Shown here piece after piece: positions 1-64,000 of a stretch of DNA of 64,000 nucleotides. The notes under the pieces were generated by a model. The model searched no databases and had not been told where the DNA came from. It saw nothing but the letters and a program-made list of their open reading frames with translations. The stretch's first letter is position 1, and each line of letters opens with the position of its first letter. This stretch comes from Meghimatium bilineatum (Eukaryota > Mollusca > Gastropoda > Stylommatophora > Philomycidae), in contig CM067298.1 in assembly GCA_034231615.1 (NCBI GenBank), positions 55,270,883 to 55,334,882 on the forward strand, given 5' to 3'. Both the position numbers and the translations under genes were made by a program.

Positions 1-402
1 TTTAGAAAAAAATAAAAGTACGATTTATGGTGAAGTACTCTCCTTTAAAATTCGGTCGTTAGTCATTTTGGTTATATGAGAGATTTTACAATACATATAA
101 TGAGAGTCTTGTGTATATAATTGTATTACCACGATCTCCGAAGAAGATAATTGGAATATAGTTCCAGAATAGAATCCAGTAGAATATATAACAGTGCCAG
201 TTCTTTGCTGATTTATAACTCTTAGTATATCCATTATGTTTCATTTTATGTTTTTTTTCAATCTTTACACCAACATCATGTTATGCTGAGAGTGACCATG
301 ATTCACACTTGAAAATCGTCTGACTGGACAAGATCCGTAAGCGGATTAACATTCAACGGATGTCAAATCAATACGTTTATGTACCTACTGACACTGTGGC
401 CA
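1..402 (+). repeat. Conserved intron flank of a microexon module (exon lies off the left edge)
   Basis: This segment is the block that follows each microexon by about 230-260 bp elsewhere in the window. Clear relatives begin near 5930, 8215, 17045, 19275 and 22800, sharing for example TTTATGGTGAAGTACTCTCC and AGTTCCAGAATAGAATCCAG. By that spacing a further microexon probably lies a few hundred bases left of base 1. The short minus-strand open frame here recurs in other modules but shows no domain and is probably not a gene. Confidence 0.6.
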
Positions 403-413
403 TGCTCGTTAAT
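403..413. repeat. Target-site duplication, left copy of SINE
   Basis: TGCTCGTTAAT matches 678-688 exactly on the other side of the SINE. Confidence 0.85.
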
Positions 414-677
414 AAAAAAAAAAAAGTAAAGTAACCCATAGCATTTATTAATGCCGTAGGGGTGTGAGATGTTAGCGATCTCACATTTCACAGGCTCTGC
501 AAATGAGGGCGGTAGCCATCTCCTCTCCCTCGCAGTCTTTACTTCCCGGATTAATCCGGTACCCATTTAAGGCTGGGTCGACCTGGGAGCCGTTGCGATC
601 TGAAAACATTTCCGCCTCAACTGGGGAATGAACCCAGGACCACTCATATGCGAAGCCAGTGCGCTAACGCGGCTCCC
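414..677 (-). mobile_element. tRNA-derived SINE with poly-T 3' end
   Basis: Read on the minus strand, the element begins near 677 with a tRNA-like head. A box-A-like TTAGCGCACTGGC and a box-B-like GGTTCATTCCC are spaced as in a tRNA gene (RNA polymerase III promoter). A body of about 180 bp follows, ending in a T-rich tail at 414-426. An 11-bp direct repeat TGCTCGTTAAT flanks it (403-413 and 678-688), as expected of LINE-mediated insertion. Homologous modules near 6380 and 17430 lack the insert. The family name is not known to me. It is a retroposon rather than a functional tRNA gene, because the head is imperfect and fused to the SINE body. Confidence 0.85.
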
Positions 678-688
678 TGCTCGTTAAT
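678..688. repeat. Target-site duplication, right copy of SINE
   Basis: TGCTCGTTAAT matches 403-413. The downstream sequence resumes the module homology (compare 6385 onward). Confidence 0.85.
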
Positions 689-719
689 GTATCCAAGCGA
701 ACCATACCCTTCGACATCT

Positions 720-1115
720 GAATGTCCAAGCACGAATATAAATGAAATCTTTCTGGTTAGAAATTATTAAGATTATCGCTTCCATAAAGAAGGATTGGCG
801 TAATATAACATCTTAGCACTCTAACTAGCGCATGCATTGCTATTACTCCATTGCATAGAATGTTTGTCATTTTACATACGTTGAGTTGGCCTGTGCTATC
901 ATGTTCTTTCTTGATCCCAATGGAGCACTTGCCATCTGATGTTAAAATGGTACTAACATACTTTACTTTATCGACTTGATTTAAATTTGCTTTATTGATG
1001 GTACTACTATATTTTGGCGGTGCGTATTTCTTTGAAACAACCATTACTCCTGTTTTCTTCTTGTTTAGACTGATGCCTTTAACAAGCATCATTCATGCTA
1101 CATCTAAGGAATAGT
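720..1115 (-). pseudogene. LINE reverse transcriptase C-terminal fragment
   Basis: The minus-strand frame at 757-1092 carries LNKKKTGVMVVSKK, then NQVDKVKYVSTILTSDGKC and RCYITPILLYGSD. In that order these are the hallmark segments after the YADD box in non-LTR reverse transcriptases of the type annotated as jockey-like in invertebrates. The catalytic core and endonuclease are missing. It is a dead fragment abutting a plus-strand LINE fragment. Related minus-strand copies occur at 6440, 8600, 17530 and 19740. Confidence 0.8.
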
Positions 1116-2280
1116 AAGGTTGAAATTGCAGAAAAACCAAGGATTGATGGTAATGATATAGAAATTACCACTCTGCTAGAGGAGAGTAAGAAAGTTCCTT
1201 CATAAATCTTCAAGGTGATCCCTCTTCACCTTCCACAAATCAACATACATGAGAACCTGTAGTACTTTATAGAGGAAACTAGGAAAGATGCATTATAGGT
1301 GGTTGCAAAAATAATAATAAAAAAACCAAAATCCACGTAGATCCATAATTTCGCGGACAGAAGGGACTACAATCGATTCTACGATGCATTAAGAAAAATA
1401 TACGGCACACGTTTTGCAGGATCACCACCATTGCTTAAAGCAGATGCGTTAACCATGCTTACAGAAAATAACCCCCAGATCCCAGACCGATGGGCACAAC
1501 TTTTCGAAGCAGTTTTAAATATGTCACACGCATACAGAAAAAGAAACAATAGACCGCATGCCACAATTAAACATAAGAGAATAGCTTGACATACTACCAA
1601 AAAATCATGAAGTGCAGACTGCCATTGGAAAAATGTCGCATGGAAAAGCTTCTAGTATGGATGCGATCACAGCAGGTATCTAAAGATAGGATGAGATGTG
1701 TTTGTCTAGAAACTTACCAAGATCGATTTTACGTGTTGGAGCCTAGGATCCCTTCCTCAAAACCTGAAAGATGTCTCAATTGTTCACCTATATAAAGGCA
1801 AGGGAAATAGACAGTCATGTGACAACCACCGACAGATATTGGTGCTATCAATAACTGGTAAAATATTAGCATGTGTAATGCTGAACCTATTTACACAGAC
1901 ACTCACATATGATCTTCTGCCTGAAAGTCAGTTCAGTATGGATTTCGCACTGGTCGCGGTACAGTGGAATGATCTTTGCTGCCGTCAACTCCATGAAAGA
2001 ATACAAGAGCACTAAAGGGAACTTGTAACAACATGTGTAGAACTTACAAAGGCATGTGACACTGAGAACAGAGGTGGCCTGTGTAAAGTTCTCTACAAAT
2101 TTGGCTATCCCCAAAAGTGTATCTATATAGTGTGACAGTTCTATGACGACATGATGGTAGTTATTATCAGTGATGGTACTTACGTAGAATACAGGTTTTT
2201 GAAGTTTCACTTGAATAAGACGGACAATCGCTAAGGGATTATGAGGTATAAACACGAAAACATACATAGGCCAATACACA
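1115..2280 (+). pseudogene. Degenerate LINE fragment (linker and N-terminal reverse transcriptase)
   Basis: Plus-strand frames, broken by several stops and frameshifts, read RDYNRFYDALRKIYG near 1360-1400 and DRWAQLFEAVLNM near 1485-1525. Next come the NLKDVSIVHLYKGKGN region near 1760-1810 and a QFYDDMMVVISDGTY region near 2130-2185. This order (linker with RWAxxFxxxLN, then IVxxxKGKG, then the RQFHDGM-like stretch) is typical of LINE ORF2. The YADD core is missing. The part from 1501 to 2623 is duplicated at 8939-10051. The DNA from 2280 to 2623 is of unknown origin. Confidence 0.75.
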
Positions 2281-3099
2281 AGACATTTTCAACGTTTCGC
2301 ACCGTTAGGTCTTTCTCAAGAATATGCAAAACAAACAGTAAAAAGCAATGTAAACTGCGAAAACAATGTTATCACCACAGAGGCACTGTATACAATATTA
2401 ATACGTAAGCAAGATCCGTTTTCAAGAGCATACCTAGTTCTGTCATCCGAGGTGCAGGATATGAGCTCAGTGATCTAGATATCGAAGGCACCATGATGAC
2501 CATCACCATTGAAATGAATAGAGACAGGGGTATGATCTCTGTGTTTTATAGCATGATGATACCTACAGATGCGGTCACTCAATCGGAAGCCCATTTCACC
2601 TATATACTTCTTTTCACAACGTCGCTATAACGTTGGTGTTTTAACCACTTAAATACGGAGTGCGTTTCTCGTCATTAAAACTTTGAGTTATATAGAGTTA
2701 CTGTGCTATGAATTATCAGCTGTGTTACACTCAGGAGTTTGCGGTTTATTTCTGAATTATGTTGGATCCTGAGAAATGTGTATCTGGTGCGCTCGTGACC
2801 AGAAAAGATACTGTCCCGACGTTTTCCCTTGAAACAGTTGTCAAATAATTAGATTATATGTCCTCTCCTAGGAAGACCCTGCGTATGGGTGAACAGAGCC
2901 ATCTGCTTAATAGAATATATATGTAGTCTTGCTAGCTAGACAAAGCTGTTCTCTGTATAATGGCGTTATTATATACACATTAAATATACAGAATGTACAC
3001 ATTAAAGACATATATTATTTCCACTATAAATACCGTTTCTATGTAAATATTGTGTGAGGTTCCTTTTCTTAATCTCTTCATATCAACAATTTTTCTCAT

Positions 3100-3680
3100 T
3101 ATTATTTTGGACATTGTTACTGTTTATAAAGATATTTTGGACGGTGTTATTACTTATTTAGAATTAATACATTGGACATTGTTAATGATTGTTAATGATT
3201 GATACATTGGACATTGTTTCTGCATGTTAAGAATTATTGTCTAGGACATAGTTACAGGTTGTTAAAAATGATTGTCTAGGATATGGTTACAGGTGGTTAA
3301 GAATTCCGGCTTTGAATATTGCTACTGCTTATTAAGGAGTATGTGTGATGTCGTTAACTGATAAACATTAAAGAGTTATCTATTATCTAGCATTAGACAT
3401 AACATTTTGCTTTCAAATTATCTGAAATTGAATATCGTATGACGTGCACTAATATCACATAAAATATCTCCTCATTGTTATCTTGCATATTGTTATTGAT
3501 TCTTAAGAAATGATACCGTGGGCATTGTTGCTGATTGTTAAGGATTGTTACCTTTGGCATTGTATCTGTTTGTTAAGAATTGATGCTTTCGCCATTGTTG
3601 GTTAAGAATTATTGAATTGGAGATTGTTACTGCTGGATAAAGATTATTACCTTGGACATTGTTGCTGCTTGTTAAGGATT
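3100..3680 (+). repeat. Degenerate 36-38 bp intronic tandem repeat
   Basis: The phrase TTGGACATTGTTACTGCTTG followed by TTAAGAATTGTTACC recurs about every 36-38 bp with many substitutions. The same family occupies 11730-11920, 14440-15010, 21590-21900 and 23385-23460, always in the intron upstream of a microexon. No coding potential is seen. Confidence 0.7.
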
Positions 3681-3823
3681 GTTTTGCATCGCTACACTGT
3701 TTGCAAAGTAATGAATTGTGCAAATATATGCGAGTTTTTTTCCGCTGCTTGTTAAGGATTGTTTTGCATCGCTACACTGTTTGCAAAGTAATGAATTGTG
3801 CAAATATATGCGAGTTTTTTTCC
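3664..3823. repeat. 80-bp exact tandem duplication (x2)
   Basis: Positions 3664-3743 and 3744-3823 are the same 80-bp segment, starting GCTGCTTGTTAAGG and ending in a T-run plus CC. Copy B near 14990-15070 has only one copy, so this duplication arose after the large duplication. Confidence 0.85.
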
Positions 3824-4064
3824 GCACAAACAAGAGAGACGAAAAAACAGAGGTCGAAACTGTTGTCTTCATCGAGTACGATGGAAGTCTATTGTTATTA
3901 CGAGTGCACAAGGCGGCAATTTTCACCCTCATTAATAGCACTGTGTTGCTGGCCCCAGAAAAAGAATAAATAATTGTAATGTTTAAAACTGTGTCGTATG
4001 TGGTGACTAAGGAAGTCTTTAATGGAATGACGTTGGCTTCCCACACCAAATGTGTTTTTTGTTG

Positions 4065-5392
4065 TTTGTTTGTTTTGCGTTCGCTCCATTGTAACCATCA
4101 CGGATATCCGTGCGATTTCCGCCGGGAGCGTGATTACTTTGTGCTACCGTTATGCGCCTTGTAGGCCTAGCACATCCGATTTTGGCATGCCTTGACAATT
4201 CGGGTGGGCTACCCTTAGCCTGTGATAGCCTCTATATCTGTCTCCAGGCACGCGTAGTGGCGACTCTTCGCCCAAACGATTTTTGCTCTCGTCTGACTCG
4301 CACGAGGTGTTCCACTGTCTATGAACTCGCTTCGTGTAATTGGACGTGCTGTGCCTGTGCCCATTGGGTACTGAACCGTTTCTCATCCGTGAGCCTGGTT
4401 CCTTAAGGGGAAGAACTCAACAGAGGAGCTGGACCCTGGCTCTTTCGCCCTCTTAGCCGAGGTGTCATTCACTGACATCGTGTACCCCTTGTCCGAGTTC
4501 GATTTTCACACCACGCGTTTGAGATCAAGGTGTTCTAGAGCTGAGCGTCCTTGTCCCAATAGCGCTTAGCCCATCAGGTACTGAACCCTTTCTCTCTTCA
4601 AGTGTATTTCCGGTGTAGGAAAACCTGACAGTAGCGTTGGGCCAGGGCTAAATCGTTGTCCCTTTTGTGCCTGAGCCCATCGGGTACGGAACCCTTTCTC
4701 TCTGCAAGTGTACTTCCGGTACAGGAAACCTTGACAGTAGAGTTGGACCAGGACTACCATCGTTGTCCCTTTCTTGCCTAAGCCCATTGGGAACAGAACC
4801 CTTTCTCTTCGCGAGCACATTTCCGGTTTAGGAAGGCTCGACATTAGAGTTGGATTAGGTCTTCTTGCTTTACCAGCCACCAATGGATGGGTCTGGGTCT
4901 CTGTCTGTAAGGAACACAGGTAACTAGATGCTCGTCTCGAGCTGACGGAGCTTTTAGTTCACCTTTCCTAGAGACTTTTCACTTTCTATTTGCAGTTCGC
5001 GCTGCCCTCTATCGCTGTTCTGCCCTTTCATTGTTTCATTGTACTCGGTATGAAATATATTTGTCTCGCCATGCATCTACCTTTACGTGCATTTTACATT
5101 GGCCGTGCCTCCAATGTTCGGACTGGACTGACTAGCTTAACTGTATGTAGACAGTGTCGCTATATGTGGTGATGCTGGTGGTGTCGGAGATATTGTCTGT
5201 CTCTTGTGCTGTCAAATCTCTTTCCATCAGCTACCTCCACATTCTCGGACACGATCCCCAAATGATTTTGCCAGAATCAGCTTGAGCTGCTGTATTTCTG
5301 TTTCCAGGGTGCACCGCGTGGAGGTACATTTGGGATCTTAGTTATCTGCTAAACCTGGGTCCGCCTAGCGCAATGCGTTCCCTGTGCACCCC
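4065..5392 (-). mobile_element. GC-richer retroposon of about 1.3 kb, family unknown
   Basis: A block visibly richer in G+C than its surroundings interrupts the module. On the minus strand its 3' end is a (CAAA)n-like tail (plus strand TTTGTTTGTTTTGCG at 4065). In the sister copy a perfect 12-bp duplication flanks the element. Here the right copy is intact at 5393-5404 but the left one is eroded. No protein domain is recognisable in the short frames inside. Other modules (near 7620, 12660, 18690) lack it. It may be a long SINE-like or non-autonomous LINE relative, or a reverse-transcribed cellular RNA. Confidence 0.7.
4570..4865. repeat. Internal repeat of about 106 bp (about 3 copies) within the retroposon
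   Basis: Units start at 4570, 4676 and 4783 with CCCATyrGG followed by AACCCTTTCTCT and a TTCCGG block. A more diverged relative starts at 4360. The sister element at 15815-16010 has only two units (15815 and 15921). Confidence 0.8.
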
Positions 5393-5467
5393 TGAAGGTT
5401 GTTGAAATTCGAATGACGGAGACATAACAAAACGCATGACAAAACGCATCTGTTCTCTAGACTAAGT

Positions 5468-5483
5468 CCTGCTGAGCAGCAGG
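5468..5483 (+). promoter_or_regulatory. Intronic inverted repeat about 180 nt before exon 1
   Basis: CCTGCTGAGCAGCAGG can form a 6-bp stem with a 4-nt loop. An equivalent sits at 12765-12780 before exon 3 and near 16607 before exon 4, at a similar distance. The sites before exons 2, 5 and 6 are degraded. A regulatory role in splicing is conjecture. Confidence 0.3.
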
Positions 5484-5662
5484 TGTGTAAAAATGATCAT
5501 TGTAAAGAACATTCTCTTCAATAAGAGAAAATTGAGATCTAAGTTTCATACACTCCGATATGATTTCTACAATGTTTTATTACTGTATTTTACAATATAA
5601 AACTTGATAAATTAAACATGTTAAAGGTTTCACAATGTTAATCACTTTCCATTTTTATACAG

Positions 5663-5701
5663 ATTTTTATCGCGATCCTAACTATGATAACAACACTGAT
5701 G
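5663..5701 (+). CDS. Microexon 1 (39 nt)
   Basis: The acceptor is a T-rich stretch ending TTTTTATACAG and the donor is GTATGTATAT, giving a 39-nt exon. In phase 1 it reads DFYRDPNYDNNTD, taking the first G from the previous exon and leaving a G for the next. Phase 2 contains a stop. Phase 0 is open here but closed in exons 3, 7 and 8, so phase 1 is preferred. The flanking 250 bp on each side are conserved with the other modules. It is near-identical to exon 4. No domain is recognised; the peptide is acidic and polar, compatible with a secreted or extracellular repeat. Confidence 0.7.
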
Positions 5702-6096
5702 GTATGTATATTATTTTTTTTAAAATTATATGTAGAAAAGGAAAATTTAATAGAATGGTTTTTAAAATGTTTCAAAATCATACACATATATATGCATTTT
5801 AAATCTACAAAATACATAAATGCACTATGAGCATAAAACTAGAATGTAACTTTTAACAACCAGGTTAAGAAAGAAAAATACATTGTACAATTTTAAATCA
5901 GGACATACTTATTATTAAAGTAGATAGAAGTACGTTTTATGGTGAAGTACTCTCCTTGAAATTCGGTCGCTAGTCATCTTGGTTATATGAGAGATTTTAC
6001 AAAATTAATATAATGAGGGTCTTGCTTGTATATAATTTTACTACTACGATATCCGCAGAAGATAATCGGAATATAGTTCCAGAATAGAATCCAGTA

Positions 6097-6098
<2 letters not shown>

Positions 6099-6168
<70 letters not shown>
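6099..6168. repeat. (TA)n microsatellite, about 70 bp
   Basis: This is an uninterrupted AT dinucleotide run. The corresponding site in copy B (about 17224) has only a few AT units, so this is a copy-specific expansion. Confidence 0.95.
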
Positions 6169-6171
<3 letters not shown>

Positions 6172-6439
6172 TTCTAGTTCTATGCTGATTTATAACTCTT
6201 AGTATGTCCATTATGTTTCTTTTTATTTACTTTTCCAATATTTACACCAACTGATGTTGTGCTGAGAGTGACCATGACTCACATTTTTGAATATTGTTTG
6301 AGTGGACGTGATCCCTCAGCGGATTAACTATGTCAGATTAAAATATTCATGTACCTACTGAAACTGTGGCCATGCTCGGTAGTATATCTGATCAATCATA
6401 CCCTTTGACACTTGAATGTCCGATCACGAATATAAATGT

Positions 6440-7340
6440 AATCTGTCTGGTCAGAAATTGTTACTTCCATAAAGAAATATATCTCAATATAACATTTTAG
6501 CACTCGCACTTCTGTACGCATTGATATAACTCCATTGCATAGAATATTCCTTTTTTTTTATTATTTTGGTTTGGCATGTGCTATTCTGTTCTCGATCTCA
6601 TTGGACTACCTGCCATCTGATGTTAAAATGGTGACAATATAATTGACATTATCCGCTTGATTTAATTTTGCATCATTGATAATAATACTGTATTTTGGCG
6701 GTGTGTATTTCTTTGAAACAACCATTACTCGTGTCTTTTTTCTTGTTTAGACTGAGACTTTTGTTTTCACTTTCTTGTACAACATGTCTTGAAGTTCTTT
6801 TTCACTACCTCAAATCAGACCTGTATCGTCCGCATATTGTAAATTATTCAGATTGTAACCCCCAACTGCTATTCTAGGCATACTTTCTATGTATCGCACA
6901 ATATCCTCGTGCACAGTGAGAAAAGATCTTCTAACAGTACACATCCGTTTCTGACGCCCATCTTTAACTTTTGGAATTTTACTACATTGCTGTGATTCTT
7001 CATGATCGCAGTTGCTTGTTTCCAATACATATTTCTCACTATCTATAGATCTTTCCCATCAACATTGAGTTTTTGTAATAATTGTTATCAATTCTGAATG
7101 CTTCACCATGCCAAATGCTTTACTATAATCTATGTAGTACAAATACAGATAATTTTCATTATTGGTCGTATTACATATATGGCACTTATTGTGTCATAGG
7201 AATGCATCTCCACATTGTTCTGCAAATTCTGGATTTAAATTTCTTCGTATTCGCCTCAAGATTACTCGAAGTATGATCATGGTCATCTGGTCCATAAGGA
7301 TGATTGTTCAGGAAAGCAAAGAGAAATCTTAGCGCCAAAT
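6440..7340 (-). pseudogene. LINE reverse transcriptase fragment with YADD box
   Basis: On the minus strand, the frame at 6810-7025 ends RIAVGGYNLNNLQYADDTG. This is the catalytic YADD box of a non-LTR reverse transcriptase with its usual IRxMP...GGYNINNLxYADDT context. Further left (6590-6740) lie decayed pieces of the following region, and further right the FDxVxH-like region. Stops and frameshifts break it throughout. Copy B at 17530-18410 has the same structure, so the insertion predates the large duplication. Confidence 0.8.
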
Positions 7341-7775
7341 AGCATACATTTTATGTACATTTTACGATGATGCGTATGACCTCATTATGAATGTTGTCCA
7401 ATTTGGAAATCACTACGGTCGAAACTGTTGTAGTCTTTGAGTGCGATGGACGTCTATTATTAATGCGAGTGCACAACGATGTCTATTTTCATCTTCTATA
7501 ATCGCACCGTGTTGCTGGCACCATAAAATGAGTAAAAAATAGTAATATTTGAAACATCCTTGCTTGTCCTGAAAGGTGACTACTGGAGTCATTTATGGAA
7601 TGACGTAGGCTGCCCCAAAACCAAATTTCAAGGTTAATACCAAAAGCTTTTGAAGTCGAATATGCCAAATAGAAAGACGTTGACATCACAACCAATTTGT
7701 AAAACATGACAAAACTCATCCTTTATCTGTACTAAGTCATCCTAGGCAGAAGGTGGTTCGAAAAAAACCATCACT

Positions 7776-7777
<2 letters not shown>

Positions 7778-7806
<29 letters not shown>
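7778..7806. repeat. Poly(A) tract
   Basis: A run of about 29 A lies in the 5' flank of exon 2. The sister tract at about 18846-18870 is shorter. It is a homopolymer expansion inside a conserved module. Confidence 0.9.
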
Positions 7807-7808
<2 letters not shown>

Positions 7809-7957
7809 ATTTTCTTCAATAATAGAACATTGAGATCTACCACTCATACATTTATATTTGATTTCTACAATGTTTGTGGTAGTTTATTGTACAATATAAA
7901 ACTTGATAAATTAAACAAGTTAGACTTTTGACAATGTTATGAACTTTATATTCTCAG

Positions 7958-7999
7958 TTACACAAAGTCCTGAGACTGACAATGAAGGCAGCGCTCCTG
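7958..7999 (+). CDS. Microexon 2 (42 nt)
   Basis: The acceptor is ACTTTATATTCTCAG and the donor is GTATGTATAT. Phase 1 reads VTQSPETDNEGSAP, with the first V completed by the G of the preceding exon. Phase 2 is closed by a stop. It is identical to exon 5 and clearly related to exon 6 (shared QSPETDNE core). The 5' flank TTTACAATATAAAACTTGAT is shared with exon 1, so all these exons descend from one duplicated module. Threonine, serine, proline and acidic residues predominate. No known domain is seen. Confidence 0.7.
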
Positions 8000-8599
8000 G
8001 TATGTATATGACTTCTTTGAATTATATGTGAAAATGAAAGTTTAATAAAAATACTTTTTTGAAAAGTCACAAAATAAGAAACATGTATATTTTAAATATG
8101 CAAAATATTTAAGGCAATTTAAACATACAATTAGAATGTAACGTTGAACCTGGAAATTTAAGACCAAAGATAAATTATAAAATTCTAAATCAGGACCTAT
8201 TTATTATTAAAATAGATAACAGTACGTTTTATGGTGAAGTACTCTCCTTTCAAATTTGGTCGTTAGTCATTTTAGTTATATGAGAGATTTTATAATAAAT
8301 ATAATGAAAGTCTTGTGTATATAATTTTACTACTACAATCTCCGAAGAAGATAATTGGAATATAGTTCCAGAATAGAATCCAGTAGAATATATAACAGTT
8401 CTAGTTCTATGCTGATTTATAACTCTTAGTATATCCATTATGTTTCATTTTATGTTTTTTTCCAATCTTTACAACAATCTTATGTTATGCTGAGAGTAAC
8501 CATGATTCAAACTTGAAAATCGTCAGAGCGGACGCGATCCCTGAGCGGATTAACAATGTCAAATTAATACATTGATGTACCTACTGAAACTGTGGACAT

Positions 8600-8930
8600 G
8601 TTCGATAGTGTATCATAGCTCGATGATACTCTTCGCCACCTGAATCTCCGAACAAAAATAGAAATGTAATCTTTCTGGTCAGAAATTGTTAAGATTATAG
8701 CTTCCATAAGAAGCATATATAGCTCAATATATATCAATATATCATCTTAGCACTCGAATTCACGTATGTATTAATATTAATTCATTGCATAGGATGTTTG
8801 CCATTTTATTTATATGTTAAATTGGCATGTGCTATCCTGGTCTTGATCTCATTGGAGCACCTGTAGTCTGATGTTAAAAGGATGCCAATATACTTGACTT
8901 TATCCGCTTGATTTAATTTTACATCAACTT
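8600..8930 (-). pseudogene. Short LINE fragment, minus strand
   Basis: The DNA matches the post-YADD LINE region of the 720-1115 and 19740-20000 copies (for example GATCTCATTGGAGCACCTG) but is heavily mutated. At 8930 it is cut by a junction to the plus-strand LINE copy. Confidence 0.6.
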
Positions 8931-9720
8931 TTCGAAGCAGTTTTAAATATGTCACAAGCCTACAGCAAAGAAACAATAGACCTCATGCCACAATTAAACA
9001 TAAGAGAATAGCTTGACATACTACCAAAAAATCAAGAAGTGCAGACTTCCATTGGAAAAATGTCGCATGGAAAAGCATCTAGTATGGATGCGATCACAGC
9101 AGGTATCTAAAGATAGGATGAGATGTGTTTGTCTAGAAACTTACCAAGATCGATTTTACGTGTTTGGAGCCTAGGATCCCTTCCTCAAAACCTGAAAGAT
9201 GTCTCAATTGTTCACCTATATAAAGGCAAGGGAAATAGACAGTCATGTGACAACCACCGACAGATATTGGTGCTATCAATAACTGGTAAAATATTAGCAT
9301 GTGTAATGCTGCACCTATTTACACAGACACTCACATATGATCTTCTGCCTGAAAGTCAGTTCAGTATGGATTTCGCACTGGTCGCGGTACAGTGGAATGA
9401 TCTTTGCTGCCGTCAACTCCATGAAAGAATACAAGAGCACTAAAGGGAACTTGTAACAACATGTGTAGAGCTTACAAAGGCATTTGATACTGAGAACAGA
9501 GGTGGGCTGTGTAAAGTGCTCTGCAAATTTGGCTATCCCCAAAAGTTTATCAATATAGTGTGACAGTTCTATGACGACATGATGGTAGTTATTATCAGTG
9601 ATGGTACTTACGTAGAATACAGGTTTTTGAAGTTTCACTTGAATAAGACGGACAACCGCTAAGGGATTATGAGGTATAAACACGAAAAAATACATATGCC
9701 AATACACAAGACATTTTCAA
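8930..9720 (+). pseudogene. Degenerate LINE fragment, second copy
   Basis: This duplicates 1501-2280. The plus-strand frame at 9123-9443 reads PQNLKDVSIVHLYKGKGN, then LSITGKILA and LLPESQF, the N-terminal reverse transcriptase blocks of a LINE. Reading frames are broken, with stops after the YDLLPESQ region. The copy lacks the linker part present at 1115-1500. Confidence 0.75.
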
Positions 9721-12300
9721 CGTTTCGCACCGTTAGGTCTTTCTCAAGAATATGCAAAACAAACAGTAAAAAACAATGTAAACTGCGAAAACAATGTTAT
9801 CACCACAGAGGCACTGTATACAATATTAATACGTAAGCAAGATCCGTTTTCAAGAGCATACCTAGTTCTGTCATCCGAGGTGCAGGATATGAGCTCAGTG
9901 ATCTAGATATCGAAGGCACCATGATGACCATCACCATTGAAATGAATAGAGACAGGGGTATGATCTCTGTGTTTTATAGCATGATGATACCTACAGATGC
10001 GGTCACTCAATCGGAAGCCCATTTCACCTATATACTTCTTTTCACAACGTCTACATATGGTAACGTAAATGACATTATGGGATTCACATGTAAAGACCTC
10101 ATAGGTAATGAAAGTGGCCGTATTGTATGAAACTGAGCGGATCTGAACTACATAGGAACATGTATATCAACATCTTTTTGAAACGAATAGTGCCAAAGTG
10201 AACATGCCCATAAGACCAAGAGCATGAATGTAAAGTTACTCTTTCTAATCAAAGATTGTGTCAACAACTCCACCTATTGACCGTGAAGTACTGACGATTA
10301 AACATTTCAGAGCATGTTCGCTGAGTCACTATATGGATAGTCTTGTGACATCAGTCATGACAATACCTATGTCACAGAATCGCCTTTATCTCCATCGAAA
10401 CACTGATCGTGGTTGTAGAGAAAGCATTAGTAGAAAGTTTGACAGTTTCTCCACCGGACCGTGCAGAAAAATCCCAAGTACAGCGTTGATGAATAATGAT
10501 CGACTCAACAGTGTAGATTACTGTATAATTTTCTTTAGTGTTTTCGTCAATGAGTGCCCCGACCTCTGCATACACAAACACCATATTTTTTTCTCTGCAA
10601 CTGCTGAAGAATAATCTGTGTGGAAAATCAGTTTCCACACTGATATTGAGTCATGTCCGGACTCATCAAAAAATTTATCCTGTCAGCTATGGTTAGGCCA
10701 GTAAGGAGAAATCTTCGGGCATATCCTATGTACATCCCACGATGTTGATCATGGCCTATGTCTGAACGTTGTCCACAGACACAGACCTACTATATACTAT
10801 AAACAACAAGTCCTGATATAACAGTGCGATCGATGTTGCGGAACTTCACAGGCTGACATTACTTTAATCTCAACACTTAACGCCGTTAAACATTTACTGG
10901 CTGTGGTTAAGACACGCTTAACATGTTATTTAAGGAAAGAAGGAGATCATTGGTACTCTTAGATAGAGTTCCGTCTTCAGACTTTTAACCATGGAAAAAA
11001 AAGACATATTTGTCTTTTTAGGGTGAACTTCCTTTCTTTTCATTAGATTGGCGGTGATATTTTTCTTAGAAAAAAAGCTAAAATGTTGATTTTTACCCGC
11101 CTATGCGGGCATGAGAAATTCGCGTCATGAAAACATATTTCGATGGACTGTCATGATTTATTATCTGAGTTACACACAGTAGTATACCGTTTCTTTCTGA
11201 TTGGTTATCATTCCTTAAAAATGTGTACCTGGTGCGTTCTTAACCAGAAACAATGTTGTCCAGATACTTTTCTTTGAAACCGTTGTCAAACGATTCAACT
11301 CTTTGTCTTCTCCATTGGCGGTCCTGTGTAAGGGTAAATAGGATACCTTATTAGAATCTATATTTAGTCTTGCTGGCTAGACGAAGCTGTTTACTGTGTG
11401 TTGGCAATATTCGATAAACATTACAGAGAAATATATTATCTATTATTAGAAATAACATTCTAATGAAACCCAACCGGTTTGCAGGGTCTGTTGTAAATTT
11501 AGAAGGTGGTTAAAAGGAGTTATCAACAGTCTAACACTTTTCAGTTTTTCTGTACATCATGCGATCAAACGTAGGATAGCCTAACAACCGATCGTCATTA
11601 AATTTAGCAACGCCTCACAACATAAGCAGAGAAAAAACAAATATATAGAGATAGATTCAATTTATTTGAGATTGAAAATCGTGTGAAGTTCTGTTTCTAA
11701 ATCTCGTCATAAACAATTTCTTCATCGTTGTCTTGGACATTGTTATTGCTTGTTAAGAATTGATATCTTGGTCCTTGTTTCTGATTGTTATGGATTGATA
11801 CGTTGGACATTGTTACTGTCAAGGATTGCTACGTGTAACATTGGCATTGCTTATTAAGAATTGTTGCTTTGGAAATGGTTAATGCTAGTTAAGAATTATT
11901 ATCTTAGAATTGGAACCTTTTTGTCTGAGAGAACCATGGACTCCACATATTTTGAAAAGTAGTTCTGTGAGAGCCATACATTATGTTTAAAACTAAAAAT
12001 TCAAATAAATATGTGCATTTTGTGTAATTTCAACACTAACAGTGCAATAATTATGACTCTGAATTTTTTTTAATAACATTGTTATGCTGCTGCTTATCAA
12101 TAATGAGCATTTCCTACTTTTAATACGACATCTGATAATGAGCTGCAGTAGAATTCATCTCATTTGTAGAAAGAAATATTGATATGCAATTAATATGTAG
12201 ATCAAAGGAGTCTAAATACATATTTTTTAAATTATATTCGAATATTTGTCTGCTAACATTTGTCTGCATCCATCAATAGAGCCACATCTGGCTCGCGAGC
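9720..12300. other. Intron without recognised gene
   Basis: Positions 9720-10051 repeat 2280-2623. From 10860 to 11420 the DNA matches the intronic segments at 2639-2960, 13856-14290 and 20980-21560 (a shared TTTGAAACCGTTGTCAAAC-like block and a TAGTCTTGCTAGCTAGAC-like block), so it is the middle part of another module. The degenerate 36-38 bp repeat follows at 11730-11920. The frames at 10258-10638 are overlapping chance frames with no domain. Confidence 0.5.
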
Positions 12301-12764
12301 CATGGATTCCCGACACCTGCCTTAGATATTGTTACTGCTTGTTAAAAATGGTAACCTTCTACATCATTGCACTCATTTCGAAGTAATTAATTGTGCAAAT
12401 GTATTTGTGATTATTTTGGTATATACCAAAGATGCAGAAAAACAGTTCAAAACAGTTGTCGTCATCGATTGCGATTGTCGGCTATTATTATTACGAGTGC
12501 ACAATCATGTTTGTTTTCTTCAACCTCTTTAATCAATCTGGTTTGTTGACACCAGAAAAAGAGTAAAAAATAGTAACATTGAAAACTTTACTGTGTATCA
12601 CAGGACGCGACTAAGGAGGACTTTTTCGGAATAATGTTTGCTTCTACCATAATATGACAAGGTGATACAAAACGATGTTGAAGTCGGATGTGCGAGATCT
12701 AATGACGGAGACAACGCAATCAATTGTAAACCTTGACAAAACGCATTCTTTCTCTGGACTAAGT

Positions 12765-12780
12765 CCTGCTAAGCAGCAGG
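12765..12780 (+). promoter_or_regulatory. Intronic inverted repeat before exon 3
   Basis: CCTGCTAAGCAGCAGG has a 6-bp stem and a 4-nt loop. It lies about 170 nt upstream of the exon 3 acceptor, matching the placement at exons 1 and 4. Confidence 0.3.
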
Positions 12781-12948
12781 TGTTTTACGATCACTAAAAA
12801 AAAGGAATATTCGTTTTAATAAGAGAAAATTTAGATCTAACATTTATACACGATTTCAACAATGTTTTGATACTTTATTTTACAATATAAAATTTGATAA
12901 ATGAAATAATTGAGAAGGTTTACAATTTTAACCTTTTTCTATATTTAG

Positions 12949-13008
12949 TTACAGAACATCCTAAATTAGGTTATGATGGAACAGATTATCCGGTAATTTA
13001 TGATGATG
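12949..13008 (+). CDS. Microexon 3 (60 nt, longest)
   Basis: The acceptor is CTATATTTAG and the donor is GTATGTATAT. Phase 1 gives a 20-residue acidic peptide beginning VTEHPKLGYDG and ending VIYDD. Phases 0 and 2 both contain TAA or TAG, so this exon fixes the phase of the whole series. Its start (VT) resembles exon 2 and its YD-rich middle resembles exon 1, so it may be a fusion or an ancestral longer form. The surrounding module flanks are conserved. Confidence 0.7.
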
Positions 13009-13283
13009 GTATGTATATTATTTATTCTAATTATATGTGAAAATGAAAATTTAATACAATGTTTTTGTTAATGTTTCTAAAAACATAGAAACATATATAT
13101 TTTAAAACTGCAAAATATTTAAGACAATTTGAGCATAAAACTAGAATGCAACATCTAGAGTCTGAAGTGTAGAGCTTTTGTGTCTGGAATCTTTCACCTT
13201 CTTAAGATCTGGATGTAGTAGATGAAATGTTTCGACACTGAATTTGAGATATGCCAAAACTTACCACAAAATAATTATCAGCT

Positions 13284-13683
13284 ATGATCGAGAATCAATC
13301 AATCATATGCCATGCTGATTGGCGTGGGCGATCATTCTTCTCCACGCTTATTTTTGTCCCTGGGCGGGCGTGGAGGAACGAACGAGCCGACCAATTAGCT
13401 AGCCTTGCCACCACAACAGACGGTCACCCTATGGACCGAGCAGACATACGCATTGCTCTTCGGGAACCCTCACGATCAGAGGATTTTGAGATGAATGAGT
13501 ATGAGTAAATATCGAGAATGCGCGAATTGGGAGTGAGGATGGGCGTGGCCCGTAGAGAACCCCTGACAAAGATTTCAAAAAGAGCAGTGAACCAACATAG
13601 AACCGGAATCATCAGCTGTTATACCCTGAAAGTTTTACTGAAGCGGAGATCTGAGCACCTACGGACTTGTCCGGTGTGCTAAG
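13284..13683 (+). pseudogene. LINE RNase H C-terminal fragment
   Basis: The plus-strand frame reads VPGRAWRNERADQLA and GHPMDRADIRIALRE. After one stop it continues ISRMRELGVRMGVARREP, then AVNQHRTGIISCYTL, RRSEHL and TCPVC. The VPGHAGxxGNERAD segment is the C-terminal RNase H motif, and the following NQHRTG and CPVC blocks are typical of retroelement tails common in invertebrate genomes. It is 5'-truncated and broken by a stop at about 13506, so it is not a host gene. Confidence 0.85.
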
Positions 13684-14439
13684 TGGATAATCAACATTCC
13701 TAATACTTAATACCTTCTCCACAACTCTTTGCGTCTTGTGTAATTATTAATTTCAGTTAGTTACTTCTTTTTGTGCCACAATGACAACCGATCCAGAAAT
13801 TCATCTAATTGTCTTCCCCTGTCTCTTCTCCCTTTGATTTAAAATCACATTTAAATGGACTCTAAACACTTATAAATATTTACAAACTGTAGTTATGACC
13901 GGGTCAACGTGTTCTATGAAGCAAAGACTGAGATCAAATGTCACTCATAAATAAAGATACAGAAACTTTTAACCACTTAAATACGGAGTGCGTTTCTTGT
14001 CATGAAAACTTTGAGTTATTTTGAGTTACTGTGATATGAATTATTAGCTGTTTTACACTCAGGAGTTTGCGGTTTCTTTCTGAATGATATTGGATCCTGA
14101 GAAATGTGTATCTGGTGCGCTCGTGACCAGAAAAGATACTGTCCCGACGTTTTCCCTTGAAGCCGTTGTCAAATAATTCGATTATATGTCCTCTCCTAGG
14201 AAGACATATGGGTGAACAGAGCCATCTGTTTATTATAATATATATGTAGTCTTGCTAGCTAGACAAAGCTGTTCTCTGTATAATGGCGTTATTATATACA
14301 CATTAAATATACAGAATGTACACATTAAAGACATATATTATTTCCACTATAAATACCGTTTCTATTTAAATATTGTGTGAGGTTCATTTTCTTAATCTCT
14401 TCATATCAACAATTTTTCTCATTATTATTTTGGACATTG

Positions 14440-15010
14440 TTACTGTTTATAATGATATTTTGGACGGTGTTATTACTTATTTAGAATTAATACATTGGAC
14501 ATTGTTAATGATTGTTAATGATTGATACATTGGACATTGTTGCTGCATGTTAAGAATTATTGTCTAGGACATAGTTACAGGTTGTTAAAAATGATTGTCT
14601 AGGATATGGTTACAGGTGGTTAAGAATTCCGGCCTTGAACATTGCTACTGATTATTAAGGAGTATGTGTGATGTCGTTAACTGATAAACATTAAAGAGTT
14701 ATCTAGTATCTAGCATTAGACATAACATTTTGCTTTCAAATTATCTGAAATTGAATATCGTATGACGTGCACTAATATCACATAAAATATCTCCTCATTG
14801 CTATCTTGCATATTGTTATTGATTCTTAAGAAATGATACCGTGGGCATTGTTGCTGATTGTTAAGGATTGTTACTTTAGGCATTGTATCTGTTTGTTAAG
14901 AATTGATGCTTTCGCCATTGTTGGTTAATAATTATTGAATTGGAGATTGTTACTGCTGGATAAAGATTATTACGTTGGACATTGTTGATGCTTGTTAAGG
15001 ATTGTTTTGC
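14440..15010 (+). repeat. Degenerate 36-38 bp intronic repeat, copy B
   Basis: The same TTGGACATTGTT / GTTAAGAATT periodic repeat as 3100-3680, part of the large duplication. Confidence 0.7.
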
Positions 15011-15296
15011 ATCACTACACTGTTTGCAAAGTAATGAATTGTGCAAATATATGCGAGCTTTTTTCCGCACACACCAGAGAGACGCAAAAACAGAGGTCGA
15101 AACTTTTGTCTTCATCGAGTACGATGGAAGTCTATTGTTATTACGAGTGCACAAGGCTTCAATTTTCACCCTCATTAATAGCACTGTGTTGCTGGCACCA
15201 GAAAAAGAATAAATAATTGTAATGTTTAAAACTGTGTGTCGTATGTGGTGACTAAGGAAGTCTTTAATGTAAGACGTTGGCTTCCCACACCAAATG

Positions 15297-15308
15297 TGAA
15301 GGTTGTTG
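15297..15308. repeat. Target-site duplication, left
   Basis: TGAAGGTTGTTG, identical to 16532-16543. Confidence 0.85.
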
Positions 15309-16531
15309 TTTGTTTGTTTTGCGTTCGCTCCATTGTAACCATCACGGATATCCGTGCGCTTTCCGCCGGAAGCGTGATTACGTTGTGCCACCGTTATGCG
15401 CCTTGTAGGCCTAGCACATCCGATTTCGGCATGATTTGACAATTCGGGTGGGCTACCCTTAGCCTGTGACAGCCTCTATATCTGTCTCCAGGCACGCGTA
15501 GTGGCGACTCTTCGCCCAGACGATTTTTGCTCTCGTCTGACTCGCACGAGGTGTTCCACTCTCTACGAACTCGCCTCGTGTAATTGGACGTGCTGTGCCT
15601 GTGCCCATTGGGTACTGAACCGTTTCTCATCCGTGAGCCTGGTTCCTTAAGGGGAAGAACTCAACAGAGAAGTTGGACCCTGGCTCTTTCGCCCTCTTAG
15701 CCGAGGTGTCATTCACTGACATCGTGTACCCCTTGTCCGAGTTCGAGTCTCACACCACGCGTTTGAGAGCAAGGTGTTCTAGAGCTGAGCGTCCTTGTCC
15801 CAATAGCGCCTGAGCCCATCAGGTACTGCACCCTTTCTCTCTTCAAGTGTATTTCCGGTGTAGGAAAACCTGACAGTAGAGTTGGGCCAGGGCTAAATCG
15901 TTGTCCCTTTTGTGCCTGAGCCCATCGGGTACGGAACCCTTTCTCTTCGCGAGCACATTTCCGGTTTAGGAAGGCTCGACGTTAGAGTTGGATTAGGTCT
16001 TCTTGCTTTACCAGCCACCAATAGATGGGTCTGGGTCTCTGTCTGTAAGGAACACAGGTAACTAGATGCTCGTCTCGAGCTGACGGAGCTTGTAGTTCAC
16101 CTTTCCTAGAGACTTTTCACTTTCTATTTGCAGTTCGCGCTGCCCTCTAGCGCTGTTCTGCCCTTTCATTGTTTCATTGTACTCGGTATGAAATCTATTT
16201 GTCTCGCCATGCATCTACCCTTACGTGCATTTTACATTGGCCGCCCCTCCAATGTTCGGACTGGACTGACTAGCTTCACTGTATGTAGACAGTGTCGCTA
16301 TATGTGGTGATGCTGGTGGTGTCGGAGATATTGTCTGTCTCTTGTGCAGTCAAATCTCTTTCCATCAGCTACCTCCACATTCTCGGACACGATCCCCAAA
16401 TGATTTGGCCAGAATCAGCTTGAGCTGCTGTATTTCTGTTTCCAGGGTGCACCGCGTGGAGGTATATTTGGTTATCTTGGTTATCTGCTAACCCAGGGTC
16501 CGCCTAGCGCAATGCGTTCCCTGTGCACCCC
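15309..16531 (-). mobile_element. GC-richer retroposon, copy B, with intact target-site duplication
   Basis: The same element as 4065-5392. It is bounded by perfect 12-bp repeats TGAAGGTTGTTG at 15297-15308 and 16532-16543, which defines a 1223-bp insert. The tail side (TTTGTTTGTTTTGCG on the plus strand) gives minus orientation. Internal 106-bp units number two instead of three. No coding domain is recognised. Confidence 0.8.
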
Positions 16532-16543
16532 TGAAGGTTGTTG
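16532..16543. repeat. Target-site duplication, right
   Basis: TGAAGGTTGTTG, identical to 15297-15308; also kept at 5393-5404 in copy A. Confidence 0.85.
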
Positions 16544-16791
16544 AAAATCGAAAGACGGAGACATAACAAAACGCATGACAAAACGCATCTGTTCTCTAGA
16601 CTAAGTCCTGCTGAGCAGCAGGTGTGTAAAAATGTTCATTGTAAAGAACATTCTCTTCAATAAGAGAAAATTGAGATCTAACTTTCATACACTCCTATAT
16701 GATTTCTACAATGTTTTATTACTGTATTTTACTTGATAAATTAAACATGTTAAAGGTTTCACAATGTTAATCACTTTCCATTTTTATACAG

Positions 16792-16830
16792 ATTTTTATC
16801 GCGAGTCTAACTATGATAACAACACGGATG
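16792..16830 (+). CDS. Microexon 4 (39 nt)
   Basis: Duplicate of exon 1 with the same acceptor and GTATGTATAT donor. Phase 1 reads DFYRESNYDNNTD. Three bases differ from exon 1: two adjacent ones change Asp-Pro to Glu-Ser and one is silent (Thr). The preserved frame and splice sites suggest both copies are used. Confidence 0.7.
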
Positions 16831-17529
16831 GTATGTATATATTTTTTAAAAATTATATGTAAAAAAATGAAAGTTTAATAGAATGGTTTTTAAAATGTCA
16901 CAAAATCATACACATATATATGCATTTTAAATCTACAAAATATTTAAGGCACTATAAGCATAAAACTAGAATGTAACTTTTAACAACCAGGTTAAGAAAG
17001 AAACATACATTGTACAATTTTAAATCTGGACATACTTATTATTAAAGTAGATAGAAGTACGTTTTATGGTGAAGTACTCTCCTTGAAATTCGGTCGCTAG
17101 TCATCTTTGTTATATGAGAGATTTTACAATAAATATAATGAGGGTCTTGCTTGTATATAATTTTACTACTACGATCTCCGCAGAAGATAATTGGAATATA
17201 GTTCCAGAATAGAATCCAGTAGAATATATATATCAGTTCTAGTTCTATGCTGATTTATAACTCTTAGTATGTCCATTATGTTTCTTTTTATTTTCTTTTC
17301 CAATATTTACACCAACTGATGTTGTGCTGAGAGTGACCATGACTCACATTTTTGAATATTGTTTGAGTTGACGCGATCCCTCAGCGGATTAACTATGTCA
17401 GATTAAAATATTCATGTACCTACTGACACTGTGGCCTTGCTCGGTAGTATATCTGATCAATCATACCCTTTGACACTTGAATGTCCGATCACGAATATAA
17501 ATGTAATCTGTCTGGTCAGAAATTGTTAC

Positions 17530-18410
17530 TTCCATAAAGAAATATATCTCAATATAACATTTTAGCACTCGCACTTCTGTACGCATTGATATAACTCCAT
17601 TGCATAGAATATTCATTTTTTAAATATTTTGGTTTGGCATGTGCTATTCTGTTCTCGATCTCATTGGACTACCTGCCATCTGCTGTTAAAATGGTGCCAA
17701 TATAATTGACATTATCCGCTTGATTTAATTTTGCATCATTGAGAATAATACTGTATTTTGGCGGTGTGTAATTCTTTGAAACAACCATTACTCGTGTCTT
17801 TTTTCTTGTTTAGACTGAGACTTTTGTTTTCACTTTCTTGTACCACCGTGTACAACATGTCTTGAAGTTCTTTTTCACTACCTCAAATCAGACCTGTATC
17901 GTCCGCATATTGTAAATTATTCATATTGTAACCCCCAATTGCTATTCTAGGCATACTTTCTATGTATCGCACAATATCCTCGTGCACAGTGAGAAAAGAT
18001 CTTCTAACAGTACACATCCGTTTCTGACGCCCATCTTTACCTTTTTGAATTTTACTACATTGCTGTGATTCTTCATGATCGCAGTTGCTTGTTTCCAATA
18101 CATATTTCTCACTATCTATACATCTTTCCCATCAACATTGAGTTTTAGTAATAATTGTTATCAATTCTGAATGCTGCACCATGTCAAATGCTTTACTATA
18201 ATCTATGTAGTACAAATACAGATAATTTTCATTATTGGTCGTATTACATATATGGCACTTATTGTGTCATAGGAATGCATCTCCACATTGTTCTGCAATT
18301 TCTGGGTTTAAATTTCTTCGTATTCGTCTCAAGATTACTCGAAGTATGATCGTGGTCATCTGGTCCATAAGGACGATTGTTCAGGAAAGCAAAGAGAAAT
18401 CTTAGCACCA
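17530..18410 (-). pseudogene. LINE reverse transcriptase fragment, copy B
   Basis: Sister of 6440-7340. The minus-strand frame at 17883-18098 ends RIAIGGYNMNNLQYADDTG, with the same YADD box. It is interrupted by the same stops. Confidence 0.8.
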
Positions 18411-19025
18411 AATAGCATACATTTTATGTACATTTTACGATGATTCGTATGTCCTCATTATGAATCTTGTCCAATTTGGAAATCACAACGGTCGAAACTG
18501 TTGTAGTCTTTGAGTGCGATGGACGTCTATTATTAATGCGAGTGCACAACGATGTCTGTTTTCATCTTCTATAATAGCACCGTATTGCTGGCACCAGAAA
18601 ATGAGTAAAAAATAGTAATATTTGAAACATCCTTTCTTGTCCTGAAAGGTGACTACTGGAGTCATTTATGGAATGACGTAGGCTGCCCAAAACCAAATTT
18701 CAAGGTTAATACCAAAAGCTTTTGAAGTCGGATACGCCAAATAGAAAGACGTTGACATCGCAACCAAGTTGTAAAACCTGACAAAACTCATCCTTTTTCT
18801 GGACTAAGTCATGCTAAGCAGAAGGTGTTCGAAAACGATCACTGCAAAAAAAAAAAAAAAAAAAAAAAACCAACACATTTTCTTCAATAAAAGAACATTG
18901 AGAACTATCACTCATACATTTATATTTGATTTCTACAATGTTTGTGGTAGTTTATTGTACAATATAAAACTTGATAAATTAAACAAGTTACACTTGTGAC
19001 AATATTATTAACTTTATATTCTCAG

Positions 19026-19067
19026 TTACACAAAGTCCTGAGACTGACAATGAAGGCAGCGCTCCTG
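19026..19067 (+). CDS. Microexon 5 (42 nt)
   Basis: All 42 bases are identical to exon 2 (VTQSPETDNEGSAP in phase 1), with a CTCAG acceptor and GTATGTATAT donor. It lies in copy B of the large duplication. The poly(A) tract about 150 bp upstream is shorter than in copy A. Confidence 0.7.
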
Positions 19068-19739
19068 GTATGTATATGACTTCTTTGAATTATATGTGAA
19101 AATGAAAGTTTAATAAAAATATTTTTTTGAAAAGTCACAAAATAAAGAAACATGTATATTTTAAATATGCAAAATATTTAAGACAATTTAAACATACAAT
19201 TAGAATGTAACGTTGAACCTGGAAGTTTAAGACCAAAGATAAATTATAAAATTCTAAATCAGGACCTATTTATTATTAAAATAGATAACAGTACGTTTTA
19301 TGGTGAAGTACTCTCCTTTCAAATTTGGTCGTTAGTCATTTTAGTTATATGAGAGATTTTATAATAAATATAATGAAAGTCTTGTGTATATAATTTTACT
19401 ACTACAATCTCCGAAGAAGATAATTGGAATATAGTTCCAGAATAGAATCCAGTAGAATATATAACAGTTCTAGTTCTATGCTGATTTATAACTCTTAGTA
19501 TGTCCATTATGTTTCTTGTTATGGTTTTTTCCAATCTTTACAACAACCTTATGTTGTGCTGAGAGTAACCATGATTCACACTTGAAAATCGTCTGAGCGG
19601 ACTCGATCCCTGAGCGGATTAACAATGTCAAATTAATACATTGATGTACCTACTGAAACTGTGGGCATGTTCGATAGTGTATCATAGCTCGATGATACTC
19701 TTCGCCACCTGAATCTCCGAACAAAAAAAGAAATGTAAT

Positions 19740-20960
19740 CTTTCTGGTCAGAAATTGTTAAGATTATAGCTTCCATAAGAAGGATATGCTCAATATATAT
19801 CAATATATCATCTTATCACTCGAATTCGCGTATGCATTAATATTAATCCATTGCATAGGATGTTTGCCATTTTTTTAATATGTTAAATTGGCCTGTGCTA
19901 TCCTGGTCTTGATCTCATTGGAGCACCTGTAGTCTGATGTTAAAATGGTGCCAATATACTTGACCTTATCCGCTTGATTTAATTTTGCATCATTGATAGT
20001 AATACAGTATTTGGGTTGGCGTGTATTTCTTTGAAACAACCATTACTCGTGTCTTCTTCTTGTTCAGTCTTAGGCCTTTGTTTTCACTTTCTTGTACCAC
20101 CATGTCTAACAAGGCTTGAAGTGTTGGTTCGCTACCTGCAATCATAACTATATCGTTAGCATATTGTAGATTACTCAGATTGTAACATCTAACTGCTATT
20201 CTAGGCATACTTTCTATGTATCGCACACTATCCTCTGTGTACAGGGAGAAAATATCTTGCAAAATTACACCTTTTCTGACGTTCATCTGTATCTTTTGGA
20301 ATTCTACTAGTGCCAAACATATACTTCAAGAGTGTTCTGAGCATGAAACGCTGAGGCAGACATATTGGCCAGAGGAAACAACACTGGAATCAAAGCTCTA
20401 TGTGACACTGTATGAACTACAAAAGACTGAGTTTTATTAAGGAGACAGAATTGCAAATATAGACATATTTCAAGTGAGCGAAAGAAGAAGAAGAAGTAGA
20501 AGAAGAAGAAAAGAATTCTACTACATTACTGTCAACCCTCATCGCACTTGCCTATTTCCACTACATATTTCTCACAATCTTTAGATCTTTCTCATCAATA
20601 TTGAGTTTGTATAACATTATTGTAAATTCTGGATACTTCACCGCGTCAAAGTCTAATCTATGAAGTACAAATACAGGTCATTTTGTAAATCTAAAGTCCT
20701 TTTCATTATTGTTCGTGTTATATATAGGCATTTCTTGTGCCTCAGGAATGCATCGATATTGCACATTGTTCTGCTGCAATTTCTGCCGTAAAATTTCTTC
20801 GTATTCGTCTCATGATTATACGAAGAAGAATTGTGGTCATCTGCTCCATAAGGCTTCGGGAAGACACGGAGAAATCTTAGCGCCTCACAGCGTATATCTT
20901 ATGTACATTTCACGACAATGCCTATGGTCTCATTGTGATCTTGTCCTCTTTGGAAATTTG
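19740..20960 (-). pseudogene. LINE reverse transcriptase fragment, interrupted by a younger insertion
   Basis: The minus-strand frame at 19990-20316 reads YIESMPRIAV, LQYANDIVMIAGSEP, LLDMVVQESENKG and LRLNKKKTRVMVVSKK. These are YADD-box-to-thumb segments of a non-LTR reverse transcriptase, with the box mutated to YAND. It continues beyond a nested insertion (20310-20512) to about 20960. It is the best-preserved of the minus-strand copies. Confidence 0.85.
20310..20512 (+). mobile_element. 5'-truncated LINE 3' end nested in an older LINE
   Basis: The plus strand reads SAKHILQECSEHETLR and QTYWPEETTLESKLY, then DRIANIDISSERKKKK and a (GAA)n tail. This is the C-terminal tail of an RNase H-type LINE (the H..xxCxxHxxLR..WPxE pattern). 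An 11-bp duplication GAATTCTACTA flanks it (20299-20309 and 20513-20523). The undisturbed site is visible in the sister LINE copies near 6973 and 18046. Confidence 0.85.
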
Positions 20961-20969
20961 TGTATCGCT

Positions 20970-22500
20970 ATTGAATATGACAGATGAGTATTATATATAA
21001 GAAACAACAACTCGCAAAAATAACAGTGTGAATAGAAGTTGCCATCATATTTAAATGAACTCTTAACGCCCACATTACAGTACATGCTTTAGTTATGACT
21101 CGGTCAACATTTTCTGTGAAGCAAAGGCTGTGATCAATTGTCACTCATAGACAGAGCGATAGATACGTCTTCAGTATGGCCTTTAACCTTGAAAAAAAAG
21201 GCACTTGCCTTTGTTGTGTGTACTTCCTTCATCTTCATTATATTAGTGATGACAATTTTTTGGGAAAATCGTTGAAATGGTATTTTACCTTCCTATTGTC
21301 GGGTGGGGGGGGGTGATGGAGAGGGCGAATTCTCATCATGAAACCTTGAATTATATACAGGGCCTGGAATGCTTTATTAACTGAAACACAATCAGTAGTT
21401 TGCGGTTTCTTTCAGATTGTTCGGTCGCTTTCCTTTGAAGCCAATGCCAAACAATTCTATGCCATATCTTCTCCATGGGGAAGTGTATGCAACCACATTA
21501 TAATCTGTATGTAGTTTTGCTAGCTAGACAAAACTGTTTCCGCTTCTTATTCTTTTCTTAAAAGTATCTTCAGTGTCATCATGTACATAGTTATTGCTTG
21601 CTAAGAAGTAGATGCCTTGGACATTGTTACTTCTTGTTAAGGGTTGTTGTCTTAGACATTATTTCTGCTTGTTAAGTATTTTTGACTTATACATTGTAAT
21701 TTCATGTTAAGGATTATTGCCTTGGGTATGCTTCTGTTTGTTAGGAATTGTTGCTTTGGGCATTGTTATTATTGGTTAAGAATGATTGAATTGGATATTG
21801 TTACTGCTTTTAAAGTATTATTACCTTGAAAAGTATTACTTGATAAGAATTGTTACCTTGGATTGTTACCGCTAGTTAAAGATTGTTATCTTCTACTGTA
21901 TTAGAAGTAATTAATTGTGAAAAAAATGCATGTGGGAGTATTTCCGCACACACCTGAGAGATGCTGAAGTAGAGGTCGAAGCTGTTGTAGTCTTTGAATG
22001 CTATGCACTTCTATTATTACGAGTGCACTACGCTGTCTGTTTTCATCTTCTATAATCGCACAGTGTTTCTGGCACCAGAAAAAAGAGTAAAAATAGTAAT
22101 ATTCGAAACTTCCTTGCGTGTCCTAAAAGGTTACTACGGGAGTCATTTATGGAATTTCGTTGGCTGCTCCAAAATCAAATTTCAAGGTTAATACCAAAAT
22201 ATATTGAAATCGGATTTAAATCGCCAAATGGAAAGACGTTGACATCGTAACCAAGTTGTAAAACATAACAAAACTCATCCGTTATCTGGAATACGTCATG
22301 CTAAGCAACAGGTGTACGAAAACGATCGCTGAAAAAATAAACACATTCTCTTCAATAAGAGAACATTGATATCTAACATTCGTACATTCCCACTTGGTTT
22401 CTACAATGTTTTGGTGCTGTGTTTTACAATATAAATGAGGTGATCCACCATTCTGTATATAATTATGCGCATAGGAAACTGATTGCAGAAGAAGAAGAAA
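20970..22500. other. Intron, module segment without gene
   Basis: This continues the module pattern. A block at 21060-21200 related to 13870-13960 is followed by the TTTTGCTAGCTAGAC block near 21515, the degenerate 36-38 bp repeat at 21590-21900 and the conserved pre-exon flank from 21950. A G-run lies at about 21300-21313. No gene is seen. Confidence 0.5.
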
Positions 22501-22542
22501 TAAGTCAGAGGTTTTACAATTTTAATCACTTTCTATTTTCAG

Positions 22543-22584
22543 GTGCGCAAAGTCCAGAGACTGACAATGAAGACACTGACAAGG
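22543..22584 (+). CDS. Microexon 6 (42 nt)
   Basis: The acceptor is TTTCTATTTTCAG and the donor is GTATGTATAT. Phase 1 reads GAQSPETDNEDTDK, homologous to exons 2 and 5 but divergent at both ends. Phase 2 has a stop. The module flanks upstream (TTTACAATATAAATGAGG) and downstream (CAAAATATTTATGACAATTTG) are conserved. Confidence 0.7.
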
Positions 22585-24559
22585 GTATGTATATTACTTC
22601 TTTGAAACATATGTGAAAATGAAAATTTAATACATATGTTTTTTAAAATGTCTCAAAATATAGAAACCTATATATTTTAAATATGCAAAATATTTATGAC
22701 AATTTGACATTCCAGCATAAAACAAGAATGTAACTTCGAAACTTGAAGTTAATACCAAAGAGAAATTGTAAAATTCTAAATCAGAACATAATTATTATTA
22801 AAATAAACAAAAGTACGTTTTATGGTGAAGTACTCTTCTTGCAAATTCGGTCGTTAGTCAGTTTAGTTATATGAGAGGTTTGACCATAAATATAGTAATG
22901 GACTATATATGGACTATAGTAATGGTATATATACTTTTAATACCATGATTTCTAAAGAAGATAATCGGAACGTAGTTCCAGAAAAGAATCCAGTAGAATA
23001 TATAACAGTTCCAGTTGTATGTTGATTTACCACTCTGTATGTTGCTATTTACGGTCTTTTCCAATTTTTACACTAATGTCACACTCTTGAAAATCGTCTA
23101 AGTGGACAATATAACTCAGGCAATTAAATACGAGTATATCAGATTGATATATTGATGTAGATTCTGATACTGTGGTCATGCTCAGTGGGTGTATCGGATT
23201 GTTCATACCCCTCTTGCTAGCTAAATAATGATGTTTCCTGTATGATTGTGCTGTTTGATAACATTAAAGAGAGATATTTTATCTAGCACTAGAAATAACT
23301 TTCCTTTTTCACATTATCTGACATTGAAGTAAGTGTGGATTGCAGCCTTATTAATCTCTTTGTAAAAAAATTTTTATTGTGATCTTTGACATTGTTACTT
23401 CAAGTTAAGGATTTTTGCCTTGAACATTGTTATTTCATGTTAAGGATTTTTGCTTTAGAAAGTTTACTTCTTTCAAGATATGGTTGAAGTCCAAAACAGA
23501 AGCAAACTACTTACAATACGAGACGGCCAGAGAACCAGCGAAACAAGCGATCAAAAGTGCCAAAGATAATTTATGGACTAAATACTGGGAAAGTCTAGTC
23601 CACATATGTGGAACAAATCCACGATAATTTTTTAAGAACTCGAATTCAATGAGAATAATAGATGAACTATATGACCCCACAATAATAATAAACACTAACG
23701 TGGGAAACCCAATCTTAAATAAAAATTAAAGAAATAATATATATAAGGCATACTTCCAAGAACTAAACAATCTGAATAAACATACACAATAATAGACCAA
23801 GAAACCCCTGAGCGAACAATACTCTATAAAGAAATAAAAAAAGCAATTAAAATAGTTTCAAAAATAAATCACCAGGAGTGTATGGAATACGAAACGAAGC
23901 AATTAAAGCTTGCAGAGATATAGGTGAGAAATGGCTGATCAGAATATGTTTAGTAGCATAGGAAGAAAATACATTCCCATATGACTTGTACAACTCAATT
24001 ATAATTCCAATATGGAAAAACAAAGTTAACAAAAGAGAATGTGAAACTTATCGTGATATCTTACCACTCAGCAACACTGAGAAAATATACGCAAAAATAC
24101 TAGTGCAAAGAACACATCATAGAACAACAACTAAGTCCAGCCCAGTTTGGTTTCAGAAGAGGAGACTATTTACACTTAGACAACTAAGCGAAAAAAGCTA
24201 TTGCATATGACAAAAAGGTAAACATAAAGCTATCTTTGTCGACCAAGAAAAAGCGTTAGACAGAATAAACAGACATACCATGGGAAACGCTGGAAATATA
24301 TGGAATCAGGTGACAACTACTACACAACATCAAAGGATTATACACAAAAAGTCAAAGCAACACGAGAACAACAAATACAGAATCAGAAAGAACCATTCAC
24401 AACAAAAACTGGAGTCTAACAGGAATGTGTGCTGTCGTCTATTTAATTCAATGTCTACATAGACAGAATTATAAGAGAACCACAAAAGGAGACATATAAC
24501 GAAACAACAGAAAATGAATATTCGCCGAAGACAGATGTGTCGGGCCTTTGGCACAAATA

Positions 24560-24680
24560 AACCACTGACATAACGCATTCTTATTCTCTCGAATACATCC
24601 TGCTGGAAATCTAGTAGGACCATGATCCTGCTACAAAGGAAATCCAGCGGGAATCCTGTTTCAGAATGAACACTGAAGAA
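24560..24680 (+). repeat. Dispersed repeat of about 120 bp, copy 1
   Basis: Segments CCTGCTGGAAATCTAG, ACCATGATCCTG and GTTTCAGAAT, ending CTGAAGAAG, match the reverse complement of 33941-34060. The beginning (TGACATAACGCATTC..CATCCTGCT) also resembles the conserved block upstream of the microexons. It sits inside the LINE and is likely a short retroposon. Confidence 0.6.
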
Positions 24681-25118
24681 GAACAACAACTTAACAACGA
24701 ACCCAATGAACAGCTTTTCGCTGACGATCAAAGCATCATATATGATGACGAATAAAAATGCAAACTCACATCAACTCACTATCAAGAGTATGCAATAAAT
24801 ATAACATTTGGATTAATACAAACAAGACAGAAACTATGAAAATAATGAAATCAACAAACCGTTTAAACATCCAAATAGAGAACACAGAAATAAAACAAGT
24901 CAAAGAGAATCAAGCACCTAGGAAGTATCGTCACAGAAAGCGGACGACTCAATAGAGAGATAGAAACAATATGTAAAAAGGTATATGCTTTGAACATTTG
25001 CTGTCACCTTTGCTATTGCACCACAAAACAACATGAGAGTAAAGAAACAAACGATTAAGAACATCTTTATACAAACACCATACTACCAATGCCAGATGTG
25101 ACGTCTATCTAACCATGA

Positions 25119-25160
25119 GAGAGGGCGATAGAGATAGAGAGAGAGAGAGAGAGGGAGAGA
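25119..25160. repeat. GA-rich simple repeat
   Basis: A (GA)n tract with a few interruptions, inside the LINE 3' region. Confidence 0.85.
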
Positions 25161-25429
25161 TCGAAACTTGCGAAATGAAATGTCTAATGAAGACTAATGG
25201 AGTCATCATTAACAAAATGCGCAGTGAAAATATCATAAAAATGATAGCTATAACAGCATGCATCGAATATATAGAGAAACAACATATGAAATGGTTTGAG
25301 AATCTTATTATGATTAACGGTCAACCTCCCATAAGAGCTTATAACAAGATGGAATAGGGATATAGAGCCAAGGTAAGACCTAGGAAAATATGGATAGACA
25401 AAATCAAAACTAACCTGAACAAACATGAG

Positions 25430-27240
25430 TGCACATCAACCAGAGCAACACAACAGGCTCTGAAACGCAAACTGCATCTTATTAACGAACGCCTACTTTC
25501 AACAGTTTGAGCGCGATGACACCTGCAGGTCGTTCTTAACATCCTCCGCACCAATATTTACAGATTACAAGATAATGACATGTTTATTGTCACACTTTTC
25601 AGATTTTATTTCAAACAAGCTTCGGTTCTGGTTTTTAACCCGTGTCTCCTTGCTTTTTTAAGGATTAATTAATCTAAATATTATATCAATAAGTAATTTG
25701 AATATTCAGTTTTAAGGGATATGATTAGGATTAAAGTTAGTTATGTCATAACTAACTAATGCCCCTAACATTAATAAATTTATATTTAAATTAATAAATA
25801 ATAAACATAAACTGAGAAACGTAGCCAAGAGAAATAATCAAATAGGAGGACACGGGTTCCAAACCAGAACTCAAACTTTTAATGAACAATCGTGTTCCGA
25901 AATGTCTTAATGCATACAATCTATGGGAGTGATTCTCAACTGTCGGAACTGGGTTCGGTAACTGACTTCGGCAATATATCTACCAGTCCGTGAGAGTTTC
26001 TCCTCGAATTGTAAAGTTATATAGGAGTATACATAATTTGTTACAGCCAGACCCTAGTTTTATAAAATAAATCTAGAAAAGGATGAGAATCGCTGTTCTC
26101 TGCCATGTATTTTGTCAACTATACTTCGTATTAAAAAATATGAAGACTAATATTCTGTTACATTGATAGTTATGTAGCCATTTAAATAACATCAAATCGA
26201 GTATTCATTCATTTATATTGATCATAGTGTATATACCTCATAACAAAAACAGAGAGAATAAATTGTATTTATTAAGATGCACATCTCTTTGAATAGTTAC
26301 CACAAAATAGCTCAAATTGAGTAGATGATAACAGTCACTTTAGTTGGATTTCTTAAAATGCCCACTGTTACATTCTACAGAGCAGCACGCAGTCTCCTAA
26401 GGGTATTAATCAGAGCAGCTGTATAAATGTGTGGCCCCAAATATGATCTTATAAAGTAGTTATGAGTCGATTATGCTCTCTAAACATACTTATAGTTACC
26501 GTATCTCATTGTAAACATTTATAGATTATAAAGTTTCCATAACTTATTTCCCAGAATGATCAAAGAAATACGTCCATCATGAAATATTTGAAAATCTATA
26601 GGATTTTGTATCACAAATTTGATAGAAACATTTAGAATGATACTAAAAGCACTCATAACAATATTAATACTAAATCACAAAGTCTGTGTTTTCTGGGACT
26701 GAAAGGTCGGCAATAAATCACGACACTGTCACTTGTCATGCATGTAATAAGTGACGACTGATGACTTTTTGGGGGTGCTGTTGATTATCTCATTCCATAA
26801 AGAGTCAAAATGACCAGAAGCCATACTGAACACAGATGTGTCATGCGGAAAGTCACAGATATCGCAGTTAAGTTGTAAGCCATGACATAAACATTCGGTT
26901 TTCTGGACTACATCCTTATACTCTACAACAGTTTTAGAAAGAAGAAAGAGGAAGTGGAGTGAACCACAAAAACTTAATCAGATTGGAAAACAAAGAATAT
27001 AGAAAAATACAGCAGGAACAATGCATATTCTAACAAGAGGAATAGAATTACATATTGAATTTTTGACGCATACATTTTGTGCAGTACAACTGTTTATATT
27101 CATTGAATCAATATAGCAAGTAGATCTAAATCCAGCTAGGTAACGTGTTCTGTTTATGTTCATAAATTATATATTGTGCATGAAGAAGAAAGACGCATCT
27201 ATAGCTAAGCGAACATACATTTACATTTTTCCAATGTTCA
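25430..27240. other. Intron without recognised gene
   Basis: AT-rich DNA with many stops in all frames. From about 26690 onward it matches 28730-29250, the 5' flank shared by exons 7 and 8. No other feature is supported. Confidence 0.5.
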
Positions 27241-27241
27241 G

Positions 27242-27283
27242 ATTCACTAGCACGTTTGGATGGACTTTGGAACCATTTGAGAG
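27242..27283 (+). CDS. Microexon 7 (42 nt)
   Basis: The acceptor is TTTTTCCAATGTTCAG and the donor is GTATGTTTTA. Phase 1 reads DSLARLDGLWNHLR. Phase 0 is closed by TAG. Phase 2 is open but would break continuity with the other exons. The peptide is leucine-rich and could form an amphipathic helix, unlike the acidic peptides of the other exons. Flanks of about 500 bp on each side are homologous to those of exon 8. Confidence 0.6.
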
Positions 27284-27639
27284 GTATGTTTTAGTTCTTT
27301 AGATTAGAATTAATAATATTCTTTAGAATAGAAATACTAATAAATAATGACCATCTTGCAGACGATGATTAAGTACAAATGTAAGGTAGTTGAGCAGTAT
27401 CTCATAAATTAACCTTCTTTTGGGAGCGAGTCACAGCCACAGAACATTTGCGTTTCCGTCTCTCTTTTTCTTTTGTGCGGTCATCTTTGTTATACTATTT
27501 TCTCTATACTACCCAACCGCCACACCTAGAGTTTATTTCGTGGAATTTCGATCATCCAACATCTCTTCCTATTTATAGTCTAGTGGAACTTCACAGAGCG
27601 AACACGGAATCGAATATATATGAGCAGTTTTGCCGATGT

Positions 27640-27810
27640 ATTTGGCACGCCTCTGTGCATTTTATAATATTTGCACAGACCTCTGATCATGTCTTTTGGA
27701 AATGTCCTCAGTATGAACAACTGAGAAAAACATACTGACCCAATAGCTCAACATTGCAACTAAAGATTTATTAAATAAAAGAACGTCAGACAATTGTAGT
27801 GTTCACCCAG
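27640..27810 (+). pseudogene. LINE 3' tail fragment (RNase H type)
   Basis: The plus strand reads TSDHVFWKCPQYEQLRKTY and then, past a stop, STLQLKIY. It parallels the tail at 20310-20512. It is short and without upstream domains. Confidence 0.6.
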
Positions 27811-27869
27811 AAGACTTTTCTGGTGGTATAGACATCTAGTGAACAGAAAAAAAATACATTAAAAAAAAT

Positions 27870-28400
27870 TCATCAGGTGCCATGCAGGGGTCATGGCTTT
27901 CCACAGGTCTCTATCTCCAGTATTATGTATCAGAGTCGTTTTTGTTTCCTGCCGTGCCAGGTTGTCAAACTGTCTAATATGTTCTCACGTTGTCGCTCTC
28001 TGTCTCTGTTGCCTTCAATTTTGCCCGTTGTGACTATGTTCTCCAAACCTGCTTGTCTCATGAAGTGGTAAAAAAAAGATTGCCATTTTCTTATATTAGT
28101 GATTAAGGTCCGTTTCGCATTTGACTCTTTGCCTCAGAATATGGCCAAAATATGAAGATTGTCCTTTCTTATATTATTAATTTAGCTCCGTCTCGCAATT
28201 AACTCTTTCAACACCTCAACATTAGTTTTCCTGGAAGTCCATGACATTCTTCGGTAGAACCACATCTGTATTGCCTCTATTTTCCACTTTCTGTCTGTTT
28301 ATTGTCCAAGATTCGCATCCATATGTTAGTATATGAGTTATATAGCACTGCAGAACTCTCTTCCTGACCTCTAATGACAAGATTATAAAAGGTTATTTTT
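27870..28400 (-). pseudogene. LINE 3' fragment, minus strand
   Basis: Read from 28400 leftward, the minus strand contains decayed pieces including NKQTES, an AIQMWFYR block near 28260, RAKL.....RERTIFIFWPYSEA-like text, and a terminal WR....SHDPCMAPD. This is the C-terminal tail of jockey-type LINE reverse transcriptases, with several stops. The 3' end lies near 27880, next to A-rich DNA. Confidence 0.65.
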
Positions 28401-29256
28401 TTATTTAACGCTATTTAATATTTCTCATATTACTTTTCTATATATGTAGCCCTCCAGCGGGCTCCTAGGCTTCAGCTTAAATAGCTTTAGCGGACTTTGG
28501 TACAAGAGTTATCAGAACTCATGCTCTGAGAAGGTGATACATACAACTAGTCCAGCAGACGATGCCAGTCTGTTCCTGTTCAGTCCGTAGCTACACAATT
28601 CAGCACTTATTGACAACACCGCATGCTCGCTGGTTCTTATCTCAACGGGAATACCTTATCAGAAAAATAACCACATTTAGAATGATACTAGAAGCCCAGA
28701 TAACAATATGTAATACTACGTGAACCATAAGGCATGTATATTTTCTGAGACTCAAAGGTCAACAAATACTAGCAACATTGTCACTTTCCATGTATGCAAT
28801 AAGTGACTACTGGCGACTGATCATCATTTACAGGTTATCCCATTCCATAAAGAGTCAAAATGGTCAGAACCTATGTTGATCACGGATGTATCAGGCGGAA
28901 AGTCACATATATTGCAGCTATGTTGTACATAATGACACAAACATTTCCTGTAATACATCCTGCTAATCTACAAGAGTTTGAGAGTGAAGAAAAATGCGAA
29001 ATACGAGTGAACCACAAAACATACTCAGATTGGAAAAATAAATAATAAAATACACAAATAAAGCAGGAGTGATGCATGTTCTGACAGGAGGAATGTAATT
29101 ACATATTGAATTTGTGACACACACGATAGTGTATCAATATAGCAAGTAGATCCGGCCAGTTTCTATGTTATGTTTATGTTAATAAAGTATATATTGTTGC
29201 ATGATATAAGATATATTTACAGCTAAACTAACCTACATGTACATTTATTCCAACAG

Positions 29257-29307
29257 GTTTACTAAGACAATTGAAGACCATATTGAGAGAATTGAAAAAT
29301 TTCAGAA
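29257..29307 (+). CDS. Microexon 8 (51 nt)
   Basis: The acceptor is TTTATTCCAACAG and the donor is GTATGTTATT. Phase 1 reads GLLRQLKTILRELKNFR, a basic amphipathic leucine repeat. Phase 0 is closed at once by TAA. Phase 2 is also open (FTKTIEDHIERIEKFQK), a plausible helix too, but only phase 1 is open in all exons. The exon ends in A rather than the usual G, so the junction codon becomes AAT or AAA with exon 9. Confidence 0.6.
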
Positions 29308-29309
29308 GT

Positions 29310-30898
29310 ATGTTATTTTTTGTTCATTAGATTAGAAATAAGAATATTTTATGAGGTCGTCCATCTTGCAGACGGCCATTAAGTAAACAAAGCAAGCTAG
29401 TTGAGTAGTATATCTCATGAATTAACTTCCTTTGCTAGCAAGTGACAGCAGTAGAACATTTGCGTTTCCGTCTTTAATTTTGTTGTTCTCCGTCTTATCA
29501 TATTTTTCTAGATCAATGGCCTCGCCCATGTTCGCAGAGTTTGTTACTATGCGTTAGGATCATCCATGATCGCTTCCTAAATATTAGGGTCGATAGAGAA
29601 ATCTTTAATTTAGATTTGAATATATCATTGTACCACAGAAGAAGTCTACCACGAACCTGTTATTCTTTAGAGACTTTCACCAATTTGTACCTATATGGGA
29701 ATGCGGCGCCCTCTTAAACTCTGAGAATATGTCCCATACATTGTAGTCTAAGTTTTTTTTCATTGTAGATTTGAACTGAGCACAATATAACACGTTAAAA
29801 TTAATAGAATAAAAGTGCAGACATAATTATGAGACATTGTCATCAAAACCGTTAAACATTTTTATCAAGATAAAATATAGATGTGTTGACGTCATTATGT
29901 GTAAAAGTGATGCCATGATATTTGAGCTCCTGGAGTAAGAATGATACATTTTAAATAAAATAAGTGTAAACTATAGAATTTCCAAGCACGCCAGAAACTT
30001 AAAGAGAAACACACATTCTCGCAGAAGAAATTCAAAATAAGACAGAAAAAAATGTAATGACATAAGAAGAAAAGAATCACAGAAATGAGAAAAGTTGACC
30101 ATTCAAAATAAAACTACCACTGTTTCGTTAGAGCAGTACGAGTGATTATGTTCCTTACCAGGACATAACAAAAATACTAAGCAGTCATTTACGTAGACTG
30201 AATTCATTACGTTTGTGCTCTTGAGGACACTCAATACAGACAGCTGGAACGTATCCTGCAAGACTGCATTACACTAACAAGGGACAGCAGCAGAACATTT
30301 ACGAATGAAGAAGAATGCGAAATACGAGTTATTTATACGCATTACACTAAATAGATTGGACTGAGTAAACACTGATCAACACATTGTAAAAGATAACAGT
30401 ATTGGGGCATTGCGAAACTTTAATGCCCCTATATTCAAAAACAAATACTAAGACATGAACACCAAAACTGTACTATATAAAATGATCATTATAACATGAC
30501 TACGCTACGAATGCTAAACGTGGACACTAACAACAAAAGGATAATTGTTGCAACAAAAATGTTTGAGTGATTGAAAAATCAAGAAATGTTGCTTATCAAC
30601 TGAGATTGTGAGAAGATCTTTGCTTTAAACCGCGTATTATATTTATCAATAGTAGTGGTGACAATTAAAGCAATATATATTTGGTAGTCCAGACATCTGC
30701 ATATACACTGAAGACCACTACATAGCAAACTTTATGTAAACATATTTAAAAGACCTAAAGATATAGAAAGAGATTGATTGTTTCTTGCAGTAGACAATAA
30801 TGTTCTGAATCTTTTATGTTTTTCATTATTCTCAATTAAATACACATTTTCTTCTCATTTTTATTCAATAAAGTACCCGACACATATACATTGAAAAC

Positions 30899-30966
<68 letters not shown>

Positions 30967-31040
30967 CCAGATGTGTACAATATGTCACATTAGTAGTTTT
31001 GCATTTATATTAAAATAGACCATAATTAAGCCAATTACTC
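29310..31040. other. Intron without recognised gene
   Basis: Homologous to the exon 7 downstream flank up to about 29480, then AT-rich sequence without domains. A fragment at 30285-30330 resembles pieces of the exon 8 upstream and downstream flanks (GACAGCAGCAGAACATTT and AATGCGAAATACGAG). Confidence 0.4.
30900..30962. repeat. (TA)n microsatellite
   Basis: Uninterrupted TA run of about 62 bp, about 90 bp upstream of exon 9. Confidence 0.95.
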
Positions 31041-31049
31041 TATTATTAG

Positions 31050-31094
31050 ATACTTTAGAAGTCACACAGACATGCCAAGAACCAAATGGGAACG
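31050..31094 (+). CDS. Microexon 9 (45 nt, or 36 nt with the second acceptor)
   Basis: The donor is GTATGTCATG. Two acceptor AGs, at 31048-31049 (TATTATTAG) and 31057-31058 (TACTTTAG), lie 9 nt apart, giving exons of 45 or 36 nt. Both are in frame. Phase 1 reads (N)TLEVTQTCQEPNGN for the long form or (K)VTQTCQEPNGN for the short form. Phase 0 of the long form is closed by TAG. The VTQ motif echoes exon 2. It carries the only cysteine of the series. The polypyrimidine tract is weak, so confidence is lower. Confidence 0.55.
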
Positions 31095-31315
31095 GTATGT
31101 CATGTAACAGTTTAGTTAGACACAAAAGATAGTGCAGCTGTCAACAAAAGTGACATTATATATTTTTACATATTGGAGTTGAAAAAATGGTTGAAAGAGT
31201 GTAGAGAATTACTTTGACTATACTCGGGAATATTTAAATGTTCTCGTCCTCTATGAACGAAGTCACACGCCTCCTGACAATAGCAGAAATCATAGAATGG
31301 CATTACTTCGCATCA

Positions 31316-32136
31316 ATGGATATCCGATGACCACTACACCATGCCTAGAGTATAATATTTGATGACCGTCACATCATGCCTAGAATATAATATCTGATGA
31401 CCGCTGCATCATGCCTAGAAGATTATATCTGATGACCGCTACATCATGCCTAGAAGATGATATCTGATGACTGCTACATCATGCCTAGAAGATGATTTCT
31501 GATGACCGCTACATCATGCCTAGAAGATGATTTCTGATGACCGCTACATCATTCCTAGAAGATGATTTCTGATGACCGCTACATCATGCCTAGAAGATGA
31601 TTTCTGATGACTGCTACATCATGCCTAGAAGATGATTTCTGATGACCGCTACATCATGCCTAGAAGATGATTTCTGATGACTGCTACATCATACCTAGAA
31701 GATGATTTCTAATGACCTCTACGTCATGCCTAGAAGATGATATCTGATGACAGCTACATCATGCCTAGAAGATGATATCTGATGACAGCTACATCATGCC
31801 TAGAAGATGATTTCTAATGACCGCTTCATCATGCCTAGAAGATGATTTCTAATGACCGCTACATCATGCCTAGAAGATGATTTCTAATGACCTCTACGTC
31901 ATGCCTAGAAGATGATATCTGATGACAGCTACATCATGCCTAGAAGATGATATCTGATGACAGCTACATCATGTCTAGAAGATGATTTCTAATGACCGCT
32001 ACATCATGCCTAGAAGATGATATCTGATGACAGCTACATGATGCCTAGAAGATGATATCTGATGACCGCTACATGATGCCTAGAAGATGATATCTGATGA
32101 CCGCTACATGATGCCTAGAAGATGATATCTGATGAC
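31316..32136. repeat. 35-bp minisatellite, about 23 copies
   Basis: The unit is built from ATGATTTCTGATGACCGCTA followed by CATCATGCCTAGAAG, 35 bp in all. Variants have ATATC or TTTC, CTGATGA or CTAATGA, and CCGCT, CAGCT or CCTCT. The unit is not a multiple of three and has stops, so it is non-coding. Each copy can form a small hairpin (TGATG / CATCA). It lies in the intron between exons 9 and 10. Confidence 0.95.
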
Positions 32137-33940
32137 GATGAGAATATACAGTTTTACTGAAGTCTGTAATTCATTCAGTTTTTAACGGTAAACACGTGCT
32201 ATCAAGAATAATGTTTAAGAATGATCAAACAAAACTGTTGGAAACATTGACAGTGAAAATAAACATTTGAAAGTGATTAGTTTTTACCAGCTATTTCAAA
32301 AGATGCAAATTTCAGAAGGATGTAGACAAAATTGTAACCAGGTCTGTGGCGCAAACTCCGATTCACCATATAGCGTTTGTCAACACATTTTCCGACTTCG
32401 ACCGATCTATTCCATTAGAAAAAAAGCAATGCTTTGGGATGAATATGGATACGTCGATCTCTACCAGGAACTCATAAACTGTTTACACAATCACTTGGCG
32501 ATCTCTGGTAGGCTACACAAGTAGAATGGTAATGGTAACACACGTACTTGATGAAGAAGTACACTGAAAGGTTATTCACAGATACTGTATGCATCAACAA
32601 TACCAGTTTGCTGGCTCATCCCATTTAATTACACTTTTCTCTAGTTGCTTCCTAGTGGATGGAACAATTGTATTCCGTTATGCTGGTGCAAGTGACGCAG
32701 ACAGGAAACAAATGATTGTATCTGCCAGGGATGTAAATAGGTATGCATTGCTCTGATGCGTGCAACCCCATGGTTAGCAGGTAGCCAAGGTCTTAAAATG
32801 CCTCCTCGTGGTACATCCTGGAAAGAAATTGTTTTGAAGCTCGTCAAAGTTATTTGGCTAACGATTTATGGGTCGTATCCGAATCAAGACTTTGTTAGAT
32901 CCATCAGAGACAAGGAGATACATGTGATATATTGCAAAACATGTCGTCCTAAAAGCCGTCATTGTAATCTTGGATTTTGGATGCCAGGTAGTTGTTTATC
33001 GTCTTCACGAGCTTATCTTCAAGATTAAAGGTAGTGCTTCTAATTTTACTGTTTTATCTAACAATTAAAAATAAAGACATGGACAGACTTCAAGGAATGT
33101 GCATGAAAAGATTTTTCCTCACTTCTCCGCATCGTTGAAGATAAAAATCGATGGAGGACTCTATACTGAAGCATCTAATGTGGTACCCCTACGACACTTA
33201 CAGGTTGCAGGTTTTATAGATAGAATAGTTTGATTTAACTTAGCTCTGCTTTGTGGTTTAAGATATTTATCATTATCATACCCTGCCATGTTCAAATTTG
33301 TTTTTTTTGTCTCCTAGTGTCAAAAAGAATTTTTTTAAGAGTGTTAAATCCTTTGTCTATTGTATATGTATAGGGCTAAGTCATATTTCTCTTTCGTCTG
33401 ATACGCATAGTCTCTTCGCCTCTAAAAGTGAGTCTATCTCACAAACGTCTGCTGGTGGTAATCGTATAGCTCTAGAAATTAGTCTTTTAACGTCTCTGTG
33501 CAAATATTTGAGAAGTTGTATGATACATTGAATCACAGTGGTTTGAAGTAGAAGATTATAATCCCAATCGATTTCACATACCCGAGATATAATTGATGGA
33601 TGATTTACTTGTCTTTCCCCTAGTTTTAACTAACCATAATCTTTTATATGTTTATATGGTTTTCATCTACGATTTTTAATATCGTCTGTAATTCAGCTAT
33701 CTTGTTACACATCCACAGAAACAGTAGGATTATTCTATATTAATATTTTCCCACTCACTATGCGGTTGTTTGGTTCGATCTTCATGCTGTTTTTAGTTCG
33801 AGAGAAAATGATGTAATCACAAATATTTTGAGATTCTACAGTTTACAATAAATTGAGAATATGAGATGAGCTCTATTAATTATTACTTTTGCCTGGATAC
33901 ATGATATGATAAGATTATATATATATATATATATTCTTCT

Positions 33941-34056
33941 TCAGCGCTAATTCTGAAACTCCTGTTATAATTCTCTCATACAGGACTATGGTCTTCTTAG
34001 ATTTCCAGCAGTATGTAGTCTTGAAAATATAAATGAGCTGTGTCAATATTTTATGG

Positions 34057-34060
<4 letters not shown>
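33941..34060 (-). repeat. Dispersed repeat of about 120 bp, copy 2
   Basis: The reverse complement shares CTGCTGGAAATCTA, AGTCCTG, GTTTCAGAAT and CTGAAGAAG with 24560-24680. Confidence 0.6.
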
Positions 34061-34062
<2 letters not shown>

Positions 34063-34130
<68 letters not shown>

Positions 34131-34164
34131 TATATATATATATATATATATATATAGTATATAT
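34063..34164. repeat. (TA)n microsatellite, interrupted
   Basis: A long AT run with ACTATA and AGTATA interruptions. Another short one lies at 33917-33934. Confidence 0.95.
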
Positions 34165-34517
34165 ATTCAGCTATGCAAACTAAATAAGATAATTGCAAGT
34201 TAAGACTATCTAAAGACTGATACATATGGCAGTAGGCAAAAACCTAATGTTACATAAACTTCTTAAACTTAAATAAAGATACATGACGAGATTGACGTTT
34301 ATTTCAGTAGATAATAATAATGACTCATATCATATATCGCATTATCCGTGAATGTATGCATATATGTTTTCAACCATGTTCTATATAATAGTAACCTGAA
34401 TTTATAAATGAACCGTATTCTAATATAATACATATAAATTAGTCGTATCTACATGCCAAATAAATCGAAATGAGTTAATATAGAATTAACCTAGCATTAA
34501 TAATTTTTCTGTTTTAG

Positions 34518-34550
34518 AATCACTGGCAACATCAGCTTCAGAAGGTGGAG
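34518..34550 (+). CDS. Microexon 10 (33 nt), divergent founder of the array
   Basis: The acceptor is ATTTTTCTGTTTTAG and the donor is GTATGTTATG. Phase 1 reads ESLATSASEGG, aligning with DSYATYAPDGE of the array (shared S..AT..A...G). It differs from the array exon at 10 of 33 bases, while the 44 bp of intron just upstream differ at about 4. All three phases are open, so phase 1 rests on continuity with the neighbours. Confidence 0.7.
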
Positions 34551-35471
34551 GTATGTTATGTAATATTATATTTACATACTTGGCATTTCGACATTTAAAA
34601 AATACAGTGAGAAAGCACGATTGACGCGGCGTAGAAAATTGACTTTAACGTGTTGTGTTTCCACATAGGCAATCCGATCATTACATTAAATATGCATGCC
34701 AATGGAAGAGAACAACACTTGTAGAACGTAAAACTACGAGGACTCCAAAAAAAAAAAAAAGAACTTTGTAAACAGGATTTCACGAGCCAGATTCTAATGT
34801 GCAACTTCTTGTTACTTAAATCAAGTTGGTTCGATTATCAACTGATGGACTTCTCGATAAGGGAAAAGAAAGATATGAACCATCATTACAAATAAGCACG
34901 CATACCACTTGTGATGATTACCATGATGAGATAAAGAACATTAAATTCATCGTCCTACAGGGACACATGACCTTTCCGATGCAAACTTATACACACCACA
35001 ATATCTATGAACTATTACGTTGCAATTGGTATTTTAGTACTATACAGACATTTTAGTCAACAAATCTTATGAATTATACCAGTACGTGACCTTTCAAAAA
35101 GATGCGATCTTAGTCAAAGTATTGAAAGTCCAACACACATATTTTCATAGTTTATTTTGTATCAGAAAATGATGTTGAAATGACATGAATGATTTACTTT
35201 ATTTATACCATATATACTCCATTCCTCTTTAACTAAGTGGGCTTCTCTCGGGCAAAGAATATCACTGATAGTACGTTTCTTCTTCCATTGTTTGTTTGGA
35301 GGTTGTGAAATAATTGAACATTGCAATTTTTGAAAGCTTTTTCTCTTCTATAAACCAGGATGTGTAACTCGTAAAATAAATCTTATAATTCCCCCCCTCC
35401 CACTGTTGTTTCTGTGGATCAGTGTATTTTCCTTAATATTTAATAATCTGGGCACTCTTGAAGAATATATG

Positions 35472-35944
35472 TTACTGTCTAATATACCTGTCCACACGTA
35501 CTTTTGACTGTACTGCTAAACGTGAAAGTTGTATACATGTGAAAATAGAGTCTATTCCTCTCTGTTCTGAGACACAGAGTGCCAATGTGTTCACAATTTG
35601 GAAGTCAGTGTGTTTTAGTGCTAATATTATAATTGTTTTTATTATCTGTTTCGTTTCATTGTGTGTTGTTGGTACACATTGGTGATCAGCACTTCGCCCC
35701 ACATATGACCTGCTTTCTTGTTTGCAGATATTTAACAATATAATGGTATCCGCTGTAATGCTGATGTGTCCTGACTGGTAATTTCAACTAGGGATGTTTG
35801 AGGATCTAGCGGTTTCTGCACTGTGGTGCGTGATGCGCTGATTTTGCATCTGTCATGAAAACTACAGCCAGTGGGACAAGATTGACGTTCAACAGTTTTC
35901 GGTTGCCACTTGATTACATGGATTTCCGCGTTGTAATTAGACAT
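35472..35944 (-). pseudogene. Fossil RNase H segment, unit 0
   Basis: The minus strand reads SNYNAEIHVIKWQPKTVERQ, resembling the second catalytic block (NYxAE) of retroelement RNase H. The first block is deleted in this unit. Confidence 0.45.
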
Positions 35945-36649
35945 AATTACTCCTTGGTACTTGTAAACTCAGTCTGGATTTAAATAGAATATCTATTATT
36001 CCTATCTCAAAGGAGTTTCTTTTTATGCATGCTTTAAGACGCTCTCACATTCAAAGTATCCTGAAATTATTATACGGTGTAGTTCTTCGTCATGGATAAA
36101 GAAACGTCTCAGTTGCGTCAATGTGACGTTTTGAAAATATGTCGTTCACTAAATTACTTGGCATACAGTGACGCAATTATACTTGCATTAATACCTTTGT
36201 CTTTGTTCGTTAACGTTAATGACTGAATGAACATAACTATTTGAAATAGTCAATGAGGAATATACTAATGCTAAAAACAATTGAAATTAAACTCAACGGC
36301 GGTATTGCAAAAACAAATGTATTCAAGTATCTTACATTGTGGCATTGAAGATAGCTAAACAGCATAAATATCATATAATTGGGGAAATTGAAAACATGAC
36401 GCTCTAAAATTTATGGAAAGTGTTGTGAAGTATTTTACATAAAAAACGTACTGCATTTTCACTAAGAAATAGTACTTTAGAACGAATATTCAGCAACATG
36501 TTCATTGACAACAAGAAGCAAGTTGTGTAACATATCAAGCATGTGGCATGTGATGCTGTTTAAAATTTAAAATGCGAATTAAATGGATTAGCACCTTATT
36601 CCCAGATGTTTGTGTTTCCAACACACTTGTATATGTCTAAAAGATATAT

Positions 36650-36700
<51 letters not shown>

Positions 36701-36716
36701 ATAATAATAATAATAA

Positions 36717-36755
<39 letters not shown>

Positions 36756-36758
36756 TAA
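36650..36758. repeat. (CTA)n(TAA)n(CTA)n tract, upstream of exon 11
   Basis: A compound trinucleotide repeat ending about 153 nt before the acceptor. Every later unit has one at the same place: 39274-39371, 41889-41993, 44510-44614, 47131-47231, 49749-49853, 52370-52468, 54985-55085, 57597-57717, 60230-60392 and 62904-63075. Its length explains almost all the variation in unit length. The long poly-Ser, poly-Val and poly-Thr open frames here are artefacts of the repeat. Confidence 0.95.
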
Positions 36759-36911
36759 TTAATATGGCCACATTAACTACAATAATAATTACTACCAGCT
36801 TTGATACTTTTGCAACATTGAACAAACTTTGTAATGTGTATATACATGCCAAATAATTCAAGATAAGTTAATATATAATTAACCTAGCATTAATTATTTT
36901 TTCTGTTATAG

Positions 36912-36944
36912 ATTCGTATGCAACATACGCTCCAGACGGTGAAG
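36912..36944 (+). CDS. Microexon 11 (33 nt), array type 1
   Basis: The acceptor is TTTTTTCTGTTATAG with a branch-point-like TTAAC about 30 nt upstream, and the donor is GTATGTTTTG. Phase 1 reads DSYATYAPDGE, the leading G coming from the previous exon's last base. Phase 2 is closed. The exon is repeated without any base change in the next seven units. The peptide is acidic, with tyrosine and a Thr/Ser/Pro component, which would suit a secreted or surface repeat. No known domain is seen. Confidence 0.75.
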
Positions 36945-37953
36945 GTATGTTTTGTAATATTTTATTTACATACTTGACTTTTCGACAATTTAAAAATAAA
37001 GTTAGAAAACATGATTGACAAGGTGTAGAGAATTGACTTTAATGAATTCGGGTTTCCCAATATGAACTTCGCTCCTTTTATCAAAGAGGCATGTCACTGC
37101 TAGAGAATACCACATGCAGCACATAATAGTAAGAGGTCTCCGAAACAAATGAATTTTGTAAACAAGATGTCACGAGCCAGATTCTAATGTGCTATTTCTT
37201 GTTAAATAAAAAGAAAATAAAATTCGTGAATGTTTAAACAACTTGCATATTGTTTTTGGCTCAATCGTCAACTGATGGACTTTTCGATCAGTGAAAAGAA
37301 AGATATGAACCATCATTACAAAGAAGCACGCATACCACTTGTGATTATTACCGTGTTGAGATGAATACTAGTAAATTCACCTTCCAACAGGAACACATGA
37401 TCTTTCCGTTGCCAACTTACAATAAATCACAATATCTATGAACTATTGCGCTGTCTTTATAATTTAGTACTTTAGAGACATTTTAGTCAACACATTTTAT
37501 GAATTTTACCAATTCGTGACATTTCAAAAAGATGCAATCTTAGTCAAAGTATTGATAGAACAATACCTAAATTTGCATTGTTTATTTTGTATCTGAAAAT
37601 GATGTTGAAATGACATGAATGATTTACTTTATTTACACCATATGTACTCCATTCCTCTTTAACTAAGTGGGCTTCTCTCGAGCCACGAATACACTAATAG
37701 TACGTTTCTTCTTCCATTGTTTGTTTGGAGATTATCATATAATTAAACATTACAATCTTTGGAAGCTTTTTCTCTTCTATAAACCTGGATGTGTAACTCG
37801 TACAGAAATTCGTATAATGTTCCCACACTGTTGTTTTTGTGGATCAGTGTATTTCCCTTAATATTTCATATTCTGATCACTCTTGGAGAATATGCTTTGC
37901 TTTCTAATATACCTGTCCACACGTACATTTGACTGTATTGCTAAACGTGAACG

Positions 37954-38569
37954 TTATATACATGTGAAAATAGAGTCTATTCCTCTCTGTTCTGAGACAT
38001 AGAATGACAGTTTGTTCATTATTTGGAAGTCATTTTGCTTTAGTGCTGACATTCTAATTGATGTGATTATCTGTTTCTTTTGATTGTGTGTTGTTGGTAC
38101 ACATTGGTGATCAACAATTCGTCCTCCATTGAAAGATGGCCTGCTTTCTCGTTTGCAGATATTTAACAATATAATGGTATCCGCTGTAAGGCTGATGTGT
38201 CCTGACTGGTAATTTCGACTAGGGATGTTTGCGGATCTAGCGGTTTCTGTACTGTGGTGTGTGATGCGCTGATTTTGCATATGTCATGAAAAGTACAGGC
38301 AGTGGGACAAGATTGACGTTCAACAGTTTTTGGTTGCCACTTGATTACTTGGATTTCCGCGTTGTAATTAGCCATAATTTCTCATTGGTACTTTGATTTC
38401 TATCCCTGAAACTGATAGGGCACTCCGTGTATATTATTGGTCTTCTAATTATTAATGCATTATCTGCTGACCCTTCTGTATACACATTGATCCATTTCTT
38501 ATGCGTATTTATCTTAAAGGAAACTGAATGTAACTGACTTGATTTGTATATTATTCCGTTTATTATCAC
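37954..38569 (-). pseudogene. Fossil retroelement RNase H, unit 1
   Basis: On the minus strand a first frame (38569-38345) reads KKWINVYTEGSADNALI. It corresponds to the YTDGSAxxA opening block of retroelement RNase H, with the catalytic Asp replaced by Glu. A second frame (38375-38163) starts MANYNAEIQVIKWQ, the NYxAE block. They are joined only by frameshift. Following frames (to 37954) may hold the remainder but are unrecognisable. It was captured in the intron before the array expanded and now multiplies with it. Confidence 0.55.
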
Positions 38570-39273
38570 TAAAATTTCCTGTCAACTCAGTCTGGTTTTA
38601 AATAGAATATATATTATTCCTATCTTAGAGGAGTTTCTTTTGATGCATGCTTTATGACGCTCTCACATTCACAGTATCCTGAATTTATTATACGGTGTTG
38701 TTCTGCGTCATGGATAAAGAATCGTCTTAGTTGCGTCAATGTGACGTTATGAAAATATGTCGTTCACTAAATTACTTGGCATACAGTGACACAATTATGC
38801 TTGCATTAACACCTTTGTCTTTCTACGTTAACGTTAATGACTAAATGAACATAACTATTTGAAATAGTCAATGAGGAATATACTATACTAATGCTAAAAA
38901 TAATTGAAATTAAACTCAACTGCGGTATTGCAAAAACAAATGTATTCAATTATCTTACATTGTGGCATTGAAGATAGCTAAACAGTATAAATATCATATA
39001 ATTGGGGGAATTGAATACATGACGCTCTAAAATTTATGGAACGTGTTGTGAAGTATTTTACATAAAAAAACGTACTGCATTTTCACTAAAAAATAGTACT
39101 TTATAACGAATATTCAGCAACATGTTCATTGACAGCAAGAAGCAAGTTGTGTAACATATCAAGCATGTGGCATGTGATGCTGTTTAAAATTTAAAATGCT
39201 AATCAAATGGATTAGCACCTTATTCCGAGATGTTTGTGTTTCCAACACACTTGTATATGTCTAAAAGATATAT

Positions 39274-39315
<42 letters not shown>

Positions 39316-39334
39316 ATAATAATAATAATAATAC

Positions 39335-39370
<36 letters not shown>

Positions 39371-39526
39371 TAATTAATATGGCCACATTAACTACAATAA
39401 TAATTACTACCAGCTTTGATACTTTTGCAACATTGAACAAACTTTGTAATGTGTATATACATGCCAAATAATTCAAGATAAGTTAATATATAATTAACCT
39501 AGCATTAATTATTTTTTCTGTTATAG

Positions 39527-39559
39527 ATTCGTATGCAACATACGCTCCAGACGGTGAAG
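39527..39559 (+). CDS. Microexon 12 (33 nt), array type 1
   Basis: Identical to exon 11, including acceptor and GTATGT donor; DSYATYAPDGE. Confidence 0.75.
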
Positions 39560-40568
39560 GTATGTTTTGTAATATTTTATTTACATACTTGACTTTTCGA
39601 CAATTTAAAAATAAAGTTAGAAAACATGATTGACAAGGTGTAGAGAATTGACTTTAATGAATTCGGGTTTCCCAATATGAACTTCGCTCCTTTCATCAAA
39701 GAGGCATGTCACTGCTAGAGAATACCACATGCAGCACATAATAGTAAGAGGTCTCCGAAACAAATGAATTTTGTAAACAAGATGTCACGAGCCAGATTCT
39801 AATGTGCTATTCCTTGTTAAATAAATAGAAAATAAAATTCGTGAATGTTTAAACAACTTGCATATTGTTTTTGGCTCAATCGTCAACTGATGGACTTTTC
39901 GATCAGTGAAAAGAAAGATATGAACCATCATTACAAAGAAGCACGCATACCACTTGTGATTATTACCGTGTTGAGATGAATACTAGTAAATTCACCTTCC
40001 AACAGGAACACATGATCTTTCCGTTGCCAACTTACAATAAATCACAATATCTATGAACTATTGCGCTGTCTTTATAATTTAGTACTTTAGAGACATTTTA
40101 GTCAACACATTTTATGAATTTTACCAATTCGTGACATTTCAAAAAGATGCAATCTTAGTCAAAGTATTGATAGAACAATACCTAAATTTGCATTGTTTAT
40201 TTTGTATCTGAAAATGATGTTGAAATGACATGAATGATTTACTTTATTTACACCATATGTACTCCATTCCTCTTTAACTAAGTGGGCTTCTCTCGAGCCA
40301 CGAATACACTAATAGTACGTTTCTTCTTCCATTGTTTGTTTGGAGATTATCATATAATTAAACATTACAATCTTTGGAAGCTTTTTCTCTTCTATAAACC
40401 TGGATGTGTAACTCGTACAGAAATTCGTATAATGTTCCCACACTGTTGTTTTTGTGGATCAGTGTATTTCCCTTAATATTTCATATTCTGATCACTCTTG
40501 GAGAATATGCTTTGCTTTCTAATATACCTGTCCACACGTACATTTGACTGTATTGCTAAACGTGAACG

Positions 40569-41184
40569 TTATATACATGTGAAAATAGAGTCTATTCCTC
40601 TCTGTTCTGAGACATAGAATGACAGTTTGTTCATTATTTGGAAGTCATTTTGCTTTAGTGCTGACATTCTAATTGATGTGATTATCTGTTTCTTTTGATT
40701 GTGTGTTGTTGGTACACATTGGTGATCAACAATTCGTCCTCCATTGAAAGATGGCCTGCTTTCTCGTTTGCAGATATTTAACAATATAATGGTATCCGCT
40801 GTAAGGCTGATGTGTCCTGACTGGTAATTTCGACTAGGGATGTTTGCGGATCTAGCGGTTTCTGTACTGTGGTGTGTGATGCGCTGATTTTGCATATGTC
40901 ATGAAAAGTACAGGCAGTGGGACAAGATTGACGTTCAACAGTTTTTGGTTGCCACTTGATTACTTGGATTTCCGCGTTGTAATTAGCCATAATTTCTCAT
41001 TGGTACTTTGATTTCTATCCCTGAAACTGATAGGGCACTCCGTGTATATTATTGGTCTTCTAATTATTAATGCATTATCTGCTGACCCTTCTGTATACAC
41101 ATTGATCCATTTCTTATGCGTATTTATCTTAAAGGAAACTGAATGTAACTGACTTGATTTGTACATTATTCCGTTTATTATCAC
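40569..41184 (-). pseudogene. Fossil RNase H, unit 2
   Basis: Same VYTEGSADNA and NYNAEIQV blocks and the same frameshift as unit 1. Confidence 0.55.
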
Positions 41185-41888
41185 TAAAATTTCCTGTCAA
41201 CTCAGTCTGGTTTTAAATAGAATATATATTATTCATATCTTAGAGGAGTTTCTTTTGATGCATGCTTTATAACGCTCTCACATTCACAGTATCCTGAATT
41301 TATTATACGGTGTTGTTCTGCGTCATGGATAAAGAAACGTCTTAGTTGCGTCAATGTGACGTTTTGAAAATATGTCGTTCACTAAATTACTTGGCATACA
41401 GTGACACAATTATGCTTGCATTAACACCTTTGTCTTTCTACGTTAACGTTAATGACTAAATGAACATAACTATTTGAAATAGTCAATGAGGAATATACTA
41501 TACTAATGCTAAAAATAATTGAAATTAAACTCAACTGCGGTATTGCAAAAACAAATGTATTCAATTATCTTACATTGTGGCATTGAAGATAGCTAAACAG
41601 TATAAATATCATATAATTGGGGGAATTGAATACATGACGCTCTAAAATTTATGGAACGTGTTGTGAAGTATTTTACATAAAAAAACGTACTGCATTTTCA
41701 CTAAAAAATAGTACTTTATAACGAATATTCAGCAACATGTTCATTGACAGCAAGAAGCAAGTTGTGTAACATATCAAGCATGTGGCATGTGATGCTGTTT
41801 AAAATTTAAAATGCTAATCAAATGGATTAGCACCTTATTCCGAGATGTTTGTGTTTCCAACACACTTGTATATGTCTAAAAGATATAT

Positions 41889-41936
<48 letters not shown>

Positions 41937-41955
41937 ATAATAATAATAATAATAC

Positions 41956-41991
<36 letters not shown>

Positions 41992-42147
41992 TAATTAATA
42001 TGGCCACATTAACTACAATAATAATTACTACCAGCTTTGATACTTTTGCAACATTGAACAAACTTTGTAATGTGTATATACATGCCAAATAATTCAAGAT
42101 AAGTTAATATATAATTAACCTAGCATTAATTATTTTTTCTGTTATAG

Positions 42148-42180
42148 ATTCGTATGCAACATACGCTCCAGACGGTGAAG
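42148..42180 (+). CDS. Microexon 13 (33 nt), array type 1
   Basis: Identical to exon 11; DSYATYAPDGE. Confidence 0.75.
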
Positions 42181-43189
42181 GTATGTTTTGTAATATTTTA
42201 TTTACATACTTGACTTTTCGACAATTTAAAAATAAAGTTAGAAAACATGATTGACAAGGTGTAGAGAATTGACTTTAATGAATTCGGGTTTCCCAATATG
42301 AACTTCGCTCCTTTCATCAAAGAGGCATGTCACTGCTAGAGAATACCACATGCAGCACATAATAGTAAGAGGTCTCCGAAACAAATGAATTTTGTAAACA
42401 AGATGTCACGAGCCAGATTCTAATGTGCTATTCCTTGTTAAATAAATAGAAAATAAAATTCGTGAATGTTTAAACAACTTGCATATTGTTTTTGGCTCAA
42501 TCGTCAACTGATGGACTTTTCGATCAGTGAAAAGAAAGATATGAACCATCATTACAAAGAAGCACGCATACCACTTGTGATTATTACCGTGTTGAGATGA
42601 ATACTAGTAAATTCACCTTCCAACAGGAACACATGATCTTTCCGTTGCCAACTTACAATAAATCACAATATCTATGAACTATTGCGCTGTCTTTATAATT
42701 TAGTACTTTAGAGACATTTTAGTCAACACATTTTATGAATTTTACCAATTCGTGACATTTCAAAAAGATGCAATCTTAGTCAAAGTATTGATAGAACAAT
42801 ACCTAAATTTGCATTGTTTATTTTGTATCTGAAAATGATGTTGAAATGACATGAATGATTTACTTTATTTACACCATATGTACTCCATTCCTCTTTAACT
42901 AAGTGGGCTTCTCTCGAGCCACGAATACACTAATAGTACGTTTCTTCTTCCATTGTTTGTTTGGAGATTATCATATAATTAAACATTACAATCTTTGGAA
43001 GCTTTTTCTCTTCTATAAACCTGGATGTGTAACTCGTACAGAAATTCGTATAATGTTCCCACACTGTTGTTTTTGTGGATCAGTGTATTTCCCTTAATAT
43101 TTCATATTCTGATCACTCTTGGAGAATATGCTTTGCTTTCTAATATACCTGTCCACACGTACATTTGACTGTATTGCTAAACGTGAACG

Positions 43190-43805
43190 TTATATACATG
43201 TGAAAATAGAGTCTATTCCTCTCTGTTCTGAGACATAGAATGACAGTTTGTTCATTATTTGGAAGTCATTTTGCTTTAGTGCTGACATTCTAATTGATGT
43301 GATTATCTGTTTCTTTTGATTGTGTGTTGTTGGTACACATTGGTGATCAACAATTCGTCCTCCATTGAAAGATGGCCTGCTTTCTCGTTTGCAGATATTT
43401 AACAATATAATGGTATCCGCTGTAAGGCTGATGTGTCCTGACTGGTAATTTCGACTAGGGATGTTTGCGGATCTAGCGGTTTCTGTACTGTGGTGTGTGA
43501 TGCGCTGATTTTGCATATGTCATGAAAAGTACAGGCAGTGGGACAAGATTGACGTTCAACAGTTTTTGGTTGCCACTTGATTACTTGGATTTCCGCGTTG
43601 TAATTAGCCATAATTTCTCATTGGTACTTTGATTTCTATCCCTGAAACTGATAGGGCACTCCGTGTATATTATTGGTCTTCTAATTATTAATGCATTATC
43701 TGCTGACCCTTCTGTATACACATTGATCCATTTCTTATGCGTATTTATCTTAAAGGAAACTGAATGTAACTGACTTGATTTGTACATTATTCCGTTTATT
43801 ATCAC
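43190..43805 (-). pseudogene. Fossil RNase H, unit 3
   Basis: As in unit 1, with no new breaks. Confidence 0.55.
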
Positions 43806-44509
43806 TAAAATTTCCTGTCAACTCAGTCTGGTTTTAAATAGAATATATATTATTCCTATCTTAGAGGAGTTTCTTTTGATGCATGCTTTATAACGCTCTC
43901 ACATTCACAGTATCCTGAATTTATTATACGGTGTTGTTCTGCGTCATGGATAAAGAAACGTCTTAGTTGCGTCAATGTGACGTTTTGAAAATATGTCGTT
44001 CACTAAATTACTTGGCATACAGTGACACAATTATGCTTGCATTAACACCTTTGTCTTTCTACGTTAACGTTAATGACTAAATGAACATAACTATTTGAAA
44101 TAGTCAATGAGGAATATACTATACTAATGCTAAAAATAATTGAAATTAAACTCAACTGCGGTATTGCAAAAACAAATGTATTCAATTATCTTACATTGTG
44201 GCATTGAAGATAGCTAAACAGTATAAATATCATATAATTGGGGGAATTGAATACATGACGCTCTAAAATTTATGGAACGTGTTGTGAAGTATTTTACATA
44301 AAAAAACGTACTGCATTTTCACTATAAAATAGTACTTTATAACGAATATTCAGCAACATGTTCATTGACAGCAAGAAGCAAGTTGTGTAACATATCAAGC
44401 ATGTGGCATGTGATGCTGTTTAAAATTTAAAATGCTAATCAAATGGATTAGCACCTTATTCCGAGATGTTTGTGTTTCCAACACACTTGTATATGTCTAA
44501 AAGATATAT

Positions 44510-44557
<48 letters not shown>

Positions 44558-44576
44558 ATAATAATAATAATAATAC

Positions 44577-44612
<36 letters not shown>

Positions 44613-44768
44613 TAATTAATATGGCCACATTAACTACAATAATAATTACTACCAGCTTTGATACTTTTGCAACATTGAACAAACTTTGTAATGTGTATAT
44701 ACATGCCAAATAATTCAAGATAAGTTAATATATAATTAACCTAGCATTAATTATTTTTTCTGTTATAG

Positions 44769-44801
44769 ATTCGTATGCAACATACGCTCCAGACGGTGAA
44801 G
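44769..44801 (+). CDS. Microexon 14 (33 nt), array type 1
   Basis: Identical to exon 11; DSYATYAPDGE. Confidence 0.75.
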
Positions 44802-45810
44802 GTATGTTTTGTAATATTTTATTTACATACTTGACTTTTCGACAATTTAAAAATAAAGTTAGAAAACATGATTGACAAGGTGTAGAGAATTGACTTTAAT
44901 GAATTCGGGTTTCCCAATATGAACTTCGCTCCTTTCATCAAAGAGGCATGTCACTGCTAGAGAATACCACATGCAGCACATAATAGTAAGAGGTCTCCGA
45001 AACAAATGAATTTTGTAAACAAGATGTCACGAGCCAGATTCTAATGTGCTATTCCTTGTTAAATAAATAGAAAATAAAATTCGTGAATGTTTAAACAACT
45101 TGCATATTGTTTTTGGCTCAATCGTCAACTGATGGACTTTTCGATCAGTGAAAAGAAAGATATGAACCATCATTACAAAGAAGCACGCATACCACTTGTG
45201 ATTATTACCGTGTTGAGATGAATACTAGTAAATTCACCTTCCAACAGGAACACATGATCTTTCCGTTGCCAACTTACAATAAATCACAATATCTATGAAC
45301 TATTGCGCTGTCTTTATAATTTAGTACTTTAGAGACATTTTAGTCAACACATTTTATGAATTTTACCAATTCGTGACATTTCAAAAAGATGCAATCTTAG
45401 TCAAAGTATTGATAGAACAATACCTAAATTTGCATTGTTTATTTTGTATCTGAAAATGATGTTGAAATGACATGAATGATTTACTTTATTTACACCATAT
45501 GTACTCCATTCCTCTTTAACTAAGTGGGCTTCTCTCGAGCCACGAATACACTAATAGTACGTTTCTTCTTCCATTGTTTGTTTGGAGATTATCATATAAT
45601 TAAACATTACAATCTTTGGAAGCTTTTTCTCTTCTATAAACCTGGATGTGTAACTCGTACAGAAATTCGTATAATGTTCCCACACTGTTGTTTTTGTGGA
45701 TCAGTGTATTTCCCTTAATATTTCATATTCTGATCACTCTTGGAGAATATGCTTTGCTTTCTAATATACCTGTCCACACGTACATTTGACTGTATTGCTA
45801 AACGTGAACG

Positions 45811-46426
45811 TTATATACATGTGAAAATAGAGTCTATTCCTCTCTGTTCTGAGACATAGAATGACAGTTTGTTCATTATTTGGAAGTCATTTTGCTTTAG
45901 TGCTGACATTCTAATTGATGTGATTATCTGTTTCTTTTGATTGTGTGTTGTTGGTACACATTGGTGATCAACAATTCGTCCTCCATTGAAAGATGGCCTG
46001 CTTTCTCGTTTGCAGATATTTAACAATATAATGGTATCCGCTGTAAGGCTGATGTGTCCTGACTGGTAATTTCGACTAGGGATGTTTGCGGATCTAGCGG
46101 TTTCTGTACTGTGGTGTGTGATGCGCTGATTTTGCATATGTCATGAAAAGTACAGGCAGTGGGACAAGATTGACGTTCAACAGTTTTTGGTTGCCACTTG
46201 ATTACTTGGATTTCCGCGTTGTAATTAGCCATAATTTCTCATTGGTACTTTGATTTCTATCCCTGAAACTGATAGGGCACTCCGTGTATATTATTGGTCT
46301 TCTAATTATTAATGCATTATCTGCTGACCCTTCTGTATACACATTGATCCATTTCTTATGCGTATTTATCTTAAAGGAAACTGAATGTAACTGACTTGAT
46401 TTGTACATTATTCCGTTTATTATCAC
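45811..46426 (-). pseudogene. Fossil RNase H, unit 4
   Basis: As in unit 1. Confidence 0.55.
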
Positions 46427-47130
46427 TAAAATTTCCTGTCAACTCAGTCTGGTTTTAAATAGAATATATATTATTCCTATCTTAGAGGAGTTTCTTTTGA
46501 TGCATGCTTTATAACGCTCTCACATTCACAGTATCCTGAATTTATTATACGGTGTTGTTCTGCGTCATGGATAAAGAAACGTCTTAGTTGCGTCAATGTG
46601 ACGTTTTGAAAATATGTCGTTCACTAAATTACTTGGCATACAGTGACACAATTATGCTTGCATTAACACCTTTGTCTTTCTACGTTAACGTTAATGACTA
46701 AATGAACATAACTATTTGAAATAGTCAATGAGGAATATACTATACTAATGCTAAAAATAATTGAAATTAAACTCAACTGCGGTATTGCAAAAACAAATGT
46801 ATTCAATTATCTTACATTGTGGCATTGAAGATAGCTAAACAGTATAAATATCATATAATTGGGGGAATTGAATACATGACGCTCTAAAATTTATGGAACG
46901 TGTTGTGAAGTATTTTACATAAAAAAACGTACTGCATTTTCACTATAAAATAGTACTTTATAACGAATATTCAGCAACATGTTCATTGACAGCAAGAAGC
47001 AAGTTGTGTAACATATCAAGCATGTGGCATGTGATGCTGTTTAAAATTTAAAATGCTAATCAAATGGATTAGCACCTTATTCCGAGATGTTTGTGTTTCC
47101 AACACACTTGTATATGTCTAAAAGATATAT

Positions 47131-47175
<45 letters not shown>

Positions 47176-47194
47176 ATAATAATAATAATAATAC

Positions 47195-47230
<36 letters not shown>

Positions 47231-47386
47231 TAATTAATATGGCCACATTAACTACAATAATAATTACTACCAGCTTTGATACTTTTGCAACATTGAACAA
47301 ACTTTGTAATGTGTATATACATGCCAAATAATTCAAGATAAGTTAATATATAATTAACCTAGCATTAATTATTTTTTCTGTTATAG

Positions 47387-47419
47387 ATTCGTATGCAACA
47401 TACGCTCCAGACGGTGAAG
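47387..47419 (+). CDS. Microexon 15 (33 nt), array type 1
   Basis: Identical to exon 11; DSYATYAPDGE. Confidence 0.75.
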
Positions 47420-48428
47420 GTATGTTTTGTAATATTTTATTTACATACTTGACTTTTCGACAATTTAAAAATAAAGTTAGAAAACATGATTGACAAGGTG
47501 TAGAGAATTGACTTTAATGAATTCGGGTTTCCCAATATGAACTTCGCTCCTTTCATCAAAGAGGCATGTCACTGCTAGAGAATACCACATGCAGCACATA
47601 ATAGTAAGAGGTCTCCGAAACAAATGAATTTTGTAAACAAGATGTCACGAGCCAGATTCTAATGTGCTATTCCTTGTTAAATAAATAGAAAATAAAATTC
47701 GTGAATGTTTAAACAACTTGCATATTGTTTTTGGCTCAATCGTCAACTGATGGACTTTTCGATCAGTGAAAAGAAAGATATGAACCATCATTACAAAGAA
47801 GCACGCATACCACTTGTGATTATTACCGTGTTGAGATGAATACTAGTAAATTCACCTTCCAACAGGAACACATGATCTTTCCGTTGCCAACTTACAATAA
47901 ATCACAATATCTATGAACTATTGCGCTGTCTTTATAATTTAGTACTTTAGAGACATTTTAGTCAACACATTTTATGAATTTTACCAATTCGTGACATTTC
48001 AAAAAGATGCAATCTTAGTCAAAGTATTGATAGAACAATACCTAAATTTGCATTGTTTATTTTGTATCTGAAAATGATGTTGAAATGACATGAATGATTT
48101 ACTTTATTTACACCATATGTACTCCATTCCTCTTTAACTAAGTGGGCTTCTCTCGAGCCACGAATACACTAATAGTACGTTTCTTCTTCCATTGTTTGTT
48201 TGGAGATTATCATATAATTAAACATTACAATCTTTGGAAGCTTTTTCTCTTCTATAAACCTGGATGTGTAACTCGTACAGAAATTCGTATAATGTTCCCA
48301 CACTGTTGTTTTTGTGGATCAGTGTATTTCCCTTAATATTTCATATTCTGATCACTCTTGGAGAATATGCTTTGCTTTCTAATATACCTGTCCACACGTA
48401 CATTTGACTGTATTGCTAAACGTGAACG

Positions 48429-49044
48429 TTATATACATGTGAAAATAGAGTCTATTCCTCTCTGTTCTGAGACATAGAATGACAGTTTGTTCATTATTTG
48501 GAAGTCATTTTGCTTTAGTGCTGACATTCTAATTGATGTGATTATCTGTTTCTTTTGATTGTGTGTTGTTGGTACACATTGGTGATCAACAATTCGTCCT
48601 CCATTGAAAGATGGCCTGCTTTCTCGTTTGCAGATATTTAACAATATAATGGTATCCGCTGTAAGGCTGATGTGTCCTGACTGGTAATTTCGACTAGGGA
48701 TGTTTGCGGATCTAGCGGTTTCTGTACTGTGGTGTGTGATGCGCTGACTTTGCATATGTCATGAAAAGTACAGGCAGTGGGACAAGATTGACGTTCAACA
48801 GTTTTTGGTTGCCACTTGATTACTTTGATTTCCGCGTTGTAATTAGCCATAATTTCTCATTGGTACTTTGATTTCTATCCCGGAAACTGATAGGGCACTC
48901 CGTGTATATTATTGGTCTTCTAATTATTAATGCATTATCTGCTGACCCTTCTGTATACACATTGATCCATTTCTTATGCGTATTTATCTTAAAGGAAACT
49001 GAATGTAACTGACTTGATTTGTACATTATTCCGTTTATTATCAC
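48429..49044 (-). pseudogene. Fossil RNase H, unit 5
   Basis: As in unit 1 with three or so private substitutions (MQSQ start, NYNAEIK, DICKVS). Confidence 0.55.
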
Positions 49045-49748
49045 TAAAATTTCCTGTCAACTCAGTCTGGTTTTAAATAGAATATATATTATTCCTATCT
49101 TAGAGGAGTTTCTTTTGATGCATGCTTTATGACGCTCTCACATTCACAGTATCCTGAATTTATTATACGGTGTTGTTCTGCGTCATGGATAAAGAAACGT
49201 CTTAGTTGCGTCAATGTGACGTTTTGAAAATATGTCGTTCACTAAATTACTTGGCATACAGTGACACAATTATGCTTGCATTAACACCTTTGTCTTTCTA
49301 CGTTAACGTTAATGACTAAATGAACATAACTATTTGAAATAGTCAATGAGGAATATACTATACTAATGCTAAAAATAATTGAAATTAAACTCAACTGCGG
49401 TATTGCAAAAACAAATGTATTCAATTATCTTACATTGTGGCATTGAAGATAGCTAAACAGTATAAATATCATATAATTGGGGGAATTGAATACATGACGC
49501 TCTAAAATTTATGGAACGTGTTGTGAAGTATTTTACATAAAAAAACGTACTGCATTTTCACTATAAAATAGTACTTTATAACGAATATTCAGCAACATGT
49601 TCATTGACAGCAAGAAGCAAGTTGTGTAACATATCAAGCATGTGGCATGTGATGCTGTTTAAAATTTAAAATGCTAATCAAATGGATTAGCACCTTATTC
49701 CGAGATGTTTGTGTTTCCAACACACTTGTATATGTCTAAAAGATATAT

Positions 49749-49796
<48 letters not shown>

Positions 49797-49815
49797 ATAA
49801 TAATAATAATAATAC

Positions 49816-49851
<36 letters not shown>

Positions 49852-50007
49852 TAATTAATATGGCCACATTAACTACAATAATAATTACTACCAGCTTTGA
49901 TACTTTTGCAACATTGAACAAACTTTGTAATGTGTATATACATGCCAAATAATTCAAGATAAGTTAATATATAATTAACCTAGCATTAATTATTTTTTCT
50001 GTTATAG

Positions 50008-50040
50008 ATTCGTATGCAACATACGCTCCAGACGGTGAAG
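50008..50040 (+). CDS. Microexon 16 (33 nt), array type 1
   Basis: Identical to exon 11; DSYATYAPDGE. Confidence 0.75.
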
Positions 50041-51049
50041 GTATGTTTTGTAATATTTTATTTACATACTTGACTTTTCGACAATTTAAAAATAAAGTTA
50101 GAAAACATGATTGACAAGGTGTAGAGAATTGACTTTAATGAATTCGGGTTTCCCAATATGAACTTCGCTCCTTTCATCAAAGAGGCATGTCACTGCTAGA
50201 GAATACCACATGCAGCACATAATAGTAAGAGGTCTCCGAAACAAATGAATTTTGTAAACAAGATGTCACGAGCCAGATTCTAATGTGCTATTCCTTGTTA
50301 AATAAATAGAAAATAAAATTCGTGAATGTTTAAACAACTTGCATATTGTTTTTGGCTCAATCGTCAACTGATGGACTTTTCGATCAGTGAAAAGAAAGAT
50401 ATGAACCATCATTACAAAGAAGCACGCATACCACTTGTGATTATTACCGTGTTGAGATGAATACTAGTAAATTCACCTTCCAACAGGAACACATGATCTT
50501 TCCGTTGCCAACTTACAATAAATCACAATATCTATGAACTATTGCGCTGTCTTTATAATTTAGTACTTTAGAGACATTTTAGTCAACACATTTTATGAAT
50601 TTTACCAATTCGTGACATTTCAAAAAGATGCAATCTTAGTCAAAGTATTGATAGAACAATACCTAAATTTGCATTGTTTATTTTGTATCTGAAAATGATG
50701 TTGAAATGACATGAATGATTTACTTTATTTACACCATATGTACTCCATTCCTCTTTAACTAAGTGGGCTTCTCTCGAGCCACGAATACACTAATAGTACG
50801 TTTCTTCTTCCATTGTTTGTTTGGAGATTATCATATAATTAAACATTACACTCTTTGGAAGCTTTTTCTCTTCTATAAACCTGGATGTGTAACTCGTACA
50901 GAAATTCGTATAATGTTCCCACACTGTTGTTTTTGTGGATCAGTGTATTTCCCTTAATATTTCATATTCTGATCACTCTTGGAGAATATGCTTTGCTTTC
51001 TAATATACCTGTCCACACGTACATTTGACTGTATTGCTAAACGTGAACG

Positions 51050-51665
51050 TTATATACATGTGAAAATAGAGTCTATTCCTCTCTGTTCTGAGACATAGAA
51101 TGACAGTTTGTTCATTATTTGGAAGTCATTTTGCTTTAGTGCTGACATTCTAATTGATGTGATTATCTGTTTCTTTTGATTGTGTGTTGTTGGTACACAT
51201 TGGTGATCAACAATTCGTCCTCCATTGAAAGATGGCCTGCTTTCTCGTTTGCAGATATTTAACAATATAATGGTATCCGCTGTAAGGCTGATGTGTCCTG
51301 ACTGGTAATTTCGACTAGGGATGTTTGCGGATCTAGCGGTTTCTGTACTGTGGTGTGTGATGCGCTGATTTTGCATATGTCATGAAAAGTACAGGCAGTG
51401 GGACAAGATTGACGTTCAACAGTTTTTGGTTGCCACTTGATTACTTGGATTTCCGCGTTGTAATTAGCCATAATTTCTCATTGGTACTTTGATTTCTATC
51501 CCTGAAACTGATAGGGCACTCCGTGTATATTATTGGTCTTCTAATTATTAATGCATTATCTGCTGACCCTTCTGTATACACATTGATCCATTTCTTATGC
51601 GTATTTATCTTAAAGGAAACTGAATGTAACTGACTTGATTTGTATATTATTCCGTTTATTATCAC
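51050..51665 (-). pseudogene. Fossil RNase H, unit 6
   Basis: As in unit 1, including the shared IIYKSS variant at the start. Confidence 0.55.
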
Positions 51666-52369
51666 TAAAATTTCCTGTCAACTCAGTCTGGTTTTAAATA
51701 GAATATATATTATTCCTATCTTAGAGGAGTTTCTTTTGATGCATGCTTTATGACGCTCTCACATTCACAGTATCCTGAATTTATTATACGGTGTTGTTCT
51801 GCGTCATGGATAAAGAATCGTCTTAGTTGCGTCAATGTGACGTTATGAAAATATGTCGTTCACTAAATTACTTGGCATACAGTGACACAATTATGCTTGC
51901 ATTAACACCTTTGTCTTTCTACGTTAACGTTAATGACTAAATGAACATAACTATTTGAAATAGTCAATGAGGAATATACTATACTAATGCTAAAAATAAT
52001 TGAAATTAAACTCAACTGCGGTATTGCAAAAACAAATGTATTCAATTATCTTACATTGTGGCATTGAAGATAGCTAAACAGTATAAATATCATATAATTG
52101 GGGGAATTGAATACATGACGCTCTAAAATTTATGGAACGTGTTGTGAAGTATTTTACATAAAAAAACGTACTGCATTTTCACTAAAAAATAGTACTTTAT
52201 AACGAATATTCAGCAACATGTTCATTGACAGCAAGAAGCAAGTTGTGTAACATATCAAGCATGTGGCATGTGATGCTGTTTAAAATTTAAAATGCTAATC
52301 AAATGGATTAGCACCTTATTCCGAGATGTTTGTGTTTCCAACACACTTGTATATGTCTAAAAGATATAT

Positions 52370-52411
<42 letters not shown>

Positions 52412-52430
52412 ATAATAATAATAATAATAC

Positions 52431-52466
<36 letters not shown>

Positions 52467-52622
52467 TAATTAATATGGCCACATTAACTACAATAATAAT
52501 TACTACCAGCTTTGATACTTTTGCAACATTGAACAAACTTTGTAATGTGTATATACATGCCAAATAATTCAAGATAAGTTAATATATAATTAACCTAGCA
52601 TTAATTATTTTTTCTGTTATAG

Positions 52623-52655
52623 ATTCGTATGCAACATACGCTCCAGACGGTGAAG
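52623..52655 (+). CDS. Microexon 17 (33 nt), array type 1
   Basis: Identical to exon 11; DSYATYAPDGE. Confidence 0.75.
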
Positions 52656-53664
52656 GTATGTTTTGTAATATTTTATTTACATACTTGACTTTTCGACAAT
52701 TTAAAAATAAAGTTAGAAAACATGATTGACAAGGTGTAGAGAATTGACTTTAATGAATTCGGGTTTCCCAATATGAACTTCGCTCCTTTCATCAAAGAGG
52801 CATGTCACTGCTAGAGAATACCACATGCAGCACATAATAGTAAGAGGTCTCCGAAACAAATGAATTTTGTAAACAAGATGTCACGAGCCAGATTCTAATG
52901 TGCTATTCCTTGTTAAATAAATAGAAAATAAAATTCGTGAATGTTTAAACAACTTGCATATTGTTTTTGGCTCAATCGTCAACTGATGGACTTTTCGATC
53001 AGTGAAAAGAAAGATATGAACCATCATTACAAAGAAGCACGCATACCACTTGTGATTATTACCGTGTTGAGATGAATACTAGTAAATTCACCTTCCAACA
53101 GGAACACATGATCTTTCCGTTGCCAACTTACAATAAATCACAATATCTATGAACTATTGCGCTGTCTTTATAATTTAGTACTTTAGAGACATTTTAGTCA
53201 ACACATTTTATGAATTTTACCAATTCGTGACATTTCAAAAAGATGCAATCTTAGTCAAAGTATTGATAGAACAATACCTAAATTTGCATTGTTTATTTTG
53301 TATCTGAAAATGATGTTGAAATGACATGAATGATTTACTTTATTTACACCATATGTACTCCATTCCTCTTTAACTAAGTGGGCTTCTCTCGAGCCACGAA
53401 TACACTAATAGTACGTTTCTTCTTCCATTGTTTGTTTGGAGATTATCATATAATTAAACATTACAATCTTTGGAAGCTTTTTCTCTTCTATAAACCTGGA
53501 TGTGTAACTCGTACAGAAATTCGTATAATGTTCCCACACTGTTGTTTTTGTGGATCAGTGTATTTCCCTTAATATTTCATATTCTGATCACTCTTGGAGA
53601 ATATGCTTTGCTGTCTAATATACCTGTCCACACGTACATTTGACTGTATTGCCAAACGTGAACG

Positions 53665-54280
53665 TTATATACATGTGAAAATAGACTCTATTCCTGTCTG
53701 TTCTGAGACATAGAATGACAGTTTGTTCATTATTTGGAAGTCATTTTGCTTTAGTGCTGACATTCTAATTGATGTGATTATCTGTTTCTTTTGATTGTGT
53801 GTTGTTGGTACACATTGGTGATCAACAATTCGTCCTCCATTGAAAGATGGCCTGCTTTCTCGTTTGCAGATATTTAACAATATAATGGTATCCGCTGTAA
53901 GGCTGATGTGTCCTGACTGGTAATTTCGACTAGGGATGTTTGCGGATCTAGCGGTTTCTGTACTGTGGTGTGTGATGCGCTGATTTTGCATATGTCATGA
54001 AAAGTACAGGCAGTGGGACAAGATTGACGTTCAACAGTTTTTGGTTGCCACTTGATTACTTGGATTTCCGCGTTGTAATTAGCCATAATTTCTCCTTGGT
54101 ACTTTGATTTCTATCCCTGAAACTGATAGGGCACTCCGTGTATATTATTGGTCTTCTAATTATTAATGCATTATCTGCTGATCCTTCTGTATACACATTG
54201 ATCCATTTCTTATGCGTATTTATCTTAAAGGAAACTGAACGTAACTGACTTGATTTGTACATTATTCCGTTTATTATCAC
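53665..54280 (-). pseudogene. Fossil RNase H, unit 7
   Basis: As in unit 1; its C-terminal side shows SEQTGIESIF as in the type 2 units instead of SEQRGIDSIF. Confidence 0.55.
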
Positions 54281-54984
54281 TAAAATTTCCTGTCAACTCA
54301 GTCTGGTTTTAAATAGAATATATATTATTCCTATCTTAGAGGAGTTTCTTTTGATGCATGCTTTATGACGCTCTCACATTCAAAGTATCCTGAAATTATT
54401 ATACGGTGTTGTTCTGCGTCATGGATAAAGAAACGTCTTAGTTGCGTCAATGTGACGTTTTGAAAATATGTCGTTCACTAAATTACTTGGCATACAGTGA
54501 CACAATTATGCTTGCATTAACACCTTTGTCTTTCTACGTTAACGTTAATGACTAAATGAACATAACTATTTGAAATAGTCAATGAGGAATATACTATACT
54601 AATGCTAAAAATAATTGAAATTAAACTCAACTGCGGTATTGCAAAAACAAATGTATTCAATTATCTTACATTGTGGCATTGAAGATAGCTAAACAGTATA
54701 AATATCATATAATTGGGGGAATTGAATACATGACGCTCTAAAATTTATGGAACGTGTTGTGAAGTATTTTACATAAAAAAACGTACTGCATTTTCACTAA
54801 AACATAGTACTTTATAACGAATATTCAGCAACATGTTCATTGACAGCAAGAAGCAAGTTGTGTAACATATCAAGCATGTGGCATGTGATGCTGTTTAAAA
54901 TTTAAAATGCTAATCAAATGGATTAGCACCTTATTCCGAGATGTTTGTGTTTCCAACACACTTGTATATGTCTAAAAGATATAT

Positions 54985-55032
<48 letters not shown>

Positions 55033-55045
55033 ATAATAATAATAA

Positions 55046-55084
<39 letters not shown>

Positions 55085-55240
55085 TAATTAATATGGCCAC
55101 ATTAACTACAATAATAATTACTACCAGCTTTGATACTTTTGCAACATTGAACAAACTTTGTAATGTGTATATACATGCCAAATAATTCAAGATAAGTTAA
55201 TATATAATTAACCTAGCATTAATTATTTTTTCTGTTATAG

Positions 55241-55273
55241 ATTCGTATGCAACATACGCTCCAGACGGTGAAG
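55241..55273 (+). CDS. Microexon 18 (33 nt), array type 1
   Basis: Identical to exon 11; DSYATYAPDGE. It is the last type 1 exon. Confidence 0.75.
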
Positions 55274-56282
55274 GTATGTTTTGTAATATTTTATTTACAT
55301 ACTTGACTTTTCGACAATTTAAAAATAAAGTTAGAAAACATGATTGACAAGGTGTAGAGAATTGACTTTAATGAATTCGGGTTTCCCAATATGAACTTCG
55401 CTCCTTTCATCAAAGAGGCATGTCACTGCTAGAGAATACCACATGCAGCACATAATAGTAAGAGGTCTCCGAAACAAATGAATTTTGTAAACAAGATGTC
55501 ACGAGCCAGATTCTAATGTGCTATTTCTTGTTAAATAAATAGAAAATAAAATTCGTGAATGTTTAAACAACTTGCATATTGTTTTTGGCTCAATCGTCAA
55601 CTGATGGACTTTTCGATCAGTGAAAAGAAAGATATGAACCATCATTACAAAGAAGCACGCATACCACTTGTGATTATTACCGTGTTGAGATGAATACTAG
55701 TAAATTCACCTTCCAACAGGAACACATGATCTTTCCGTTGCCAACTTACAATAAATCACAATATCTATGAACTATTGCGCTGTCTTTATAATTTAGTACT
55801 TTAGAGACATTTTAGTCAACACATTTTATGAATTTTACCAATTCGTGACATTTCAAAAAGATGCAATCTTAGTCAAAGTATTGATAGAACAATACCTAAA
55901 TTTGCATTGTTTATTTTGTATCTGAAAATGATGTTGAAATGACATGAATGATTTACTTTATTTACACCATATGTACTCCATTCCTCTTTAACTAAGTGGG
56001 CTTCTCTCGAGCCACGAATACACTAATAGTACGTTTCTTCTTCCATTGTTTGTTTGGAGATTGTCATATAATTAAACATTACAATCTTTGGAAGCTTTTT
56101 CTCTTCTATAAACCTGGATGTGTAACTCGTACAGAAATTCGTATAATGTTCCCACACTGTTGTTTTTGTGGATCAGTGTATTTCCCTTAATATTTCATAT
56201 TCTGATAACTCTTGGAGAATATGCTTTGCTTTCTAATATACCTGTCCACACGTACATTTGACTGTATTGCTAAACGTGAACG

Positions 56283-56898
56283 TTATATACATGTGAAAAT
56301 AGAGTCTATTCCTCTCTGTTCTGAGACATAGAATGACAGTTTGTTCATTATTTGGAAGTCATTTTGCTTTAGTGCTGACATTCTAATTGATGTGATTATC
56401 TGTTTCTTTTGATTGTGTGTTGTTGGTACACATTGGTGATCAACAATTCGCCCTCCATTGAAAGATGGCCTGCTTTCTCGTTTGCAGATATTTAACAATA
56501 TAATGGTATCCGCTGTAAGGCTGATGTGTCCTGACTGGTAATTTCGACTAGGGATGTTTGCGGATCTAGCGGTTTCTGTACTGTGGTGTGTGATGCGCTG
56601 ATTTTGCATATGTCATGAAAAGTACAGGCAGTGGGACAAGATTGACGTTCAACAGTTTTCGGTTGCCACTTGATTACTTGGATTTCCGAGTTGTAATTAG
56701 CCATAATTTCTCATTGGTACTTTGATTTCTATCCCTGAGACTGATAGGGCACTCCGTGTATATTATTGGTCTTCTAATTATTAATGCATTATCTGCTGAC
56801 CCTTCTGTATACACATTGATCCATTTCTTATGCGTATTTATCTTAAAGGAAACTGAATGTAACTGACTTGATTTGTACATTATTCCGTTTATTATCAC
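56283..56898 (-). pseudogene. Fossil RNase H, unit 8
   Basis: As in unit 1, with substitutions (NYNSEIQ; ISLRDRN). Confidence 0.5.
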
Positions 56899-57612
56899 TA
56901 AAATTTCCTGTCAACTCAGTCTGGATTTAAATAGAATATCTATTATTCCTATCTCAAAGGAGTTTCTTTTGATGCATGCTTTAAGACGCTCACACATTCA
57001 AATTATCCTGAAATTATTATACGGTGTTGTTCTGCGCCATGGATAAAGAAATGTCTCAGTTGCGTCAATGTGACGTTTTAAAAATATGTCGTTCACTTAA
57101 TTACTTGGCATACAGTGACACAATTGTACTTGCATTAATACCAATGTCTTTCTACTTTAACGTTAATGATTGAATGAACATAACTATTTGAAATAGTCAA
57201 TGAGGAATATACTAATGCTAAAAACAATTGAAATTAAACTCAACGGCGGTATTGCAAAAACAAATGCATTCAAGTATCTTACATTGTGGCATTGAAAATA
57301 GCTAAACAGTATAAATATCATATAATTGGGGGAATTGAAAACATGACGCTCTAAAATATATGGAAAGTGTTGTGAAGTATTTTACATAAAAAAACGTACT
57401 GCATTTTCACTAAAAAATAGTACTTTAGAACAAATATTCAGCAACATGTTCATTGACAGCAAGAAGCAAGTTGTGTAACATATCAAGCATGTGGCATGTT
57501 ATGCTGTTTAAAATTTAAAATGCTAATAAAATGGATTAGCACCTTATTCCCAGATGCTTGTGTTTCCAACACACTTGTATAGGTCTAAAAGATCTATCTA
57601 CTACTACGAACG

Positions 57613-57663
<51 letters not shown>

Positions 57664-57682
57664 TTACTACTACTACTACTAG

Positions 57683-57717
<35 letters not shown>

Positions 57718-57867
57718 TATATTGCCACATTAGCCACAAGAATAATTACTACCAGTATTGATACTTCTGCAACATTGAACAAACTTTGAAATGTTTATAT
57801 ACATGCCAAATAATTCGAGATAAGTTAATATATAATTAACCTATCATTAATTATTTTTCTGTTATAG

Positions 57868-57900
57868 ATTTGTATGCAACAGACGCTCCAGTAGATGAAG
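57868..57900 (+). CDS. Microexon 19 (33 nt), array type 2
   Basis: The acceptor is TTTTTCTGTTATAG and the donor is GTATATTTTA, lacking the G at donor position +5. Phase 1 reads DLYATDAPVDE. Both other phases have stops. Against type 1 there are five base changes in four codons, all amino-acid changing (Ser to Leu, Tyr to Asp, Asp to Val, Gly to Asp). Confidence 0.7.
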
Positions 57901-58913
57901 GTATATTTTATAATATTTTATTTACATACTTTACTTTTCGACAATTTAAAACACTACAGTTAGAAAACACGATTGAGAAGGCGTAGAGAATTGACTTTAA
58001 TGAATTCGGGTTTCCCAATATGAACTCCGCTCCTGTCATCAAAGAGGCATGTCACTGCTAGAGAATACCACATGTACCGCAAAACACTACGAGGTCCCCG
58101 AAACAAATGAACGTTGTAAACAAGATGCCACGAGACAGATTCTAGTGTGCTATTTCTTGTTAAATAAATAGAAAATAAAAGATGTGAATGTTTAAACAAC
58201 TTGCATATTAATTATTTCTCAATCGTCAACTAATGAACTCCTCGATCAGTGAAAAAAAAGATATGAACCATCATTACAAAGAAGCACGCATACCACTTGT
58301 GATGATTACCGTGATGAGATTAATAACATTAAATTCACTTTTCTACAGGGACACATGATCTTTCCGTTGCCAACTTACAAAAAACCACAATATCTATGAA
58401 TTTTTGCGCTGTATTTGGTAATGTAGTACTTTAGGTAAATTTGAGTCAACACATTTTATGAATTATACCAATTCGTGACATTTCAAATAGATGCGATCTT
58501 AATCAAAGTTTTGATAGAACAACACCTAATTTTGCATTGTTTATTTTGTATCTGAAAATGACGTTGAAATGACATGAATGATTTACTTTATTTACACCAT
58601 ATGTACTCCATTCCTCTTTAACTAAGTGGGCTTCTCTCGTGCCAGGAATATCACTAATAATACGTTTCTTTTTCCATTGTTTGTTTGGAGATTGTCATAT
58701 AATTAAACATTCCTATTTTTAGAAGCTTTTTCTCTTCTATAAACCTGGATGTGTAACTCGTACAGAAATTCGTATAATGTTCCCACACTGTTGTTTTTGT
58801 GGATCAGTTTATTTACCTTAATATTTTATATTCTGATCACTCTTGTAGAATATGCTTTGCTGTCTAATATACCTGTCCACACGTACATTTGACTGTATTG
58901 CCAAACGTGAACG

Positions 58914-59517
58914 TTATATACATGTGAAAATAGACTCTATTCCTGTCTGTTCTGAGACATAGAATGACAGTTTGTTCATTATTTGGAAGTCATTTTGCTT
59001 TAGTGCTGACATTCTAATTGTTGTGATTATCTGTTTCTTTTGATTGTGTGTTGTTGGTACACATTGGTGATCAGCAATTCGCCCTCCATAGAAAGATGGC
59101 CTGCTTTCTCGTTTGCAGATATTTAACAATATAATGGTATCCGCTGTAAGGCTGATGTGTCCTGACTGGTAATTTCGACTAGGGATGTTTGCGGATATAG
59201 CGGTTTCTGTACTGTGGTGTGTGATGCGATGATTTTGAATCTGTCATGAAAACTACAGGCAGTGGGACAAGATTGACGTTCAACAGTTTTCGGTTGCCAC
59301 TTGATTACTTGGATTTCCGAGTTGTAATTAGACATAATTTCTCCTTGGTACTTTTATTTCTATCCCTGAAACTGATAGGGCACTCCGTGTATATTATTGG
59401 TCTTCTAATTATTAATGCATTATCTGCTGACCCCTTCTGTATACACATTGATCCATTTCTTATGCGTATTTATCTTAAAGGAAACTGAATGTAACTGACT
59501 TGATTTGTACATTATTC
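58914..59517 (-). pseudogene. Fossil RNase H, unit 9
   Basis: Contains SNYNSEIQVIKWQ and a GSADNA block, with one extra C near 59432 that adds a frameshift within the YTEGS block compared with type 1. Confidence 0.5.
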
Positions 59518-60244
59518 CGTTTATTATCACTAAAATTTCCTGTCAACTCAGTCTGGATTTAAATAGAATATCTATTATTCCTATCTCAAAGGAGTTTCTT
59601 TTGATGCATGCTTTAAGACGCTCACACATTCAAATTATCCTGAAATTATTATACGGTGTTGTTCTGCGCCATGGATAAAGAAATGTCTCAGTTGCGTCAA
59701 TGTGACGTTTTAAAAATATGTCGTTCACTTAATTACTTGGCATACAGTGACACAATTGTACTTGCATTAATACCAATATCTTTCTACTTTAACGTTAATG
59801 ATTGAATGAACATAACTATTTGAAATAGTCAATGAGGAATATACTAATGCTAAAAACAATTGAAATTAAACTCAACGGCGGTATTGCAAAAACAAATGTA
59901 TTTAAGTATCTTACATTGTGGCATTGAAAATAGCTAAACAGTATAAATATCATATAATTGGGGTAATTGAAAACATGACGCTCTAAAATATATGGAAAGT
60001 GCTGTGTAGTATTTTACATAAAAAAACGTACTGCATTTTCACTAAAAAATAGTACTTTAGAACGAATATTCAGCAACATGTTCATTGACAGCAAGAAGCA
60101 AGTTGTGTAACATATCAAGCATGTGGCATGTTATGCTGTTTAAAATTTAAAATGCCAATAAAATGTATTCACACCTTATTCCCAGATGCTTGTGTTTCCA
60201 ACACACTTGTATAGGTCTAAAAGATCTATCTACTACTACGAACG

Positions 60245-60319
<75 letters not shown>

Positions 60320-60358
60320 TTACTACTACTAGTACTACTACTGCTACTATAACCATCT

Positions 60359-60391
<33 letters not shown>

Positions 60392-60541
60392 TATATTGCC
60401 ACATTAGCCACAAGAATAATTACTACCAGTATTGATACTTCTGCAACATTGAACAAACTTTGAAATGTTTATATACATGCCAAATAATTCGAGATAAGTT
60501 AATATATAATTAACCTATCATTAATTATTTTTCTGTTATAG

Positions 60542-60574
60542 ATTTGTATGCAACAGACGCTCCAGTAGATGAAG
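60542..60574 (+). CDS. Microexon 20 (33 nt), array type 2
   Basis: Identical to exon 19, with the same GTATAT donor; DLYATDAPVDE. Confidence 0.7.
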
Positions 60575-61587
60575 GTATATTTTATAATATTTTATTTACA
60601 TACTTTACTTTTCGACAATTTAAAACACTACAGTTAGAAAACATGATTGAGAAGGCGTAGAGAATTGACTTTAATGAATTCGGGTTTCCCAATATGAACT
60701 CCGCTCCTGTCATCAAAGAGGCATGTCACTGCTAGAGAATACCACATGTACCGCAAAACACTACGAGGTCCCCGAAACAAATGAACGTTGTAAACAAGAT
60801 GCCACGAGACAGATTCTAGTGTGCTATTTCTTGTTAAATAAATAGAAAATAAAAGATGTGAATGTTTAAACAACTTGCATATTAATTATTTCTCAATCGT
60901 CAACTAATGAACTCCTCGATCAGTGAAAAAAAAGATATGAACCATCATTACAAAGAAGCACGCATACCACTTGTGATGATTACCGTGATGAGATTAATAA
61001 CATTAAATTCACTTTTCTACAGGGACACATGATCTTTCCGTTGCCAACTTACAAAAAACCACAATATCTATGAATTTTTGCGCTGTATTTGGTAATGTAG
61101 TACTTTAGGTAAATTTGAGTCAACACATTTTATGAATTATACCAATTCGTGACATTTCAAATAGATGCGATCTTAATCAAAGTTTTGATAGAACAACACC
61201 TAAATTTGCATTGTTTATTTTGTATCTGAAAATGACGTTGAAATGACATGAATGATTTACTTTATTTACACCATATGTACTCCATTCCTCTTTAACTAAG
61301 TGGGCTTCTCTCGTGCCAGGAATATCACTAATAATACGTTTCTTTTTCCATTGTTTGTTTGGAGATTGTCATATAATTAAACATTCCTATTTTTAGAAGC
61401 TTTTTCTCTTCTATAAACCTGGATGTGTAACTCGTACAGAAATTCGTATAATGTTCCCACACTGTTGTTTTTGTGGATCAGTTTATTTACCTTAATATTT
61501 TATATTCTGATCACTCTTGTAGAATATGCTTTGCTGTCTAATATACCTGTCCACACGTACATTTGACTGTATTGCCAAACGTGAACG

Positions 61588-62191
61588 TTATATACATGTG
61601 AAAATAGACTCTATTCCTGTCTGTTCTGAGACATAGAATGACAGTTTGTTCATTATTTGGAAGTCATTTTGCTTTAGTGCTGACATTCTAATTGTTGTGA
61701 TTATCTGTTTCTTTTGATTGTGTGTTGTTGGTACACATTGGTGATCAGCAATTCGCCCTCCATAGAAAGATGGCCTGCTTTCTCGTTTGCAGATATTTAA
61801 CAATATAATGGTATCCGCTGTAAGGCTGATGTGTCCTGACTGGTAATTTCGACTAGGGATGTTTGCGGATATAGCGGTTTCTGTACTGTGGTGTGTGATG
61901 CGATGATTTTGAATCTGTCATGAAAACTACAGGCAGTGGGACAAGATTGACGTTCAACAGTTTTCGGTTGCCACTTGATTACTTGGATTTCCGAGTTGTA
62001 ATTAGACATAATTTCTCCTTGGTACTTTTATTTCTATCCCTGAAACTGATAGGGCACTCCGTGTATATTATTGGTCTTCTAATTATTAATGCATTATCTG
62101 CTGACCCCTTCTTTATACACATTGATCCATTTCTTATGCGTATTTATCTTAAAGGAAACTGAATGTAACTGACTTGATTTGTACATTATTC
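61588..62191 (-). pseudogene. Fossil RNase H, unit 10
   Basis: As unit 9, with a further substitution (CTTTATACAC) in the YTEGS block. Confidence 0.5.
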
Positions 62192-62918
62192 CGTTTATTA
62201 TCACTAAAATTTCCTGTCAACTCAGTCTGGATTTAAATAGAATATCTATTATTCCTATCTCAAAGGAGTTTCTTTTGATGCATGCTTTAAGACGCTCACA
62301 CATTCAAATTATCCTGAAATTATTATACGGTGTTGTTCTGCGCCATGGATAAAGAAATGTCTCAGTTGCGTCAATGTGACGTTTTAAAAATATGTCGTTC
62401 ACTTAATTACTTGGCATACAGTGACACAATTGTACTTGCATTAATACCAATATCTTTCTACTTTAACGTTAATGATTGAATGAACATAACTATTTGAAAT
62501 AGTCAATGAGGAATATACTAATGCTAAAAACAATTGAAATTAAACTCAACGGCGGTATTGCAAAAACAAATGTATTCAAGTATCTTACATTGTGGCATTG
62601 AAAATAGCTAAACAGTATAAATATCATATAATTGGGGTAATTGAAAACATGACGCTCTAAAATATATGGAAAGTGTTGTGTAGTATTTTACATAAAAAAA
62701 CGTACTGCATTTTCACTAAAAAATAGTACTTTAGAACGAATATTCAGCAACATGTTCATTGACAGCAAGAAGCAAGTTGTGTAACATATCAAGCATGTGG
62801 CATGTTATGCTGTTTAAAATTTAAAATGCCAATAAAATGGATTCACACCTTATTCCCAGATGCTTGTGTTTCCAACACACTTGTATAGGTCTAAAAGATC
62901 TATCTACTACTACGAACG

Positions 62919-63005
<87 letters not shown>

Positions 63006-63224
63006 TTACTACTACTAGTACTACTACTGCTACTATAACCATCTCTACTACTACTACTACTACTACTACTACTATATATTGCCACATTAGCCACAAGAAT
63101 AATTACTACCAATATTGATACTTCTGCAACATTGAACAAACTTTGAAATGTTTATATACATGCCAAATAATTCGAGATAAGTTAATATATAATTAACCTA
63201 TCATTAATTATTTTTCTGTTATAG

Positions 63225-63257
63225 ATTTGTATGCAACAGACGCTCCAGTAGATGAAG
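63225..63257 (+). CDS. Microexon 21 (33 nt), array type 2
   Basis: Identical to exon 19; DLYATDAPVDE, GTATAT donor. It is the last exon visible; the gene continues to the right. Confidence 0.7.
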
Positions 63258-64000
63258 GTATATTTTATAATATTTTATTTACATACTTTACTTTTCGACA
63301 ATTTAAAACACTACAGTTAGAAAACATGATTGAGAAGGCGTAGAGAATTGACTTTAATGAATTCGGGTTTCCCAATATGAACTCCGCTCCTGTCATCAAA
63401 GAGGCATGTCACTGCTAGAGAATACCACATGTACCGCAAAACACTACGAGGTCCCCGAAACAAATGAACGTTGTAAACAAGATGCCACGAGACAGATTCT
63501 AGTGTGCTATTTCTTGTTAAATAAATAGAAAATAAAAGATGTGAATGTTTAAACAACTTGCATATTAATTATTTCTCAATCGTCAACTAATGAACTCCTC
63601 GATCAGTGAAAAAAAAGATATGAACCATCATTACAAAGAAGCACGCATACCACTTGTGATGATTACCGTGATGAGATTAATAACATTAAATTCACTTTTC
63701 TACAGGGACACATGATCTTTCCGTTGCCAACTTACAAAAAACCACAATATCTATGAATTTTTGCGCTGTATTTGGTAATGTAGTACTTTAGGTAAATTTG
63801 AGTCAACACATTTTATGAATTATACCAATTCGTGACATTTCAAATAGATGCGATCTTAATCAAAGTTTTGATAGAACAACACCTAAATTTGCATTGTTTA
63901 TTTTGTATCTGAAAATGACGTTGAAATGACATGAATGATTTACTTTATTTACACCATATGTACTCCATTCCTCTTTAACTAAGTGGGCTTCTCTCGTGCC
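63225..64000 (+). repeat. Array unit 11, cut by the window edge
   Basis: The first 776 bp of a further type 2 unit; the array continues outside the window. Confidence 0.9.

Follow-up and report, generated by a model that had tools for sequence, protein, structure and literature searches.

Gene content of the window and the overall gene model

The 64,000-nt window analysed here contains the middle part of a single predicted gene (gene A, C1:55252186-55386110, + strand), which spans ~134 kb, reaching 18.7 kb upstream and 51 kb downstream of the window, and consists of 43 predicted exons in one 724-aa frame. With these flanks added, the order is a signal-peptide exon, 35 short exons and seven further exons (one 36-nt exon matching the ancestral exon 2, at 95688, plus six conserved-domain exons), with the stop at 115,228. 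All 35 microexons (33–60 nt) are symmetric, of phase 1 and inside intron 1, and together they represent 61% of the predicted coding sequence; exons of up to 36 nt (21 exons) represent 32% (696 of 2175 nt). The full model has zero internal stops, and its stop codon lies immediately past the C-terminal Cys common to the family. From its sequence, this locus is probably one gene encoding a secreted protein with a microexon-encoded linker of potentially variable length between signal peptide and domain.

Table 1. Features of gene A, of its 2.6-kb array and of neighbouring paralogues (window coordinates; negative values lie upstream of the window).
Feature	Position	Strand	Length	Remarks
Exon 1 (signal peptide)	-18696..-18624	+		scan blind to homologues; homology to Arion N-termini
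Upstream-type microexon DFYRDPNYDNNTD	5663..5701	+	39 nt	7th of 35; AG/GTATGT borders, 3n, phase 1 open
Upstream-type microexon VTQSPETDNEGSAP	7958..7999	+	42 nt	identical to 19026-19067
Upstream-type microexon VTEHPKLGYDGTDYPVIYDD	12949..13008	+	60 nt	homologous exon at -9532
Upstream-type microexon DFYRESNYDNNTD	16792..16830	+	39 nt	borders, 3n, phase 1 open
Upstream-type microexon VTQSPETDNEGSAP	19026..19067	+	42 nt	borders, 3n, phase 1 open
Final upstream-type microexon GAQSPETDNEDTDK	22543..22584	+	42 nt	borders, 3n, phase 1 open
Microexon DSLARLDGLWNHLR	27242..27283	+	42 nt	end WNHLR resembles exon 2 of paralogues
Microexon GLLRQLKTILRELKNFR	29257..29307	+	51 nt	diverged duplicate of 27242 module (alignment)
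Microexon TLEVTQTCQEPNGN after junction codon	31050..31094	+	45 nt	sole linker Cys
Exon 10 of original prediction, ESLATSASEGG	34518..34550	+	33 nt	diverged first unit of 2.6-kb array
Type A exon DSYATYAPDGE, copy 1 of 8	36912..36944	+	33 nt	
Type A exon, copy 2	39527..39559	+	33 nt	
Type A exon, copy 3	42148..42180	+	33 nt	
Type A exon, copy 4	44769..44801	+	33 nt	
Type A exon, copy 5	47387..47419	+	33 nt	
Type A exon, copy 6	50008..50040	+	33 nt	
Type A exon, copy 7	52623..52655	+	33 nt	
Type A exon, copy 8	55241..55273	+	33 nt	
Type B exon DLYATDAPVDE, copy 1 of 11	57868..57900	+	33 nt	weaker donor GTATAT
Type B exon, copy 2	60542..60574	+	33 nt	
Type B exon, copy 3	63225..63257	+	33 nt	
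2.6-kb tandem array, part in window	34445..64000	+		self-BLAST
Broken last array copy	87132-87165	+	34 nt	stop in phase 1
Paralogue B, signal exon; short exon	124244; 130997		short exon 36 nt	donor placed by eye
Paralogue C, signal exon; short exon	160835; 165445		short exon 27 nt	
Paralogue D, signal exon; short exon	-53795; -55240	-	short exon 24 nt	

The 21 short segments originally predicted in the window were all recovered with the positions and lengths of Table 1, and their total of 798 nt was reproduced on recounting. They comprise 11 distinct sequences rather than the ten first reported, sharing as claimed a length divisible by three and a common phase, and AG/GTATGT borders are present in 18 of them but not in the last three (57868, 60542 and 63225), whose donor is GTATAT.

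The signal exon was found by a scan blind to homologues, in which it had the lowest of six scores and was chosen by eye; it later matched the N-termini of homologues (MWQLTVFFAGITV / MLGLTVFCACLVV / MRSLIVFFACLAV), the signal peptide itself being judged by hydropathy and homology. The sequence TATAAATA lies ~100 nt upstream of the ATG. A direct joint between exon 1 and exon 2 creates the stop codon T|GA, so that at least one microexon is needed, and a joint of exon 1 to 34518 likewise creates a stop. The free skipping first proposed for these exons does not extend to these two joints. The donor of exon 95688 (GTATTG) is weak.

The predicted linker of up to 444 residues is strongly acidic (27% Asp+Glu, net charge -105), with six N-glycosylation sequons and a single Cys. 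It is probably a disordered acidic stalk, possibly glycosylated, and the protein may plausibly be secreted into mucus or haemolymph.

Phase, frame and splice sites

Phase 1 is open in all 11 distinct window sequences, as originally noted, while phases 0 and 2 are open in 6/11 and 4/11 respectively. Across the whole gene the 35 microexons represent 17 distinct sequences, of which all 17 are open in phase 1, 11 in phase 0 and four in phase 2. Random controls of the same lengths (offsets of 150–900 nt, 2000 trials) had phase 1 open in a mean of 7.5 and a maximum of 15 of 17, a comparison that gives no clean p-value because the set was partly picked as 3n and open and because the exons are related. 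Two tests depend less on the choice of exons. The homologous flanking exons set the host intron to phase 1, in agreement with the phase predicted from the microexons. Profiles of the intron flanks, built from the 12 upstream-type modules and run over 234 kb, recovered these same 12, each holding a 3n exon open in phase 1 (12/12), and no thirteenth module of this type. The upstream-flank profile also gave two weak partial matches (-9176 and 22384), each 0.1–0.3 kb before a counted module.

A generic splice model accepted 27 of the 35 microexons at their own borders, but eight fell below its acceptor cut. Over 204 kb this model, set to accept GTATGT donors, passed 40 symmetric candidates of phase 1, and the top 17 comprise 15 gene A microexons plus two exons belonging to gene B and the gene A domain. 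Within 70 kb of non-redundant intron-1 sequence, 23 of 44 candidates on the + strand were 3n and open in phase 1 versus 7/44 on the minus strand, and stricter cuts gave 20/32 versus 6/21 and 14/20 versus 3/12. For the microexon at 12949, an in-frame acceptor at 12955 (leaving 54 nt) outscores the listed one in the generic model.

Gap lengths in the microexon alignments are all divisible by three (53/53; flanks, 22/141 and 27/180), which is no separate proof since it mostly restates the 3n length of all exons. Among the upstream modules exons have diverged more (0.43) than their flanks (0.26 and 0.21); for 22 same-length microexon pairs pN was 0.268 and pS 0.352, and positive selection on the microexons is not clearly indicated by these sequences.

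Microexon modules and the 2.6-kb array

The microexons sit in locally multiplied modules, first the 12 upstream ones and later a 2.6-kb unit at 21 exon places, in an array that runs on past the window to ~89,080. Eight more type B copies follow there (65884 to 84541) before the broken last copy. Exon sequences are identical across all eight type A copies and likewise across all 11 of type B. Introns of the array hardly differ from copy to copy (substitutions of 0.14% in six type A copies and of 0.07% in six type B copies), which implies that the array is young and that constraint on its exons could hardly show yet; with gaps counted, whole type A units are 97.7–98.2% identical to the first of them. 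Types A and B differ by 8% in their introns and both keep the open exon, and the intron of the first array unit (34518) is 19% diverged from type A. In the generic splice model type B exons score lower than type A (15.8 vs 21.5). When 401 nt of the unit were searched against the genome, long matches occurred at the array only (40 of the 95 candidates scored). Short pieces of the unit intron are dispersed elsewhere in the genome. No processed retrocopy with joined 33-nt exons was found, all 19 matches being single exons of the array.

Between the upstream modules and the array, the 27242 exon ends in WNHLR, like the ancestral exon 2 of the paralogues (WNALE in B, WNDLK in C and WDGLR in D), and is therefore possibly a copy of exon 2; at the DNA level the match to exon 2 of gene B is weak (18/23 nt, E 1.9). 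The 29257 module shares ~70% identity with that of 27242 in its flanks and its microexon has a weak acceptor, while the acceptor of the 31050 microexon scores below most others.

Family and neighbouring paralogues

With its 35 microexons removed, gene A aligns with Arion vulgaris P0002 over 280 residues at 47% identity and with 0 gaps, and its exon 1, exon 2 and domain align with Arion P0001 at 49% identity with 6 gaps. These relatives form the family of A0A0B7AVX3 and A0A0B7AU65, which share with gene A the signal peptide, the exon-2 region and the whole domain but lack the microexon linker. The hallmarks of the P0001-type family (signal peptide, W-[DN]-x-L-[KR] in the exon-2 region, W..GKC...MGKH.WYN, EHP and a terminal Cys) are found in gene A, though the conserved exon-2 Trp is replaced in 95688. 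Counted by eye, gene A retains 19 of the 20 residues that are invariant in the family, the exception being Cys135, which is Trp. No Pfam family corresponds to these proteins. Among relatives of the domain, those with a name come from molluscs and one brachiopod (Lingula). A search of 5.8 billion database entries recovered no microexon-bearing protein (three matches, domain only), and a further search gave no match at E ≤ 1; both depend on shared 5-residue words.

Three neighbouring paralogues (B, C and D) were each found to carry one short phase-1 exon (24–36 nt) between signal peptide and domain.

Variable inclusion and its alternatives

Taken together, the most likely product of gene A is a genuine secreted protein carrying an acidic linker that may vary in length, through predicted splicing and putative variable inclusion of the microexons. 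Variable inclusion, but not the gene model, is rivalled by the possibility that all microexons are spliced constitutively, giving a long repetitive stalk and no combinatorial isoforms. We give this possibility a little less than an even chance, as it fits every observation, including the stops at the exon 1 joints, and has parallels in other proteins encoded by numerous short exons of one phase. Because the copies within types A and B are identical, skipping one would alter length and not sequence. On the other side, the weaker type B donors would favour leaky inclusion.

It is improbable that the microexons are relics, i.e. that tandem duplication merely swelled intron 1 and few or no exon copies reach the protein. 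The frame-shifted last copy and the nearly identical array introns would fit such an origin, but the 12 upstream modules, 21–26% apart in their flanks and on average 43% in their exons, all keep 3n length, an open phase 1 and splice borders, and types A and B have each kept an open exon across their intron divergence. We would assign a similarly low probability to an assembly artefact in the copy number of the array: assemblers do miscount such arrays, and sampled introns are >99.8% identical (substitutions only) within each type, yet at least four kinds of unit can be told apart (type A, type B, the first unit and the broken final copy), so that a real array exists, and the 12 upstream modules are independent of it.

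Comparison with known microexon genes

In the polymorphic mucins of Schistosoma mansoni (SmPoMuc), the 27-bp exon 2 and its flanking introns are described as tandemly repeated up to ~20 times per gene in units of ~1 kb, ahead of a conserved 3' part and encoding a variable secreted protein, with a hammerhead between exons 9 and 10 (PMC2576457). Gene A resembles this layout as described there, with tandem genomic repeats of one symmetric short exon plus introns (the first 2.6-kb unit and 20 more behind it, of which the final one has a broken exon) preceding conserved exons. It differs in its larger unit (2.6 vs ~1 kb) and exon (33 nt vs 27 bp), in the 15 microexons of other sequence ahead of the array and in its host, a mollusc and not a parasite. 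An Rfam search of the window gave no match, the introns of the gene A domain lying outside the window.

For SmVAL6, a block of small symmetric exons after the domain exons has been explained by recombination with a micro-exon gene (MEG), with isoforms seen by RACE (PMC4015677; PMC4350168). Gene A likewise joins such a block to a conserved secreted-domain gene, but before the domain, and its paralogues suggest growth in place rather than recombination. MEGs themselves appear restricted to platyhelminths (PMC4350168), their exons of 6–36 bp making up about 75–80% of the coding region (PMC5825161; PMC4350168). MEG products bear a signal peptide and are secreted or membrane-anchored, with variants of the protein arising by exon skipping. 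The original prediction of a MEG-like gene holds for the many frame-neutral phase-1 microexons and for the signal peptide of a secreted product, as judged by hydropathy and homology, but gene A does not consist of microexons throughout: those of 33–60 nt are joined to a conserved domain, and exons in the MEG size range account for only 32% of its coding sequence.

The bicycle and megacycle genes of aphids, putative insect effectors, are likewise rich in microexons, nearly all of which begin at codon position 2 (PMC9168663). Gene A is like them in microexon phase, "phase 2" there being intron phase 1 here. Bicycle proteins have a paired-cysteine motif, whereas there is one Cys in the 444 linker residues of gene A.

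A common origin of gene A with schistosome microexon genes or polymorphic mucins, whether through descent or through transfer, is exceedingly improbable, as the likeness is in layout only, the named domain relatives are molluscs and Lingula, and the clustered paralogues point to a cassette that expanded where it now lies. Searches needing shared 5-residue words gave no schistosome match, and none of the 19 domain relatives listed is a schistosome-named entry. With no sequence relation found, convergence is the likelier explanation.

Proposed origin and significance

We propose that gene A is a conserved gene for a secreted protein, with a first intron that microexons have invaded. These would have arisen within intron 1 through repeated local duplication of intron-plus-exon modules, perhaps derived partly from exon 2 itself, and their inclusion by the spliceosome would place the linker between signal peptide and domain. 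Almost all exons preserve the frame, so that linker length could be altered without frame loss by skipping, by unequal crossing-over or by a change in copy number. Rather unlikely, but conceivable, is that this snail gene arrived at the SmPoMuc/MEG principle independently, with an expandable frame-neutral cassette whose copy number and splice forms differ per animal, used at a surface facing microbes or parasites.

To our knowledge, the ancestral starting gene of schistosome and aphid microexon genes is usually not recognisable. For gene A it may be, given the single-microexon paralogues in the same cluster and modules of graded age. Since the cluster keeps the state before (B, C and D) beside the state after (gene A), the birth of a microexon gene could be traced in steps. 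No mollusc microexon gene is reported in the literature searched, as judged by titles and abstract openings and with subscription papers mostly outside its scope. If transcripts confirm the model, gene A would, as far as these searches show, be the first molluscan gene described with such a layout, which is best known from the trematodes that molluscs host.

Gene model and protein family

The sequence layout and frame of gene A, a predicted + strand gene with 35 symmetric phase-1 microexons in intron 1, are established; its 43 predicted exons, when joined, encode 724 residues without a stop, and the frame closes directly after the Cys that terminates the family's proteins. The analysis covered one genome (1.61 Gb in 32 contigs, including contig C1). 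The window is G000:C1:55270883-55334882, its position p being C1 55270882+p; flanking DNA carries numbers below 1 or above 64,000. A scan from -60 to 25 kb for signal-peptide exons with a phase-1 end returned six candidates, among which the chosen exon 1 ranked sixth by score; it was selected by eye, a choice later borne out by homology. A TATAAATA box lies ~100 nt 5' of its ATG. With T as the last base of exon 1 and GA as the first two of exon 2, the direct ancestral splice would now create TGA. Joining exon 1 to microexon 34518 (initial AA) gives TAA, and joining it to any other microexon gives a sense codon. The flanks also hold reverse-transcriptase and RNase-H-like fragments, recognized in translations (-16615..-16189; -44440..-43566 and -24796..-24241, both minus), which we take to be LINE-type elements.

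A composite of the downstream exons retrieved 16 relatives (two from Arion vulgaris, P0001 and P0002, i.e. A0A0B7AVX3 and A0A0B7AU65; four from Plakobranchus; and ten others), and a longer query brought in relatives from Lingula, Crassostrea and Elysia. The closest proteins come from a stylommatophoran slug. Seven of the matched contigs (P0003-P0009) span no more than ~0.9-1.1 kb; since each nonetheless contains a complete or almost complete frame of 274-282 amino acids, they look like cDNA and support the predicted joins between domain exons. Stripped of its microexons, gene A aligned with P0002 over 280 residues without a gap (47% identity; 49% with P0001), placing all microexons at one point, the exon 1/exon 2 junction. 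By this homology gene A belongs to the Arion P0001 family. Pfam returned no family for its domain, and structural comparison gave no clear match.

Predicted exons and related features (window coordinates)
Feature	Position	Length	Remark
Gene A exon 1 (signal peptide)	-18696..-18624		MWQLTVFFAGITVYSCFSAARVDS; scan candidate
Gene A exon 2	95688-95723	36 nt
Gene A downstream exon	97594-97692		fits in phase
Gene A downstream exon	99117-99217		fits in phase
Gene A downstream exon	104352-104454		fits in phase
Gene A downstream exon	108998-109168		fits in phase
Gene A downstream exon	112071-112231		fits in phase
Gene A downstream exon	115130-115228		fits in phase
Microexon	-8927	42 nt	upstream module, first spotted by splice-site scoring
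Microexon	-6761	45 nt	upstream module, first spotted by splice-site scoring
Microexon	31050		between upstream modules and array
Broken exon, last array unit	87132	34 nt
Gene B signal exon	124244
Gene B exon 2	130997	36 nt
Gene C signal exon	160835
Gene C exon 2	165445	27 nt
Gene D signal exon	-53795		other strand
Gene D exon 2	-55240	24 nt	other strand

Grounds for regarding the microexons as probably real

All 21 short segments of the original prediction were located, with lengths and total sum as claimed; their AG/GTATGT-type borders were also found, except in three copies of type B (one kind of unit in the 2.6-kb array described below) within the window, which have GTATAT. The predicted phase 1 was upheld, homology fixing the phase of the host intron at 1 and all 35 microexons being divisible by three in length and open in this phase. 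When 204 kb were scanned with a generic splice model, 40 phase-1 symmetric candidates emerged, gene A microexons occupying 15 of the top 17 places and 8 of the 35 falling below its acceptor cut. Within 70 kb of non-redundant intron 1, 23 of 44 + strand candidates were of such length and open in phase 1 vs 7 of 44 minus strand candidates, an excess that persists at stricter cuts.

Across 66 pairwise comparisons of the upstream modules, the difference was 0.43 in exons vs 0.26 in upstream flanks (inflated by -8927, whose flank aligns poorly) and 0.21 in downstream flanks. The exon value exceeded both flanks in 51 pairs, and gap lengths were divisible by three in 53/53 cases in exons vs 22/141 and 27/180 in flanks, the 53/53 being mostly a consequence of the exon lengths; the pairs share kinship and these counts are not a formal test. 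Since pN was 0.268 and pS 0.352 (summed over 22 same-length pairs), the higher divergence of exons is no proof of positive selection. Judged on these sequence features, and on the stop codon that splicing exon 1 directly to exon 2 would create, the microexons are probably real.

Organization of intron 1

Twelve modules make up the upstream family. They lie from about -15.1 to 22.8 kb, six of them 5' of the window, and each contains a single exon (39, 42, 45 or 60 nt); the matrix that revealed two of them (-8927 and -6761) was built from other exons. Profiles of the flanks alone recovered these 12 modules and no other in the 234 kb searched, the upstream-flank profile giving two additional partial matches, each immediately before a module already counted. 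Between these modules and the array lie 31050 and a diverged pair, 27242 and 29257, whose flanks are ~70% identical.

Several further repeats were observed. The intron after 31050 contains a 35-bp minisatellite (31319-32136; 23.4 copies, 92% matches). A duplication of ~6 kb among the upstream modules (2639-8926 vs 13967-19992, 91-96% identical in three pieces) holds two microexons per copy (5663/7958 and 16792/19026). The 1.1-kb stretch at 1497-2623 recurs at 8925-10051 with 98% identity, above that of its surroundings, which marks a recent copying or conversion event. A block of locally raised G+C content (4062-5392, 15306-16531; 91-95% identical) is found again in the downstream flank, at 150055 and 161691, as far as the first intron of paralogue C, and is a dispersed or cluster-specific repeat.

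The array of 2.6-kb tandem units spans 34.4-89.1 kb and comprises one diverged first unit (exon 34518), eight of type A, eleven of type B and a unit whose exon is broken, these numbers depending on the assembly. Over ~1 kb of intron, substitutions amounted to 0.14% among six type A copies, 0.07% among six type B copies and 8.3% between the types; over shorter stretches, the first unit differed by 19% and the last by 11%. Short intron pieces (~154-352 of query 36850-37250) match places on other contigs at 69-88% identity, and the unit thus contains a dispersed repeat.

Paralogue cluster

The cluster on C1 holds 13 of 13 family matches in one search and 15 of 16 in another; the sole outside match, a weak single-exon one to the domain (G000:C21:24949606-24949746; 41%, E 6.7e-4), is possibly a fifth relative. 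In each of the neighbouring paralogues B, C and D, a single short exon, symmetric and in phase 1, separated the signal from the domain (more could exist), and a microexon array was seen in none of the three. The donor of the gene B signal exon was placed by eye, the scan having reported a later one. Exons 1 and 2 lie ~114 kb apart in A, compared with ~6.7 kb in B, ~4.5 kb in C and ~1.4 kb in D. The last residues encoded by exon 2 are WNALE in B, WNDLK in C and WDGLR in D, and the similar end of microexon 27242 (WNHLR) suggests that some microexons were copied from exon 2. Exon 2 of gene A reads SHPVLDVVK, the corresponding residues of P0001 being SPAWNNLK. In gene B, the match to the family's sixth exon (140820-140992) is split over two frames with a break near 140,900, which may be a frameshift or a sequencing error.

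Proposed working and comparison with known systems

Transcription would start from the TATA box, most or all microexons would be included in the transcript, and the product would be secreted with a linker at most 444 residues long and with a high content of Asp, Ala, Thr, Glu and Tyr (predicted net charge -105; six N-glycosylation sequons). Inclusion of the microexons in the protein is, in our view, quite likely, while variable skipping has an even chance at best. Because type B donors score lower than those of type A, partial inclusion is expected first at type B exons.

By layout, the closest gene is SmPoMuc, in which a 27-bp exon 2 is repeated with its introns in ~1-kb units, up to 20 per gene (PMC2576457). 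SmVAL6 combines a conserved domain with a block of small symmetric exons attributed to recombination with a MEG (PMC4015677, PMC4350168). MEGs proper consist mostly of symmetric exons of 6-36 bp (PMC5825161), and gene A lacks a defining feature of these genes. It shares its exon frame with the aphid bicycle genes (PMC9168663), but likewise lacks a defining feature of that group. On paper, gene A would operate like all four, and we claim membership in none; being frame-neutral, its exons would allow linker length to be altered by splicing or recombination. Convergence is the best explanation for the resemblance to the schistosome genes.
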